From: Loxodes magnus
Taxonomy: Eukaryota > Ciliophora > Karyorelictea > Loxodida > Loxodidae
Length of the DNA stretch: 64,000 bases
Assembly: GCA_946699065.1 (NCBI GenBank)
Contig: CAMPDV010002056.1
Location: 20,027 to 84,026 of the forward strand
Direction: 5' to 3'
A program made the translations under genes and the position numbers. The notes below the pieces were generated by a model, which saw only the letters and a list, made by a program, of their open reading frames with translations, was not told where the DNA came from and did no database searches. Shown here piece by piece: positions 1-64,000 of this stretch. Every line of letters begins with the position of its first letter. Position 1 is the stretch's first letter.

Positions 1-1
1 C

Positions 2-3000
2 ATCGTATCGGGAAGTTTAGATAAGACGGTGAGACTATGGGACGTCAAGACAGGTACCTGTAAGACCATGAGTGGTCACACTAGTTATGTATATGCTGTG
101 GCTATATCCAGTGATTCAGAGTTCATCGTATCGGGAAGTTATGATTCTACGGTGAGACTATGGGACGTCAAGACAGGTACCTGTAAGACCATGAGTGGTC
201 ACACTAGTTATGTATATGCTGTGGCTATATCCAGTGATTCAGAGTTCATCGTATCGGGAAGTTATGATTCTACGGTGAGACTATGGGACTTCATGACAGG
301 TACCTGTAAGACCATGAGTGGTCACACTAGTTATGTATATGCTGTGGCTATATCCAGTGATTCAGAGTTCATCGTATCGGGAAGTTTAGATAAGACGGTG
401 AGACTATGGGACGTCAAGACAGGTACCTGTAAGACCATGAGTGGTCACACTAGTTATGTATATGCTGTGGCTATATCCAGTGATTCAGAGTTCATCGTAT
501 CGGGAAGTTTAGATAAGACGGTGAGACTATGGGACGTCAAGACAGGTACCTGTAAGACCATGAGTGGTCACACTAATTCTGTATATGTTTTGACTATATC
601 CAGTGATTCAGAGTTCATCGTATCGGGAAGTTTAGATAAGACGGTGAGACTATGGGACGTCAAGACAGGTACCTGTAAGACCATGAGTGGTCACACTAGT
701 TATGTATATGCTGTGGCTATATCCAGTGATTCAGAGTTCATCGTATCGGGAAGTTATGATTCTACGGTGAGACTATGGGACTTCATGACAGGTACCTGTA
801 AGACCATGAGTGGTCACACTAGTTATGTATATGCTGTGGCTATATCCAGTGATTCAGAGTTCATCGTATCGGGAAGTTATGAATCTACGGTGAGACTATG
901 GGACGTCAAGACAGGTACCTGTAAGACCATGAGTGGTCACACTAATTCTGTATATGTTTTGACTATATCCAGTGATTCAGAGTTCATCGTATCGGGAAGT
1001 TTAGATAAGACGGTGAGACTATGGGACGTCAAGACAGGTACCTGTAAGACCATGAGTGGTCACACTAGTTATGTATATGCTGTGGCTATATCCAGTGATT
1101 CAGAGTTCATCGTATCGGGAAGTTATGATTCTACGGTGAGACTATGGGACTTCATGACAGGTACCTGTAAGACCATGAGTGGTCACACTAGTTATGTATA
1201 TGCTGTGGCTATATCCAGTGATTCAGAGTTCATCGTATCGGGAAGTTATGAATCTACGGTGAGACTATGGGACGTCAAGACAGGTACCTGTAAGACCATG
1301 AGTGGTCACACTAGTTATGTATATGCTGTGGCTATATCCAGTGATTCAGAGTTCATCGTATCGGGAAGTGATGATTCTACGGTGAGACTATGGGACGTCA
1401 AGACAGGTACCTGTAAGACCATGAGTGGTCACACTAGTTATGTATATGTTTTGACTATATCCAGTGATTCAGAGTTCATCGTATCGGGAAGTTTAGATAA
1501 GACGGTGAGACTATGGGACGTCAAGACAGGTACCTGTAAGACCATGAGTGGTCACACTAGTTATGTATATGCTGTGGCTATATCCAGTGATTCAGAGTTC
1601 ATCGTATCGGGAAGTTATGATTCTACGGTGAGACTATGGGACGTCAAGACAGGTACCTGTAAGACCATGAGTGGTCACACTAGTTATGTATATGCTGTGG
1701 CTATATCCAGTGATTCAGAGTTCATCGTATCGGGAAGTTTAGATAAGACGGTGAGACTATGGGACGTCAAGACAGGTACCTGTAAGACCATGAGTGGTCA
1801 CACTAGTTATGTATATGCTGTGGCTATATCCAGTGATTCAGAGTTCATCGTATCGGGAAGTGATGATTCTACGGTGAGACTATGGGACGTCAAGACAGGT
1901 ACCTGTAAGACCATGAGTGGTCACACTAATTCTGTATATGTTTTGACTATATCCAGTGATTCAGAGTTCATCGTATCGGGAAGTTTAGATAAGACGGTGA
2001 GACTATGGGACGTCAAGACAGGTACCTGTAAGACCATGAGTGGTCACACTAGTTATGTATATGTTTTGACTATATCCAGTGATTCAGAGTTCATCGTATC
2101 GGGAAGTTTAGATAAGACGGTGAGACTATGGGACGTCAAGACAGGTACCTGTAAGACCATGAGTGGTCACACTAGTTATGTATATGCTGTGGCTATATCC
2201 AGTGATTCAGAGTTCATCGTATCGGGAAGTTATGATTCTACGGTGAGACTATGGGACGTCAAGACAGGTACCTGTAAGACCATGAGTGGTCACACTAGTT
2301 ATGTATATGCTGTGGCTATATCCAGTGATTCAGAGTTCATCGTATCGGGGAGTTATGAATCTACGGTGAGACTATGGGACGTCAAGACAGGTACCTGTAA
2401 GACCATGAGTGGTCACACTAGTTATGTATATGCTGTGGCTATATCCAGTGATTCAGAGTTCATCGTATCGGGAAGTGATGATTCTACGGTGAGACTATGG
2501 GACGTCAAGACAGGTACCTGTAAGACCATGAGTGGTCACACTAATTCTGTATATGTTTTGACTATATCCAGTGATTCAGAGTTCATCGTATCGGGAAGTT
2601 TAGATAAGACGGTGAGACTATGGGACGTCAAGACAGGTACCTGTAAGACCATGAGTGGTCACACTAGTTATGTATATGCTGTGGCTATATCCAGTGATTC
2701 AGAGTTCATCGTATCGGGAAGTGATGATTCTACGGTGAGACTATGGGACTTCATGACAGGTACCTGTAAGACCATGAGTGGTCACACTAGTTATGTATAT
2801 GCTGTGGCTATATCCAGTGATTCAGAGTTCATCGTATCGGGAAGTTATGAATCTACGGTGAGACTATGGGACGTCAAGACAGGTACCTGTAAGACCATGA
2901 GTGGTCACACTAGTTATGTATATGCTGTGGCTATATCCAGTGATTCAGAGTTCATCGTATCGGGAAGTGATGATTCTACGGTGAGACTATGGGACGTCAA

Positions 3001-5437
3001 GACAGGTACCTGTAAGACCATGAGTGGTCACACTAGTTATGTATATGTTTTGACTATATCCAGTGATTCAGAGTTCATCGTATCGGGAAGTTATGATTCT
3101 ACGGTGAGACTATGGGACGTCAAGACAGGTACCTGTAAGACCATGAGTGGTCACACTAGTTATGTATATGCTGTGGCTATATCCAGTGATTCAGAGTTCA
3201 TCGTATCGGGAAGTTATGATTCTACGGTGAGACTATGGGACGTCAAGACAGGTACCTGTAAGACCATGAGTGGTCACACTAGTTATGTATATGCTGTGGC
3301 TATATCCAGTGATTCAGAGTTCATCGTATCGGGGAGTTATGAATCTACGGTGAGACTATGGGACGTCAAGACAGGTACCTGTAAGACCATGAGTGGTCAC
3401 ACTAGTTATGTATATGCTGTGGCTATATCCAGTGATTCAGAGTTCATCGTATCGGGAAGTTTAGATAAGACGGTGAGACTATGGGACGTCAAGACAGGTA
3501 CCTGTAAGACCATGAGTGGTCACACTAGTTATGTATATGCTGTGGCTATATCCAGTGATTCAGAGTTCATCGTATCGGGAAGTTTAGATAAGACGGTGAG
3601 ACTATGGGACGTCAAGACAGGTACCTGTAAGACCATGAGTGGTCACACTAGTTATGTATATGCTGTGGCTATATCCAGTGATTCAGAGTTCATCGTATCG
3701 GGAAGTTATGATTCTACGGTGAGACTATGGGACGTCAAGACAGGTACCTGTAAGACCATGAGTGGTCACACTAGTTATGTATATGCTGTGGCTATATCCA
3801 GTGATTCAGAGTTCATCGTATCGGGAAGTTATGATTCTACGGTGAGACTATGGGACTTCATGACAGGTACCTGTAAGACCATGAGTGGTCACACTAGTTA
3901 TGTATATGCTGTGGCTATATCCAGTGATTCAGAGTTCATCGTATCGGGGAGTTATGATTCTACGGTGAGACTATGGGACGTCAAGACAGGTACCTGTAAG
4001 ACCATGAGTGGTCACACTAGTTATGTATATGCTGTGGCTATATCCAGTGATTCAGAGTTCATCGTATCGGGAAGTTTAGATAAGACGGTGAGACTATGGG
4101 ACGTCAAGACAGGTACCTGTAAGACCATGAGTGGTCACACTAGTTATGTATATGCTGTGGCTATATCCAGTGATTCAGAGTTCATCGTATCGGGAAGTTA
4201 TGATTCTACGGTGAGACTATGGGACGTCAAGACAGGTACCTGTAAGACCATGAGTGGTCACACTAGTTATGTATATGCTGTGGCTATATCCAGTGATTCA
4301 GAGTTCATCGTATCGGGGAGTTATGATTCTACGGTGAGACTATGGGACGTCAAGACAGGTACCTGTAAGACCATGAGTGGTCACACTAGTTATGTATATG
4401 CTGTGGCTATATCCAGTGATTCAGAGTTCATCGTATCGGGAAGTTATGATTCTACGGTGAGACTATGGGACGTCAAGACAGGTACCTGTAAGACCATGAG
4501 TGGTCACACTAGTTATGTATATGCTGTGGCTATATCCAGTGATTCAGAGTTCATCGTATCGGGAAGTTATGATTCTACGGTGAGACTATGGGACGTCAAG
4601 ACAGGTACCTGTAAGACCATGAGTGGTCACACTAGTTATGTATATGCTGTGGCTATATCCAGTGATTCAGAGTTCATCGTATCGGGGAGTTATGATTCTA
4701 CGGTGAGACTATGGGACGTCAAGACAGGTACCTGTAAGACCATGAGTGGTCACACTAGTTATGTATATGCTGTGGCTATATCCAGTGATTCAGAGTTCAT
4801 CGTATCGGGAAGTTATGATTCTACGGTGAGACTATGGGACGTCAAGACAGGTACCTGTAAGACCATGAGTGGTCACACTAGTTATGTATATGCTGTGGCT
4901 ATATCCAGTGATTCAGAGTTCATCGTATCGGGAAGTTATGATTCTACGGTGAGACTATGGGACTTCATGACAGGTACCTGTAAGACCATGAGTGGTCACA
5001 CTAGTTATGTATATGCTGTGGCTATATCCAGTGATTCAGAGTTCATCGTATCGGGAAGTGATGATAATACGGTGAGACTAGGGGACGTCAAGACAGGTAC
5101 CTGTAAGACCATGAGTGGTCACACTAGTTCTTTATCATCTGTGGCTATATCCAGTGATTCAGAGTTCATCGTATCGGGAAGTGATGATAATACGGTGAGA
5201 CTATGGGACGTCAAGACAGGTACCTGTAAGACCATGAGTGGTCACACAGATTCTGTATATGCTGTGGCTATATCCAGTGATTCAGAGTTCATCGTATCGG
5301 GAAGTGATGATAAGACGGTGAGACTATGGGACGTCAAGACAGGTACCTGTAAGACCATGAGTGGTCACACTAGTTATGTATATGCTGTGGCTATATCCAG
5401 TGATTCAGAGTTCATCGTATCGGGAAGTGCAGATTAG
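2..5437 (+). CDS. WD40-repeat protein, partial, 5' end outside window
   Basis: The frame is open from base 2 to a TAG at 5435-5437, at least 1,811 codons and 44 WD40 units. The GTG at 29 is an internal Val codon, not a start, because no stop lies upstream in the window. WD40 blades form beta-propellers that bind proteins or other ligands. Such high-identity arrays are known at the C-terminus of STAND/NLR proteins, where an N-terminal effector and NACHT/NB-ARC domain precede them. Whether that holds here must be read from upstream sequence. Patch 1 is mostly SYVYAV, with NSVYVL and SYVYVL; patch 2 is YDS, LDK, DDS or YES. WDFM replaces WDVK in several units. A Trp-to-Gly change lies at 5081-5083. 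The size far exceeds a normal 7-blade domain. The TAG may be the real end, a nonsense mutation, or a sense codon. Confidence 0.75.
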   Translation: MVSGSLDKTVRLWDVKTGTCKTMSGHTSYVYAVAISSDSEFIVSGSYDSTVRLWDVKTGTCKTMSGHTSYVYAVAISSDSEFIVSGSYDSTVRLWDFMTGTCKTMSGHTSYVYAVAISSDSEFIVSGSLDKTVRLWDVKTGTCKTMSGHTSYVYAVAISSDSEFIVSGSLDKTVRLWDVKTGTCKTMSGHTNSVYVLTISSDSEFIVSGSLDKTVRLWDVKTGTCKTMSGHTSYVYAVAISSDSEFIVSGSYDSTVRLWDFMTGTCKTMSGHTSYVYAVAISSDSEFIVSGSYESTVRLWDVKTGTCKTMSGHTNSVYVLTISSDSEFIVSGSLDKTVRLWDVKTGTCKTMSGHTSYVYAVAISSDSEFIVSGSYDSTVRLWDFMTGTCKTMSGHTSYVYAVAISSDSEFIVSGSYESTVRLWDVKTGTCKTMSGHTSYVYAVAISSDSEFIVSGSDDSTVRLWDVKTGTCKTMSGHTSYVYVLTISSDSEFIVSGSLDKTVRLWDVKTGTCKTMSGHTSYVYAVAISSDSEFIVSGSYDSTVRLWDVKTGTCKTMSGHTSYVYAVAISSDSEFIVSGSLDKTVRLWDVKTGTCKTMSGHTSYVYAVAISSDSEFIVSGSDDSTVRLWDVKTGTCKTMSGHTNSVYVLTISSDSEFIVSGSLDKTVRLWDVKTGTCKTMSGHTSYVYVLTISSDSEFIVSGSLDKTVRLWDVKTGTCKTMSGHTSYVYAVAISSDSEFIVSGSYDSTVRLWDVKTGTCKTMSGHTSYVYAVAISSDSEFIVSGSYESTVRLWDVKTGTCKTMSGHTSYVYAVAISSDSEFIVSGSDDSTVRLWDVKTGTCKTMSGHTNSVYVLTISSDSEFIVSGSLDKTVRLWDVKTGTCKTMSGHTSYVYAVAISSDSEFIVSGSDDSTVRLWDFMTGTCKTMSGHTSYVYAVAISSDSEFIVSGSYESTVRLWDVKTGTCKTMSGHTSYVYAVAISSDSEFIVSGSDDSTVRLWDVKTGTCKTMSGHTSYVYVLTISSDSEFIVSGSYDSTVRLWDVKTGTCKTMSGHTSYVYAVAISSDSEFIVSGSYDSTVRLWDVKTGTCKTMSGHTSYVYAVAISSDSEFIVSGSYESTVRLWDVKTGTCKTMSGHTSYVYAVAISSDSEFIVSGSLDKTVRLWDVKTGTCKTMSGHTSYVYAVAISSDSEFIVSGSLDKTVRLWDVKTGTCKTMSGHTSYVYAVAISSDSEFIVSGSYDSTVRLWDVKTGTCKTMSGHTSYVYAVAISSDSEFIVSGSYDSTVRLWDFMTGTCKTMSGHTSYVYAVAISSDSEFIVSGSYDSTVRLWDVKTGTCKTMSGHTSYVYAVAISSDSEFIVSGSLDKTVRLWDVKTGTCKTMSGHTSYVYAVAISSDSEFIVSGSYDSTVRLWDVKTGTCKTMSGHTSYVYAVAISSDSEFIVSGSYDSTVRLWDVKTGTCKTMSGHTSYVYAVAISSDSEFIVSGSYDSTVRLWDVKTGTCKTMSGHTSYVYAVAISSDSEFIVSGSYDSTVRLWDVKTGTCKTMSGHTSYVYAVAISSDSEFIVSGSYDSTVRLWDVKTGTCKTMSGHTSYVYAVAISSDSEFIVSGSYDSTVRLWDVKTGTCKTMSGHTSYVYAVAISSDSEFIVSGSYDSTVRLWDFMTGTCKTMSGHTSYVYAVAISSDSEFIVSGSDDNTVRLGDVKTGTCKTMSGHTSSLSSVAISSDSEFIVSGSDDNTVRLWDVKTGTCKTMSGHTDSVYAVAISSDSEFIVSGSDDKTVRLWDVKTGTCKTMSGHTSYVYAVAISSDSEFIVSGSAD

Positions 5438-5440
5438 ACG
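3842..5440 (+). repeat. higher-order repeat A1, 13 units
   Basis: The block starts at a WDFM unit (gacttc at 3854) and ends with the GCA-GAT-TAG module. It is marked by YDS modules in which Gly is GGG rather than GGA (near 3949, 4317 and 4686) and by the Trp-to-Gly codon at 5081-5083. The same order recurs at 5810-7531 with one extra YDS unit. Confidence 0.9.
5435..5437 (+). other. first in-frame TAG (module GCA-GAT-TAG)
   Basis: This is the first in-frame stop. It sits at codon 40 of the repeat, where neighbours have AAG, AAT, GAG or TCT. The same three-codon module recurs in phase at the end of many later segments between 7.5 and 17 kb, and again at 45.5, 51.3, 51.6, 60.8-60.9, 62.6-62.8 and 63.98 kb. 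Each GCA-GAT-TAG differs from any of the common modules by about three bases, so the copies probably descend from one event. Confidence 0.9.
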
Positions 5441-7528
5441 GTGAGACTATGGGACGTCAAGACAGGTACCTGTAAGACCATGAGTGGTCACACTAGTGTT
5501 GTATATGCTGTGGCTATATCCAGTGATTCAGAGTTCATCGTATCGGGAAGTAGAGATAATACGGTGAGACTATGGGACGTCAAGACAGGTACCTGTAAGA
5601 CCATGAGTGGTCACACTAGTTATGTATATGCTGTGGCTATATCCAGTGATTCAGAGTTCATCGTATCGGGGAGTTATGATTCTACGGTGAGACTATGGGA
5701 CGTCAAGACAGGTACCTGTAAGACCATGAGTGGTCACACTAGTTATGTATATGCTGTGGCTATATCCAGTGATTCAGAGTTCATCGTATCGGGAAGTTAT
5801 GATTCTACGGTGAGACTATGGGACTTCATGACAGGTACCTGTAAGACCATGAGTGGTCACACTAGTTATGTATATGCTGTGGCTATATCCAGTGATTCAG
5901 AGTTCATCGTATCGGGGAGTTATGATTCTACGGTGAGACTATGGGACGTCAAGACAGGTACCTGTAAGACCATGAGTGGTCACACTAGTTATGTATATGC
6001 TGTGGCTATATCCAGTGATTCAGAGTTCATCGTATCGGGAAGTTTAGATAAGACGGTGAGACTATGGGACGTCAAGACAGGTACCTGTAAGACCATGAGT
6101 GGTCACACTAGTTATGTATATGCTGTGGCTATATCCAGTGATTCAGAGTTCATCGTATCGGGAAGTTATGATTCTACGGTGAGACTATGGGACGTCAAGA
6201 CAGGTACCTGTAAGACCATGAGTGGTCACACTAGTTATGTATATGCTGTGGCTATATCCAGTGATTCAGAGTTCATCGTATCGGGGAGTTATGATTCTAC
6301 GGTGAGACTATGGGACGTCAAGACAGGTACCTGTAAGACCATGAGTGGTCACACTAGTTATGTATATGCTGTGGCTATATCCAGTGATTCAGAGTTCATC
6401 GTATCGGGAAGTTATGATTCTACGGTGAGACTATGGGACGTCAAGACAGGTACCTGTAAGACCATGAGTGGTCACACTAGTTATGTATATGCTGTGGCTA
6501 TATCCAGTGATTCAGAGTTCATCGTATCGGGAAGTTATGATTCTACGGTGAGACTATGGGACGTCAAGACAGGTACCTGTAAGACCATGAGTGGTCACAC
6601 TAGTTATGTATATGCTGTGGCTATATCCAGTGATTCAGAGTTCATCGTATCGGGAAGTTATGATTCTACGGTGAGACTATGGGACGTCAAGACAGGTACC
6701 TGTAAGACCATGAGTGGTCACACTAGTTATGTATATGCTGTGGCTATATCCAGTGATTCAGAGTTCATCGTATCGGGGAGTTATGATTCTACGGTGAGAC
6801 TATGGGACGTCAAGACAGGTACCTGTAAGACCATGAGTGGTCACACTAGTTATGTATATGCTGTGGCTATATCCAGTGATTCAGAGTTCATCGTATCGGG
6901 AAGTTATGATTCTACGGTGAGACTATGGGACGTCAAGACAGGTACCTGTAAGACCATGAGTGGTCACACTAGTTATGTATATGCTGTGGCTATATCCAGT
7001 GATTCAGAGTTCATCGTATCGGGAAGTTATGATTCTACGGTGAGACTATGGGACTTCATGACAGGTACCTGTAAGACCATGAGTGGTCACACTAGTTATG
7101 TATATGCTGTGGCTATATCCAGTGATTCAGAGTTCATCGTATCGGGAAGTGATGATAATACGGTGAGACTAGGGGACGTCAAGACAGGTACCTGTAAGAC
7201 CATGAGTGGTCACACTAGTTCTTTATCATCTGTGGCTATATCCAGTGATTCAGAGTTCATCGTATCGGGAAGTGATGATAATACGGTGAGACTATGGGAC
7301 GTCAAGACAGGTACCTGTAAGACCATGAGTGGTCACACAGATTCTGTATATGCTGTGGCTATATCCAGTGATTCAGAGTTCATCGTATCGGGAAGTGATG
7401 ATAAGACGGTGAGACTATGGGACGTCAAGACAGGTACCTGTAAGACCATGAGTGGTCACACTAGTTATGTATATGCTGTGGCTATATCCAGTGATTCAGA
7501 GTTCATCGTATCGGGAAGTGCAGATTAG
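5441..7528 (+). pseudogene. in-frame WD40 segment, 17 units
   Basis: Seventeen WD40 units lie between the TAG at 5435 and the TAG at 7526-7528, in the same frame as the upstream CDS. It opens with a SVVYAV unit and then carries mainly SYVYAV/YDS units with one LDK and two WDFM units. It ends with the SSLSSV, DSVYAV and SYVYAV units seen before the first stop. There is no start codon beyond the internal ATG present in every unit (T-M-S), so it is unlikely to be an independent gene. It is either a decayed continuation of the upstream gene or, if TAG is sense or read through, part of the same protein. Confidence 0.55.
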
Positions 7529-7531
7529 ACG
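5810..7531 (+). repeat. higher-order repeat A2, 14 units
   Basis: This copy of 3842-5440 is longer by exactly one YDS unit. The WDFM-to-WDFM distance is 1,230 bp here and 1,107 bp in the first copy. It shares the Trp-to-Gly codon (7172-7174) and the GGG markers. A third, shorter version lies at 10361-11467 with the Trp-to-Gly codon at 11108-11110. Confidence 0.9.
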
Positions 7532-8758
7532 GTGAGACTATGGGACGTCAAGACAGGTACCTGTAAGACCATGAGTGGTCACACTAGTGTTGTATATGCT
7601 GTGGCTATATCCAGTGATTCAGAGTTCATCGTATCGGGAAGTAGAGATAATACGGTGAGACTATGGGACGTCAAGACAGGTACCTGTAAGACCATGAGTG
7701 GTCACACTAGTTATGTATATGCTGTGGCTATATCCAGTGATTCAGAGTTCATCGTATCGGGGAGTTATGATTCTACGGTGAGACTATGGGACGTCAAGAC
7801 AGGTACCTGTAAGACCATGAGTGGTCACACTAGTTATGTATCTGCTGTGGCTATATCCAGTGATTCAGAGTTCATCGTATCGGGAAGTGCAGATTAGACG
7901 GTGAGACTATGGGACGTCAAGACAGGTACCTGTAAGACCATGAGTGGTCACACAGATTCTGTATATGCTGTGGCTATATCCAGTGATTCAGAGTTCATCG
8001 TATCGGGAAGTGATGATAATACGGTGAGACTATGGGACTTCATGACAGGTACCTGTAAGACCATGAGTGGTCACACAGATTCTGTAAGATCTGTGGCTAT
8101 ATCCAGTGATTCAGAGTTCATCGTATCGGGAAGTGCAGATTAGACGGTGAGACTATGGGACGTCAAGACAGGTATCTGTAAGACCATGAGTGGTCACACA
8201 GATTCTGTATATGCTGTGGCTATATCCAGTGATTCAGAGTTCATCGTATCGGGAAGTGATGATAAAACGGTGAGACTATGGGACGTCAAGACAGGTACCT
8301 GTAAGACCATGAGTGGTCACACAGATTCTGTATATGCTGTGGCTATATCCAGTGATTCAGAGTTCATCGTATCGGGAAGTGATGATAATACGGTGAGACT
8401 ATGGGACGTCAAGACAGGTACCTGTAAGACCATGAGTGGTCACACAGATTCAATATATGCTGTGGCTATATCCAGTGATTCAGAGTTCATCGTATCGGGA
8501 AGTAGAGATAAGACGGTGAGACTATGGGACGTCAAGACAGGTACCTGTAAGACCATGAGTGGTCACACTAGTGTTGTATATGCTGTGGCTATATCCAGTG
8601 ATTCAGAGTTCATCGTATCGGGAAGTAGAGATAATACGGTGAGACTATGGGACGTCAAGACAGGTACCTGTAAGACCATGAGTGGTCACACAGATTCTTT
8701 ATCATCTGTGTCTATATCCAGTGATTCAGAGTTCATCGTATCGGGAAGTGCAGATTAG
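7532..8758 (+). pseudogene. WD40 segments of 3, 2 and 5 units, TAG-separated
   Basis: There are three in-frame stretches, 7532-7897, 7901-8143 and 8147-8758, each ending in GCA-GAT-TAG. They hold the rarer patch-1 modules SVVYAV, SYVSAV, DSVRSV, DSIYAV and DSLSSVS. The Asp-type patch (ACA-GAT-TCT) becomes common from here, whereas the left 5 kb uses ACT-AGT-TAT. The 8147 unit has ATC for ACC (Thr to Ile) near 8174. The same trio lies 3,936 bp downstream. Confidence 0.5.
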
Positions 8759-9499
8759 ACGGTGAGACTATGGGACGTCAAGACAGGTACCTGTAAGACC
8801 ATGAGTGGTCACACAGATTCTGTATATGCTGTGGCTATATCCAGTGATTCAGAGTTCATCGTATCGGGAAGTTGAGATAAGACGGTGAGACTATGGGACG
8901 TCAAGACAGGTACCTGTAAGACCATGAGTGGTCACACTAGTTATGTATATGCTGTGGCTATATCCAGTGATTCAGAGTTCATCGTATCGGGAAGTTATGA
9001 TTCTACGGTGAGACTATGGGACTTCATGACAGGTACCTGTAAGACCATGAGTGGTCACACAGATTCTGTATATGCTGTGGCTATATCCAGTGATTCAGAG
9101 TTCATCGTATCGGGAAGTTGAGATAAGACGGTGAGACTATGGGACGTCAAGACAGGTACCTGTAAGACCATGAGTGGTCACACAGATTCTGTATATGCTG
9201 TGGCTATATCCAGTGATTCAGAGTTCATCGTATCGGGAAGTTGAGATAATACGGTGAGACTATGGGACGTCAAGACAGGTACCTGTAAGACCATGAGTGG
9301 TCACACAGATTCTGTATTATCTGTAGCTATATCCAGTGATTCAGAGTTCATCGTATCGGGAAGTAGAGATAAGACTGTGAGACTATGGGACGTCAAGACA
9401 GGTACCTGTAAGACCATGAGTGGTCACACAGATTCTGTATATGCTGTGGCTATATCCAGTGATTCAGAGTTCATCGTATCGGGAAGTTGAGATAAGACG
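8759..9499 (+). pseudogene. stop-dense WD40 units, first TGA modules
   Basis: Single and paired units are separated by TGA codons (8873, 9119, 9242 and 9488). The longer open pieces are 8885-9121, which keeps a left-type SYVYAV/YDS unit followed by WDFM, and 9254-9490, which has the DSVLSV patch and an ACT-for-ACG synonymous change. This is the part that differs from the second 32-unit copy. Confidence 0.5.
8873..8875 (+). other. first in-frame TGA (codon 38)
   Basis: The first TGA replaces AGA (Arg) or TTA (Leu) just before the conserved B-C loop Asp. From here to the right edge TGA-GAT-AAG or TGA-GAT-AAT is the commonest in-frame stop module. One base change from AGA or TTA suffices to make it. 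Confidence 0.9.
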
Positions 9500-10357
9500 G
9501 TGAGACTATGGGACGTCAAGACAGGTACCTGTAAGACCATGAGTGGTCACACAGATTCTGTATTATCTGTGGCTATATCCAGTGATTCAGAGTTCATCGT
9601 ATCGGGAAGTAGAGATAAGACGGTGAGACTATGGGACGTCAAGACAGGTACCTGTAAGACCATGAGTGGTCACACAGATTCTGTATATGCTGTGGCTATA
9701 TCCAGTGATTCAGAGTTCATCGTATCGGGAAGTAGAGATAAGACGGTGAGACTATGGGACGTCAAGACAGGTACCTGTAAGACCATGAGTGGTCACACTA
9801 GTGTTGTATATGCTGTGGCTATATCCAGTGATTCAGAGTTCATCGTATCGGGAAGTGATGATAATACGGTGAGACTATGGGACGTCAAGACAGGTACCTG
9901 TAAGACCATGAGTGGTCACACAGATTCTGTATATGCTGTGGCTATATCCAGTGATTCAGAGTTCATCGTATCGGGAAGTGATGATAAGACGGTGAGACTA
10001 TGGGACGTCAAGACAGGTACCTGTAAGACCATGAGTGGTCACACTAGTTATGTATATGCTGTGGCTATATCCAGTGATTCAGAGTTCATCGTATCGGGAA
10101 GTAGAGATAATACGGTGAGACTATGGGACGTCAAGACAGGTACCTGTAAGACCATGAGTGGTCACACAGATTCTGTATATGCTGTGGCTATATCCAGTGA
10201 TTCAGAGTTCATCGTATCGGGAAGTGATGATAAGACGGTGAGACTATGGGACGTCAAGACAGGTACCTGTAAGACCATGAGTGGTCACACTAGTTATGTA
10301 TCTGCTGTGGCTATATCCAGTGATTCAGAGTTCATCGTATCGGGAAGTGCAGATTAG
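9500..10357 (+). pseudogene. in-frame WD40 segment, 7 units
   Basis: Seven units lie between a TGA and a GCA-GAT-TAG. Patch 1 is DSVLSV, DSVYAV, SVVYAV, DSVYAV, SYVYAV, DSVYAV, SYVSAV. Patch 2 is RDK, RDK, DDN, DDK, RDN, DDK, then the TAG module. Seven units could form one propeller in length, but the segment has no start of its own. An identical segment lies at 13436-14293. Confidence 0.5.
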
Positions 10358-10360
10358 ACG

Positions 10361-11464
10361 GTGAGACTATGGGACGTCAAGACAGGTACCTGTAAGACCA
10401 TGAGTGGTCACACTAGTTATGTATATGCTGTGGCTATATCCAGTGATTCAGAGTTCATCGTATCGGGAAGTTATGATTCTACGGTGAGACTATGGGACGT
10501 CAAGACAGGTACCTGTAAGACCATGAGTGGTCACACTAGTTATGTATATGCTGTGGCTATATCCAGTGATTCAGAGTTCATCGTATCGGGAAGTTATGAT
10601 TCTACGGTGAGACTATGGGACGTCAAGACAGGTACCTGTAAGACCATGAGTGGTCACACTAGTTATGTATATGCTGTGGCTATATCCAGTGATTCAGAGT
10701 TCATCGTATCGGGGAGTTATGATTCTACGGTGAGACTATGGGACGTCAAGACAGGTACCTGTAAGACCATGAGTGGTCACACTAGTTATGTATATGCTGT
10801 GGCTATATCCAGTGATTCAGAGTTCATCGTATCGGGAAGTTATGATTCTACGGTGAGACTATGGGACGTCAAGACAGGTACCTGTAAGACCATGAGTGGT
10901 CACACTAGTTATGTATATGCTGTGGCTATATCCAGTGATTCAGAGTTCATCGTATCGGGAAGTTATGATTCTACGGTGAGACTATGGGACTTCATGACAG
11001 GTACCTGTAAGACCATGAGTGGTCACACTAGTTATGTATATGCTGTGGCTATATCCAGTGATTCAGAGTTCATCGTATCGGGAAGTGATGATAATACGGT
11101 GAGACTAGGGGACGTCAAGACAGGTACCTGTAAGACCATGAGTGGTCACACTAGTTCTTTATCATCTGTGGCTATATCCAGTGATTCAGAGTTCATCGTA
11201 TCGGGAAGTGATGATAATACGGTGAGACTATGGGACGTCAAGACAGGTACCTGTAAGACCATGAGTGGTCACACAGATTCTGTATATGCTGTGGCTATAT
11301 CCAGTGATTCAGAGTTCATCGTATCGGGAAGTGATGATAAGACGGTGAGACTATGGGACGTCAAGACAGGTACCTGTAAGACCATGAGTGGTCACACTAG
11401 TTATGTATATGCTGTGGCTATATCCAGTGATTCAGAGTTCATCGTATCGGGAAGTGCAGATTAG
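10361..11464 (+). pseudogene. in-frame WD40 segment, 9 units
   Basis: Nine units repeat the end of the 5441-7528 segment: five SYVYAV/YDS units (one with GGG Gly), WDFM, the Trp-to-Gly unit (11108-11110), then SSLSSV, DSVYAV and SYVYAV units and the TAG module. It starts the second copy of the 32-unit repeat and is an island of left-type modules. Confidence 0.5.
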
Positions 11465-11467
11465 ACG

Positions 11468-13435
11468 GTGAGACTATGGGACGTCAAGACAGGTACCTGT
11501 AAGACCATGAGTGGTCACACTAGTGTTGTATATGCTGTGGCTATATCCAGTGATTCAGAGTTCATCGTATCGGGAAGTAGAGATAATACGGTGAGACTAT
11601 GGGACGTCAAGACAGGTACCTGTAAGACCATGAGTGGTCACACTAGTTATGTATATGCTGTGGCTATATCCAGTGATTCAGAGTTCATCGTATCGGGGAG
11701 TTATGATTCTACGGTGAGACTATGGGACGTCAAGACAGGTACCTGTAAGACCATGAGTGGTCACACTAGTTATGTATCTGCTGTGGCTATATCCAGTGAT
11801 TCAGAGTTCATCGTATCGGGAAGTGCAGATTAGACGGTGAGACTATGGGACGTCAAGACAGGTACCTGTAAGACCATGAGTGGTCACACAGATTCTGTAT
11901 ATGCTGTGGCTATATCCAGTGATTCAGAGTTCATCGTATCGGGAAGTGATGATAATACGGTGAGACTATGGGACTTCATGACAGGTACCTGTAAGACCAT
12001 GAGTGGTCACACAGATTCTGTAAGATCTGTGGCTATATCCAGTGATTCAGAGTTCATCGTATCGGGAAGTGCAGATTAGACGGTGAGACTATGGGACGTC
12101 AAGACAGGTATCTGTAAGACCATGAGTGGTCACACAGATTCTGTATATGCTGTGGCTATATCCAGTGATTCAGAGTTCATCGTATCGGGAAGTGATGATA
12201 AAACGGTGAGACTATGGGACGTCAAGACAGGTACCTGTAAGACCATGAGTGGTCACACAGATTCTGTATATGCTGTGGCTATATCCAGTGATTCAGAGTT
12301 CATCGTATCGGGAAGTGATGATAATACGGTGAGACTATGGGACGTCAAGACAGGTACCTGTAAGACCATGAGTGGTCACACAGATTCAATATATGCTGTG
12401 GCTATATCCAGTGATTCAGAGTTCATCGTATCGGGAAGTAGAGATAAGACGGTGAGACTATGGGACGTCAAGACAGGTACCTGTAAGACCATGAGTGGTC
12501 ACACTAGTGTTGTATATGCTGTGGCTATATCCAGTGATTCAGAGTTCATCGTATCGGGAAGTAGAGATAATACGGTGAGACTATGGGACGTCAAGACAGG
12601 TACCTGTAAGACCATGAGTGGTCACACAGATTCTTTATCATCTGTGTCTATATCCAGTGATTCAGAGTTCATCGTATCGGGAAGTGCAGATTAGACGGTG
12701 AGACTATGGGACGTCAAGACAGGTACCTGTAAGACCATGAGTGGTCACACAGGTTATGTATATGCTGTGGCTATATCCAGTAATTCAGAGTTCATCGTAT
12801 CGGGAAGTTGAGATAAGACGGTGAGACTATGGGACGTCAAGACAGGTACCTGTAAGACCATGAGTGGTCACACAGATTCTGTATATGCTGTGGCTATATC
12901 CAGTGATTCAGAGTTCATCGTATCGGGAAGTTGAGATAATACGGTGAGACTATGGGACGTCAAGACAGGTACCTGTAAGACCATGAGTGGTCACACAGAT
13001 TCTGTATATGCTGTGGCTATATCCAGTGATTCAGAGTTCATCGTATCGGGAAGTTGAGATAAGACGGTGAGACTATGGGACGTCAAGACAGGTACCTGTA
13101 AGACCATGAGTGGTCACACAGATTCTGTATATGCTGTGGCTATATCCAGTGATTCAGAGTTCATCGTATCGGGAAGTTGAGATAATACGGTGAGACTATG
13201 GGACGTCAAGACAGGTACCTGTAAGACCATGAGTGGTCACACAGATTCTGTATTATCTGTAGCTATATCCAGTGATTCAGAGTTCATCGTATCGGGAAGT
13301 AGAGATAAGACTGTGAGACTATGGGACGTCAAGACAGGTACCTGTAAGACCATGAGTGGTCACACAGATTCTGTATATGCTGTGGCTATATCCAGTGATT
13401 CAGAGTTCATCGTATCGGGAAGTTGAGATAAGACG
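11468..13435 (+). pseudogene. short WD40 segments of the second 32-unit copy
   Basis: Open pieces at 11468-11833, 11837-12079, 12083-12694 and 13190-13426 match pieces 3,936 bp upstream. Between 12695 and 13189 every unit ends in TGA, so no piece is longer than one unit. The unit at about 12696-12818 carries two private changes: Gly at patch position 1 (GYVYAV, after ACA) and Asn for Asp in the A-B turn. Confidence 0.5.
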
Positions 13436-14293
13436 GTGAGACTATGGGACGTCAAGACAGGTACCTGTAAGACCATGAGTGGTCACACAGATTCTGTATT
13501 ATCTGTGGCTATATCCAGTGATTCAGAGTTCATCGTATCGGGAAGTAGAGATAAGACGGTGAGACTATGGGACGTCAAGACAGGTACCTGTAAGACCATG
13601 AGTGGTCACACAGATTCTGTATATGCTGTGGCTATATCCAGTGATTCAGAGTTCATCGTATCGGGAAGTAGAGATAAGACGGTGAGACTATGGGACGTCA
13701 AGACAGGTACCTGTAAGACCATGAGTGGTCACACTAGTGTTGTATATGCTGTGGCTATATCCAGTGATTCAGAGTTCATCGTATCGGGAAGTGATGATAA
13801 TACGGTGAGACTATGGGACGTCAAGACAGGTACCTGTAAGACCATGAGTGGTCACACAGATTCTGTATATGCTGTGGCTATATCCAGTGATTCAGAGTTC
13901 ATCGTATCGGGAAGTGATGATAAGACGGTGAGACTATGGGACGTCAAGACAGGTACCTGTAAGACCATGAGTGGTCACACTAGTTATGTATATGCTGTGG
14001 CTATATCCAGTGATTCAGAGTTCATCGTATCGGGAAGTAGAGATAATACGGTGAGACTATGGGACGTCAAGACAGGTACCTGTAAGACCATGAGTGGTCA
14101 CACAGATTCTGTATATGCTGTGGCTATATCCAGTGATTCAGAGTTCATCGTATCGGGAAGTGATGATAAGACGGTGAGACTATGGGACGTCAAGACAGGT
14201 ACCTGTAAGACCATGAGTGGTCACACTAGTTATGTATCTGCTGTGGCTATATCCAGTGATTCAGAGTTCATCGTATCGGGAAGTGCAGATTAG
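13436..14293 (+). pseudogene. in-frame WD40 segment, 7 units (copy of 9500-10357)
   Basis: The order of variable modules is the same as at 9500-10357, 3,936 bp upstream, and it ends in GCA-GAT-TAG. It closes the second copy of the 32-unit repeat. Confidence 0.5.
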
Positions 14294-14296
14294 ACG

Positions 14297-16999
14297 GTGA
14301 GACTATGGGACGTCAAGACAGGTACCTGTAAGACCATGAGTGGTCACACTAGTGTTGTATATGCTGTGGCTATATCCAGTGATTCAGAGTTCATCGTATC
14401 GGGAAGTAGAGATAATACGGTGAGACTATGGGACGTCAAGACAGGTACCTGTAAGACCATGAGTGGTCACACAGATTCTGTATATGCTGTGGCTATATCC
14501 AGTGATTCAGAGTTCATCGTATCGGGAAGTAGAGATAAGACGGTGAGACTATGGGACGTCAAGACAGGTACCTGTAAGACCATGAGTGGTCACACAGATT
14601 CTGTATATGCTGTGGCTATATCCAGTGATTCAGAGTTCATCGTATCGGGAAGTTGAGATAATACGGTGAGACTATGGGACGTCAAGACAGGTACCTGTAA
14701 GACCATGAGTGGTCACACAGATTCTGTATTATCTGTAGCTATATCCAGTGATTCAGAGTTCATCGTATCGGGGAGTTTAGATAAGACGGTGAGACTATGG
14801 GACGTCAAGACAGGTACCTGTAAGACCATGAGTGGTCACACTAGTTATGTATATGCTGTGGCTATATCCAGTGATTCAGAGTTCATCGTATCGGGAAGTG
14901 ATAATAATACGGTGAGACTATGGGACGTCAAGACAGGTACCTGTAAGACCATGAGTGGTCACACAGATTCTGTATTATCTGTGGCTATATCCAGTGATTC
15001 AGAGTTCATCGTATCGGGAAGTAGAGATAAGACGGTGAGACTATGGGACGTCAAGACAGGTACCTGTAAGACCATGAGTGGTCACACAGATTCTGTATAT
15101 GCTGTGGCTATATCCAGTGATTCAGAGTTCATCGTATCGGGAAGTTGAGATAATACGGTGAGACTATGGGACGTCAAGACAGGTACCTGTAAGACCATGA
15201 GTGGTCACACAGATTCAATATATGCTGTGGCTATATCCAGTGATTCAGAGTTCATCGTATCGGGAAGTAGAGATAAGACGGTGAGACTATGGGACGTCAA
15301 GACAGGTACCTGTAAGACCATGAGTGGTCACACTAGTGTTGTATATGCTGTGGCTATATCCAGTGATTCAGAGTTCATCGTATCGGGAAGTAGAGATAAT
15401 ACGGTGAGACTATGGGACGTCAAGACAGGTACCTGTAAGACCATGAGTGGTCACACAGATTCTTTATCATCTGTGTCTATATCCAGTGATTCAGAGTTCA
15501 TCGTATCGGGAAGTGCAGATTAGACGGTGAGACTATGGGACGTCAAGACAGGTACCTGTAAGACCATGAGTGGTCACACTAGTTATGTATATGCTGTGGC
15601 TATATCCAGTGATTCAGAGTTCATCGTATCGGGAAGTGCAGATTAGACGGTGAGACTATGGGACGTCAAGACAGGTATCTGTAAGACCATGAGTGGTCAC
15701 ACAGATTCTGTATATGCTGTGGCTATATCCAGTGATTCAGAGTTAATCGTATCGGGAAGTGATGATAATACGGTGAGACTATGGGACGTCAAGACAGGTA
15801 CCTGTAAGACCATGAGTGGTCACACAGATTCTGTATATGCTGTGGCTATATCCAGTGATTCAGAGTTCATCGTATCGGGAAGTGATGATAATACGGTGAG
15901 ACTATGGGACGTCAAGACAGGTACCTGTAAGACCATGAGTGGTCACACTAGTTATGTATATGCTGTGGATATATCCAGTGATTCAGAGTTCATCGTATCG
16001 GGGAGTTTAGATAAGACGGTGAGACTATGGGACGTCAAGACAGGTACCTGTAAGACCATGAGTGGTCACACAGATTCTGTATATGCTGTGGCTATATCCA
16101 GTGATTCAGAGTTCATCGTATCGGGAAGTGCAGATTAGACGGTGAGACTATGGGACGTCAAGACAGGTACCTGTAAGACCATGAGTGGTCACACTAGTTA
16201 TGTATATGCTGTGGATATATCCAGTGATTCAGAGTTCATCGTATCGGGGAGTTTAGATAAGACGGTGAGACTATGGGACGTCAAGACAGGTACCTGTAAG
16301 ACCATGAGTGGTCACACAGATTCTGTATATGCTGTGGCTATATCCAGTGATTCAGAGTTCATCGTATCGGGGAGTTATGATTCTACGGTGAGACTATGGG
16401 ACGTCAAGACAGGTACCTGTAAGACCATGAGTGGTCACACTAGTTATGTATATGCTGTGGATATATCCAGTGATTCAGAGTTCATCGTATCGGGGAGTTT
16501 AGATAAGACGGTGAGACTATGGGACGTCAAGACAGGTACCTGTAAGACCATGAGTGGTCACACAGATTCTGTATATGCTGTGGCTATATCCAGTGATTCA
16601 GAGTTCATCGTATCGGGAAGTGCAGATTAGACGGTGAGACTATGGGACGTCAAGACAGGTATCTGTAAGACCATGAGTGGTCACACAGATTCTGTATATG
16701 CTGTGGCTATATCCAGTGATTCAGAGTTCATCGTATCGGGAAGTGATGATAATACGGTGAGACTATGGGACGTCAAGACAGGTACCTGTAAGACCATGAG
16801 TGGTCACACAGATTCAATATATGCTGTGGCTATATCCAGTGATTCAGAGTTCATCGTATCGGGAAGTAGAGATAAGACGGTGAGACTATGGGACGTCAAG
16901 ACAGGTACCTGTAAGACCATGAGTGGTCACACAGATTCTGTATATGCTGTGGCTATATCCAGTGATTCAGAGTTCATCGTATCGGGAAGTGCAGATTAG
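14297..16999 (+). pseudogene. WD40 segments of 3-4 units, mixed TAG and TGA
   Basis: Open pieces are 14297-14656, 14666-15148, 15158-15523, 15650-16138, 16142-16630 and 16634-16999. Private markers include DNN at patch 2 near 14900 (second Asp to Asn), F-to-L (TTC to TTA) at 15743-15745, and Ala-to-Asp in strand A (V-D-I-S) at 15968, 16214 and 16460. Units with GGG Gly and LDK alternate with DSVYAV units. The last TAG module before a long gap is at about 16997. Confidence 0.5.
15896..16633 (+). repeat. 2-unit (246-bp) higher-order repeat, three copies
   Basis: A two-unit block, SYVYAV with the V-D-I-S change plus LDK followed by DSVYAV, occurs three times. The GAT codons lie at 15968, 16214 and 16460, exactly 246 bp apart. 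The DSVYAV partners end in TAG, YDS and TAG modules, so that codon was exchanged after the doubling. Confidence 0.8.
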
Positions 17000-17002
17000 A
17001 CG

Positions 17003-18100
17003 GTGAGACTATGGGACGTCAAGACAGGTACCTGTAAGACCATGAGTGGTCACACTAGTTATGTATATGCTGTGGCTATATCCAGTGATTCAGAGTTCAT
17101 CGTATCGGGGAGTTTAGATAAGACGGTGAGACTATGGGACGTCAAGACAGGTACCTGTAAGACCATGAGTGGTCACACAGATTCAATATATGCTGTGGCT
17201 ATATCCAGTGATTCAGAGTTCATCGTATCGGGAAGTGATGATGAGACGGTGAGACTATGGGACGTCAAGACAGGTACCTGTAAGACCATGAGTGGTCACA
17301 CTAGTTATGTATATGCTGTGGCTATATCCAGTGATTCAGAGTTAATCGTATCGGGAAGTAGAGATAAGACGGTGAGACTATGGGACGTCAAGACAGGTAC
17401 CTGTAAGACCATGAGTGGTCACACTAGTTATGTATATGCTGTGGCTATATCCAGTGATTCAGAGTTCATCGTATCGGGAAGTGATGATAAGACGGTGAGA
17501 CTATGGGACGTCAAGACAGGTACCTGTAAGACCATGAGTGGTCACACAGATTCTGTATATGCTGTGGCTATATCCAGTGATTCAGAGTTCATCGTATCGG
17601 GAAGTTGAGATAATACGGTGAGACTATGGGACGTCAAGACAGGTACCTGTAAGACCATGAGTGGTCACACAGATTCAATATATGCTGTGGCTATATCCAG
17701 TGATTCAGAGTTCATCGTATCGGGAAGTGATGATGAGACGGTGAGACTATGGGACGTCAAGACAGGTACCTGTAAGACCATGAGTGGTCACACTAGTTAT
17801 GTATATGCTGTGGCTATATCCAGTGATTCAGAGTTAATCGTATCGGGAAGTAGAGATAAGACGGTGAGACTATGGGACGTCAAGACAGGTACCTGTAAGA
17901 CCATGAGTGGTCACACTAGTTATGTATATGCTGTGGCTATATCCAGTGATTCAGAGTTCATCGTATCGGGAAGTGATGATAAGACGGTGAGACTATGGGA
18001 CGTCAAGACAGGTACCTGTAAGACCATGAGTGGTCACACAGATTCTGTATATGCTGTGGCTATATCCAGTGATTCAGAGTTCATCGTATCGGGAAGTTGA
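17003..18100 (+). pseudogene. WD40 segments of 5 and 4 units
   Basis: Open pieces 17003-17608 and 17618-18100 are separated by a TGA. Both carry DSIYAV/DDE, SYVYAV with F-to-L (TTA at 17342 and 17834), SYVYAV/DDK and DSVYAV units. This is where in-frame TAG codons stop; none is seen again until 45.5 kb. Confidence 0.5.
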
Positions 18101-18109
18101 GATAAGACG
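17126..18109 (+). repeat. 4-unit (492-bp) tandem duplication
   Basis: Units 17126-17617 and 17618-18109 have the same module order and share the private TTA codon. A third copy lies at about 22169-22660 (TTA at 22385), where the final TGA module is replaced by RDK. Confidence 0.85.
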
Positions 18110-21100
18110 GTGAGACTATGGGACGTCAAGACAGGTACCTGTAAGACCATGAGTGGTCACACAGATTCTGTATTATCTGTAGCTATATCCAGTGATTCAG
18201 AGTTCATCGTATCGGGAAGTAGAGATAAGACGGTGAGACTATGGGACGTCAAGACAGGTACCTGTAAGACCATGAGTGGTCACACAGATTCTGTATTATC
18301 TGTAGCTATATCCAGTGATTCAGAGTTCATCGTATCGGGAAGTTGAGATAAGACGGTGAGACTATGGGACGTCAAGACAGGTACCTGTAAGACCATGAGT
18401 GGTCACACAGATTCTGTATATGCTGTGGCTATATCCAGTGATTCAGAGTTCATCGTATCGGGAAGTGATGATAAGACGGTGAGACTATGGGACGTCAAGA
18501 CAGGTACCTGTAAGACCATGAGTGGTCACACAGATTCTGTATATGCTGTGGCTATATCCAGTGATTCAGAGTTCATCGTATCGGGAAGTTGAGATAAGAC
18601 GGTGAGACTATGGGACGTCAAGACAGGTACCTGTAAGACCATGAGTGGTCACACTAGTTCTTTATCATCTGTGGCTATATCCAGTGATTCAGAGTTCATC
18701 GTATCGGGAAGTAGAGATAATACGGTGAGACTATGGGACGTCAAGACAGGTACCTGTAAGACCATGAGTGGTCACACTAGTTATGTATATGCTGTGGCTA
18801 TATCCAGAGATTCAGAGTTCATCGTATCGGGAAGTGATGATAAGACGGTGAGACTATGGGACGTCAAGACAGGTACCTGTAAGACCATGAGTGGTCACAC
18901 AGATTCTGTATATGCTGTGGCTATATCCAGTGATTCAGAGTTCATCGTATCGGGAAGTAGAGATAAGACGGTGAGACTATGGGACGTCAAGACAGGTACC
19001 TGTAAGACCATGAGTGGTCACACAGATTCTGTATTATCTGTAGCTATATCCAGTGATTCAGAGTTCATCGTATCGGGAAGTTGAGATAAGACGGTGAGAC
19101 TATGGGACGTCAAGACAGGTACCTGTAAGACCATGAGTGGTCACACAGATTCTGTATATGCTGTGGCTATATCCAGTGATTCAGAGTTCATCGTATCGGG
19201 AAGTTGAGATAAGACGGTGAGACTATGGGACGTCAAGACAGGTACCTGTAAGACCATGAGTGGTCACACAGATTCTGTATTATCTGTAGCTATATCCAGT
19301 GATTCAGAGTTCATCGTATCGGGAAGTAGAGATAAGACGGTGAGACTATGGGACGTCAAGACAGGTACCTGTAAGACCATGAGTGGTCACACAGATTCTG
19401 TATTATCTGTAGCTATATCCAGTGATTCAGAGTTCATCGTATCGGGAAGTTGAGATAAGACGGTGAGACTATGGGACGTCAAGACAGGTACCTGTAAGAC
19501 CATGAGTGGTCACACAGATTCTGTATATGCTGTGGCTATATCCAGTGATTCAGAGTTCATCGTATCGGGAAGTGATGATAAGACGGTGAGACTATGGGAC
19601 GTCAAGACAGGTACCTGTAAGACCATGAGTGGTCACACAGATTCTGTATATGCTGTGGCTATATCCAGTGATTCAGAGTTCATCGTATCGGGAAGTTGAG
19701 ATAAGACGGTGAGACTATGGGACGTCAAGACAGGTACCTGTAAGACCATGAGTGGTCACACTAGTTCTTTATCATCTGTGGCTATATCCAGTGATTCAGA
19801 GTTCATCGTATCGGGAAGTAGAGATAAGACGGTGAGACTATGGGACGTCAAGACAGGTACCTGTAAGACCATGAGTGGTCACACTAGTTATGTATATGCT
19901 GTGGCTATATCCAGAGATTCAGAGTTCATCGTATCGGGAAGTGATGATAAGACGGTGAGACTATGGGACGTCAAGACAGGTACCTGTAAGACCATGAGTG
20001 GTCACACAGATTCTGTATATGCTGTGGCTATATCCAGTGATTCAGAGTTCATCGTATCGGGAAGTAGAGATAAGACGGTGAGACTATGGGACGTCAAGAC
20101 AGGTACCTGTAAGACCATGAGTGGTCACACAGATTCTGTATTATCTGTAGCTATATCCAGTGATTCAGAGTTCATCGTATCGGGAAGTTGAGATAAGACG
20201 GTGAGACTATGGGACGTCAAGACAGGTACCTGTAAGACCATGAGTGGTCACACAGATTCTGTATTATCTGTAGCTATATCCAGTGATTCAGAGTTCATCG
20301 TATCGGGAAGTAGAGATAAGACGGTGAGACTATGGGACGTCAAGACAGGTACCTGTAAGACCATGAGTGGTCACACAGATTCTGTATTATCTGTAGCTAT
20401 ATCCAGTGATTCAGAGTTCATCGTATCGGGAAGTAGAGATAAGACGGTGAGACTATGGGACGTCAAGACAGGTACCTGTAAGACCATGAGTGGTCACACT
20501 AGTTATGTATATGCTGTGGCTATATCCAGTGATTCAGAGTTCATCGTATCGGGAAGTTGAGATAAGACGGTGAGACTATGGGACGTCAAGACAGGTACCT
20601 GTAAGACCATGAGTGGTCACACAGATTCTGTATATGCTGTGGCTATATCCAGTGATTCAGAGTTCATCGTATCGGGAAGTGATGATAAGACGGTGAGACT
20701 ATGGGACGTCAAGACAGGTACCTGTAAGACCATGAGTGGTCACACAGATTCTGTATATGCTGTGGCTATATCCAGTGATTCAGAGTTCATCGTATCGGGA
20801 AGTTGAGATAAGACGGTGAGACTATGGGACGTCAAGACAGGTACCTGTAAGACCATGAGTGGTCACACTAGTTCTTTATCATCTGTGGCTATATCCAGTG
20901 ATTCAGAGTTCATCGTATCGGGAAGTAGAGATAAGACGGTGAGACTATGGGACGTCAAGACAGGTACCTGTAAGACCATGAGTGGTCACACTAGTTATGT
21001 ATATGCTGTGGCTATATCCAGAGATTCAGAGTTCATCGTATCGGGAAGTGATGATAAGACGGTGAGACTATGGGACGTCAAGACAGGTACCTGTAAGACC

Positions 21101-22045
21101 ATGAGTGGTCACACAGATTCTGTATATGCTGTGGCTATATCCAGTGATTCAGAGTTCATCGTATCGGGAAGTAGAGATAAGACGGTGAGACTATGGGACG
21201 TCAAGACAGGTACCTGTAAGACCATGAGTGGTCACACAGATTCTGTATTATCTGTAGCTATATCCAGTGATTCAGAGTTCATCGTATCGGGAAGTTGAGA
21301 TAAGACGGTGAGACTATGGGACGTCAAGACAGGTACCTGTAAGACCATGAGTGGTCACACAGATTCTGTATTATCTGTAGCTATATCCAGTGATTCAGAG
21401 TTCATCGTATCGGGAAGTAGAGATAAGACGGTGAGACTATGGGACGTCAAGACAGGTACCTGTAAGACCATGAGTGGTCACACAGATTCTGTATTATCTG
21501 TAGCTATATCCAGTGATTCAGAGTTCATCGTATCGGGAAGTAGAGATAAGACGGTGAGACTATGGGACGTCAAGACAGGTACCTGTAAGACCATGAGTGG
21601 TCACACTAGTTATGTATATGCTGTGGCTATATCCAGTGATTCAGAGTTCATCGTATCGGGAAGTTGAGATAAGACGGTGAGACTATGGGACGTCAAGACA
21701 GGTACCTGTAAGACCATGAGTGGTCACACAGATTCTGTATATGCTGTGGCTATATCCAGTGATTCAGAGTTCATCGTATCGGGAAGTGATGATAAGACGG
21801 TGAGACTATGGGACGTCAAGACAGGTACCTGTAAGACCATGAGTGGTCACACTAGTTATGTATATGCTGTGGCTATATCCAGTGATTCAGAGTTCATCGT
21901 ATCGGGAAGTAGAGATAAGACGGTGAGACTATGGGACGTCAAGACAGGTACCTGTAAGACCATGAGTGGTCACACAGATTCTGTATTATCTGTAGCTATA
22001 TCCAGTGATTCAGAGTTCATCGTATCGGGAAGTTGAGATAAGACG
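18110..22045 (+). pseudogene. stop-rich WD40 segments of 2-4 units
   Basis: Thirteen short open pieces, each of two to four units, are separated by TGA-GAT-AAG modules only. The DSVLSV patch, almost always linked to GTA instead of GTG for the following Val, is common. Three SYVYAV units carry Ser-to-Arg in the S-S-D turn (AGA at 18806, 19913 and 21020). Confidence 0.5.
18356..21676 (+). repeat. 9-unit (1,107-bp) higher-order repeat, three copies
   Basis: Copies are 18356-19462, 19463-20569 and 20570-21676. The marker is the Ser-to-Arg AGA codon exactly 1,107 bp apart. Copies 2 and 3 have the same modules throughout. Copy 1 differs in its last third (a TGA-bearing DSVYAV unit in place of RDK) and has RDN where the others have RDK. 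A fourth copy begins at 21677 and diverges after one unit. Confidence 0.9.
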
Positions 22046-23143
22046 GTGAGACTATGGGACGTCAAGACAGGTACCTGTAAGACCATGAGTGGTCACACAG
22101 ATTCTGTATTATCTGTAGCTATATCCAGTGATTCAGAGTTCATCGCATTGGGAAGTAGAGATAAGACGGTGAGACTATGGGACGTCAAGACAGGTACCTG
22201 TAAGACCATGAGTGGTCACACAGATTCAATATATGCTGTGGCTATATCCAGTGATTCAGAGTTCATCGTATCGGGAAGTGATGATGAGACGGTGAGACTA
22301 TGGGACGTCAAGACAGGTACCTGTAAGACCATGAGTGGTCACACTAGTTATGTATATGCTGTGGCTATATCCAGTGATTCAGAGTTAATCGTATCGGGAA
22401 GTAGAGATAAGACGGTGAGACTATGGGACGTCAAGACAGGTACCTGTAAGACCATGAGTGGTCACACTAGTTATGTATATGCTGTGGCTATATCCAGTGA
22501 TTCAGAGTTCATCGTATCGGGAAGTGATGATAAGACGGTGAGACTATGGGACGTCAAGACAGGTACCTGTAAGACCATGAGTGGTCACACAGATTCTGTA
22601 TATGCTGTGGCTATATCCAGTGATTCAGAGTTCATCGTATCGGGAAGTAGAGATAAGACGGTGAGACTATGGGACGTCAAGACAGGTACCTGTAAGACCA
22701 TGAGTGGTCACACAGATTCTGTATATGCTGTGGCTATATCCAGTGATTCAGAGTTCATCGTATCGGGAAGTAGAGATAAGACGGTGAGACTATGGGACGT
22801 CAAGACAGGTACCTGTAAGACCATGAGTGGTCACACAGATTCTGTATTATCTGTAGCTATATCCAGTGATTCAGAGTTCATCGTATCGGGAAGTGATGAT
22901 AAGACGGTGAGACTATGGGACGTCAAGACAGGTACCTGTAAGACCATGAGTGGTCACACAGATTCTGTATATGCTGTGGCTATATCCAGTGATTCAGAGT
23001 TCATCGTATCGGGAAGTAGAGATAAGACGGTGAGACTATGGGACTTCAAGACAGGTACCTGTAAGACCATGAGTGGTCACACAGATTCTGTATATGCTGT
23101 GGCTATATCCAGTGATTCAGAGTTCATCGTATCGGGAAGTTGA
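22046..23143 (+). pseudogene. in-frame WD40 segment, 9 units
   Basis: Nine units lie between TGA codons. The first has a double change in strand B: GTA-TCG becomes GCA-TTG at 22145-22150 (I-A-L-G-S). It then contains the third copy of the 4-unit block from 17.1 kb. The last unit has WDFK, a Val-to-Phe change without the Met of the usual WDFM, near 23043. Confidence 0.5.
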
Positions 23144-23152
23144 GATAAGACG

Positions 23153-25480
23153 GTGAGACTATGGGACGTCAAGACAGGTACCTGTAAGACCATGAGTGGT
23201 CACACAGATTCTGTATATGCTGTGGCTATATCCAGTGATTCAGAGTTCATCGTATCGGGAAGTGATGATAATACGGTGAGACTATGGGACGTCAAGACAG
23301 GTACCTGTAAGACCATGAGTGGTCACACAGATTCTGTATTATCTGTAGCTATATCCAGTGATTCAGAGTTCATCGTATCGGGAAGTAGAGATAAGACGGT
23401 GAGACTATGGGACGTCAAGACAGGTACCTGTAAGACCATGAGTGGTCACACAGATTCTGTATATGCTGTGGCTATATCCAGTGATTCAGAGTTCATCGTA
23501 TCGGGAAGTTGAGATAAGACGGTGAGACTATGGGACGTCAAGACAGGTACCTGTAAGACCATGAGTGGTCACACAGATTCTGTATTATCTGTAGCTATAT
23601 CCAGTGATTCAGAGTTCATCGTATCGGGAAGTAGAGATAAGACGGTGAGACTATGGGACGTCAAGACAGGTACCTGTAAGACCATGAGTGGTCACACTAG
23701 TTATGTATATGCTGTGGCTATATCCAGTGATTCAGAGTTCATCGTATCGGGAAGTTGAGATAAGACGGTGAGACTATGGGACGTCAAGACAGGTACCTGT
23801 AAGACCATGAGTGGTCACACAGATTCTTTATATGCTGTGGCTATATCCAGTGATTCAGAGTTCATCGTATCGGGAAGTTGAGATAAGACGGTGAGACTAT
23901 GGGACGTCAAGACAGGTACCTGTAAGACCATGAGTGGTCACACAGATTCTGTATATGCTGTGGCTATATCCAGTGATTCAGAGTTCATCGTATCGGGAAG
24001 TTGAGATAATACGGTGAGACTATGGGACGTCAAGACAGTTACCTGTAAGACCATGAGTGGTCACACAGATTCTGTATTATCTGTAGCTATATCCAGTGAT
24101 TCAGAGTTCATCGTATCGGGAAGTAGAGATAAGACGGTGAGACTATGGGACGTCAAGACAGGTACCTGTAAGACCATGAGTGGTCACACTAGTTATGTAT
24201 ATGCTGTGGCTATATCCAGTGATTCAGAGTTCATCGTATCGGGAAGTGATGATAATACGGTGAGACTATGGGACGTCAAGACAGGTACCTGTAAGACCAT
24301 GAGTGGTCACACTAGTTATGTATATGCTGTGGCTATATCCAGTGATTCAGAGTTCATCGTATCGGGAAGTTGAGATAAGACGGTGAGACTATGGGACGTC
24401 AAGACAGGTACCTGTAAGACCATGAGTGGTCACACTAGTTATGTATATGCTGTGGCTATATCCAGTGATTCAGAGTTCATCGTATCGGGAAGTGATGATA
24501 AGACGGTGAGACTATGGGACGTCAAGACAGGTACCTGTAAGACCATGAGTGGTCACACAGATTCTTTATATGCTGTGGCTATATCCAGTGATTCAGAGTT
24601 CATCGTATCGGGAAGTAGAGATAAGACGGTGAGACTATGGGACGTCAAGACAGGTACCTGTAAGACCATGAGTGGTCACACAGATTCTGTATATGCTGTG
24701 GCTATATCCAGTGATTCAGAGTTCATCGTATCGGGAAGTTGAGATAAGACGGTGAGACTATGGGACGTCAAGACAGGTACCTGTAAGACCATGAGTGGTC
24801 ACACAGATTCTGTATATGCTGTGGCTATATCCAGTGATTCAGAGTTCATCGTATCGGGAAGTTGAGATAAGACGGTGAGACTATGGGACGTCAAGACAGG
24901 TACCTGTAAGACCATGAGTGGTCACACTAGTTATGTATATGCTGTGGCTATATCCAGTGATTCAGAGTTCATCGTATCGGGAAGTGATGATAAGACGGTG
25001 AGACTATGGGACGTCAAGACAGGTACCTGTAAGACCATGAGTGGTCACACTAGTTATGTATATGCTGTGGCTATATCCAGTGATTCAGAGTTCATCGTAT
25101 CGGGAAGTTGAGATAATACGGTGAGACTATGGGACGTCAAGACAGTTACCTGTAAGACCATGAGTGGTCACACAGATTCTGTATTATCTGTAGCTATATC
25201 CAGTGATTCAGAGTTCATCGTATCGGGAAGTAGAGATAAGACGGTGAGACTATGGGACGTCAAGACAGGTACCTGTAAGACCATGAGTGGTCACACAGAT
25301 TCTGTATTATCTGTAGCTATATCCAGTGATTCAGAGTTCATCGTATCGGGAAGTAGAGATAAGACGGTGAGACTATGGGACGTCAAGACAGGTACCTGTA
25401 AGACCATGAGTGGTCACACTAGTTATGTATATGCTGTGGCTATATCCAGTGATTCAGAGTTCATCGTATCGGGAAGTTGA
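23153..25480 (+). pseudogene. short WD40 segments, 2-3 units
   Basis: Open pieces are 23153-23512, 23522-23758, 24014-24373, 24383-24742, 24875-25111 and 25121-25480, with isolated single units around 23768-24013 and 24752-24874. All stops are TGA. Two units have Gly-to-Val (T-V-T-C; GTT at 24038 and 25145), which also destroys the GGTACC present in other units. These are 1,107 bp apart, an imperfect 9-unit repeat continuing to 24383/25490. Confidence 0.5.
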
Positions 25481-25489
25481 GATAAGACG

Positions 25490-26710
25490 GTGAGACTATG
25501 GGACGTCAAGACAGGTACCTGTAAGACCATGAGTGGTCACACTAGTTATGTATATGCTGTGGCTATATCCAGTGATTCAGAGTTCATCGTATCGGGAAGT
25601 GATGATAAGACGGTGAGACTATGGGACGTCAAGACAGGTACCTGTAAGACCATGAGTGGTCACACAGATTCTTTATATGCTGTGGCTATATCCAGTGATT
25701 CAGAGTTCATCGTATCGGGAAGTAGAGATAAGACGGTGAGACTATGGGACGTCAAGACAGGTACCTGTAAGACCATGAGTGGTCACACAGATTCTGTATT
25801 ATCTGTAGCTATATCCAGTGATTCAGAGTTCATCGTATCGGGAAGTAGAGATAAGACGGTGAGACTATGGGACGTCAAGACAGGTACCTGTAAGACCATG
25901 AGTGGTCACACTAGTTATGTATATGCTGTGGCTATATCCAGTGATTCAGAGTTCATCGTATCGGGAAGTAGAGATAAGACGGTGAGACTATGGGACGTCA
26001 AGACAGGTACCTGTAAGACCATGAGTGGTCACACTAGTTATGTATATGCTGTGGCTATATCCAGTGATTCAGAGTTCATCGTATCGGGAAGTAGAGATAA
26101 GACGGTGAGACTATGGGACGTCAAGACAGGTACCTGTAAGACCATGAGTGGTCACACTAGTTATGTATATGCTGTGGCTATATCCAGTGATTCAGAGTTC
26201 ATCGTATCGGGAAGTGATGATAATACGGTGAGACTATGGGACGTCAAGACAGGTACCTGTAAGACCATGAGTGGTCACACAGATTCTGTATATGCTGTGG
26301 CTATATCCAGTGATTCAGAGTTCATCGTATCGGGAAGTAGAGATAAGACGGTGAGACTATGGGACGTCAAGACAGGTACCTGTAAGACCATGAGTGGTCA
26401 CACTAGTTATGTATATGCTGTGGCTATATCCAGTGATTCAGAGTTCATCGTATCGGGAAGTGATGATAATACGGTGAGACTATGGGACGTCAAGACAGGT
26501 ACCTGTAAGACCATGAGTGGTCACACTAGTTATGTATATGCTGTGGCTATATCCAGTGATTCAGAGTTCATCGTATCGGGAAGTAGAGATAAGACGGTGA
26601 GACTATGGGACGTCAAGACAGGTACCTGTAAGACCATGAGTGGTCACACAGATTCTGTATTATCTGTAGCTATATCCAGTGATTCAGAGTTCATCGTATC
26701 GGGAAGTTGA
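25490..26710 (+). pseudogene. in-frame WD40 segment, 10 units
   Basis: Ten units lie between TGA codons. Patch 1 alternates SYVYAV with DSLYAV, DSVLSV and DSVYAV; patch 2 is RDK, DDK or DDN. The last eight units are repeated 2,583 bp downstream at the end of 27458-29293. Confidence 0.5.
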
Positions 26711-26719
26711 GATAAGACG

Positions 26720-27448
26720 GTGAGACTATGGGACGTCAAGACAGGTACCTGTAAGACCATGAGTGGTCACACAGATTCTTTATCATCTGTAGCTATATCC
26801 AGTGATTCAGAGTTCATCGTATCGGGAAGTAGAGATAAGACGGTGAGACTATGGGACGTCAAGACAGGTACCTGTAAGACCATGAGTGGTCACACAGATT
26901 CTGTATTATCTGTAGCTATATCCAGTGATTCAGAGTTCATCGTATCGGGAAGTAGAGATAAGACGGTGAGACTATGGGACGTCAAGACAGGTACCTGTAA
27001 GACCATGAGTGGTCACACTAGTTCTTTATCATCTGTAGCTATATCCAGTGATTCAGAGTTCATCGTATCGGGAAGTGATGATGAGACGGTGAGACTATGG
27101 GACGTCAAGACAGGTACCTGTAAGACCATGAGTGGTCACACAGATTCTTTATATGCTGTGGCTATATCCAGTGATTCAGAGTTCATCGTATCGGGAAGTA
27201 GAGATAAGACGGTGAGACTATGGGACGTCAAGACAGGTACCTGTAAGACCATGAGTGGTCACACAGATTCTGTATATGCTGTGGCTATATCCAGTGATTC
27301 AGAGTTCATCGTATCGGGAAGTAGAGATAAGACGGTGAGACTATGGGACGTCAAGACAGGTACCTGTAAGACCATGAGTGGTCACACAGATTCTGTATAT
27401 GCTGTGGCTATATCCAGTGATTCAGAGTTCATCGTATCGGGAAGTTGA
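26720..27448 (+). pseudogene. in-frame WD40 segment, 6 units
   Basis: Six units form the opener of the 20/21-unit repeat. The SSLSSV unit here has GTA after TCT and DDE at patch 2, a combination also found at 29.6, 32.1, 36.8 and 42.3 kb. The segment ends in TGA. Confidence 0.5.
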
Positions 27449-27457
27449 GATAAGACG

Positions 27458-29293
27458 GTGAGACTATGGGACGTCAAGACAGGTACCTGTAAGACCATGA
27501 GTGGTCACACTAGTTATGTATATGCTGTGGCTATATCCAGTGATTCAGAGTTCATCGTATCGGGAAGTAGAGATAAGACGGTGAGACTATGGGACGTCAA
27601 GACAGGTACCTGTAAGACCATGAGTGGTCACACAGATTCTGTATATGCTGTGGCTATATCCAGTGATTCAGAGTTCATCGTATCGGGAAGTAGAGATAAG
27701 ACGGTGAGACTATGGGACGTCAAGACAGGTACCTGTAAGACCATGAGTGGTCACACTAGTTATGTATATGCTGTGGCTATATCCAGTGATTCAGAGTTCA
27801 TCGTATCGGGAAGTAGAGATAAGACGGTGAGACTATGGGACGTCAAGACAGTTACCTGTAAGACCATGAGTGGTCACACTAGTTCTTTATCATCTGTGGC
27901 TATATCCAGTGATTCAGAGTTCATCGTATCGGGAAGTTTAGATAAGACGGTGAGACTATGGGACGTCAAGACAGGTACCTGTAAGACCATGAGTGGTCAC
28001 ACTAGTTATGTATATGCTGTGGCTATATCCAGTGATTCAGAGTTCATCGTATCGGGAAGTTTAGATAAGACTGTGAGACTATGGGACGTCAAGACAGGTA
28101 CCTGTAAGACCATGAGTGGTCACACTAGTTATGTATATGCTGTGGCTATATCCAGTGATTCAGAGTTCATCGTATCGGGAAGTTATGATTCTACGGTGAG
28201 ACTATGGGACGTCAAGACAGGTACCTGTAAGACCATGAGTGGTCACACTAGTTATGTATATGCTGTGGCTATATCCAGTGATTCAGAGTTCATCGTATCG
28301 GGAAGTAGAGATAAGACGGTGAGACTATGGGACGTCAAGACAGGTACCTGTAAGACCATGAGTGGTCACACAGATTCTGTATTATCTGTAGCTATATCCA
28401 GTGATTCAGAGTTCATCGTATCGGGAAGTAGAGATAAGACGGTGAGACTATGGGACGTCAAGACAGGTACCTGTAAGACCATGAGTGGTCACACTAGTTA
28501 TGTATATGCTGTGGCTATATCCAGTGATTCAGAGTTCATCGTATCGGGAAGTAGAGATAAGACGGTGAGACTATGGGACGTCAAGACAGGTACCTGTAAG
28601 ACCATGAGTGGTCACACTAGTTATGTATATGCTGTGGCTATATCCAGTGATTCAGAGTTCATCGTATCGGGAAGTAGAGATAAGACGGTGAGACTATGGG
28701 ACGTCAAGACAGGTACCTGTAAGACCATGAGTGGTCACACTAGTTATGTATATGCTGTGGCTATATCCAGTGATTCAGAGTTCATCGTATCGGGAAGTGA
28801 TGATAATACGGTGAGACTATGGGACGTCAAGACAGGTACCTGTAAGACCATGAGTGGTCACACAGATTCTGTATATGCTGTGGCTATATCCAGTGATTCA
28901 GAGTTCATCGTATCGGGAAGTAGAGATAAGACGGTGAGACTATGGGACGTCAAGACAGGTACCTGTAAGACCATGAGTGGTCACACTAGTTATGTATATG
29001 CTGTGGCTATATCCAGTGATTCAGAGTTCATCGTATCGGGAAGTGATGATAATACGGTGAGACTATGGGACGTCAAGACAGGTACCTGTAAGACCATGAG
29101 TGGTCACACTAGTTATGTATATGCTGTGGCTATATCCAGTGATTCAGAGTTCATCGTATCGGGAAGTAGAGATAAGACGGTGAGACTATGGGACGTCAAG
29201 ACAGGTACCTGTAAGACCATGAGTGGTCACACAGATTCTGTATTATCTGTAGCTATATCCAGTGATTCAGAGTTCATCGTATCGGGAAGTTGA
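27458..29293 (+). pseudogene. in-frame WD40 segment, 15 units
   Basis: At 611 codons, this is the longest open stretch after 7.5 kb. Units four to six carry LDK, LDK and YDS at patch 2 (TTA at 27938 and 28061, YDS near 28184), modules otherwise typical of the left 7 kb. The next copy of this repeat has DDN, RDK, DDN there instead. One Gly-to-Val change lies at 27851. The length would allow two 7-blade propellers, but no start or distinct N-terminal domain is present. Confidence 0.5.
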
Positions 29294-29302
29294 GATAAGA
29301 CG

Positions 29303-30031
29303 GTGAGACTATGGGACGTCAAGACAGGTACCTGTAAGACCATGAGTGGTCACACAGATTCTTTATCATCTGTAGCTATATCCAGTGATTCAGAGTTCAT
29401 CGTATCGGGAAGTAGAGATAAGACGGTGAGACTATGGGACGTCAAGACAGGTACCTGTAAGACCATGAGTGGTCACACAGATTCTGTATTATCTGTAGCT
29501 ATATCCAGTGATTCAGAGTTCATCGTATCGGGAAGTAGAGATAAGACGGTGAGACTATGGGACGTCAAGACAGGTACCTGTAAGACCATGAGTGGTCACA
29601 CTAGTTCTTTATCATCTGTAGCTATATCCAGTGATTCAGAGTTCATCGTATCGGGAAGTGATGATGAGACGGTGAGACTATGGGACGTCAAGACAGGTAC
29701 CTGTAAGACCATGAGTGGTCACACAGATTCTTTATATGCTGTGGCTATATCCAGTGATTCAGAGTTCATCGTATCGGGAAGTAGAGATAAGACGGTGAGA
29801 CTATGGGACGTCAAGACAGGTACCTGTAAGACCATGAGTGGTCACACAGATTCTGTATATGCTGTGGCTATATCCAGTGATTCAGAGTTCATCGTATCGG
29901 GAAGTAGAGATAAGACGGTGAGACTATGGGACGTCAAGACAGGTACCTGTAAGACCATGAGTGGTCACACAGATTCTGTATATGCTGTGGCTATATCCAG
30001 TGATTCAGAGTTCATCGTATCGGGAAGTTGA
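29303..30031 (+). pseudogene. in-frame WD40 segment, 6 units (copy of 26720-27448)
   Basis: The same six modules occur in the same order, offset 2,583 bp. It ends in TGA and is the opener of the 20-unit copy. Confidence 0.5.
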
Positions 30032-30040
30032 GATAAGACG

Positions 30041-31753
30041 GTGAGACTATGGGACGTCAAGACAGGTACCTGTAAGACCATGAGTGGTCACACTAGTTAT
30101 GTATATGCTGTGGCTATATCCAGTGATTCAGAGTTCATCGTATCGGGAAGTAGAGATAAGACGGTGAGACTATGGGACGTCAAGACAGGTACCTGTAAGA
30201 CCATGAGTGGTCACACAGATTCTGTATATGCTGTGGCTATATCCAGTGATTCAGAGTTCATCGTATCGGGAAGTAGAGATAAGACGGTGAGACTATGGGA
30301 CGTCAAGACAGGTACCTGTAAGACCATGAGTGGTCACACTAGTTATGTATATGCTGTGGCTATATCCAGTGATTCAGAGTTCATCGTATCGGGAAGTAGA
30401 GATAAGACGGTGAGACTATGGGACGTCAAGACAGTTACCTGTAAGACCATGAGTGGTCACACTAGTTCTTTATCATCTGTGGCTATATCCAGTGATTCAG
30501 AGTTCATCGTATCGGGAAGTGATGATAATACGGTGAGACTATGGGACGTCAAGACAGGTACCTGTAAGACCATGAGTGGTCACACAGATTCTTTATATGC
30601 TGTGGCTATATCCAGTGATTCAGAGTTCATCGTATCGGGAAGTAGAGATAAGACGGTGAGACTATGGGACGTCAAGACAGGTACCTGTAAGACCATGAGT
30701 GGTCACACTAGTTATGTATATGCTGTGGCTATATCCAGTGATTCAGAGTTCATCGTATCGGGAAGTGATGATAATACGGTGAGACTATGGGACGTCAAGA
30801 CAGGTACCTGTAAGACCATGAGTGGTCACACTAGTTATGTATATGCTGTGGCTATATCCAGTGATTCAGAGTTCATCGTATCGGGAAGTAGAGATAAGAC
30901 GGTGAGACTATGGGACGTCAAGACAGGTACCTGTAAGACCATGAGTGGTCACACAGATTCTGTATTATCTGTAGCTATATCCAGTGATTCAGAGTTCATC
31001 GTATCGGGAAGTAGAGATAAGACGGTGAGACTATGGGACGTCAAGACAGGTACCTGTAAGACCATGAGTGGTCACACTAGTTCTTTATCATCTGTGGCTA
31101 TATCCAGTGATTCAGAGTTCATCGTATCGGGAAGTAGAGATAAGACGGTGAGACTATGGGACGTCAAGACAGGTACCTGTAAGACCATGAGTGGTCACAC
31201 TAGTTATGTATATGCTGTGGCTATATCCAGTGATTCAGAGTTCATCGTATCGGGAAGTGATGATAATACGGTGAGACTATGGGACGTCAAGACAGGTACC
31301 TGTAAGACCATGAGTGGTCACACAGATTCTGTATATGCTGTGGCTATATCCAGTGATTCAGAGTTCATCGTATCGGGAAGTAGAGATAAGACGGTGAGAC
31401 TATGGGACGTCAAGACAGGTACCTGTAAGACCATGAGTGGTCACACTAGTTATGTATATGCTGTGGCTATATCCAGTGATTCAGAGTTCATCGTATCGGG
31501 AAGTGATGATAATACGGTGAGACTATGGGACGTCAAGACAGGTACCTGTAAGACCATGAGTGGTCACACTAGTTATGTATATGCTGTGGCTATATCCAGT
31601 GATTCAGAGTTCATCGTATCGGGAAGTAGAGATAAGACGGTGAGACTATGGGACGTCAAGACAGGTACCTGTAAGACCATGAGTGGTCACACAGATTCTG
31701 TATTATCTGTAGCTATATCCAGTGATTCAGAGTTCATCGTATCGGGAAGTTGA
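30041..31753 (+). pseudogene. in-frame WD40 segment, 14 units
   Basis: At 570 codons it lies between TGA codons. The fourth unit has Gly-to-Val at 30434. It matches 27458-29293 at both ends, with a different and one-unit-shorter middle. Confidence 0.5.
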
Positions 31754-31762
31754 GATAAGACG

Positions 31763-32491
31763 GTGAGACTATGGGACGTCAAGACAGGTACCTGTAAGAC
31801 CATGAGTGGTCACACTAGTTATGTATATGCTGTAGCTATATCCAGTGATTCAGAGTTCATCGTATCGGGAAGTAGAGATAAGACGGTGAGACTATGGGAC
31901 GTCAAGACAGGTACCTGTAAGACCATGAGTGGTCACACAGATTCTGTATTATCTGTAGCTATATCCAGTGATTCAGAGTTCATCGTATCGGGAAGTAGAG
32001 ATAAGACGGTGAGACTATGGGACGTCAAGACAGGTACCTGTAAGACCATGAGTGGTCACACTAGTTCTTTATCATCTGTAGCTATATCCAGTGATTCAGA
32101 GTTCATCGTATCGGGAAGTGATGATGAGACGGTGAGACTATGGGACGTCAAGACAGGTACCTGTAAGACCATGAGTGGTCACACAGATTCTTTATATGCT
32201 GTGGCTATATCCAGTGATTCAGAGTTCATCGTATCGGGAAGTAGAGATAAGACGGTGAGACTATGGGACGTCAAGACAGGTACCTGTAAGACCATGAGTG
32301 GTCACACAGATTCTGTATATGCTGTGGCTATATCCAGTGATTCAGAGTTCATCGTATCGGGAAGTAGAGATAAGACGGTGAGACTATGGGACGTCAAGAC
32401 AGGTACCTGTAAGACCATGAGTGGTCACACAGATTCTGTATATGCTGTGGCTATATCCAGTGATTCAGAGTTCATCGTATCGGGAAGTTGA
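31763..32491 (+). pseudogene. in-frame WD40 segment, 6 units, mosaic first unit
   Basis: Third copy of the six-unit opener, 2,460 bp after the second. Its first unit has SYVYAV instead of DSLSSV yet keeps the GTA Val codon (31832-31834) of the DSLSSV type. This unit is therefore a within-unit mosaic. The remaining five modules match the other openers. Confidence 0.5.
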
Positions 32492-32500
32492 GATAAGACG

Positions 32501-33475
32501 GTGAGACTATGGGACGTCAAGACAGGTACCTGTAAGACCATGAGTGGTCACACTAGTTATGTATATGCTGTGGCTATATCCAGTGATTCAGAGTTCATCG
32601 TATCGGGAAGTGATGATAATACGGTGAGACTATGGGACGTCAAGACAGTTACCTGTAAGACCATGAGTGGTCACACAGATTCTGTATTATCTGTAGCTAT
32701 ATCCAGTGATTCAGAGTTCATCGTATCGGGAAGTAGAGATAAGACGGTGAGACTATGGGACGTCAAGACAGGTACCTGTAAGACCATGAGTGGTCACACA
32801 GATTCTGTATTATCTGTAGCTATATCCAGTGATTCAGAGTTCATCGTATCGGGAAGTAGAGATAAGACGGTGAGACTATGGGACGTCAAGACAGGTACCT
32901 GTAAGACCATGAGTGGTCACACAGATTCTTTATCATCTGTAGCTATATCCAGTGATTCAGAGTTCATCGTATCGGGAAGTGATGATGAGACGGTGAGACT
33001 ATGGGACGTCAAGACAGGTACCTGTAAGACCATGAGTGGTCACACAGATTCTGTATATGCTGTGGCTATATCCAGTGATTCAGAGTTCATCGTATCGGGA
33101 AGTAGAGATAAGACGGTGAGACTATGGGACGTCAAGACAGGTACCTGTAAGACCATGAGTGGTCACACAGATTCTGTATATGCTGTGGCTATATCCAGTG
33201 ATTCAGAGTTCATCGTATCGGGAAGTGATGATAATACGGTGAGACTATGGGACGTCAAGACAGGTACCTGTAAGACCATGAGTGGTCACACAGATTCTGT
33301 ATTATCTGTAGCTATATCCAGTGATTCAGAGTTCATCGTATCGGGAAGTAGAGATAAGACGGTGAGACTATGGGACGTCAAGACAGGTACCTGTAAGACC
33401 ATGAGTGGTCACACTAGTTATGTATATGCTGTGGCTATATCCAGTGATTCAGAGTTCATCGTATCGGGAAGTTGA
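32501..33475 (+). pseudogene. in-frame WD40 segment, 8 units
   Basis: Eight units lie between TGA codons, with Gly-to-Val (GTT) at 32648 in the second unit. Patch 1 is SYVYAV, DSVLSV twice, DSLSSV, DSVYAV twice, DSVLSV, SYVYAV. Confidence 0.5.
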
Positions 33476-33484
33476 GATAAGACG

Positions 33485-34099
33485 GTGAGACTATGGGACG
33501 TCAAGACAGGTACCTGTAAGACCATGAGTGGTCACACTAGTTATGTATATGCTGTGGCTATATCCAGTGATTCAGAGTTCATCGTATCGGGAAGTGATGA
33601 TAAGACGGTGAGACTATGGGACGTCAAGACAGGTACCTGTAAGACCATGAGTGGTCACACAGATTCTTTATATGCTGTGGCTATATCCAGTGATTCAGAG
33701 TTCATCGTATCGGGAAGTAGAGATAAGACGGTGAGACTATGGGACGTCAAGACAGGTACCTGTAAGACCATGAGTGGTCACACAGATTCTGTATATGCTG
33801 TGGCTATATCCAGTGATTCAGAGTTCATCGTATCGGGAAGTAGAGATAAGACGGTGAGACTATGGGACGTCAAGACAGGTACCTGTAAGACCATGAGTGG
33901 TCACACAGATTCTGTATATGCTGTGGCTATATCCAGTGATTCAGAGTTCATCGTATCGGGAAGTTGAGATAAGACGGTGAGACTATGGGACGTCAAGACA
34001 GGTACCTGTAAGACCATGAGTGGTCACACTAGTTATGTATATGCTGTGGCTATATCCAGTGATTCAGAGTTCATCGTATCGGGAAGTTGAGATAAGACG
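33485..34099 (+). pseudogene. WD40 segments of 4 and 1 units
   Basis: 33485-33967 holds SYVYAV/DDK, DSLYAV/RDK, DSVYAV/RDK and DSVYAV/TGA, followed by a single SYVYAV unit that also ends in TGA. Confidence 0.5.
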
Positions 34100-35689
34100 G
34101 TGAGACTATGGGACGTCAAGACAGGTACCTGTAAGACCATGAGTGGTCACACTAGTTATGTATATGCTGTGGCTATATCCAGTGATTCAGAGTTCATCGT
34201 ATCGGGAAGTAGAGATAAGACGGTGAGACTATGGGACGTCAAGACAGGTACCTGTAAGACCATGAGTGGTCACACTAGTTCTTTATCATCTGTGGCTATA
34301 TCCAGTGATTCAGAGTTCATCGTATCGGGAAGTGATGATAATACGATGAGACTATGGGACGTCAAGACAGGTACCTGTAAGACCATGAGTGGTCACACAG
34401 ATTCTTTATATGCTGTGGCTATATCCAGTGATTCAGAGTTCATCGTATCGGGAAGTAGAGATAAGACGATGAGACTATGGGACGTCAAGACAGGTACCTG
34501 TAAGACCATGAGTGGTCACACTAGTTATGTATATGCTGTGGCTATATCCAGTGATTCAGAGTTCATCGTATCGGGAAGTGATGATAATACGGTGAGACTA
34601 TGGGACGTCAAGACAGGTACCTGTAAGACCATGAGTGGTCACACAGATTCTGTATATGCTGTGGCTATATCCAGTGATTCAGAGTTCATCGTATCGGGAA
34701 GTAGAGATAAGACGGTGAGACTATGGGACGTCAAGACAGGTACCTGTAAGACCATGAGTGGTCACACTAGTTATGTATATGCTGTGGCTATATCCAGTGA
34801 TTCAGAGTTCATCGTATCGGGAAGTGATGATAATACGGTGAGACTATGGGACGTCAAGACAGGTACCTGTAAGACCATGAGTGGTCACACTAGTTATGTA
34901 TATGCTGTGGCTATATCCAGTGATTCAGAGTTCATCGTATCGGGAAGTAGAGATAAGACGGTGAGACTATGGGACGTCAAGACAGGTACCTGTAAGACCA
35001 TGAGTAGTCACACAGATTCTGTATTATCTGTAGCTATATCCAGTGATTCAGAGTTCATCGTATCGGGAAGTAGAGATAAGACGGTGAGACTATGGGACGT
35101 CAAGACAGGTACCTGTAAGACCATGAGTGGTCACACTAGTTATGTATATGCTGTGGCTATATCCAGTGATTCAGAGTTCATCGTATCGGGAAGTGATGAT
35201 AATACGGTGAGACTATGGGACGTCAAGACAGGTACCTGTAAGACCATGAGTGGTCACACAGATTCTTTATATGCTGTGGCTATATCCAGTGATTCAGAGT
35301 TCATCGTATCGGGAAGTAGAGATAAGACGGTGAGACTATGGGACGTCAAGACAGGTACCTGTAAGACCATGAGTGGTCACACTAGTTATGTATATGCTGT
35401 GGCTATATCCAGTGATTCAGAGTTCATCGTATCGGGAAGTGATGATAATACGGTGAGACTATGGGACGTCAAGACAGGTACCTGTAAGACCATGAGTGGT
35501 CACACAGATTCTGTATATGCTGTGGCTATATCCAGTGATTCAGAGTTCATCGTATCGGGAAGTAGAGATAAGACGGTGAGACTATGGGACGTCAAGACAG
35601 GTACCTGTAAGACCATGAGTGGTCACACAGATTCTGTATATGCTGTGGCTATATCCAGTGATTCAGAGTTCATCGTATCGGGAAGTTGA
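34100..35689 (+). pseudogene. in-frame WD40 segment, 13 units
   Basis: At 529 codons it lies between TGA codons. Two adjacent units have ATG for GTG (Val to Met) at 34346 and 34469, 123 bp apart. One unit has Gly-to-Ser in the conserved GH dipeptide at 35006-35008. Otherwise it has SYVYAV, DSVYAV, DSLYAV and SSLSSV patches with RDK and DDN. Confidence 0.5.
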
Positions 35690-35698
35690 GATAAGACG

Positions 35699-37042
35699 GT
35701 GAGACTATGGGACGTCAAGACAGGTACCTGTAAGACCATGAGTGGTCACACTAGTTATGTATATGCTGTGGCTATATCCAGTGATTCAGAGTTCATCGTA
35801 TCGGGAAGTAGAGATAAGACGGTGAGACTATGGGACGTCAAGACAGGTACCTGTAAGACCATGAGTGGTCACACAGATTCTGTATTATCTGTAGCTATAT
35901 CCAGTGATTCAGAGTTCATCGTATCGGGAAGTTGAGATAAGACGGTGAGACTATGGGACGTCAAGACAGGTACCTGTAAGACCATGAGTGGTCACACAGA
36001 TTCTTTATCATCTGTAGCTATATCCAGTGATTCAGAGTTCATCGTATCGGGAAGTAGAGATAAGACGGTGAGACTATGGGACGTCAAGACAGGTACCTGT
36101 AAGACCATGAGTGGTCACACAGATTCTGTATTATCTGTAGCTATATCCAGTGATTCAGAGTTCATCGTATCGGGAAGTAGAGATAAGACGGTGAGACTAT
36201 GGGACGTCAAGACAGGTACCTGTAAGACCATGAGTGGTCACACAGATTCTTTATCATCTGTAGCTATATCCAGTGATTCAGAGTTCATCGTATCGGGAAG
36301 TAGAGATAAGACGGTGAGACTATGGGACGTCAAGACAGGTACCTGTAAGACCATGAGTGGTCACACAGATTCTGTATTATCTGTAGCTATATCCAGTGAT
36401 TCAGAGTTCATCGTATCGGGAAGTTGAGATAAGACGGTGAGACTATGGGACGTCAAGACAGGTACCTGTAAGACCATGAGTGGTCACACAGATTCTTTAT
36501 CATCTGTAGCTATATCCAGTGATTCAGAGTTCATCGTATCGGGAAGTAGAGATAAGACGGTGAGACTATGGGACGTCAAGACAGGTACCTGTAAGACCAT
36601 GAGTGGTCACACAGATTCTGTATTATCTGTAGCTATATCCAGTGATTCAGAGTTCATCGTATCGGGAAGTAGAGATAAGACGGTGAGACTATGGGACGTC
36701 AAGACAGGTACCTGTAAGACCATGAGTGGTCACACTAGTTCTTTATCATCTGTAGCTATATCCAGTGATTCAGAGTTCATCGTATCGGGAAGTGATGATG
36801 AGACGGTGAGACTATGGGACGTCAAGACAGGTACCTGTAAGACCATGAGTGGTCACACTAGTTATGTATATGCTGTGGCTATATCCAGTGATTCAGAGTT
36901 CATCGTATCGGGAAGTAGAGATAAGACGGTGAGACTATGGGACGTCAAGACAGGTACCTGTAAGACCATGAGTGGTCACACAGATTCTGTATTATCTGTA
37001 GCTATATCCAGTGATTCAGAGTTCATCGTATCGGGAAGTTGA
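35699..37042 (+). pseudogene. WD40 segments of 2, 4 and 5 units
   Basis: 35699-35935, 35945-36427 and 36437-37042 are separated by TGA. DSLSSV/RDK and DSVLSV/RDK units alternate, so this part is itself a two-unit repeat. The same three pieces lie 5,535 bp downstream. Confidence 0.5.
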
Positions 37043-37051
37043 GATAAGACG

Positions 37052-38641
37052 GTGAGACTATGGGACGTCAAGACAGGTACCTGTAAGACCATGAGTGGTC
37101 ACACAGATTCTGTATTATCTGTAGCTATATCCAGTGATTCAGAGTTCATCGTATCGGGAAGTAGAGATAAGACGGTGAGACTATGGGACGTCAAGACAGG
37201 TACCTGTAAGACCATGAGTGGTCACACTAGTTCTTTATCATCTGTGGCTATATCCAGTGATTCAGAGTTCATCGTATCGGGAAGTGATGATAATACGGTG
37301 AGACTATGGGACGTCAAGACAGGTACCTGTAAGACCATGAGTGGTCACACAGATTCTTTATATGCTGTGGCTATATCCAGTGATTCAGAGTTCATCGTAT
37401 CGGGAAGTAGAGATAAGACGGTGAGACTATGGGACGTCAAGACAGGTACCTGTAAGACCATGAGTGGTCACACTAGTTATGTATATGCTGTGGCTATATC
37501 CAGTGATTCAGAGTTCATCGTATCGGGAAGTGATGATAATACGGTGAGACTATGGGACGTCAAGACAGGTACCTGTAAGACCATGAGTGGTCACACAGAT
37601 TCTGTATATGCTGTGGCTATATCCAGTGATTCAGAGTTCATCGTATCGGGAAGTAGAGATAAGACGGTGAGACTATGGGACGTCAAGACAGGTACCTGTA
37701 AGACCATGAGTGGTCACACTAGTTATGTATATGCTGTGGCTATATCCAGTGATTCAGAGTTCATCGTATCGGGAAGTGATGATAATACGGTGAGACTATG
37801 GGACGTCAAGACAGGTACCTGTAAGACCATGAGTGGTCACACAGATTCTGTATATGCTGTGGCTATATCCAGTGATTCAGAGTTCATCGTATCGGGAAGT
37901 AGAGATAAGACGGTGAGACTATGGGACGTCAAGACAGGTACCTGTAAGACCATGAGTGGTCACACTAGTTATGTATATGCTGTGGCTATATCCAGTGATT
38001 CAGAGTTCATCGTATCGGGAAGTGATGATAATACGGTGAGACTATGGGACGTCAAGACAGGTACCTGTAAGACCATGAGTGGTCACACTAGTTCTTTATC
38101 ATCTGTAGCTATATCCAGTGATTCAGAGTTCATCGTATCGGGAAGTGATGATAATACGGTGAGACTATGGGACGTCAAGACAGGTACCTGTAAGACCATG
38201 AGTGGTCACACAGATTCTGTATATGCTGTGGCTATATCCAGTGATTCAGAGTTCATCGTATCGGGAAGTAGAGATAAGACGGTGAGACTATGGGACGTCA
38301 AGACAGGTACCTGTAAGACCATGAGTGGTCACACTAGTTATGTATATGCTGTGGCTATATCCAGTGATTCAGAGTTCATCGTATCGGGAAGTGATGATAA
38401 TACGGTGAGACTATGGGACGTCAAGACAGGTACCTGTAAGACCATGAGTGGTCACACTAGTTATGTATATGCTGTGGCTATATCCAGTGATTCAGAGTTC
38501 ATCGTATCGGGAAGTAGAGATAAGACGGTGAGACTATGGGACGTCAAGACAGGTACCTGTAAGACCATGAGTGGTCACACAGATTCTTTATATGCTGTGG
38601 CTATATCCAGTGATTCAGAGTTCATCGTATCGGGAAGTTGA
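37052..38641 (+). pseudogene. in-frame WD40 segment, 13 units
   Basis: At 529 codons it lies between TGA codons. SYVYAV/DDN and DSVYAV/RDK units alternate through most of it. SSLSSV occurs both with GTG (near 37240) and with GTA (near 38100), showing that the linked synonymous marker can recombine away. Confidence 0.5.
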
Positions 38642-38650
38642 GATAAGACG

Positions 38651-39625
38651 GTGAGACTATGGGACGTCAAGACAGGTACCTGTAAGACCATGAGTGGTCA
38701 CACAGATTCTTTATCATCTGTAGCTATATCCAGTGATTCAGAGTTCATCGTATCGGGAAGTAGAGATAAGACGGTGAGACTATGGGACGTCAAGACAGGT
38801 ACCTGTAAGACCATGAGTGGTCACACTAGTTCTTTATCATCTGTAGCTATATCCAGTGATTCAGAGTTCATCGTATCGGGAAGTTGAGATAAGACGGTGA
38901 GACTATGGGACGTCAAGACAGGTACCTGTAAGACCATGAGTGGTCACACTAGTTCTTTATCATCTGTAGCTATATCCAGTGATTCAGAGTTCATCGTATC
39001 GGGATGTGATGATGAGACGGTGAGACTATGGGACGTCAAGACAGGTACCTGTAAGACCATGAGTGGTCACACAGATTCTTTATATGCTGTGGCTATATCC
39101 AGTGATTCAGAGTTCATCGTATCGGGAAGTAGAGATAAGACGGTGAGACTATGGGACGTCAAGACAGGTACCTGTAAGACCATGAGTGGTCACACAGATT
39201 CTGTATATGCTGTGGCTATATCCAGTGATTCAGAGTTCATCGTATCGGGAAGTAGAGATAAGACGGTGAGACTATGGGACGTCAAGACAGGTACCTGTAA
39301 GACCATGAGTGGTCACACAGATTCTGTATATGCTGTGGCTATATCCAGTGATTCAGAGTTCATCGTATCGGGAAGTTGAGATAAGACGGTGAGACTATGG
39401 GACGTCAAGACAGGTACCTGTAAGACCATGAGTGGTCACACTAGTTATGTATATGCTGTGGCTATATCCAGTGATTCAGAGTTCATCGTATCGGGAAGTA
39501 GAGATAAGACGGTGAGACTATGGGACGTCAAGACAGGTACCTGTAAGACCATGAGTGGTCACACAGATTCTGTATATGCTGTGGCTATATCCAGTGATTC
39601 AGAGTTCATCGTATCGGGAAGTTGA
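38651..39625 (+). pseudogene. WD40 segments of 2, 4 and 2 units
   Basis: 38651-38887, 38897-39379 and 39389-39625 are separated by TGA. A private Ser-to-Cys change (AGT to TGT) occurs in the S-G-S motif at 39005-39007. Confidence 0.5.
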
Positions 39626-39634
39626 GATAAGACG

Positions 39635-41224
39635 GTGAGACTATGGGACGTCAAGACAGGTACCTGTAAGACCATGAGTGGTCACACTAGTTATGTATAT
39701 GCTGTGGCTATATCCAGTGATTCAGAGTTCATCGTATCGGGAAGTAGAGATAAGACGGTGAGACTATGGGACGTCAAGACAGGTACCTGTAAGACCATGA
39801 GTGGTCACACTAGTTCTTTATCATCTGTGGCTATATCCAGTGATTCAGAGTTCATCGTATCGGGAAGTGATGATAATACGGTGAGACTATGGGACGTCAA
39901 GACAGGTACCTGTAAGACCATGAGTGGTCACACAGATTCTTTATATGCTGTGGCTATATCCAGTGATTCAGAGTTCATCGTATCGGGAAGTTTAGATAAG
40001 ACGGTGAGACTATGGGACGTCAAGACAGGTACCTGTAAGACCATGAGTGGTCACACTAGTTATGTATATGCTGTGGCTATATCCAGTGATTCAGAGTTCA
40101 TCGTATCGGGAAGTTATGATTCTACGGTGAGACTATGGGACGTCAAGACAGGTACCTGTAAGACCATGAGTGGTCACACTAGTTATGTATATGCTGTGGC
40201 TATATCCAGTGATTCAGAGTTCATCGTATCGGGGAGTTATGATTCTACGGTGAGACTATGGGACGTCAAGACAGGTACCTGTAAGACCATGAGTGGTCAC
40301 ACTAGTTATGTATATGCTGTGGCTATATCCAGTGATTCAGAGTTCATCGTATCGGGAAGTGATGATAATACGGTGAGACTATGGGACGTCAAGACAGGTA
40401 CCTGTAAGACCATGAGTGGTCACACTAGTTATGTATATGCTGTGGCTATATCCAGTGATTCAGAGTTCATCGTATCGGGAAGTGATGATAATACGGTGAG
40501 ACTATGGGACGTCAAGACAGGTACCTGTAAGACCATGAGTAGTCACACAGATTCTGTATTATCTGTAGCTATATCCAGTGATTCAGAGTTCATCGTATCG
40601 GGAAGTAGAGATAAGACGGTGAGACTATGGGACGTCAAGACAGGTACCTGTAAGACCATGAGTGGTCACACTAGTTATGTATATGCTGTGGCTATATCCA
40701 GTGATTCAGAGTTCATCGTATCGGGAAGTGATGATAATACGGTGAGACTATGGGACGTCAAGACAGGTACCTGTAAGACCATGAGTGGTCACACAGATTC
40801 TTTATATGCTGTGGCTATATCCAGTGATTCAGAGTTCATCGTATCGGGAAGTAGAGATAAGACGGTGAGACTATGGGACGTCAAGACAGGTACCTGTAAG
40901 ACCATGAGTGGTCACACTAGTTATGTATATGCTGTGGCTATATCCAGTGATTCAGAGTTCATCGTATCGGGAAGTGATGATAATACGGTGAGACTATGGG
41001 ACGTCAAGACAGGTACCTGTAAGACCATGAGTGGTCACACAGATTCTGTATATGCTGTGGCTATATCCAGTGATTCAGAGTTCATCGTATCGGGAAGTAG
41101 AGATAAGACGGTGAGACTATGGGACGTCAAGACAGGTACCTGTAAGACCATGAGTGGTCACACAGATTCTGTATATGCTGTGGCTATATCCAGTGATTCA
41201 GAGTTCATCGTATCGGGAAGTTGA
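39635..41224 (+). pseudogene. in-frame WD40 segment, 13 units
   Basis: At 529 codons it is a partner of 34100-35689. It keeps GTG where the partner has two ATG changes, and it carries a left-type module island at about 39992-40250. Confidence 0.5.
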
Positions 41225-41233
41225 GATAAGACG

Positions 41234-42577
41234 GTGAGACTATGGGACGTCAAGACAGGTACCTGTAAGACCATGAGTGGTCACACTAGTTATGTATATG
41301 CTGTGGCTATATCCAGTGATTCAGAGTTCATCGTATCGGGAAGTAGAGATAAGACGGTGAGACTATGGGACGTCAAGACAGGTACCTGTAAGACCATGAG
41401 TGGTCACACAGATTCTGTATTATCTGTAGCTATATCCAGTGATTCAGAGTTCATCGTATCGGGAAGTTGAGATAAGACGGTGAGACTATGGGACGTCAAG
41501 ACAGGTACCTGTAAGACCATGAGTGGTCACACAGATTCTTTATCATCTGTAGCTATATCCAGTGATTCAGAGTTCATCGTATCGGGAAGTAGAGATAAGA
41601 CGGTGAGACTATGGGACGTCAAGACAGGTACCTGTAAGACCATGAGTGGTCACACAGATTCTGTATTATCTGTAGCTATATCCAGTGATTCAGAGTTCAT
41701 CGTATCGGGAAGTAGAGATAAGACGGTGAGACTATGGGACGTCAAGACAGGTACCTGTAAGACCATGAGTGGTCACACAGATTCTTTATCATCTGTAGCT
41801 ATATCCAGTGATTCAGAGTTCATCGTATCGGGAAGTAGAGATAAGACGGTGAGACTATGGGACGTCAAGACAGGTACCTGTAAGACCATGAGTGGTCACA
41901 CAGATTCTGTATTATCTGTAGCTATATCCAGTGATTCAGAGTTCATCGTATCGGGAAGTTGAGATAAGACGGTGAGACTATGGGACGTCAAGACAGGTAC
42001 CTGTAAGACCATGAGTGGTCACACAGATTCTTTATCATCTGTAGCTATATCCAGTGATTCAGAGTTCATCGTATCGGGAAGTAGAGATAAGACGGTGAGA
42101 CTATGGGACGTCAAGACAGGTACCTGTAAGACCATGAGTGGTCACACAGATTCTGTATTATCTGTAGCTATATCCAGTGATTCAGAGTTCATCGTATCGG
42201 GAAGTAGAGATAAGACGGTGAGACTATGGGACGTCAAGACAGGTACCTGTAAGACCATGAGTGGTCACACTAGTTCTTTATCATCTGTAGCTATATCCAG
42301 TGATTCAGAGTTCATCGTATCGGGAAGTGATGATGAGACGGTGAGACTATGGGACGTCAAGACAGGTACCTGTAAGACCATGAGTGGTCACACTAGTTAT
42401 GTATATGCTGTGGCTATATCCAGTGATTCAGAGTTCATCGTATCGGGAAGTAGAGATAAGACGGTGAGACTATGGGACGTCAAGACAGGTACCTGTAAGA
42501 CCATGAGTGGTCACACAGATTCTGTATTATCTGTAGCTATATCCAGTGATTCAGAGTTCATCGTATCGGGAAGTTGA
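41234..42577 (+). pseudogene. WD40 segments of 2, 4 and 5 units
   Basis: 41234-41470, 41480-41962 and 41972-42577 repeat 35699-37042 module for module, offset 5,535 bp, and all end in TGA. Confidence 0.5.
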
Positions 42578-42586
42578 GATAAGACG

Positions 42587-43438
42587 GTGAGACTATGGGA
42601 CGTCAAGACAGGTACCTGTAAGACCATGAGTGGTCACACAGATTCTGTATTATCTGTAGCTATATCCAGTGATTCAGAGTTCATCGTATCGGGAAGTGAT
42701 GATAAGACGGTGAGACTATGGGACGTCAAGACAGGTACCTGTAAGACCATGAGTGGTCACACTAGTTCTTTATCATCTGTGGCTATATCCAGTGATTCAG
42801 AGTTCATCGTATCGGGAAGTGATGATGAGACGGTGAGACTATGGGACGTCAAGACAGGTACCTGTAAGACCATGAGTGGTCACACAGATTCTGTATATGC
42901 TGTGGCTATATCCAGTGATTCAGAGTTCATCGTATCGGGAAGTGATGATAAGACGGTGAGACTATGGGACGTCAAGACAGGTACCTGTAAGACCATGAGT
43001 GGTCACACAGATTCTGTATATGCTGTGGCTATATCCAGTGATTCAGAGTTCATCGTATCGGGAAGTGATGATAAGACGGTGAGACTATGGGACGTCAAGA
43101 CAGGTACCTGTAAGACCATGAGTGGTCACACAGATTCTGTATATGCTGTGGCTATATCCAGTGATTCAGAGTTCATCGTATCGGGAAGTAGAGATAATAC
43201 GGTGAGACTATGGGACGTCAAGACAGGTACCTGTAAGACCATGAGTGGTCACACTAGTTATGTATATGCTGTGGCTATATCCAGTGATTCAGAGTTCATC
43301 GTATCGGGAAGTGATGATAATACGGTGAGACTATGGGACGTCAAGACAGGTACCTGTAAGACCATGAGTGGTCACACAGATTCTTTATATGCTGTGGCTA
43401 TATCCAGTGATTCAGAGTTCATCGTATCGGGAAGTTGA
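42587..43438 (+). pseudogene. in-frame WD40 segment, 7 units
   Basis: Seven units lie between TGA codons. Patch 2 is DDK, DDE, DDK, DDK, RDN, DDN. It marks where the 5,535-bp duplication loses identity: the first unit has DDK where 37052 has RDK, and the segments diverge from there. Confidence 0.5.
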
Positions 43439-43447
43439 GATAAGACG

Positions 43448-44545
43448 GTGAGACTATGGGACGTCAAGACAGGTACCTGTAAGACCATGAGTGGTCACAC
43501 AGATTCTGTATATGCTGTGGCTATATCCAGTGATTCAGAGTTCATCGTATCGGGAAGTAGAGATAATACGGTGAGACTATGGGACGTCAAGACAGGTACC
43601 TGTAAGACCATGAGTGGTCACACTAGTTATGTATATGCTGTGGCTATATCCAGTGATTCAGAGTTCATCGTATCGGGAAGTTGAGATAAGACGGTGAGAC
43701 TATGGGACGTCAAGACAGGTACCTGTAAGACCATGAGTGGTCACACAGATTCAATATATGCTGTGGCTATATCCAGTGATTCAGAGTTCATCGTATCGGG
43801 AAGTTGAGATAAGACGGTGAGACTATGGGACGTCAAGACAGGTACCTGTAAGACCATGAGTGGTCACACAGATTCTGTATTATCTGTAGCTATATCCAGT
43901 GATTCAGAGTTCATCGTATCGGGAAGTAGAGATAAGACGGTGAGACTATGGGACGTCAAGACAGGTACCTGTAAGACCATGAGTGGTCACACAGATTCTG
44001 TATATGCTGTGGCTATATCCAGTGATTCAGAGTTCATCGTATCGGGAAGTGATGATGAGACGGTGAGACTATGGGACGTCAAGACAGGTACCTGTAAGAC
44101 CATGAGTGGTCACACAGATTCTGTATATGCTGTGGCTATATCCAGTGATTCAGAGTTCATCGTATCGGGAAGTGATGATAAGACGGTGAGACTATGGGAC
44201 GTCAAGACAGGTACCTGTAAGACCATGAGTGGTCACACAGATTCTGTATATGCTGTGGCTATATCCAGTGATTCAGAGTTCATCGTATCGGGAAGTTGAG
44301 ATAAGACGGTGAGACTATGGGACGTCAAGACAGGTACCTGTAAGACCATGAGTGGTCACACAGATTCTTTATCATCTGTAGCTATATCCAGTGATTCAGA
44401 GTTCATCGTATCGGGAAGTAGAGATAAGACGGTGAGACTATGGGACGTCAAGACAGGTACCTGTAAGACCATGAGTGGTCACACAGATTCAATATATGCT
44501 GTGGCTATATCCAGTGATTCAGAGTTCATCGTATCGGGAAGTTGA
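43448..44545 (+). pseudogene. WD40 segments of 2, 1, 4 and 2 units
   Basis: Open pieces are 43448-43684, 43817-44299 and 44309-44545, with one isolated DSIYAV unit at about 43694-43816. All end in TGA. Confidence 0.5.
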
Positions 44546-44554
44546 GATAAGACG

Positions 44555-45283
44555 GTGAGACTATGGGACGTCAAGACAGGTACCTGTAAGACCATGAGTG
44601 GTCACACAGATTCTGTATTATCTGTAGCTATATCCAGTGATTCAGAGTTCATCGTATCGGGAAGTAGAGATAAGACGGTGAGACTATGGGACGTCAAGAC
44701 AGGTACCTGTAAGACCATGAGTGGTCACACAGATTCTGTATATGCTGTGGCTATATCCAGTGATTCAGAGTTCATCGTATCGGGAAGTGATGATGAGACG
44801 GTGAGACTATGGGACGTCAAGACAGGTACCTGTAAGACCATGAGTGGTCACACAGATTCTGTATATGCTGTGGCTATATCCAGTGATTCAGAGTTCATCG
44901 TATCGGGAAGTGATGATAATACGGTGAGACTATGGGACGTCAAGACAGGTACCTGTAAGACCATGAGTGGTCACACAGATTCTGTATATGCTGTGGCTAT
45001 ATCCAGTGATTCAGAGTTCATCGTATCGGGAAGTGATGATAAGACGGTGAGACTATGGGACGTCAAGACAGGTACCTGTAAGACCATGAGTGGTCACACA
45101 GATTCTGTATATGCTGTGGCTATATCCAGTGATTCAGAGTTCATCGTATCGGGAAGTAGAGATAAGACGGTGAGACTATGGGACGTCAAGACAGGTACCT
45201 GTAAGACCATGAGTGGTCACACTAGTTATGTATATGCTGTGGCTATATCCAGTGATTCAGAGTTCATCGTATCGGGAAGTTGA
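44555..45283 (+). pseudogene. in-frame WD40 segment, 6 units
   Basis: Six units (DSVLSV/RDK, DSVYAV/DDE, DSVYAV/DDN, DSVYAV/DDK, DSVYAV/RDK, SYVYAV/TGA). It is the last segment before in-frame TAG reappears. Confidence 0.5.
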
Positions 45284-45292
45284 GATAAGACG

Positions 45293-46399
45293 GTGAGACT
45301 ATGGGACGTCAAGACAGGTACCTGTAAGACCATGAGTGGTCACACAGATTCTGTATTATCTGTAGCTATATCCAGTGATTCAGAGTTCATCGTATCGGGA
45401 AGTAGAGATAAGACGGTGAGACTATGGGACGTCAAGACAGGTACCTGTAAGACCATGAGTGGTCACACTAGTTCTTTATCATCTGTGGCTATATCCAGTG
45501 ATTCAGAGTTCATCGTATCGGGAAGTGCAGATTAGACGGTGAGACTATGGGACGTCAAGACAGGTACCTGTAAGACCATGAGTGGTCACACTAGTTATGT
45601 ATATGCTGTGGCTATATCCAGTGATTCAGAGTTCATCGTATCGGGAAGTTGAGATAATACGGTGAGACTATGGGACGTCAAGACAGGTACCTGTAAGACC
45701 ATGAGTGGTCACACTAGTTCTTTATCATCTGTGGCTATATCCAGTGATTCAGAGTTCATCGTATCGGGAAGTGCAGATTAGACGGTGAGACTATGGGACG
45801 TCAAGACAGGTACCTGTAAGACCATGAGTGGTCACACAGATTCAATATATGCTGTGGCTATATCCAGTGATTCAGAGTTCATCGTATCGGGAAGTAGAGA
45901 TAAGACGGTGAGACTATGGGACGTCAAGACAGGTACCTGTAAGACCATGAGTGGTCACACAGATTCTGTATTATCTGTAGCTATATCCAGTGATTCAGAG
46001 TTCATCGTATCGGGAAGTGATGATGAGACGGTGAGACTATGGGACGTCAAGACAGGTACCTGTAAGACCATGAGTGGTCACACAGATTCTGTATATGCTG
46101 TGGCTATATCCAGTGATTCAGAGTTCATCGTATCGGGAAGTGATGATAAGACGGTGAGACTATGGGACGTCAAGACAGGTACCTGTAAGACCATGAGTGG
46201 TCACACAGATTCTTTATATGCTGTGGCTATATCCAGTGATTCAGAGTTCATCGTATCGGGAAGTTGAGATAAGACGGTGAGACTATGGGACGTCAAGACA
46301 GGTACCTGTAAGACCATGAGTGGTCACACTAGTTATGTATATGCTGTGGCTATATCCAGTGATTCAGAGTTCATCGTATCGGGAAGTTGAGATAAGACG
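45293..46399 (+). pseudogene. WD40 segments of 2, 1, 1, 4 and 1 units
   Basis: GCA-GAT-TAG returns at 45533-45535 and about 45776, after 28.5 kb without it, both times in SSLSSV units. Open pieces are 45293-45535 and 45785-46267. The block is repeated 5,781 bp downstream at 51074. Confidence 0.5.
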
Positions 46400-47128
46400 G
46401 TGAGACTATGGGACGTCAAGACAGGTACCTGTAAGACCATGAGTGGTCACACAGATTCTGTATATGCTGTGGCTATATCCAGTGATTCAGAGTTCATCGT
46501 ATCGGGAAGTGATGATAAGACGGTGAGACTATGGGACGTCAAGACAGGTACCTGTAAGACCATGAGTGGTCACACAGATTCTGTATATGCTGTGGCTATA
46601 TCCAGTGATTCAGAGTTCATCGTATCGGGAAGTAGAGATAAGACGGTGAGACTATGGGACGTCAAGACAGGTACCTGTAAGACCATGAGTGGTCACACTA
46701 GTTATGTATATGCTGTGGCTATATCCAGTGATTCAGAGTTCATCGTATCGGGAAGTTATGAATCTACGGTGAGACTATGGGACGTCAAGACAGGTACCTG
46801 TAAGACCATGAGTGGTCACACTAGTTATGTATATGCTGTGGCTATATCCAGTGATTCAGAGTTCATCGTATCGGGAAGTAGAGATAAGACGGTGAGACTA
46901 TGGGACGTCAAGACAGGTACCTGTAAGACCATGAGTGGTCACACAGATTCTGTATATGCTGTGGCTATATCCAGTGATTCAGAGTTCATCGTATCGGGAA
47001 GTAGAGATAAGACGGTGAGACTATGGGACGTCAAGACAGGTACCTGTAAGACCATGAGTGGTCACACAGATTCTGTATATGCTGTGGCTATATCCAGTGA
47101 TTCAGAGTTCATCGTATCGGGAAGTTGA
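46400..47128 (+). pseudogene. in-frame WD40 segment, 6 units
   Basis: The third unit has YES at patch 2 (TAT at 46757), where the conserved Asp is Glu. YES is otherwise confined to the first 3.4 kb of the window, so this is an imported left-type module in a right-type context. Confidence 0.5.
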
Positions 47129-47137
47129 GATAAGACG

Positions 47138-47998
47138 GTGAGACTATGGGACGTCAAGACAGGTACCTGTAAGACCATGAGTGGTCACACAGATTCTGTA
47201 TTATCTGTAGCTATATCCAGTGATTCAGAGTTCATCGTATCGGGAAGTGATGATAAGACGGTGAGACTATGGGACGTCAAGACAGGTACCTGTAAGACCA
47301 TGAGTGGTCACACAGATTCTGTATATGCTGTGGCTATATCCAGTGATTCAGAGTTCATCGTATCGGGAAGTAGAGATAAGACGGTGAGACTATGGGACGT
47401 CAAGACAGGTACCTGTAAGACCATGAGTGGTCACACAGATTCTGTATATGCTGTGGCTATATCCAGTGATTCAGAGTTCATCGTATCGGGAAGTTGAGAT
47501 AAGACGGTGAGACTATGGGACGTCAAGACAGGTACCTGTAAGACCATGAGTGGTCACACAGATTCTGTATTATCTGTAGCTATATCCAGTGATTCAGAGT
47601 TCATCGTATCGGGAAGTGATGATGAGACGGTGAGACTATGGGACGTCAAGACAGGTACCTGTAAGACCATGAGTGGTCACACAGATTCTGTATATGCTGT
47701 GGCTATATCCAGTGATTCAGAGTTCATCGTATCGGGAAGTGATGATAAGACGGTGAGACTATGGGACGTCAAGACAGGTACCTGTAAGACCATGAGTGGT
47801 CACACAGATTCTTTATATGCTGTGGCTATATCCAGTGATTCAGAGTTCATCGTATCGGGAAGTTGAGATAAGACGGTGAGACTATGGGACGTCAAGACAG
47901 GTACCTGTAAGACCATGAGTGGTCACACTAGTTATGTATATGCTGTGGCTATATCCAGTGATTCAGAGTTCATCGTATCGGGAAGTTGAGATAAGACG
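47138..47998 (+). pseudogene. WD40 segments of 3, 3 and 1 units
   Basis: 47138-47497 and 47507-47866, then a single SYVYAV unit, each ending in TGA. Confidence 0.5.
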
Positions 47999-49219
47999 GT
48001 GAGACTATGGGACGTCAAGACAGGTACCTGTAAGACCATGAGTGGTCACACAGATTCTGTATATGCTGTGGCTATATCCAGTGATTCAGAGTTCATCGTA
48101 TCGGGAAGTGATGATAAGACGGTGAGACTATGGGACGTCAAGACAGGTACCTGTAAGACCATGAGTGGTCACACAGATTCTGTATATGCTGTGGCTATAT
48201 CCAGTGATTCAGAGTTCATCGTATCGGGAAGTAGAGATAAGACGGTGAGACTATGGGACGTCAAGACAGGTACCTGTAAGACCATGAGTGGTCACACTAG
48301 TTATGTATATGCTGTGGCTATATCCAGTGATTCAGAGTTCATCGTATCGGGAAGTTATGAATCTACGGTGAGACTATGGGACGTCAAGACAGGTACCTGT
48401 AAGACCATGAGTGGTCACACTAGTTATGTATATGCTGTGGCTATATCCAGTGATTCAGAGTTCATCGTATCGGGAAGTAGAGATAAGACGGTGAGACTAT
48501 GGGACGTCAAGACAGGTACCTGTAAGACCATGAGTGGTCACACAGATTCTGTATTATCTGTAGCTATATCCAGTGATTCAGAGTTCATCGTATCGGGAAG
48601 TAGAGATAAGACGGTGAGACTATGGGACGTCAAGACAGGTACCTGTAAGACCATGAGTGGTCACACAGATTCTGTATTATCTGTAGCTATATCCAGTGAT
48701 TCAGAGTTCATCGTATCGGGAAGTAGAGATAAGACGGTGAGACTATGGGACGTCAAGACAGGTACCTGTAAGACCATGAGTGGTCACACTAGTTCTTTAT
48801 CATCTGTGGCTATATCCAGTGATTCAGAGTTCATCGTATCGGGAAGTGATGATAATACGGTGAGACTATGGGACGTCAAGACAGGTACCTGTAAGACCAT
48901 GAGTGGTCACACAGATTCTGTATATGCTGTGGCTATATCCAGTGATTCAGAGTTCATCGTATCGGGAAGTGATGATAAGACGGTGAGACTATGGGACGTC
49001 AAGACAGGTACCTGTAAGACCATGAGTGGTCACACAGATTCTGTATATGCTGTGGCTATATCCAGTGATTCAGAGTTCATCGTATCGGGAAGTAGAGATA
49101 AGACGGTGAGACTATGGGACGTCAAGACAGGTACCTGTAAGACCATGAGTGGTCACACTAGTTATGTATATGCTGTGGCTATATCCAGTGATTCAGAGTT
49201 CATCGTATCGGGAAGTTGA
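47999..49219 (+). pseudogene. in-frame WD40 segment, 10 units
   Basis: Ten units lie between TGA codons with one YES module near 48356. The order is DSVYAV twice, SYVYAV twice, DSVLSV twice, SSLSSV, DSVYAV twice, SYVYAV. Confidence 0.5.
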
Positions 49220-49228
49220 GATAAGACG

Positions 49229-49720
49229 GTGAGACTATGGGACGTCAAGACAGGTACCTGTAAGACCATGAGTGGTCACACAGATTCTGTATTATCTGTA
49301 GCTATATCCAGTGATTCAGAGTTCATCGTATCGGGAAGTGATGATGAGACGGTGAGACTATGGGACGTCAAGACAGGTACCTGTAAGACCATGAGTGGTC
49401 ACACAGATTCTGTATATGCTGTGGCTATATCCAGTGATTCAGAGTTCATCGTATCGGGAAGTGATGATAAGACGGTGAGACTATGGGACGTCAAGACAGG
49501 TACCTGTAAGACCATGAGTGGTCACACAGATTCTTTATATGCTGTGGCTATATCCAGTGATTCAGAGTTCATCGTATCGGGAAGTTGAGATAAGACGGTG
49601 AGACTATGGGACGTCAAGACAGGTACCTGTAAGACCATGAGTGGTCACACTAGTTATGTATATGCTGTGGCTATATCCAGTGATTCAGAGTTCATCGTAT
49701 CGGGAAGTTGAGATAAGACG
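49229..49720 (+). pseudogene. WD40 segments of 3 and 1 units
   Basis: 49229-49588 plus a single SYVYAV unit repeat 47507-47998, 1,722 bp upstream. Both end in TGA. Confidence 0.5.
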
Positions 49721-51064
49721 GTGAGACTATGGGACGTCAAGACAGGTACCTGTAAGACCATGAGTGGTCACACAGATTCTGTATATGCTGTGGCTATATC
49801 CAGTGATTCAGAGTTCATCGTATCGGGAAGTGATGATAAGACGGTGAGACTATGGGACGTCAAGACAGGTACCTGTAAGACCATGAGTGGTCACACAGAT
49901 TCTGTATATGCTGTGGCTATATCCAGTGATTCAGAGTTCATCGTATCGGGAAGTAGAGATAAGACGGTGAGACTATGGGACGTCAAGACAGGTACCTGTA
50001 AGACCATGAGTGGTCACACTAGTTATGTATATGCTGTGGCTATATCCAGTGATTCAGAGTTCATCGTATCGGGAAGTTATGAATCTACGGTGAGACTATG
50101 GGACGTCAAGACAGGTACCTGTAAGACCATGAGTGGTCACACTAGTTATGTATATGCTGTGGCTATATCCAGTGATTCAGAGTTCATCGTATCGGGAAGT
50201 TATGAATCTACGGTGAGACTATGGGACGTCAAGACAGGTACCTGTAAGACCATGAGTGGTCACACTAGTTATGTATATGCTGTGGCTATATCCAGTGATT
50301 CAGAGTTCATCGTATCGGGAAGTAGAGATAAGACGGTGAGACTATGGGACGTCAAGACAGGTACCTGTAAGACCATGAGTGGTCACACAGATTCTGTATT
50401 ATCTGTAGCTATATCCAGTGATTCAGAGTTCATCGTATCGGGAAGTAGAGATAAGACGGTGAGACTATGGGACGTCAAGACAGGTACCTGTAAGACCATG
50501 AGTGGTCACACAGATTCTGTATTATCTGTAGCTATATCCAGTGATTCAGAGTTCATCGTATCGGGAAGTAGAGATAAGACGGTGAGACTATGGGACGTCA
50601 AGACAGGTACCTGTAAGACCATGAGTGGTCACACTAGTTCTTTATCATCTGTGGCTATATCCAGTGATTCAGAGTTCATCGTATCGGGAAGTGATGATAA
50701 TACGGTGAGACTATGGGACGTCAAGACAGGTACCTGTAAGACCATGAGTGGTCACACAGATTCTGTATATGCTGTGGCTATATCCAGTGATTCAGAGTTC
50801 ATCGTATCGGGAAGTGATGATAAGACGGTGAGACTATGGGACGTCAAGACAGGTACCTGTAAGACCATGAGTGGTCACACAGATTCTGTATATGCTGTGG
50901 CTATATCCAGTGATTCAGAGTTCATCGTATCGGGAAGTAGAGATAAGACGGTGAGACTATGGGACGTCAAGACAGGTACCTGTAAGACCATGAGTGGTCA
51001 CACTAGTTATGTATATGCTGTGGCTATATCCAGTGATTCAGAGTTCATCGTATCGGGAAGTTGA
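49721..51064 (+). pseudogene. in-frame WD40 segment, 11 units
   Basis: Partner of 47999-49219 with one additional SYVYAV/YES unit (YES near 50078 and 50201). It ends in TGA. Confidence 0.5.
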
Positions 51065-51073
51065 GATAAGACG

Positions 51074-54000
51074 GTGAGACTATGGGACGTCAAGACAGGT
51101 ACCTGTAAGACCATGAGTGGTCACACAGATTCTGTATTATCTGTAGCTATATCCAGTGATTCAGAGTTCATCGTATCGGGAAGTAGAGATAAGACGGTGA
51201 GACTATGGGACGTCAAGACAGGTACCTGTAAGACCATGAGTGGTCACACTAGTTCTTTATCATCTGTGGCTATATCCAGTGATTCAGAGTTCATCGTATC
51301 GGGAAGTGCAGATTAGACGGTGAGACTATGGGACGTCAAGACAGGTACCTGTAAGACCATGAGTGGTCACACTAGTTATGTATATGCTGTGGCTATATCC
51401 AGTGATTCAGAGTTCATCGTATCGGGAAGTTGAGATAATACGGTGAGACTATGGGACGTCAAGACAGGTACCTGTAAGACCATGAGTGGTCACACTAGTT
51501 CTTTATCATCTGTGGCTATATCCAGTGATTCAGAGTTCATCGTATCGGGAAGTGCAGATTAGACGGTGAGACTATGGGACGTCAAGACAGGTACCTGTAA
51601 GACCATGAGTGGTCACACAGATTCAATATATGCTGTGGCTATATCCAGTGATTCAGAGTTCATCGTATCGGGAAGTAGAGATAAGACGGTGAGACTATGG
51701 GACGTCAAGACAGGTACCTGTAAGACCATGAGTGGTCACACAGATTCTGTATTATCTGTAGCTATATCCAGTGATTCAGAGTTCATCGTATCGGGAAGTG
51801 ATGATGAGACGGTGAGACTATGGGACGTCAAGACAGGTACCTGTAAGACCATGAGTGGTCACACAGATTCTGTATATGCTGTGGCTATATCCAGTGATTC
51901 AGAGTTCATCGTATCGGGAAGTGATGATAAGACGGTGAGACTATGGGACGTCAAGACAGGTACCTGTAAGACCATGAGTGGTCACACAGATTCTTTATAT
52001 GCTGTGGCTATATCCAGTGATTCAGAGTTCATCGTATCGGGAAGTTGAGATAAGACGGTGAGACTATGGGACGTCAAGACAGGTACCTGTAAGACCATGA
52101 GTGGTCACACTAGTTATGTATATGCTGTGGCTATATCCAGTGATTCAGAGTTCATCGTATCGGGAAGTTGAGATAAGACGGTGAGACTATGGGACGTCAA
52201 GACAGGTACCTGTAAGACCATGAGTGGTCACACAGATTCTGTATATGCTGTGGCTATATCCAGTGATTCAGAGTTCATCGTATCGGGAAGTGATGATAAG
52301 ACGGTGAGACTATGGGACGTCAAGACAGGTACCTGTAAGACCATGAGTGGTCACACAGATTCTGTATATGCTGTGGCTATATCCAGTGATTCAGAGTTCA
52401 TCGTATCGGGAAGTAGAGATAAGACGGTGAGACTATGGGACGTCAAGACAGGTACCTGTAAGACCATGAGTGGTCACACTAGTTATGTATATGCTGTGGC
52501 TATATCCAGTGATTCAGAGTTCATCGTATCGGGAAGTTGAGATAAGACGGTGAGACTATGGGACGTCAAGACAGGTACCTGTAAGACCATGAGTGGTCAC
52601 ACAGATTCTGTATATGCTGTGGCTATATCCAGTGATTCAGAGTTCATCGTATCGGGAAGTAGAGATAAGACGGTGAGACTATGGGACGTCAAGACAGGTA
52701 CCTGTAAGACCATGAGTGGTCACACAGATTCTGTATATGCTGTGGCTATATCCAGTGATTCAGAGTTCATCGTATCGGGAAGTAGAGATAAGACGGTGAG
52801 ACTATGGGACGTCAAGACAGGTACCTGTAAGACCATGAGTGGTCACACAGATTCTGTATATGCTGTGGCTATATCCAGTGATTCAGAGTTCATCGTATCG
52901 GGAAGTTGAGATAAGACGGTGAGACTATGGGACGTCAAGACAGGTACCTGTAAGACCATGAGTGGTCACACAGATTCTGTATTATCTGTAGCTATATCCA
53001 GTGATTCAGAGTTCATCGTATCGGGAAGTAGAGATAAGACGGTGAGACTATGGGACGTCAAGACAGGTACCTGTAAGACCATGAGTGGTCACACAGATTC
53101 TGTATATGCTGTGGCTATATCCAGTGATTCAGAGTTCATCGTATCGGGAAGTAGAGATAAGACGGTGAGACTATGGGACGTCAAGACAGGTACCTGTAAG
53201 ACCATGAGTGGTCACACAGATTCTGTATATGCTGTGGCTATATCCAGTGATTCAGAGTTCATCGTATCGGGAAGTTGAGATAAGACGGTGAGACTATGGG
53301 ACGTCAAGACAGGTACCTGTAAGACCATGAGTGGTCACACAGATTCTGTATTATCTGTAGCTATATCCAGTGATTCAGAGTTCATCGTATCGGGAAGTGA
53401 TGATGAGACGGTGAGACTATGGGACGTCAAGACAGGTACCTGTAAGACCATGAGTGGTCACACAGATTCTGTATATGCTGTGGCTATATCCAGTGATTCA
53501 GAGTTCATCGTATCGGGAAGTGATGATAAGACGGTGAGACTATGGGACGTCAAGACAGGTACCTGTAAGACCATGAGTGGTCACACAGATTCTTTATATG
53601 CTGTGGCTATATCCAGTGATTCAGAGTTCATCGTATCGGGAAGTTGAGATAAGACGGTGAGACTATGGGACGTCAAGACAGGTACCTGTAAGACCATGAG
53701 TGGTCACACTAGTTATGTATATGCTGTGGCTATATCCAGTGATTCAGAGTTCATCGTATCGGGAAGTTGAGATAAGACGGTGAGACTATGGGACGTCAAG
53801 ACAGGTACCTGTAAGACCATGAGTGGTCACACAGATTCTGTATATGCTGTGGCTATATCCAGTGATTCAGAGTTCATCGTATCGGGAAGTGATGATAAGA
53901 CGGTGAGACTATGGGACGTCAAGACAGGTACCTGTAAGACCATGAGTGGTCACACAGATTCTGTATATGCTGTGGCTATATCCAGTGATTCAGAGTTCAT

Positions 54001-54517
54001 CGTATCGGGAAGTAGAGATAAGACGGTGAGACTATGGGACGTCAAGACAGGTACCTGTAAGACCATGAGTGGTCACACTAGTTATGTATATGCTGTGGCT
54101 ATATCCAGTGATTCAGAGTTCATCGTATCGGGAAGTTATGAATCTACGGTGAGACTATGGGACGTCAAGACAGGTACCTGTAAGACCATGAGTGGTCACA
54201 CTAGTTATGTATATGCTGTGGCTATATCCAGTGATTCAGAGTTCATCGTATCGGGAAGTAGAGATAAGACGGTGAGACTATGGGACGTCAAGACAGGTAC
54301 CTGTAAGACCATGAGTGGTCACACTAGTTATGTATATGCTGTGGCTATATCCAGTGATTCAGAGTTCATCGTATCGGGAAGTTGAGATAAGACGGTGAGA
54401 CTATGGGACGTCAAGACAGGTACCTGTAAGACCATGAGTGGTCACACTAGTTATGTATATGCTGTGGCTATATCCAGTGATTCAGAGTTCATCGTATCGG
54501 GAAGTTGAGATAAGACG
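51074..54517 (+). repeat. 47-unit-offset duplicated block, copy 2 (5,781 bp)
   Basis: Copy of 45293-48736, including both GCA-GAT-TAG modules (51314-51316 and about 51557). Its middle (52427-53287) has more TGA and lacks the YES unit of copy 1 at 46646. The boundary on the right is approximate. Confidence 0.85.
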
Positions 54518-54763
54518 GTGAGACTATGGGACGTCAAGACAGGTACCTGTAAGACCATGAGTGGTCACACAGATTCTGTATATGCTGTGGCTATATCCAG
54601 TGATTCAGAGTTCATCGTATCGGGAAGTAGAGATAAGACGGTGAGACTATGGGACGTCAAGACAGGTACCTGTAAGACCATGAGTGGTCACACAGATTCT
54701 GTATATGCTGTGGCTATATCCAGTGATTCAGAGTTCATCGTATCGGGAAGTTGAGATAAGACG
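51074..54763 (+). pseudogene. stop-rich WD40 segments of 2-5 units
   Basis: Open pieces are 51074-51316, 51566-52048, 52181-52540, 52550-52909, 52919-53278, 53288-53647, 53780-54385 and 54518-54754, with single units between. The 53780 piece has a YES module near 54137. Stops are TGA except two TAG near the left end. Confidence 0.5.
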
Positions 54764-55492
54764 GTGAGACTATGGGACGTCAAGACAGGTACCTGTAAGA
54801 CCATGAGTGGTCACACAGATTCTGTATATGCTGTGGCTATATCCAGTGATTCAGAGTTCATCGTATCGGGAAGTAGAGATAAGACGGTGAGACTATGGGA
54901 CGTCAAGACAGGTACCTGTAAGACCATGAGTGGTCACACAGATTCTGTATATGCTGTGGCTATATCCAGTGATTCAGAGTTCATCGTATCGGGAAGTAGA
55001 GATAAGACGGTGAGACTATGGGACGTCAAGACAGGTACCTGTAAGACCATGAGTGGTCACACAGATTCTGTATTATCTGTAGCTATATCCAGTGATTCAG
55101 AGTTCATCGTATCGGGAAGTGATGATGAGACGGTGAGACTATGGGACGTCAAGACAGGTACCTGTAAGACCATGAGTGGTCACACAGATTCTGTATTATC
55201 TGTAGCTATATCCAGTGATTCAGAGTTCATCGTATCGGGAAGTGATGATGAGACGGTGAGACTATGGGACGTCAAGACAGGTACCTGTAAGACCATGAGT
55301 GGTCACACAGATTCTGTATATGCTGTGGCTATATCCAGTGATTCAGAGTTCATCGTATCGGGAAGTGATGATAATACGGTGAGACTATGGGACGTCAAGA
55401 CAGGTACCTGTAAGACCATGAGTGGTCACACAGATTCTGTATATGCTGTGGCTATATCCAGTGATTCAGAGTTCATCGTATCGGGAAGTTGA
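54764..55492 (+). pseudogene. in-frame WD40 segment, 6 units
   Basis: All six patch-1 modules are Asp-type (DSVYAV or DSVLSV), with RDK, DDE or DDN at patch 2. The last five units are duplicated immediately downstream. Confidence 0.5.
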
Positions 55493-56116
55493 GATAAGAC
55501 GGTGAGACTATGGGACGTCAAGACAGGTACCTGTAAGACCATGAGTGGTCACACAGATTCTGTATATGCTGTGGCTATATCCAGTGATTCAGAGTTCATC
55601 GTATCGGGAAGTAGAGATAAGACGGTGAGACTATGGGACGTCAAGACAGGTACCTGTAAGACCATGAGTGGTCACACAGATTCTGTATTATCTGTAGCTA
55701 TATCCAGTGATTCAGAGTTCATCGTATCGGGAAGTGATGATGAGACGGTGAGACTATGGGACGTCAAGACAGGTACCTGTAAGACCATGAGTGGTCACAC
55801 AGATTCTGTATTATCTGTAGCTATATCCAGTGATTCAGAGTTCATCGTATCGGGAAGTGATGATGAGACGGTGAGACTATGGGACGTCAAGACAGGTACC
55901 TGTAAGACCATGAGTGGTCACACAGATTCTGTATATGCTGTGGCTATATCCAGTGATTCAGAGTTCATCGTATCGGGAAGTGATGATAATACGGTGAGAC
56001 TATGGGACGTCAAGACAGGTACCTGTAAGACCATGAGTGGTCACACAGATTCTGTATATGCTGTGGCTATATCCAGTGATTCAGAGTTCATCGTATCGGG
56101 AAGTTGAGATAAGACG
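54887..56116 (+). repeat. 5-unit (615-bp) tandem duplication
   Basis: 54887-55501 and 55502-56116 have the same five modules: DSVYAV/RDK, DSVLSV/DDE, DSVLSV/DDE, DSVYAV/DDN, DSVYAV/TGA. The middle pair is itself a one-unit doubling. Confidence 0.9.
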
Positions 56117-58330
56117 GTGAGACTATGGGACGTCAAGACAGGTACCTGTAAGACCATGAGTGGTCACACTAGTTATGTATATGCTGTGGCTATATCCAGT
56201 GATTCAGAGTTCATCGTATCGGGAAGTTGAGATAAGACGGTGAGACTATGGGACGTCAAGACAGGTACCTGTAAGACCATGAGTGGTCACACAGATTCTG
56301 TATATGCTGTGGCTATATCCAGTGATTCAGAGTTCATCGTATCGGGAAGTAGAGATAAGACGGTGAGACTATGGGACGTCAAGACAGGTACCTGTAAGAC
56401 CATGAGTGGTCACACAGATTCTGTATATGCTGTGGCTATATCCAGTGATTCAGAGTTCATCGTATCGGGAAGTAGAGATAAGACGGTGAGACTATGGGAC
56501 GTCAAGACAGGTACCTGTAAGACCATGAGTGGTCACACAGATTCTGTATATGCTGTGGCTATATCCAGTGATTCAGAGTTCATCGTATCGGGAAGTTGAG
56601 ATAAGACGGTGAGACTATGGGACGTCAAGACAGGTACCTGTAAGACCATGAGTGGTCACACAGATTCTGTATTATCTGTAGCTATATCCAGTGATTCAGA
56701 GTTCATCGTATCGGGAAGTAGAGATAAGACGGTGAGACTATGGGACGTCAAGACAGGTACCTGTAAGACCATGAGTGGTCACACAGATTCTGTATATGCT
56801 GTGGCTATATCCAGTGATTCAGAGTTCATCGTATCGGGAAGTAGAGATAAGACGGTGAGACTATGGGACGTCAAGACAGGTACCTGTAAGACCATGAGTG
56901 GTCACACAGATTCTGTATATGCTGTGGCTATATCCAGTGATTCAGAGTTCATCGTATCGGGAAGTAGAGATAAGACGGTGAGACTATGGGACGTCAAGAC
57001 AGGTACCTGTAAGACCATGAGTGGTCACACAGATTCTGTATATGCTGTGGCTATATCCAGTGATTCAGAGTTCATCGTATCGGGAAGTTGAGATAAGACG
57101 GTGAGACTATGGGACGTCAAGACAGGTACCTGTAAGACCATGAGTGGTCACACAGATTCTGTATTATCTGTAGCTATATCCAGTGATTCAGAGTTCATCG
57201 TATCGGGAAGTGATGATGAGACGGTGAGACTATGGGACGTCAAGACAGGTACCTGTAAGACCATGAGTGGTCACACAGATTCTGTATATGCTGTGGCTAT
57301 ATCCAGTGATTCAGAGTTCATCGTATCGGGAAGTGATGATAAGACGGTGAGACTATGGGACGTCAAGACAGGTACCTGTAAGACCATGAGTGGTCACACA
57401 GATTCTTTATATGCTGTGGCTATATCCAGTGATTCAGAGTTCATCGTATCGGGAAGTAGAGATAAGACGGTGAGACTATGGGACGTCAAGACAGGTACCT
57501 GTAAGACCATGAGTGGTCACACAGATTCTGTATATGCTGTGGCTATATCCAGTGATTCAGAGTTCATCGTATCGGGAAGTAGAGATAAGACGGTGAGACT
57601 ATGGGACGTCAAGACAGGTACCTGTAAGACCATGAGTGGTCACACAGATTCTGTATATGCTGTGGCTATATCCAGTGATTCAGAGTTCATCGTATCGGGA
57701 AGTTGAGATAAGACGGTGAGACTATGGGACGTCAAGACAGGTACCTGTAAGACCATGAGTGGTCACACTAGTTATGTATATGCTGTGGCTATATCCAGTG
57801 ATTCAGAGTTCATCGTATCGGGAAGTAGAGATAAGACGGTGAGACTATGGGACGTCAAGACAGGTACCTGTAAGACCATGAGTGGTCACACTAGTTATGT
57901 ATATGCTGTGGCTATATCCAGTGATTCAGAGTTCATCGTATCGGGAAGTAGAGATAAGACGGTGAGACTATGGGACGTCAAGACAGGTACCTGTAAGACC
58001 ATGAGTGGTCACACTAGTTATGTATATGCTGTGGCTATATCCAGTGATTCAGAGTTCATCGTATCGGGAAGTTGAGATAAGACGGTGAGACTATGGGACG
58101 TCAAGACAGGTACCTGTAAGACCATGAGTGGTCACACTAGTTATGTATATGCTGTGGCTATATCCAGTGATTCAGAGTTCATCGTATCGGGAAGTAGAGA
58201 TAAGACGGTGAGACTATGGGACGTCAAGACAGGTACCTGTAAGACCATGAGTGGTCACACAGATTCTGTATATGCTGTGGCTATATCCAGTGATTCAGAG
58301 TTCATCGTATCGGGAAGTTGAGATAAGACG
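55502..58330 (+). pseudogene. WD40 segments of 2-5 units
   Basis: Open pieces are 55502-56107, 56240-56599, 56609-57091, 57101-57706, 57716-58075 and 58085-58321. All stops are TGA. DSVYAV/RDK is the dominant unit, and runs of it look like recent one-unit expansions. Confidence 0.5.
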
Positions 58331-59797
58331 GTGAGACTATGGGACGTCAAGACAGGTACCTGTAAGACCATGAGTGGTCACACTAGTTATGTATATGCTG
58401 TGGCTATATCCAGTGATTCAGAGTTCATCGTATCGGGAAGTAGAGATAAGACGGTGAGACTATGGGACGTCAAGACAGGTACCTGTAAGACCATGAGTGG
58501 TCACACAGATTCTGTATATGCTGTGGCTATATCCAGTGATTCAGAGTTCATCGTATCGGGAAGTGATGATAATACGGTGAGACTATGGGACGTCAAGACA
58601 GGTACCTGTAAGACCATGAGTGGTCACACAGATTCTTTATATGCTGTGGCTATATCCAGTGATTCAGAGTTCATCGTATCGGGAAGTAGAGATAAGACGG
58701 TGAGACTATGGGACGTCAAGACAGGTACCTGTAAGACCATGAGTGGTCACACTAGTTCTTTATCATCTGTGGCTATATCCAGTGATTCAGAGTTCATCGT
58801 ATCGGGAAGTGATGATAATACGGTGAGACTATGGGACGTCAAGACAGGTACCTGTAAGACCATGAGTGGTCACACTAGTTATGTATATGCTGTGGCTATA
58901 TCCAGTGATTCAGAGTTCATCGTATCGGGAAGTAGAGATAATACGGTGAGACTATGGGACGTCAAGACAGGTACCTGTAAGACCATGAGTGGTCACACTA
59001 GTTCTTTATCATCTGTGGCTATATCCAGTGATTCAGAGTTCATCGTATCGGGAAGTGATGATAATACGGTGAGACTATGGGACGTCAAGACAGGTACCTG
59101 TAAGACCATGAGTGGTCACACAGATTCTGTATATGCTGTGGCTATATCCAGTGATTCAGAGTTCATCGTATCGGGAAGTAGAGATAAGACGGTGAGACTA
59201 TGGGACGTCAAGACAGGTACCTGTAAGACCATGAGTGGTCACACAGATTCTGTATTATCTGTAGCTATATCCAGTGATTCAGAGTTCATCGTATCGGGAA
59301 GTGATGATGAGACGGTGAGACTATGGGACGTCAAGACAGGTACCTGTAAGACCATGAGTGGTCACACAGATTCTGTATTATCTGTAGCTATATCCAGTGA
59401 TTCAGAGTTCATCGTATCGGGAAGTGATGATGAGACGGTGAGACTATGGGACGTCAAGACAGGTACCTGTAAGACCATGAGTGGTCACACAGATTCTGTA
59501 TATGCTGTGGCTATATCCAGTGATTCAGAGTTCATCGTATCGGGAAGTGATGATAAGACGGTGAGACTATGGGACGTCAAGACAGGTACCTGTAAGACCA
59601 TGAGTGGTCACACAGATTCTGTATATGCTGTGGCTATATCCAGTGATTCAGAGTTCATCGTATCGGGAAGTGATGATAATACGGTGAGACTATGGGACGT
59701 CAAGACAGGTACCTGTAAGACCATGAGTGGTCACACTAGTTCTTTATCATCTGTGGCTATATCCAGTGATTCAGAGTTCATCGTATCGGGAAGTTGA
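58331..59797 (+). pseudogene. in-frame WD40 segment, 12 units
   Basis: At 488 codons it is the longest open stretch in the last 20 kb. From here to the end SSLSSV units with GTG dominate, paired mostly with DDN. It ends in a TGA-GAT-AAT module. Confidence 0.5.
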
Positions 59798-59806
59798 GAT
59801 AATACG

Positions 59807-62800
59807 GTGAGACTATGGGACGTCAAGACAGGTACCTGTAAGACCATGAGTGGTCACACTAGTTATGTATATGCTGTGGCTATATCCAGTGATTCAGAGT
59901 TCATCGTATCGGGAAGTAGAGATAATACGGTGAGACTATGGGACGTCAAGACAGGTACCTGTAAGACCATGAGTGGTCACACAGATTCTGTATATGCTGT
60001 GGCTATATCCAGTGATTCAGAGTTCATCGTATCGGGAAGTGATGATAATACGGTGAGACTATGGGACGTCAAGACAGGTACCTGTAAGACCATGAGTGGT
60101 CACACTAGTTCTTTATCATCTGTGGCTATATCCAGTGATTCAGAGTTCATCGTATCGGGAAGTTGAGATAATACGGTGAGACTATGGGACGTCAAGACAG
60201 GTACCTGTAAGACCATGAGTGGTCACACTAGTTCTTTATCATCTGTGGCTATATCCAGTGATTCAGAGTTCATCGTATCGGGAAGTTGAGATAAGACGGT
60301 GAGACTATGGGACGTCAAGACAGGTACCTGTAAGACCATGAGTGGTAACACTAGTTCTTTATCATCTGTGGCTATATCCAGTGATTCAGAGTTCATCGTA
60401 TCGGGAAGTGATGATAATACGGTGAGACTATGGGACGTCAAGACAGGTACCTGTAAGACCATGAGTGGTCACACAGATTCTGTATATGCTGTGGCTATAT
60501 CCAGTGATTCAGAGTTCATCGTATCGGGAAGTTGAGATAAGACGGTGAGACTATGGGACGTCAAGACAGGTACCTGTAAGACCATGAGTGGTCACACAGA
60601 TTCTGTATATGCTGTGGCTATATCCAGTGATTCAGAGTTCATCGTATCGGGAAGTGATGATAATACGGTGAGACTATGGGACGTCAAGACAGGTACCTGT
60701 AAGACCATGAGTGGTCACACTAGTTCTTTATCATCTGTGGCTATATCCAGTGATTCAGAGTTCATCGTATCGGGAAGTGCAGATTAGACGGTGAGACTAT
60801 GGGACGTCAAGACAGGTACCTGTAAGACCATGAGTGGTCACACTAGTTATGTATATGCTGTGGCTATATCCAGTGATTCAGAGTTCATCGTATCGGGAAG
60901 TGCAGATTAGACGGTGAGACTATGGGACGTCAAGACAGGTACCTGTAAGACCATGAGTGGTCACACTAGTTATGTATATGCTGTGGCTATATCCAGTGAT
61001 TCAGAGTTCATCGTATCGGGAAGTTGAGATAAGACGGTGAGACTATGGGACGTCAAGACAGGTACCTGTAAGACCATGAGTGGTCACACAGATTCAATAT
61101 ATGCTGTGGCTATATCCAGTGATTCAGAGTTCATCGTATCGGGAAGTAGGGATAAGACGGTGAGACTATGGGACGTCAAGACAGGTACCTGTAAGACCAT
61201 GAGTGGTCACACTAGTTCTTTATCATCTGTGGCTATATCCAGTGATTCAGAGTTCATCGTATCGGGAAGTAGAGATAAGACGGTGAGACTATGGGACGTC
61301 AAGACAGGTACCTGTAAGACCATGAGTGGTCACACTAGTTCTTTATCATCTGTGGCTATATCCAGTGATTCAGAGTTCATCGTATCGGGAAGTTGAGATA
61401 AGACGGTGAGACTATGGGACGTCAAGACAGGTACCTGTAAGACCATGAGTGGTCACACTAGTTCTTTATCATCTGTGGCTATATCCAGTGATTCAGAGTT
61501 CATCGTATCGGGAAGTGATGATAATACGGTGAGACTATGGGACGTCAAGACAGGTACCTGTAAGACCATGAGTGGTCACACAGATTCTGTATATGCTGTG
61601 GCTATATCCAGTGATTCAGAGTTCATCGTATCGGGAAGTTGAGATAAGACGGTGAGACTATGGGACGTCAAGACAGGTACCTGTAAGACCATGAGTGGTC
61701 ACACTAGTTATGTATATGCTGTGGCTATATCCAGTGATTCAGAGTTCATCGTATCGGGAAGTTGAGATAAGACGGTGAGACTATGGGACGTCAAGACAGG
61801 TACCTGTAAGACCATGAGTGGTCACACAGATTCAATATATGCTGTGGCTATATCCAGTGATTCAGAGTTCATCGTATCGGGAAGTGATGATAATACGGTG
61901 AGACTATGGGACGTCAAGACAGGTACCTGTAAGACCATGAGTGGTCACACTAGTTCTTTATCATCTGTGGCTATATCCAGTGATTCAGAGTTCATCGTAT
62001 CGGGAAGTTGAGATAATACGGTGAGACTATGGGACGTCAAGACAGGTACCTGTAAGACCATGAGTGGTCACACTAGTTCTTTATCATCTGTGGCTATATC
62101 CAGTGATTCAGAGTTCATCGTATCGGGAAGTTGAGATAAGACGGTGAGACTATGGGACGTCAAGACAGGTACCTGTAAGACCATGAGTGGTAACACTAGT
62201 TCTTTATCATCTGTGGCTATATCCAGTGATTCAGAGTTCATCGTATCGGGAAGTGATGATAATACGGTGAGACTATGGGACGTCAAGACAGGTACCTGTA
62301 AGACCATGAGTGGTCACACAGATTCTGTATATGCTGTGGCTATATCCAGTGATTCAGAGTTCATCGTATCGGGAAGTTGAGATAAGACGGTGAGACTATG
62401 GGACGTCAAGACAGGTACCTGTAAGACCATGAGTGGTCACACAGATTCTGTATATGCTGTGGCTATATCCAGTGATTCAGAGTTCATCGTATCGGGAAGT
62501 GATGATAATACGGTGAGACTATGGGACGTCAAGACAGGTACCTGTAAGACCATGAGTGGTCACACTAGTTCTTTATCATCTGTGGCTATATCCAGTGATT
62601 CAGAGTTCATCGTATCGGGAAGTGCAGATTAGACGGTGAGACTATGGGACGTCAAGACAGGTACCTGTAAGACCATGAGTGGTCACACTAGTTATGTATA
62701 TGCTGTGGCTATATCCAGTGATTCAGAGTTCATCGTATCGGGAAGTGCAGATTAGACGGTGAGACTATGGGACGTCAAGACAGGTACCTGTAAGACCATG

Positions 62801-64000
62801 AGTGGTCACACTAGTTATGTATATGCTGTGGCTATATCCAGTGATTCAGAGTTCATCGTATCGGGAAGTTGAGATAAGACGGTGAGACTATGGGACGTCA
62901 AGACAGGTACCTGTAAGACCATGAGTGGTCACACAGATTCAATATATGCTGTGGCTATATCCAGTGATTCAGAGTTCATCGTATCGGGAAGTAGGGATAA
63001 GACGGTGAGACTATGGGACGTCAAGACAGGTACCTGTAAGACCATGAGTGGTCACACTAGTTCTTTATCATCTGTGGCTATATCCAGTGATTCAGAGTTC
63101 ATCGTATCGGGAAGTAGAGATAAGACGGTGAGACTATGGGACGTCAAGACAGGTACCTGTAAGACCATGAGTGGTCACACTAGTTCTTTATCATCTGTGG
63201 CTATATCCAGTGATTCAGAGTTCATCGTATCGGGAAGTTGAGATAAGACGGTGAGACTATGGGACGTCAAGACAGGTACCTGTAAGACCATGAGTGGTCA
63301 CACTAGTTCTTTATCATCTGTGGCTATATCCAGTGATTCAGAGTTCATCGTATCGGGAAGTGATGATAATACGGTGAGACTATGGGACGTCAAGACAGGT
63401 ACCTGTAAGACCATGAGTGGTCACACAGATTCTGTATATGCTGTGGCTATATCCAGTGATTCAGAGTTCATCGTATCGGGAAGTTGAGATAAGACGGTGA
63501 GACTATGGGACGTCAAGACAGGTACCTGTAAGACCATGAGTGGTCACACTAGTTATGTATATGCTGTGGCTATATCCAGTGATTCAGAGTTCATCGTATC
63601 GGGAAGTTGAGATAAGACGGTGAGACTATGGGACGTCAAGACAGGTACCTGTAAGACCATGAGTGGTCACACAGATTCAATATATGCTGTGGCTATATCC
63701 AGTGATTCAGAGTTCATCGTATCGGGAAGTGATGATAATACGGTGAGACTATGGGACGTCAAGACAGGTACCTGTAAGACCATGAGTGGTCACACTAGTT
63801 ATGTATATGCTGTGGCTATATCCAGTGATTCAGAGTTCATCGTATCGGGAAGTTGAGATAATACGGTGAGACTATGGGACGTCAAGACAGGTACCTGTAA
63901 GACCATGAGTGGTCACACAGATTCTGTATATGCTGTGGCTATATCCAGTGATTCAGAGTTCATCGTATCGGGAAGTGCAGATTAGACGGTGAGACTATGG
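59807..64000 (+). pseudogene. stop-dense WD40 units to right edge
   Basis: Open pieces of two or three units only: 59807-60166, 60299-60535, 60545-60787, 61037-61396, 61406-61642, 61775-62011, 62144-62380, 62390-62632, 62882-63241, 63251-63487 and 63620-63856. Both TGA and TAG occur, with a final TAG at 63983-63985. Two units have His-to-Asn in the GH dipeptide (60347 and 62192). The array continues past the window. Confidence 0.5.
60176..63865 (+). repeat. 15-unit (1,845-bp) tandem higher-order repeat
   Basis: 60176-62020 and 62021-63865 abut. They share the His-to-Asn codon (60347 and 62192), a synonymous AGG for AGA Arg (61148 and 62993) and all stops. They differ in the last unit, SSLSSV in the first and SYVYAV in the second. 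Confidence 0.92.

Follow-up and report, generated by a model that had tools for sequence, protein, structure and literature searches.

The closest described counterparts of the locus reported here are the HNWD/NWD genes of the fungus Podospora anserina, in which a conserved WD40 framework carries four variable codons arranged as two pairs 18 codons apart (accessible portions of PMC2873952 and PMC4986451). In HNWD, positive selection is described at codons 7, 9, 25 and 27 (accessible portion of PMC2873952). A second precedent is the karyorelict nuclear code (NCBI table 27), used by Loxodes, in which TAA and TAG encode Gln and TGA serves both as Trp and as terminator, UGA being sense when it lies sufficiently far upstream of the poly-A tail (accessible portion of PMC11441545).

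The stretch analyzed here (hereafter the window) comprises 64,000 nucleotides of the Loxodes magnus contig C2056 and is built of conserved WD40 units in which four codons, spaced 2-16-2, vary. With unit codons numbered 0-40 from the ATC codon, window codons 28, 30, 5+41 and 7+41 match the spacing of the selected HNWD codons (PMC2873952, same portion). Moreover, Trp is among the variable residues of both the Podospora and the Loxodes units, and both show signs of homogenization between loci (PMC2873952 and PMC4986451, as far as accessible). Unlike in Podospora HNWD/NWD, the host is a ciliate, the arrays run to hundreds of units, the Trp and Gln alleles are written as TGA, TAG and TAA, and the one Loxodes gene scanned carries a kinase instead of NACHT/HET. 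Pfam matches to a kinase and to a WD40 or beta-propeller domain also occur within one protein in P0146 (Siphonaria), P0169 (Rhizoctonia) and P0040, a likeness of domain matches alone. Code 27 is already known in karyorelict ciliates; our searches of open-licence papers found no printed account of a hypervariable WD40 repertoire containing this unit.

Genetic code of the Loxodes assembly

A first, sequence-only reading of the window had guessed that its in-frame TGA and TAG codons stand for Trp and Gln, and proposed inferring the code from conserved genes of the same assembly. In the assembly of 705,730,643 bases, we scored PRP8 columns around the sole PROCN match against 120 homologues. All 12 TGA codons fell in Trp columns (97% W over the 120 homologues), and 25 of the 42 TAA or TAG codons fell in Gln columns (TAA 18/31, TAG 7/11); as controls, TGG columns were 90% W (n=19) and CAA/CAG columns averaged 45% Q (n=15). 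Each of the 43 best actin matches contained 5-7 TAG and 2-4 TAA codons internally. In an actin paralogue whose C-terminus reads HRKCF-TGA, two of four internal TGA codons sat at conserved Trp sites and the other two in non-Trp columns. TGA terminated all five inferred gene ends inspected (actins L026, L028 and L033; kinase-WD40 genes L013 and L037). Changes in eRF1 had been suggested as a further check; the N domain reads RAQNIKS at the site of TASNIKS in the best PDB match, 4crn. The top match in the eRF1 family search, L035, is presumably Pelota-like and was left out.

Judged by codon usage, these genes show that TGA means Trp and TAA and TAG mean Gln in the host genome, as in NCBI code 27. 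PRP8 and actin, which use TGA and TAG as sense, bear out the original guess and exclude the outcome named beforehand as fatal to it, that both codons act solely as terminators in conserved genes. We saw no difference between code 27 and the host, TGA being Trp and terminator and TAA/TAG being Gln in both; two kinase-WD40 genes have sense TGA at least 112 codons ahead of their ends, and a putative 20-nt intron compares with a published mean of 19.3 nt (accessible portion of PMC11441545). The one peculiarity of the window relative to code 27 is that the code is displayed at high density within one repeat.

Read with the standard table, the window frame contains 133 stops, which would be true nonsense codons in a pseudogene array. 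We rejected this alternative on the codon usage of actin and PRP8. It could survive only if the window were contamination; sister units of the window repeat sit in kinase genes of the same assembly, and the frames of these genes stay open only with TAA and TAG as sense. We regard this alternative as hardly credible.

The unit array and its variable codons

A single frame from base 2 spans the window (Table 1) and, with TGA as Trp and TAG as Gln, would comprise 21,333 codons, in agreement with the more than 21,000 first proposed. Unit spacing is exactly 123 bp throughout, without a single indel in 64 kb, and the 520 units fall into 92 distinct versions. PF00400 scored 422 bits on the frame's initial 492 codons. 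Among the standard-table stops, the 108 TGA lie exclusively at unit codon 5 and the 25 TAG exclusively at unit codon 7, and none is TAA; the sequence-only reading had already placed about 130 stops, none of them TAA, at only two unit codons. The exact copy of an 18-unit block (Table 1) reflects either recent block amplification or assembly duplication.

Table 1. Features of the WD40 array, in window coordinates
Feature	Position	Strand	Basis
WD40 array, 520 whole 123-bp units and partial ends	1..64000	+	Pfam on first 492 codons
Units 1-44, without TGA or TAG; 41/44 with left cassettes LDK, YDS, YES or DDS	2..5413	+	
Earliest in-frame TAG (unit 45, S-A-D-Q), unit codon 7	5435..5437	+	
Earliest in-frame TGA (unit 73, S-W-D-K), unit codon 5	8873..8875	+	
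Units 210-227, 18-unit block; exact copy is units 231-248 (28292-30505)	25709..27922	+	
Final in-frame TAG, inside partial last unit	63983..63985	+	

Codon entropy in the unit was highest at codons 5, 7, 28 and 30 (2.26, 1.66, 1.22 and 1.16 bits), and 14 of 41 codons were invariant across 520/520 units. The TGA and TAG sites are the most variable codons of the unit and are probably recognition positions. Under code 27, TGA gives the WD40 motif S-W-D-[KN]-T-V and TAG gives S-A-D-Q-T-V. Among 120 natural WD40 proteins, W occupies GHxx[x]V in 12.3%, S[x]DxTV in 8.0% and GHxxxV[x] in 4.9%, against a background of 2.8%, in favor of the Trp reading. Q makes up only 3.8% of the 313 residues found at the second x and is outnumbered there by K and N, which counts against the reading. 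Sister arrays with 126-bp units had TGA chiefly at variable codons, and TAG at framework Gln codons 5 and 29 in 9 of 1033 units each; the framework Trp codons of the arrays were also seen as TGT, TTG, GGG and TAG, and TGA was not seen there in the window units or among the nine commonest codons per position tabulated in the sister arrays. Sister units of family F2 vary at codons 19, 21, 37 and 39 and likewise at 13 and 18; codon 13 is TGA in 183 units, and its natural WD40 counterpart is W in 0 of 78 cases, likewise a point against.

Within the 520 whole units, TAG is preceded only by GCA-GAT and TGA is followed only by GAT-AAG or GAT-AAT. The consensus unit offers 15 one-step paths to a stop, at 12 codons, and stops are present at codons 5 and 7 only. 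TGA was found in two left cassettes and TAG in one, each joined with 5-10 right cassettes. Because they are confined to these left cassettes, the 133 stops are not independent events. Units 1-44 do lack TGA and TAG, but this fails as an objection to sense codons, since they form a block of other sub-types; a framework Trp that is always TGG can follow from homogenization.

The framework mutations look neutral, as had been remarked, and this bears on expression, not on codon meaning. One-step framework variants numbered only 17 distinct in 672 C2056 units, and the absence of framework stops proves little, because only ~0.6 were expected by chance. In sampled arrays, we counted 35 non-triplet versus 2 triplet length changes, and none in the window. 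The edges of other arrays are frame-shifted, and one 3' array edge lacks C-terminal blades. No kinase was found by eye or among the listed matches within ~0.9 kb of three sampled 5' array edges. C2056 itself is 84,026 bp long, shares its end with the window and was repeat wherever read (all but 26 bases ahead of the window). Its first 9.7 kb contains seven non-triplet spacings. An Rfam scan of L001 gave no match.

These observations bear on whether the array could be a giant expressed gene, translated through all TGA and TAG codons to yield a protein exceeding 24,000 residues. With code 27, no terminator interrupts the frame between about C2056:9.7 kb and the end of the contig, the window is free of indels, the tool-reported open frame of a sister array, on C2039, runs to 13,065 codons, and the published distance rule for UGA (PMC11441545, as above) would allow sense reading far from a poly-A tail. 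However, we saw no start, terminator, kinase or unique flank on C2056, and both the neutral-looking framework changes and the frame-shifted edges of other arrays speak against translation, so that a giant gene appears improbable.

The same framework changes, together with decayed edges and block duplications, are consistent with a pure satellite, a blade unit in runaway tandem amplification that is functionless now and in which TGA and TAG drifted along. The published macronuclear assembly (706 Mbp) contains 231 Mb of tandem repeats (accessible portion of PMC11441545). Variation concentrated at four recognition-type codons, with 14/41 codons invariant, is unexpected from drift alone, although genes that had already diversified could have passed it on. 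We give a pure satellite slightly less than an even chance.

Compact kinase-WD40 genes

A sister unit family of the same design supplies blades 1-5 of compact genes that join a kinase to seven blades. None of the compact genes seen carries F1 units, the type that makes up the window. Two compact genes end with TGA after seven blades and have sense TGA 112-240 codons upstream. In one, the TGG of blade 7 occupies the same spot as TGA in blades 2, 4 and 5, which again agrees with TGA as Trp. An AlphaFold model of this gene's propeller with TGA read as Trp predicted 27 strands with a pLDDT of 97.6. The Pfam scan of the pre-propeller part of one compact gene returned four families, all kinase, and no NACHT or NB-ARC NTPase.

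Untranslated arrays might serve as a recombination reservoir, donating cassettes to these compact genes and diversifying their propellers. When closeness was compared at equal sample sizes (500 draws), all 10 gene blades were nearer, by mean, to array units than to the blades of other kinase genes, array units being nearer for single blades in just 44-100% of draws. Between two genes, kinase exons were 81.5% identical and linkers 61%. Moreover, eight array contigs hold seven kinase matches versus 0.57 expected from length, and GC3 is higher in blades 1-5 (0.46-0.47) than in blades 6-7 (0.38-0.39), the kinase (0.28-0.29) or PRP8 (0.24), a pattern expected of biased gene conversion; L019 blades have a GC3 of 0.38 in an unchecked frame. 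However, the four-codon combination of the gene blade was present among 1029 sampled array units for only 5 of 10 blades. A reservoir is a possibility that we rate clearly below an even chance.

Of 73 minus-strand kinases, 23 lay no more than 15 kb from a contig start, versus 2 of 40 on the plus strand, a real asymmetry. That such kinases run straight into giant WD40 arrays was rejected after reading five of these starts, four of which were other AT-rich tandem repeats (L038-L041) and one (C1503, L019) the kinase gene's own blades.

Origin and significance of the array

Together, these results make it highly probable that the window is a hypervariable WD40 array whose in-frame TGA and TAG codons represent sense alleles, Trp and Gln, of the karyorelict code. 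These alleles occupy two of the unit's four most variable codons; the variable codons may be ligand-contact residues under diversifying selection, and recombination between arrays, and between arrays and genes, would shuffle and homogenize the units. The array studied here is most likely a by-product of this process, or a reservoir for it, and not the message for one giant protein. A broader scheme would give Loxodes a very large set of hypervariable recognition units, with kinase-propeller sensors drawing cassettes from chromosomal arrays of hundreds to thousands of WD40 units, reassigned stops supplying much of the Trp and Gln at contacts, and some arrays perhaps being read themselves as exceptionally long open frames; as a whole, it seems doubtful.

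The apparent stops are settled as sense codons of an already known code, and standard-code gene finders would shred such arrays. The arrays and genes may represent a ciliate non-self recognition repertoire with the design of fungal NLRs, but linked to kinases, and the feeding of receptor diversity by tandem blade arrays becomes testable.

Sense use of in-frame TGA and TAG in the array

The window consists of 520 units of 123 bp (family F1) with zero indels, and repeat runs throughout all the sequence read from its contig. The first 492 codons, in the frame from window base 2, match WD40. We counted 133 table-11 stops in this frame and found, as a reading from sequence alone had claimed, that they are confined to two unit codons (numbered 0-40 from the ATC codon): 108 TGA at codon 5, in whole units only as TGA-GAT-AAG/AAT, and 25 TAG at codon 7, only as GCA-GAT-TAG. 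Codons 5, 7, 28, and 30 are the four most variable, while 14 of the 41 are identical in all 520 units. Left cassettes (codons 5-7) are paired with several right cassettes (codons 26-33), and therefore units recombine; exact block repeats reach 18 units. In the same contig 5' of the window (L001:1-9700), seven non-triplet unit spacings occur near the contig start, compared to none in the window, reflecting either true decay or a badly polished contig end.

To infer the genetic code, we searched for conserved gene families in the same assembly, a check that the sequence-only reading had suggested. The PRP8 PROCN domain, with a single match in the assembly, contains 5 TGA, 2 TAG, and 12 TAA. When the 1271 PRP8 codons read there were aligned with 120 of 598 homologues found, 12 of 12 TGA fell in Trp columns (97% W), and Gln columns held 18 of 31 TAA and 7 of 11 TAG; as controls, TGG columns were 90% W (n=19) and CAA/CAG columns 45% Q (n=15). 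Each of the best 43 actin matches has 5-7 TAG and 2-4 TAA, and both actins displayed end in HRKCF-TGA. On C15, an actin paralogue carries four internal TGA, two at conserved actin Trp sites and two at non-Trp sites, and its gene also ends in TGA. A look at eRF1, likewise suggested, showed RAQNIKS in the one N-domain match read (of two) instead of the TASNIKS of the best PDB match. Thus, the code of the conserved genes is NCBI code 27 (TGA as Trp and terminator, TAA/TAG as Gln), which excerpts of PMC11441545 describe L. magnus as using, and the window's in-frame TGA and TAG are sense codons. The actin family is amplified, with at least 43 matches of at least 450 bits, many sharing few contigs (C266, C707, C711, C524, C437, and others).

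This sense meaning is already known biology. For the arrays and the repertoire of hypervariable WD40 units, we found no published account in the literature searched; WD40 is absent from the main text of PMC11441545.

Sister unit families and usage at the variable sites

Genome searches with the WD40 family and the window's predicted protein gave 99,458 and 152,265 first-look candidates (which are not unit counts), with 150 scored in each. Loci from nine other contigs revealed two families that are sisters of F1, namely F2 and F3, both with 126-bp units. In F2 (n=1033 units), TGA lies at codons 13 (183), 19 (215), 21 (140), and 7 (2), and TAA at codons 39 (19) and 19 (2). Nine TAG occur at each of two framework Gln codons (5 and 29), positions at which code 27 makes a CAG-to-TAG change synonymous, and four more are spread over codons 14, 31, and 34. 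F3 (n=154) has TGA at codon 19 in 82 units. The dN/dS between F2 and F3 was 0.13 for the framework (0.17 for the whole unit) and that between F1 and F3 was 0.23, and therefore the units evolved as protein; F1 versus F2 was saturated. Within arrays, framework changes appear neutral, in agreement with the initial impression of backbone decay (synonymous 3/17, 18/56, and 5/15; about 25% expected). In the sampled arrays, length changes of non-triplet size numbered 35 and those of triplet size 2, compared to none in the window; loci that include the end of an array or contig account for 20 of the 35, and one locus, L007, for 10.

Among the best 120 of 4550 natural WD40 proteins, the share of Trp, against a background of 2.8%, is 12.3% at GHxx[x]V (n=162), where it ties for the commonest residue, 8.0% at S[x]DxTV (n=313), and 4.9% at GHxxxV[x] (n=162). 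Gln accounts for 3.8% of 313 at the second x of S-x-D-x-T-V. Trp at the site matching F2 codon 13 has no natural support in this sample (0/78). For Podospora HNWD, excerpts of PMC2873952 report positive selection at codons 7, 9, 25, and 27, with W among the residues; the spacing of these codons equals that of F2 codons 19, 21, 37, and 39 and of window codons 28, 30, 46, and 48 (46/48 being the next unit's 5/7).

Compact kinase-WD40 genes and possible exchange with arrays

Location and design of the features discussed
Feature	Location	Strand	Description
Window	C2056:20027-84026	forward	final 64 kb of 84,026-bp contig
L013	C512		ATG, protein kinase, 20-nt GT-AG putative intron, seven blades, TGA
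L037	C193		same design as L013 from kinase end onward
Third kinase gene (L019)	C1503 start		truncated by contig end
eRF1 N-domain match	C196:19713-20081		35 kb from the other match
eRF1 N-domain match	C196:54613-54981		

The L013 kinase part has 23 TAA/TAG codons upstream of the putative intron; its protein record, P0001, has 24 because its end extends into the intron. In L013 and L037, blades 1-5 are F2 or near-F2 units and blades 6-7 have diverged. TGA is used as a sense codon 112-240 codons upstream of the terminal TGA, and every Trp codon in the final 102 (L013) or 89 (L037) codons is TGG, a pattern that would follow if UGA terminated translation solely close to the 3' end. In L037, blade 7 has TGG at the site that is TGA in blades 2, 4, and 5. 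An AlphaFold model of the L037 propeller, with TGA read as Trp and an alignment with 21 relatives, predicted 27 strands (pLDDT 97.6), a count as for a seven-blade propeller. Kinase and WD40/beta-propeller matches within one protein also occur in P0146 (Siphonaria), P0165, P0169 (Rhizoctonia), and P0040, possible parallels from other organisms or metagenomes.

A kinase search of the genome scored 113 of 4506 candidates. Among these, matches lay on 7 of 8 array contigs (nine without C512, whose match is the compact gene); the seven matches compare to 0.57 expected by length, a rough enrichment because the contigs were chosen from the top of a list. The 5' array edges L014, L016, and L017 showed no kinase by eye within ~0.9 kb and no adjoining kinase match among the 113 scored, and the 3' edge of the C1503 array (L022) is without C-terminal blades. 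That terminus reads KV-TGA-NF-TGA, a TGA at the framework Trp and then a possible stop, followed by AT-rich DNA. The starts of C620, C9, C119, and C5 (L038-L041) are AT-rich tandem repeats, and in L038 an open frame encodes charged, coiled-coil-like repeats. Kinase genes show a tendency to point toward contig starts of this kind.

Between L013 and L019, kinase exons are 81.5% and linkers 61% identical; F2 blades of the three genes have a mean identity of 88%. By mean, at equal sample sizes, 10 of 10 gene blades are nearer array units than each other, and single blades, less clear than the means, are nearer array units in 44-100% of draws. A four-codon combination present in the sampled arrays was found in only 5 of 10 gene blades. 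GC3 is elevated in blades 1-5 of L013 and L037. Together, the identities, GC3, and kinase co-location are consistent with recombination between arrays and genes, in either direction.
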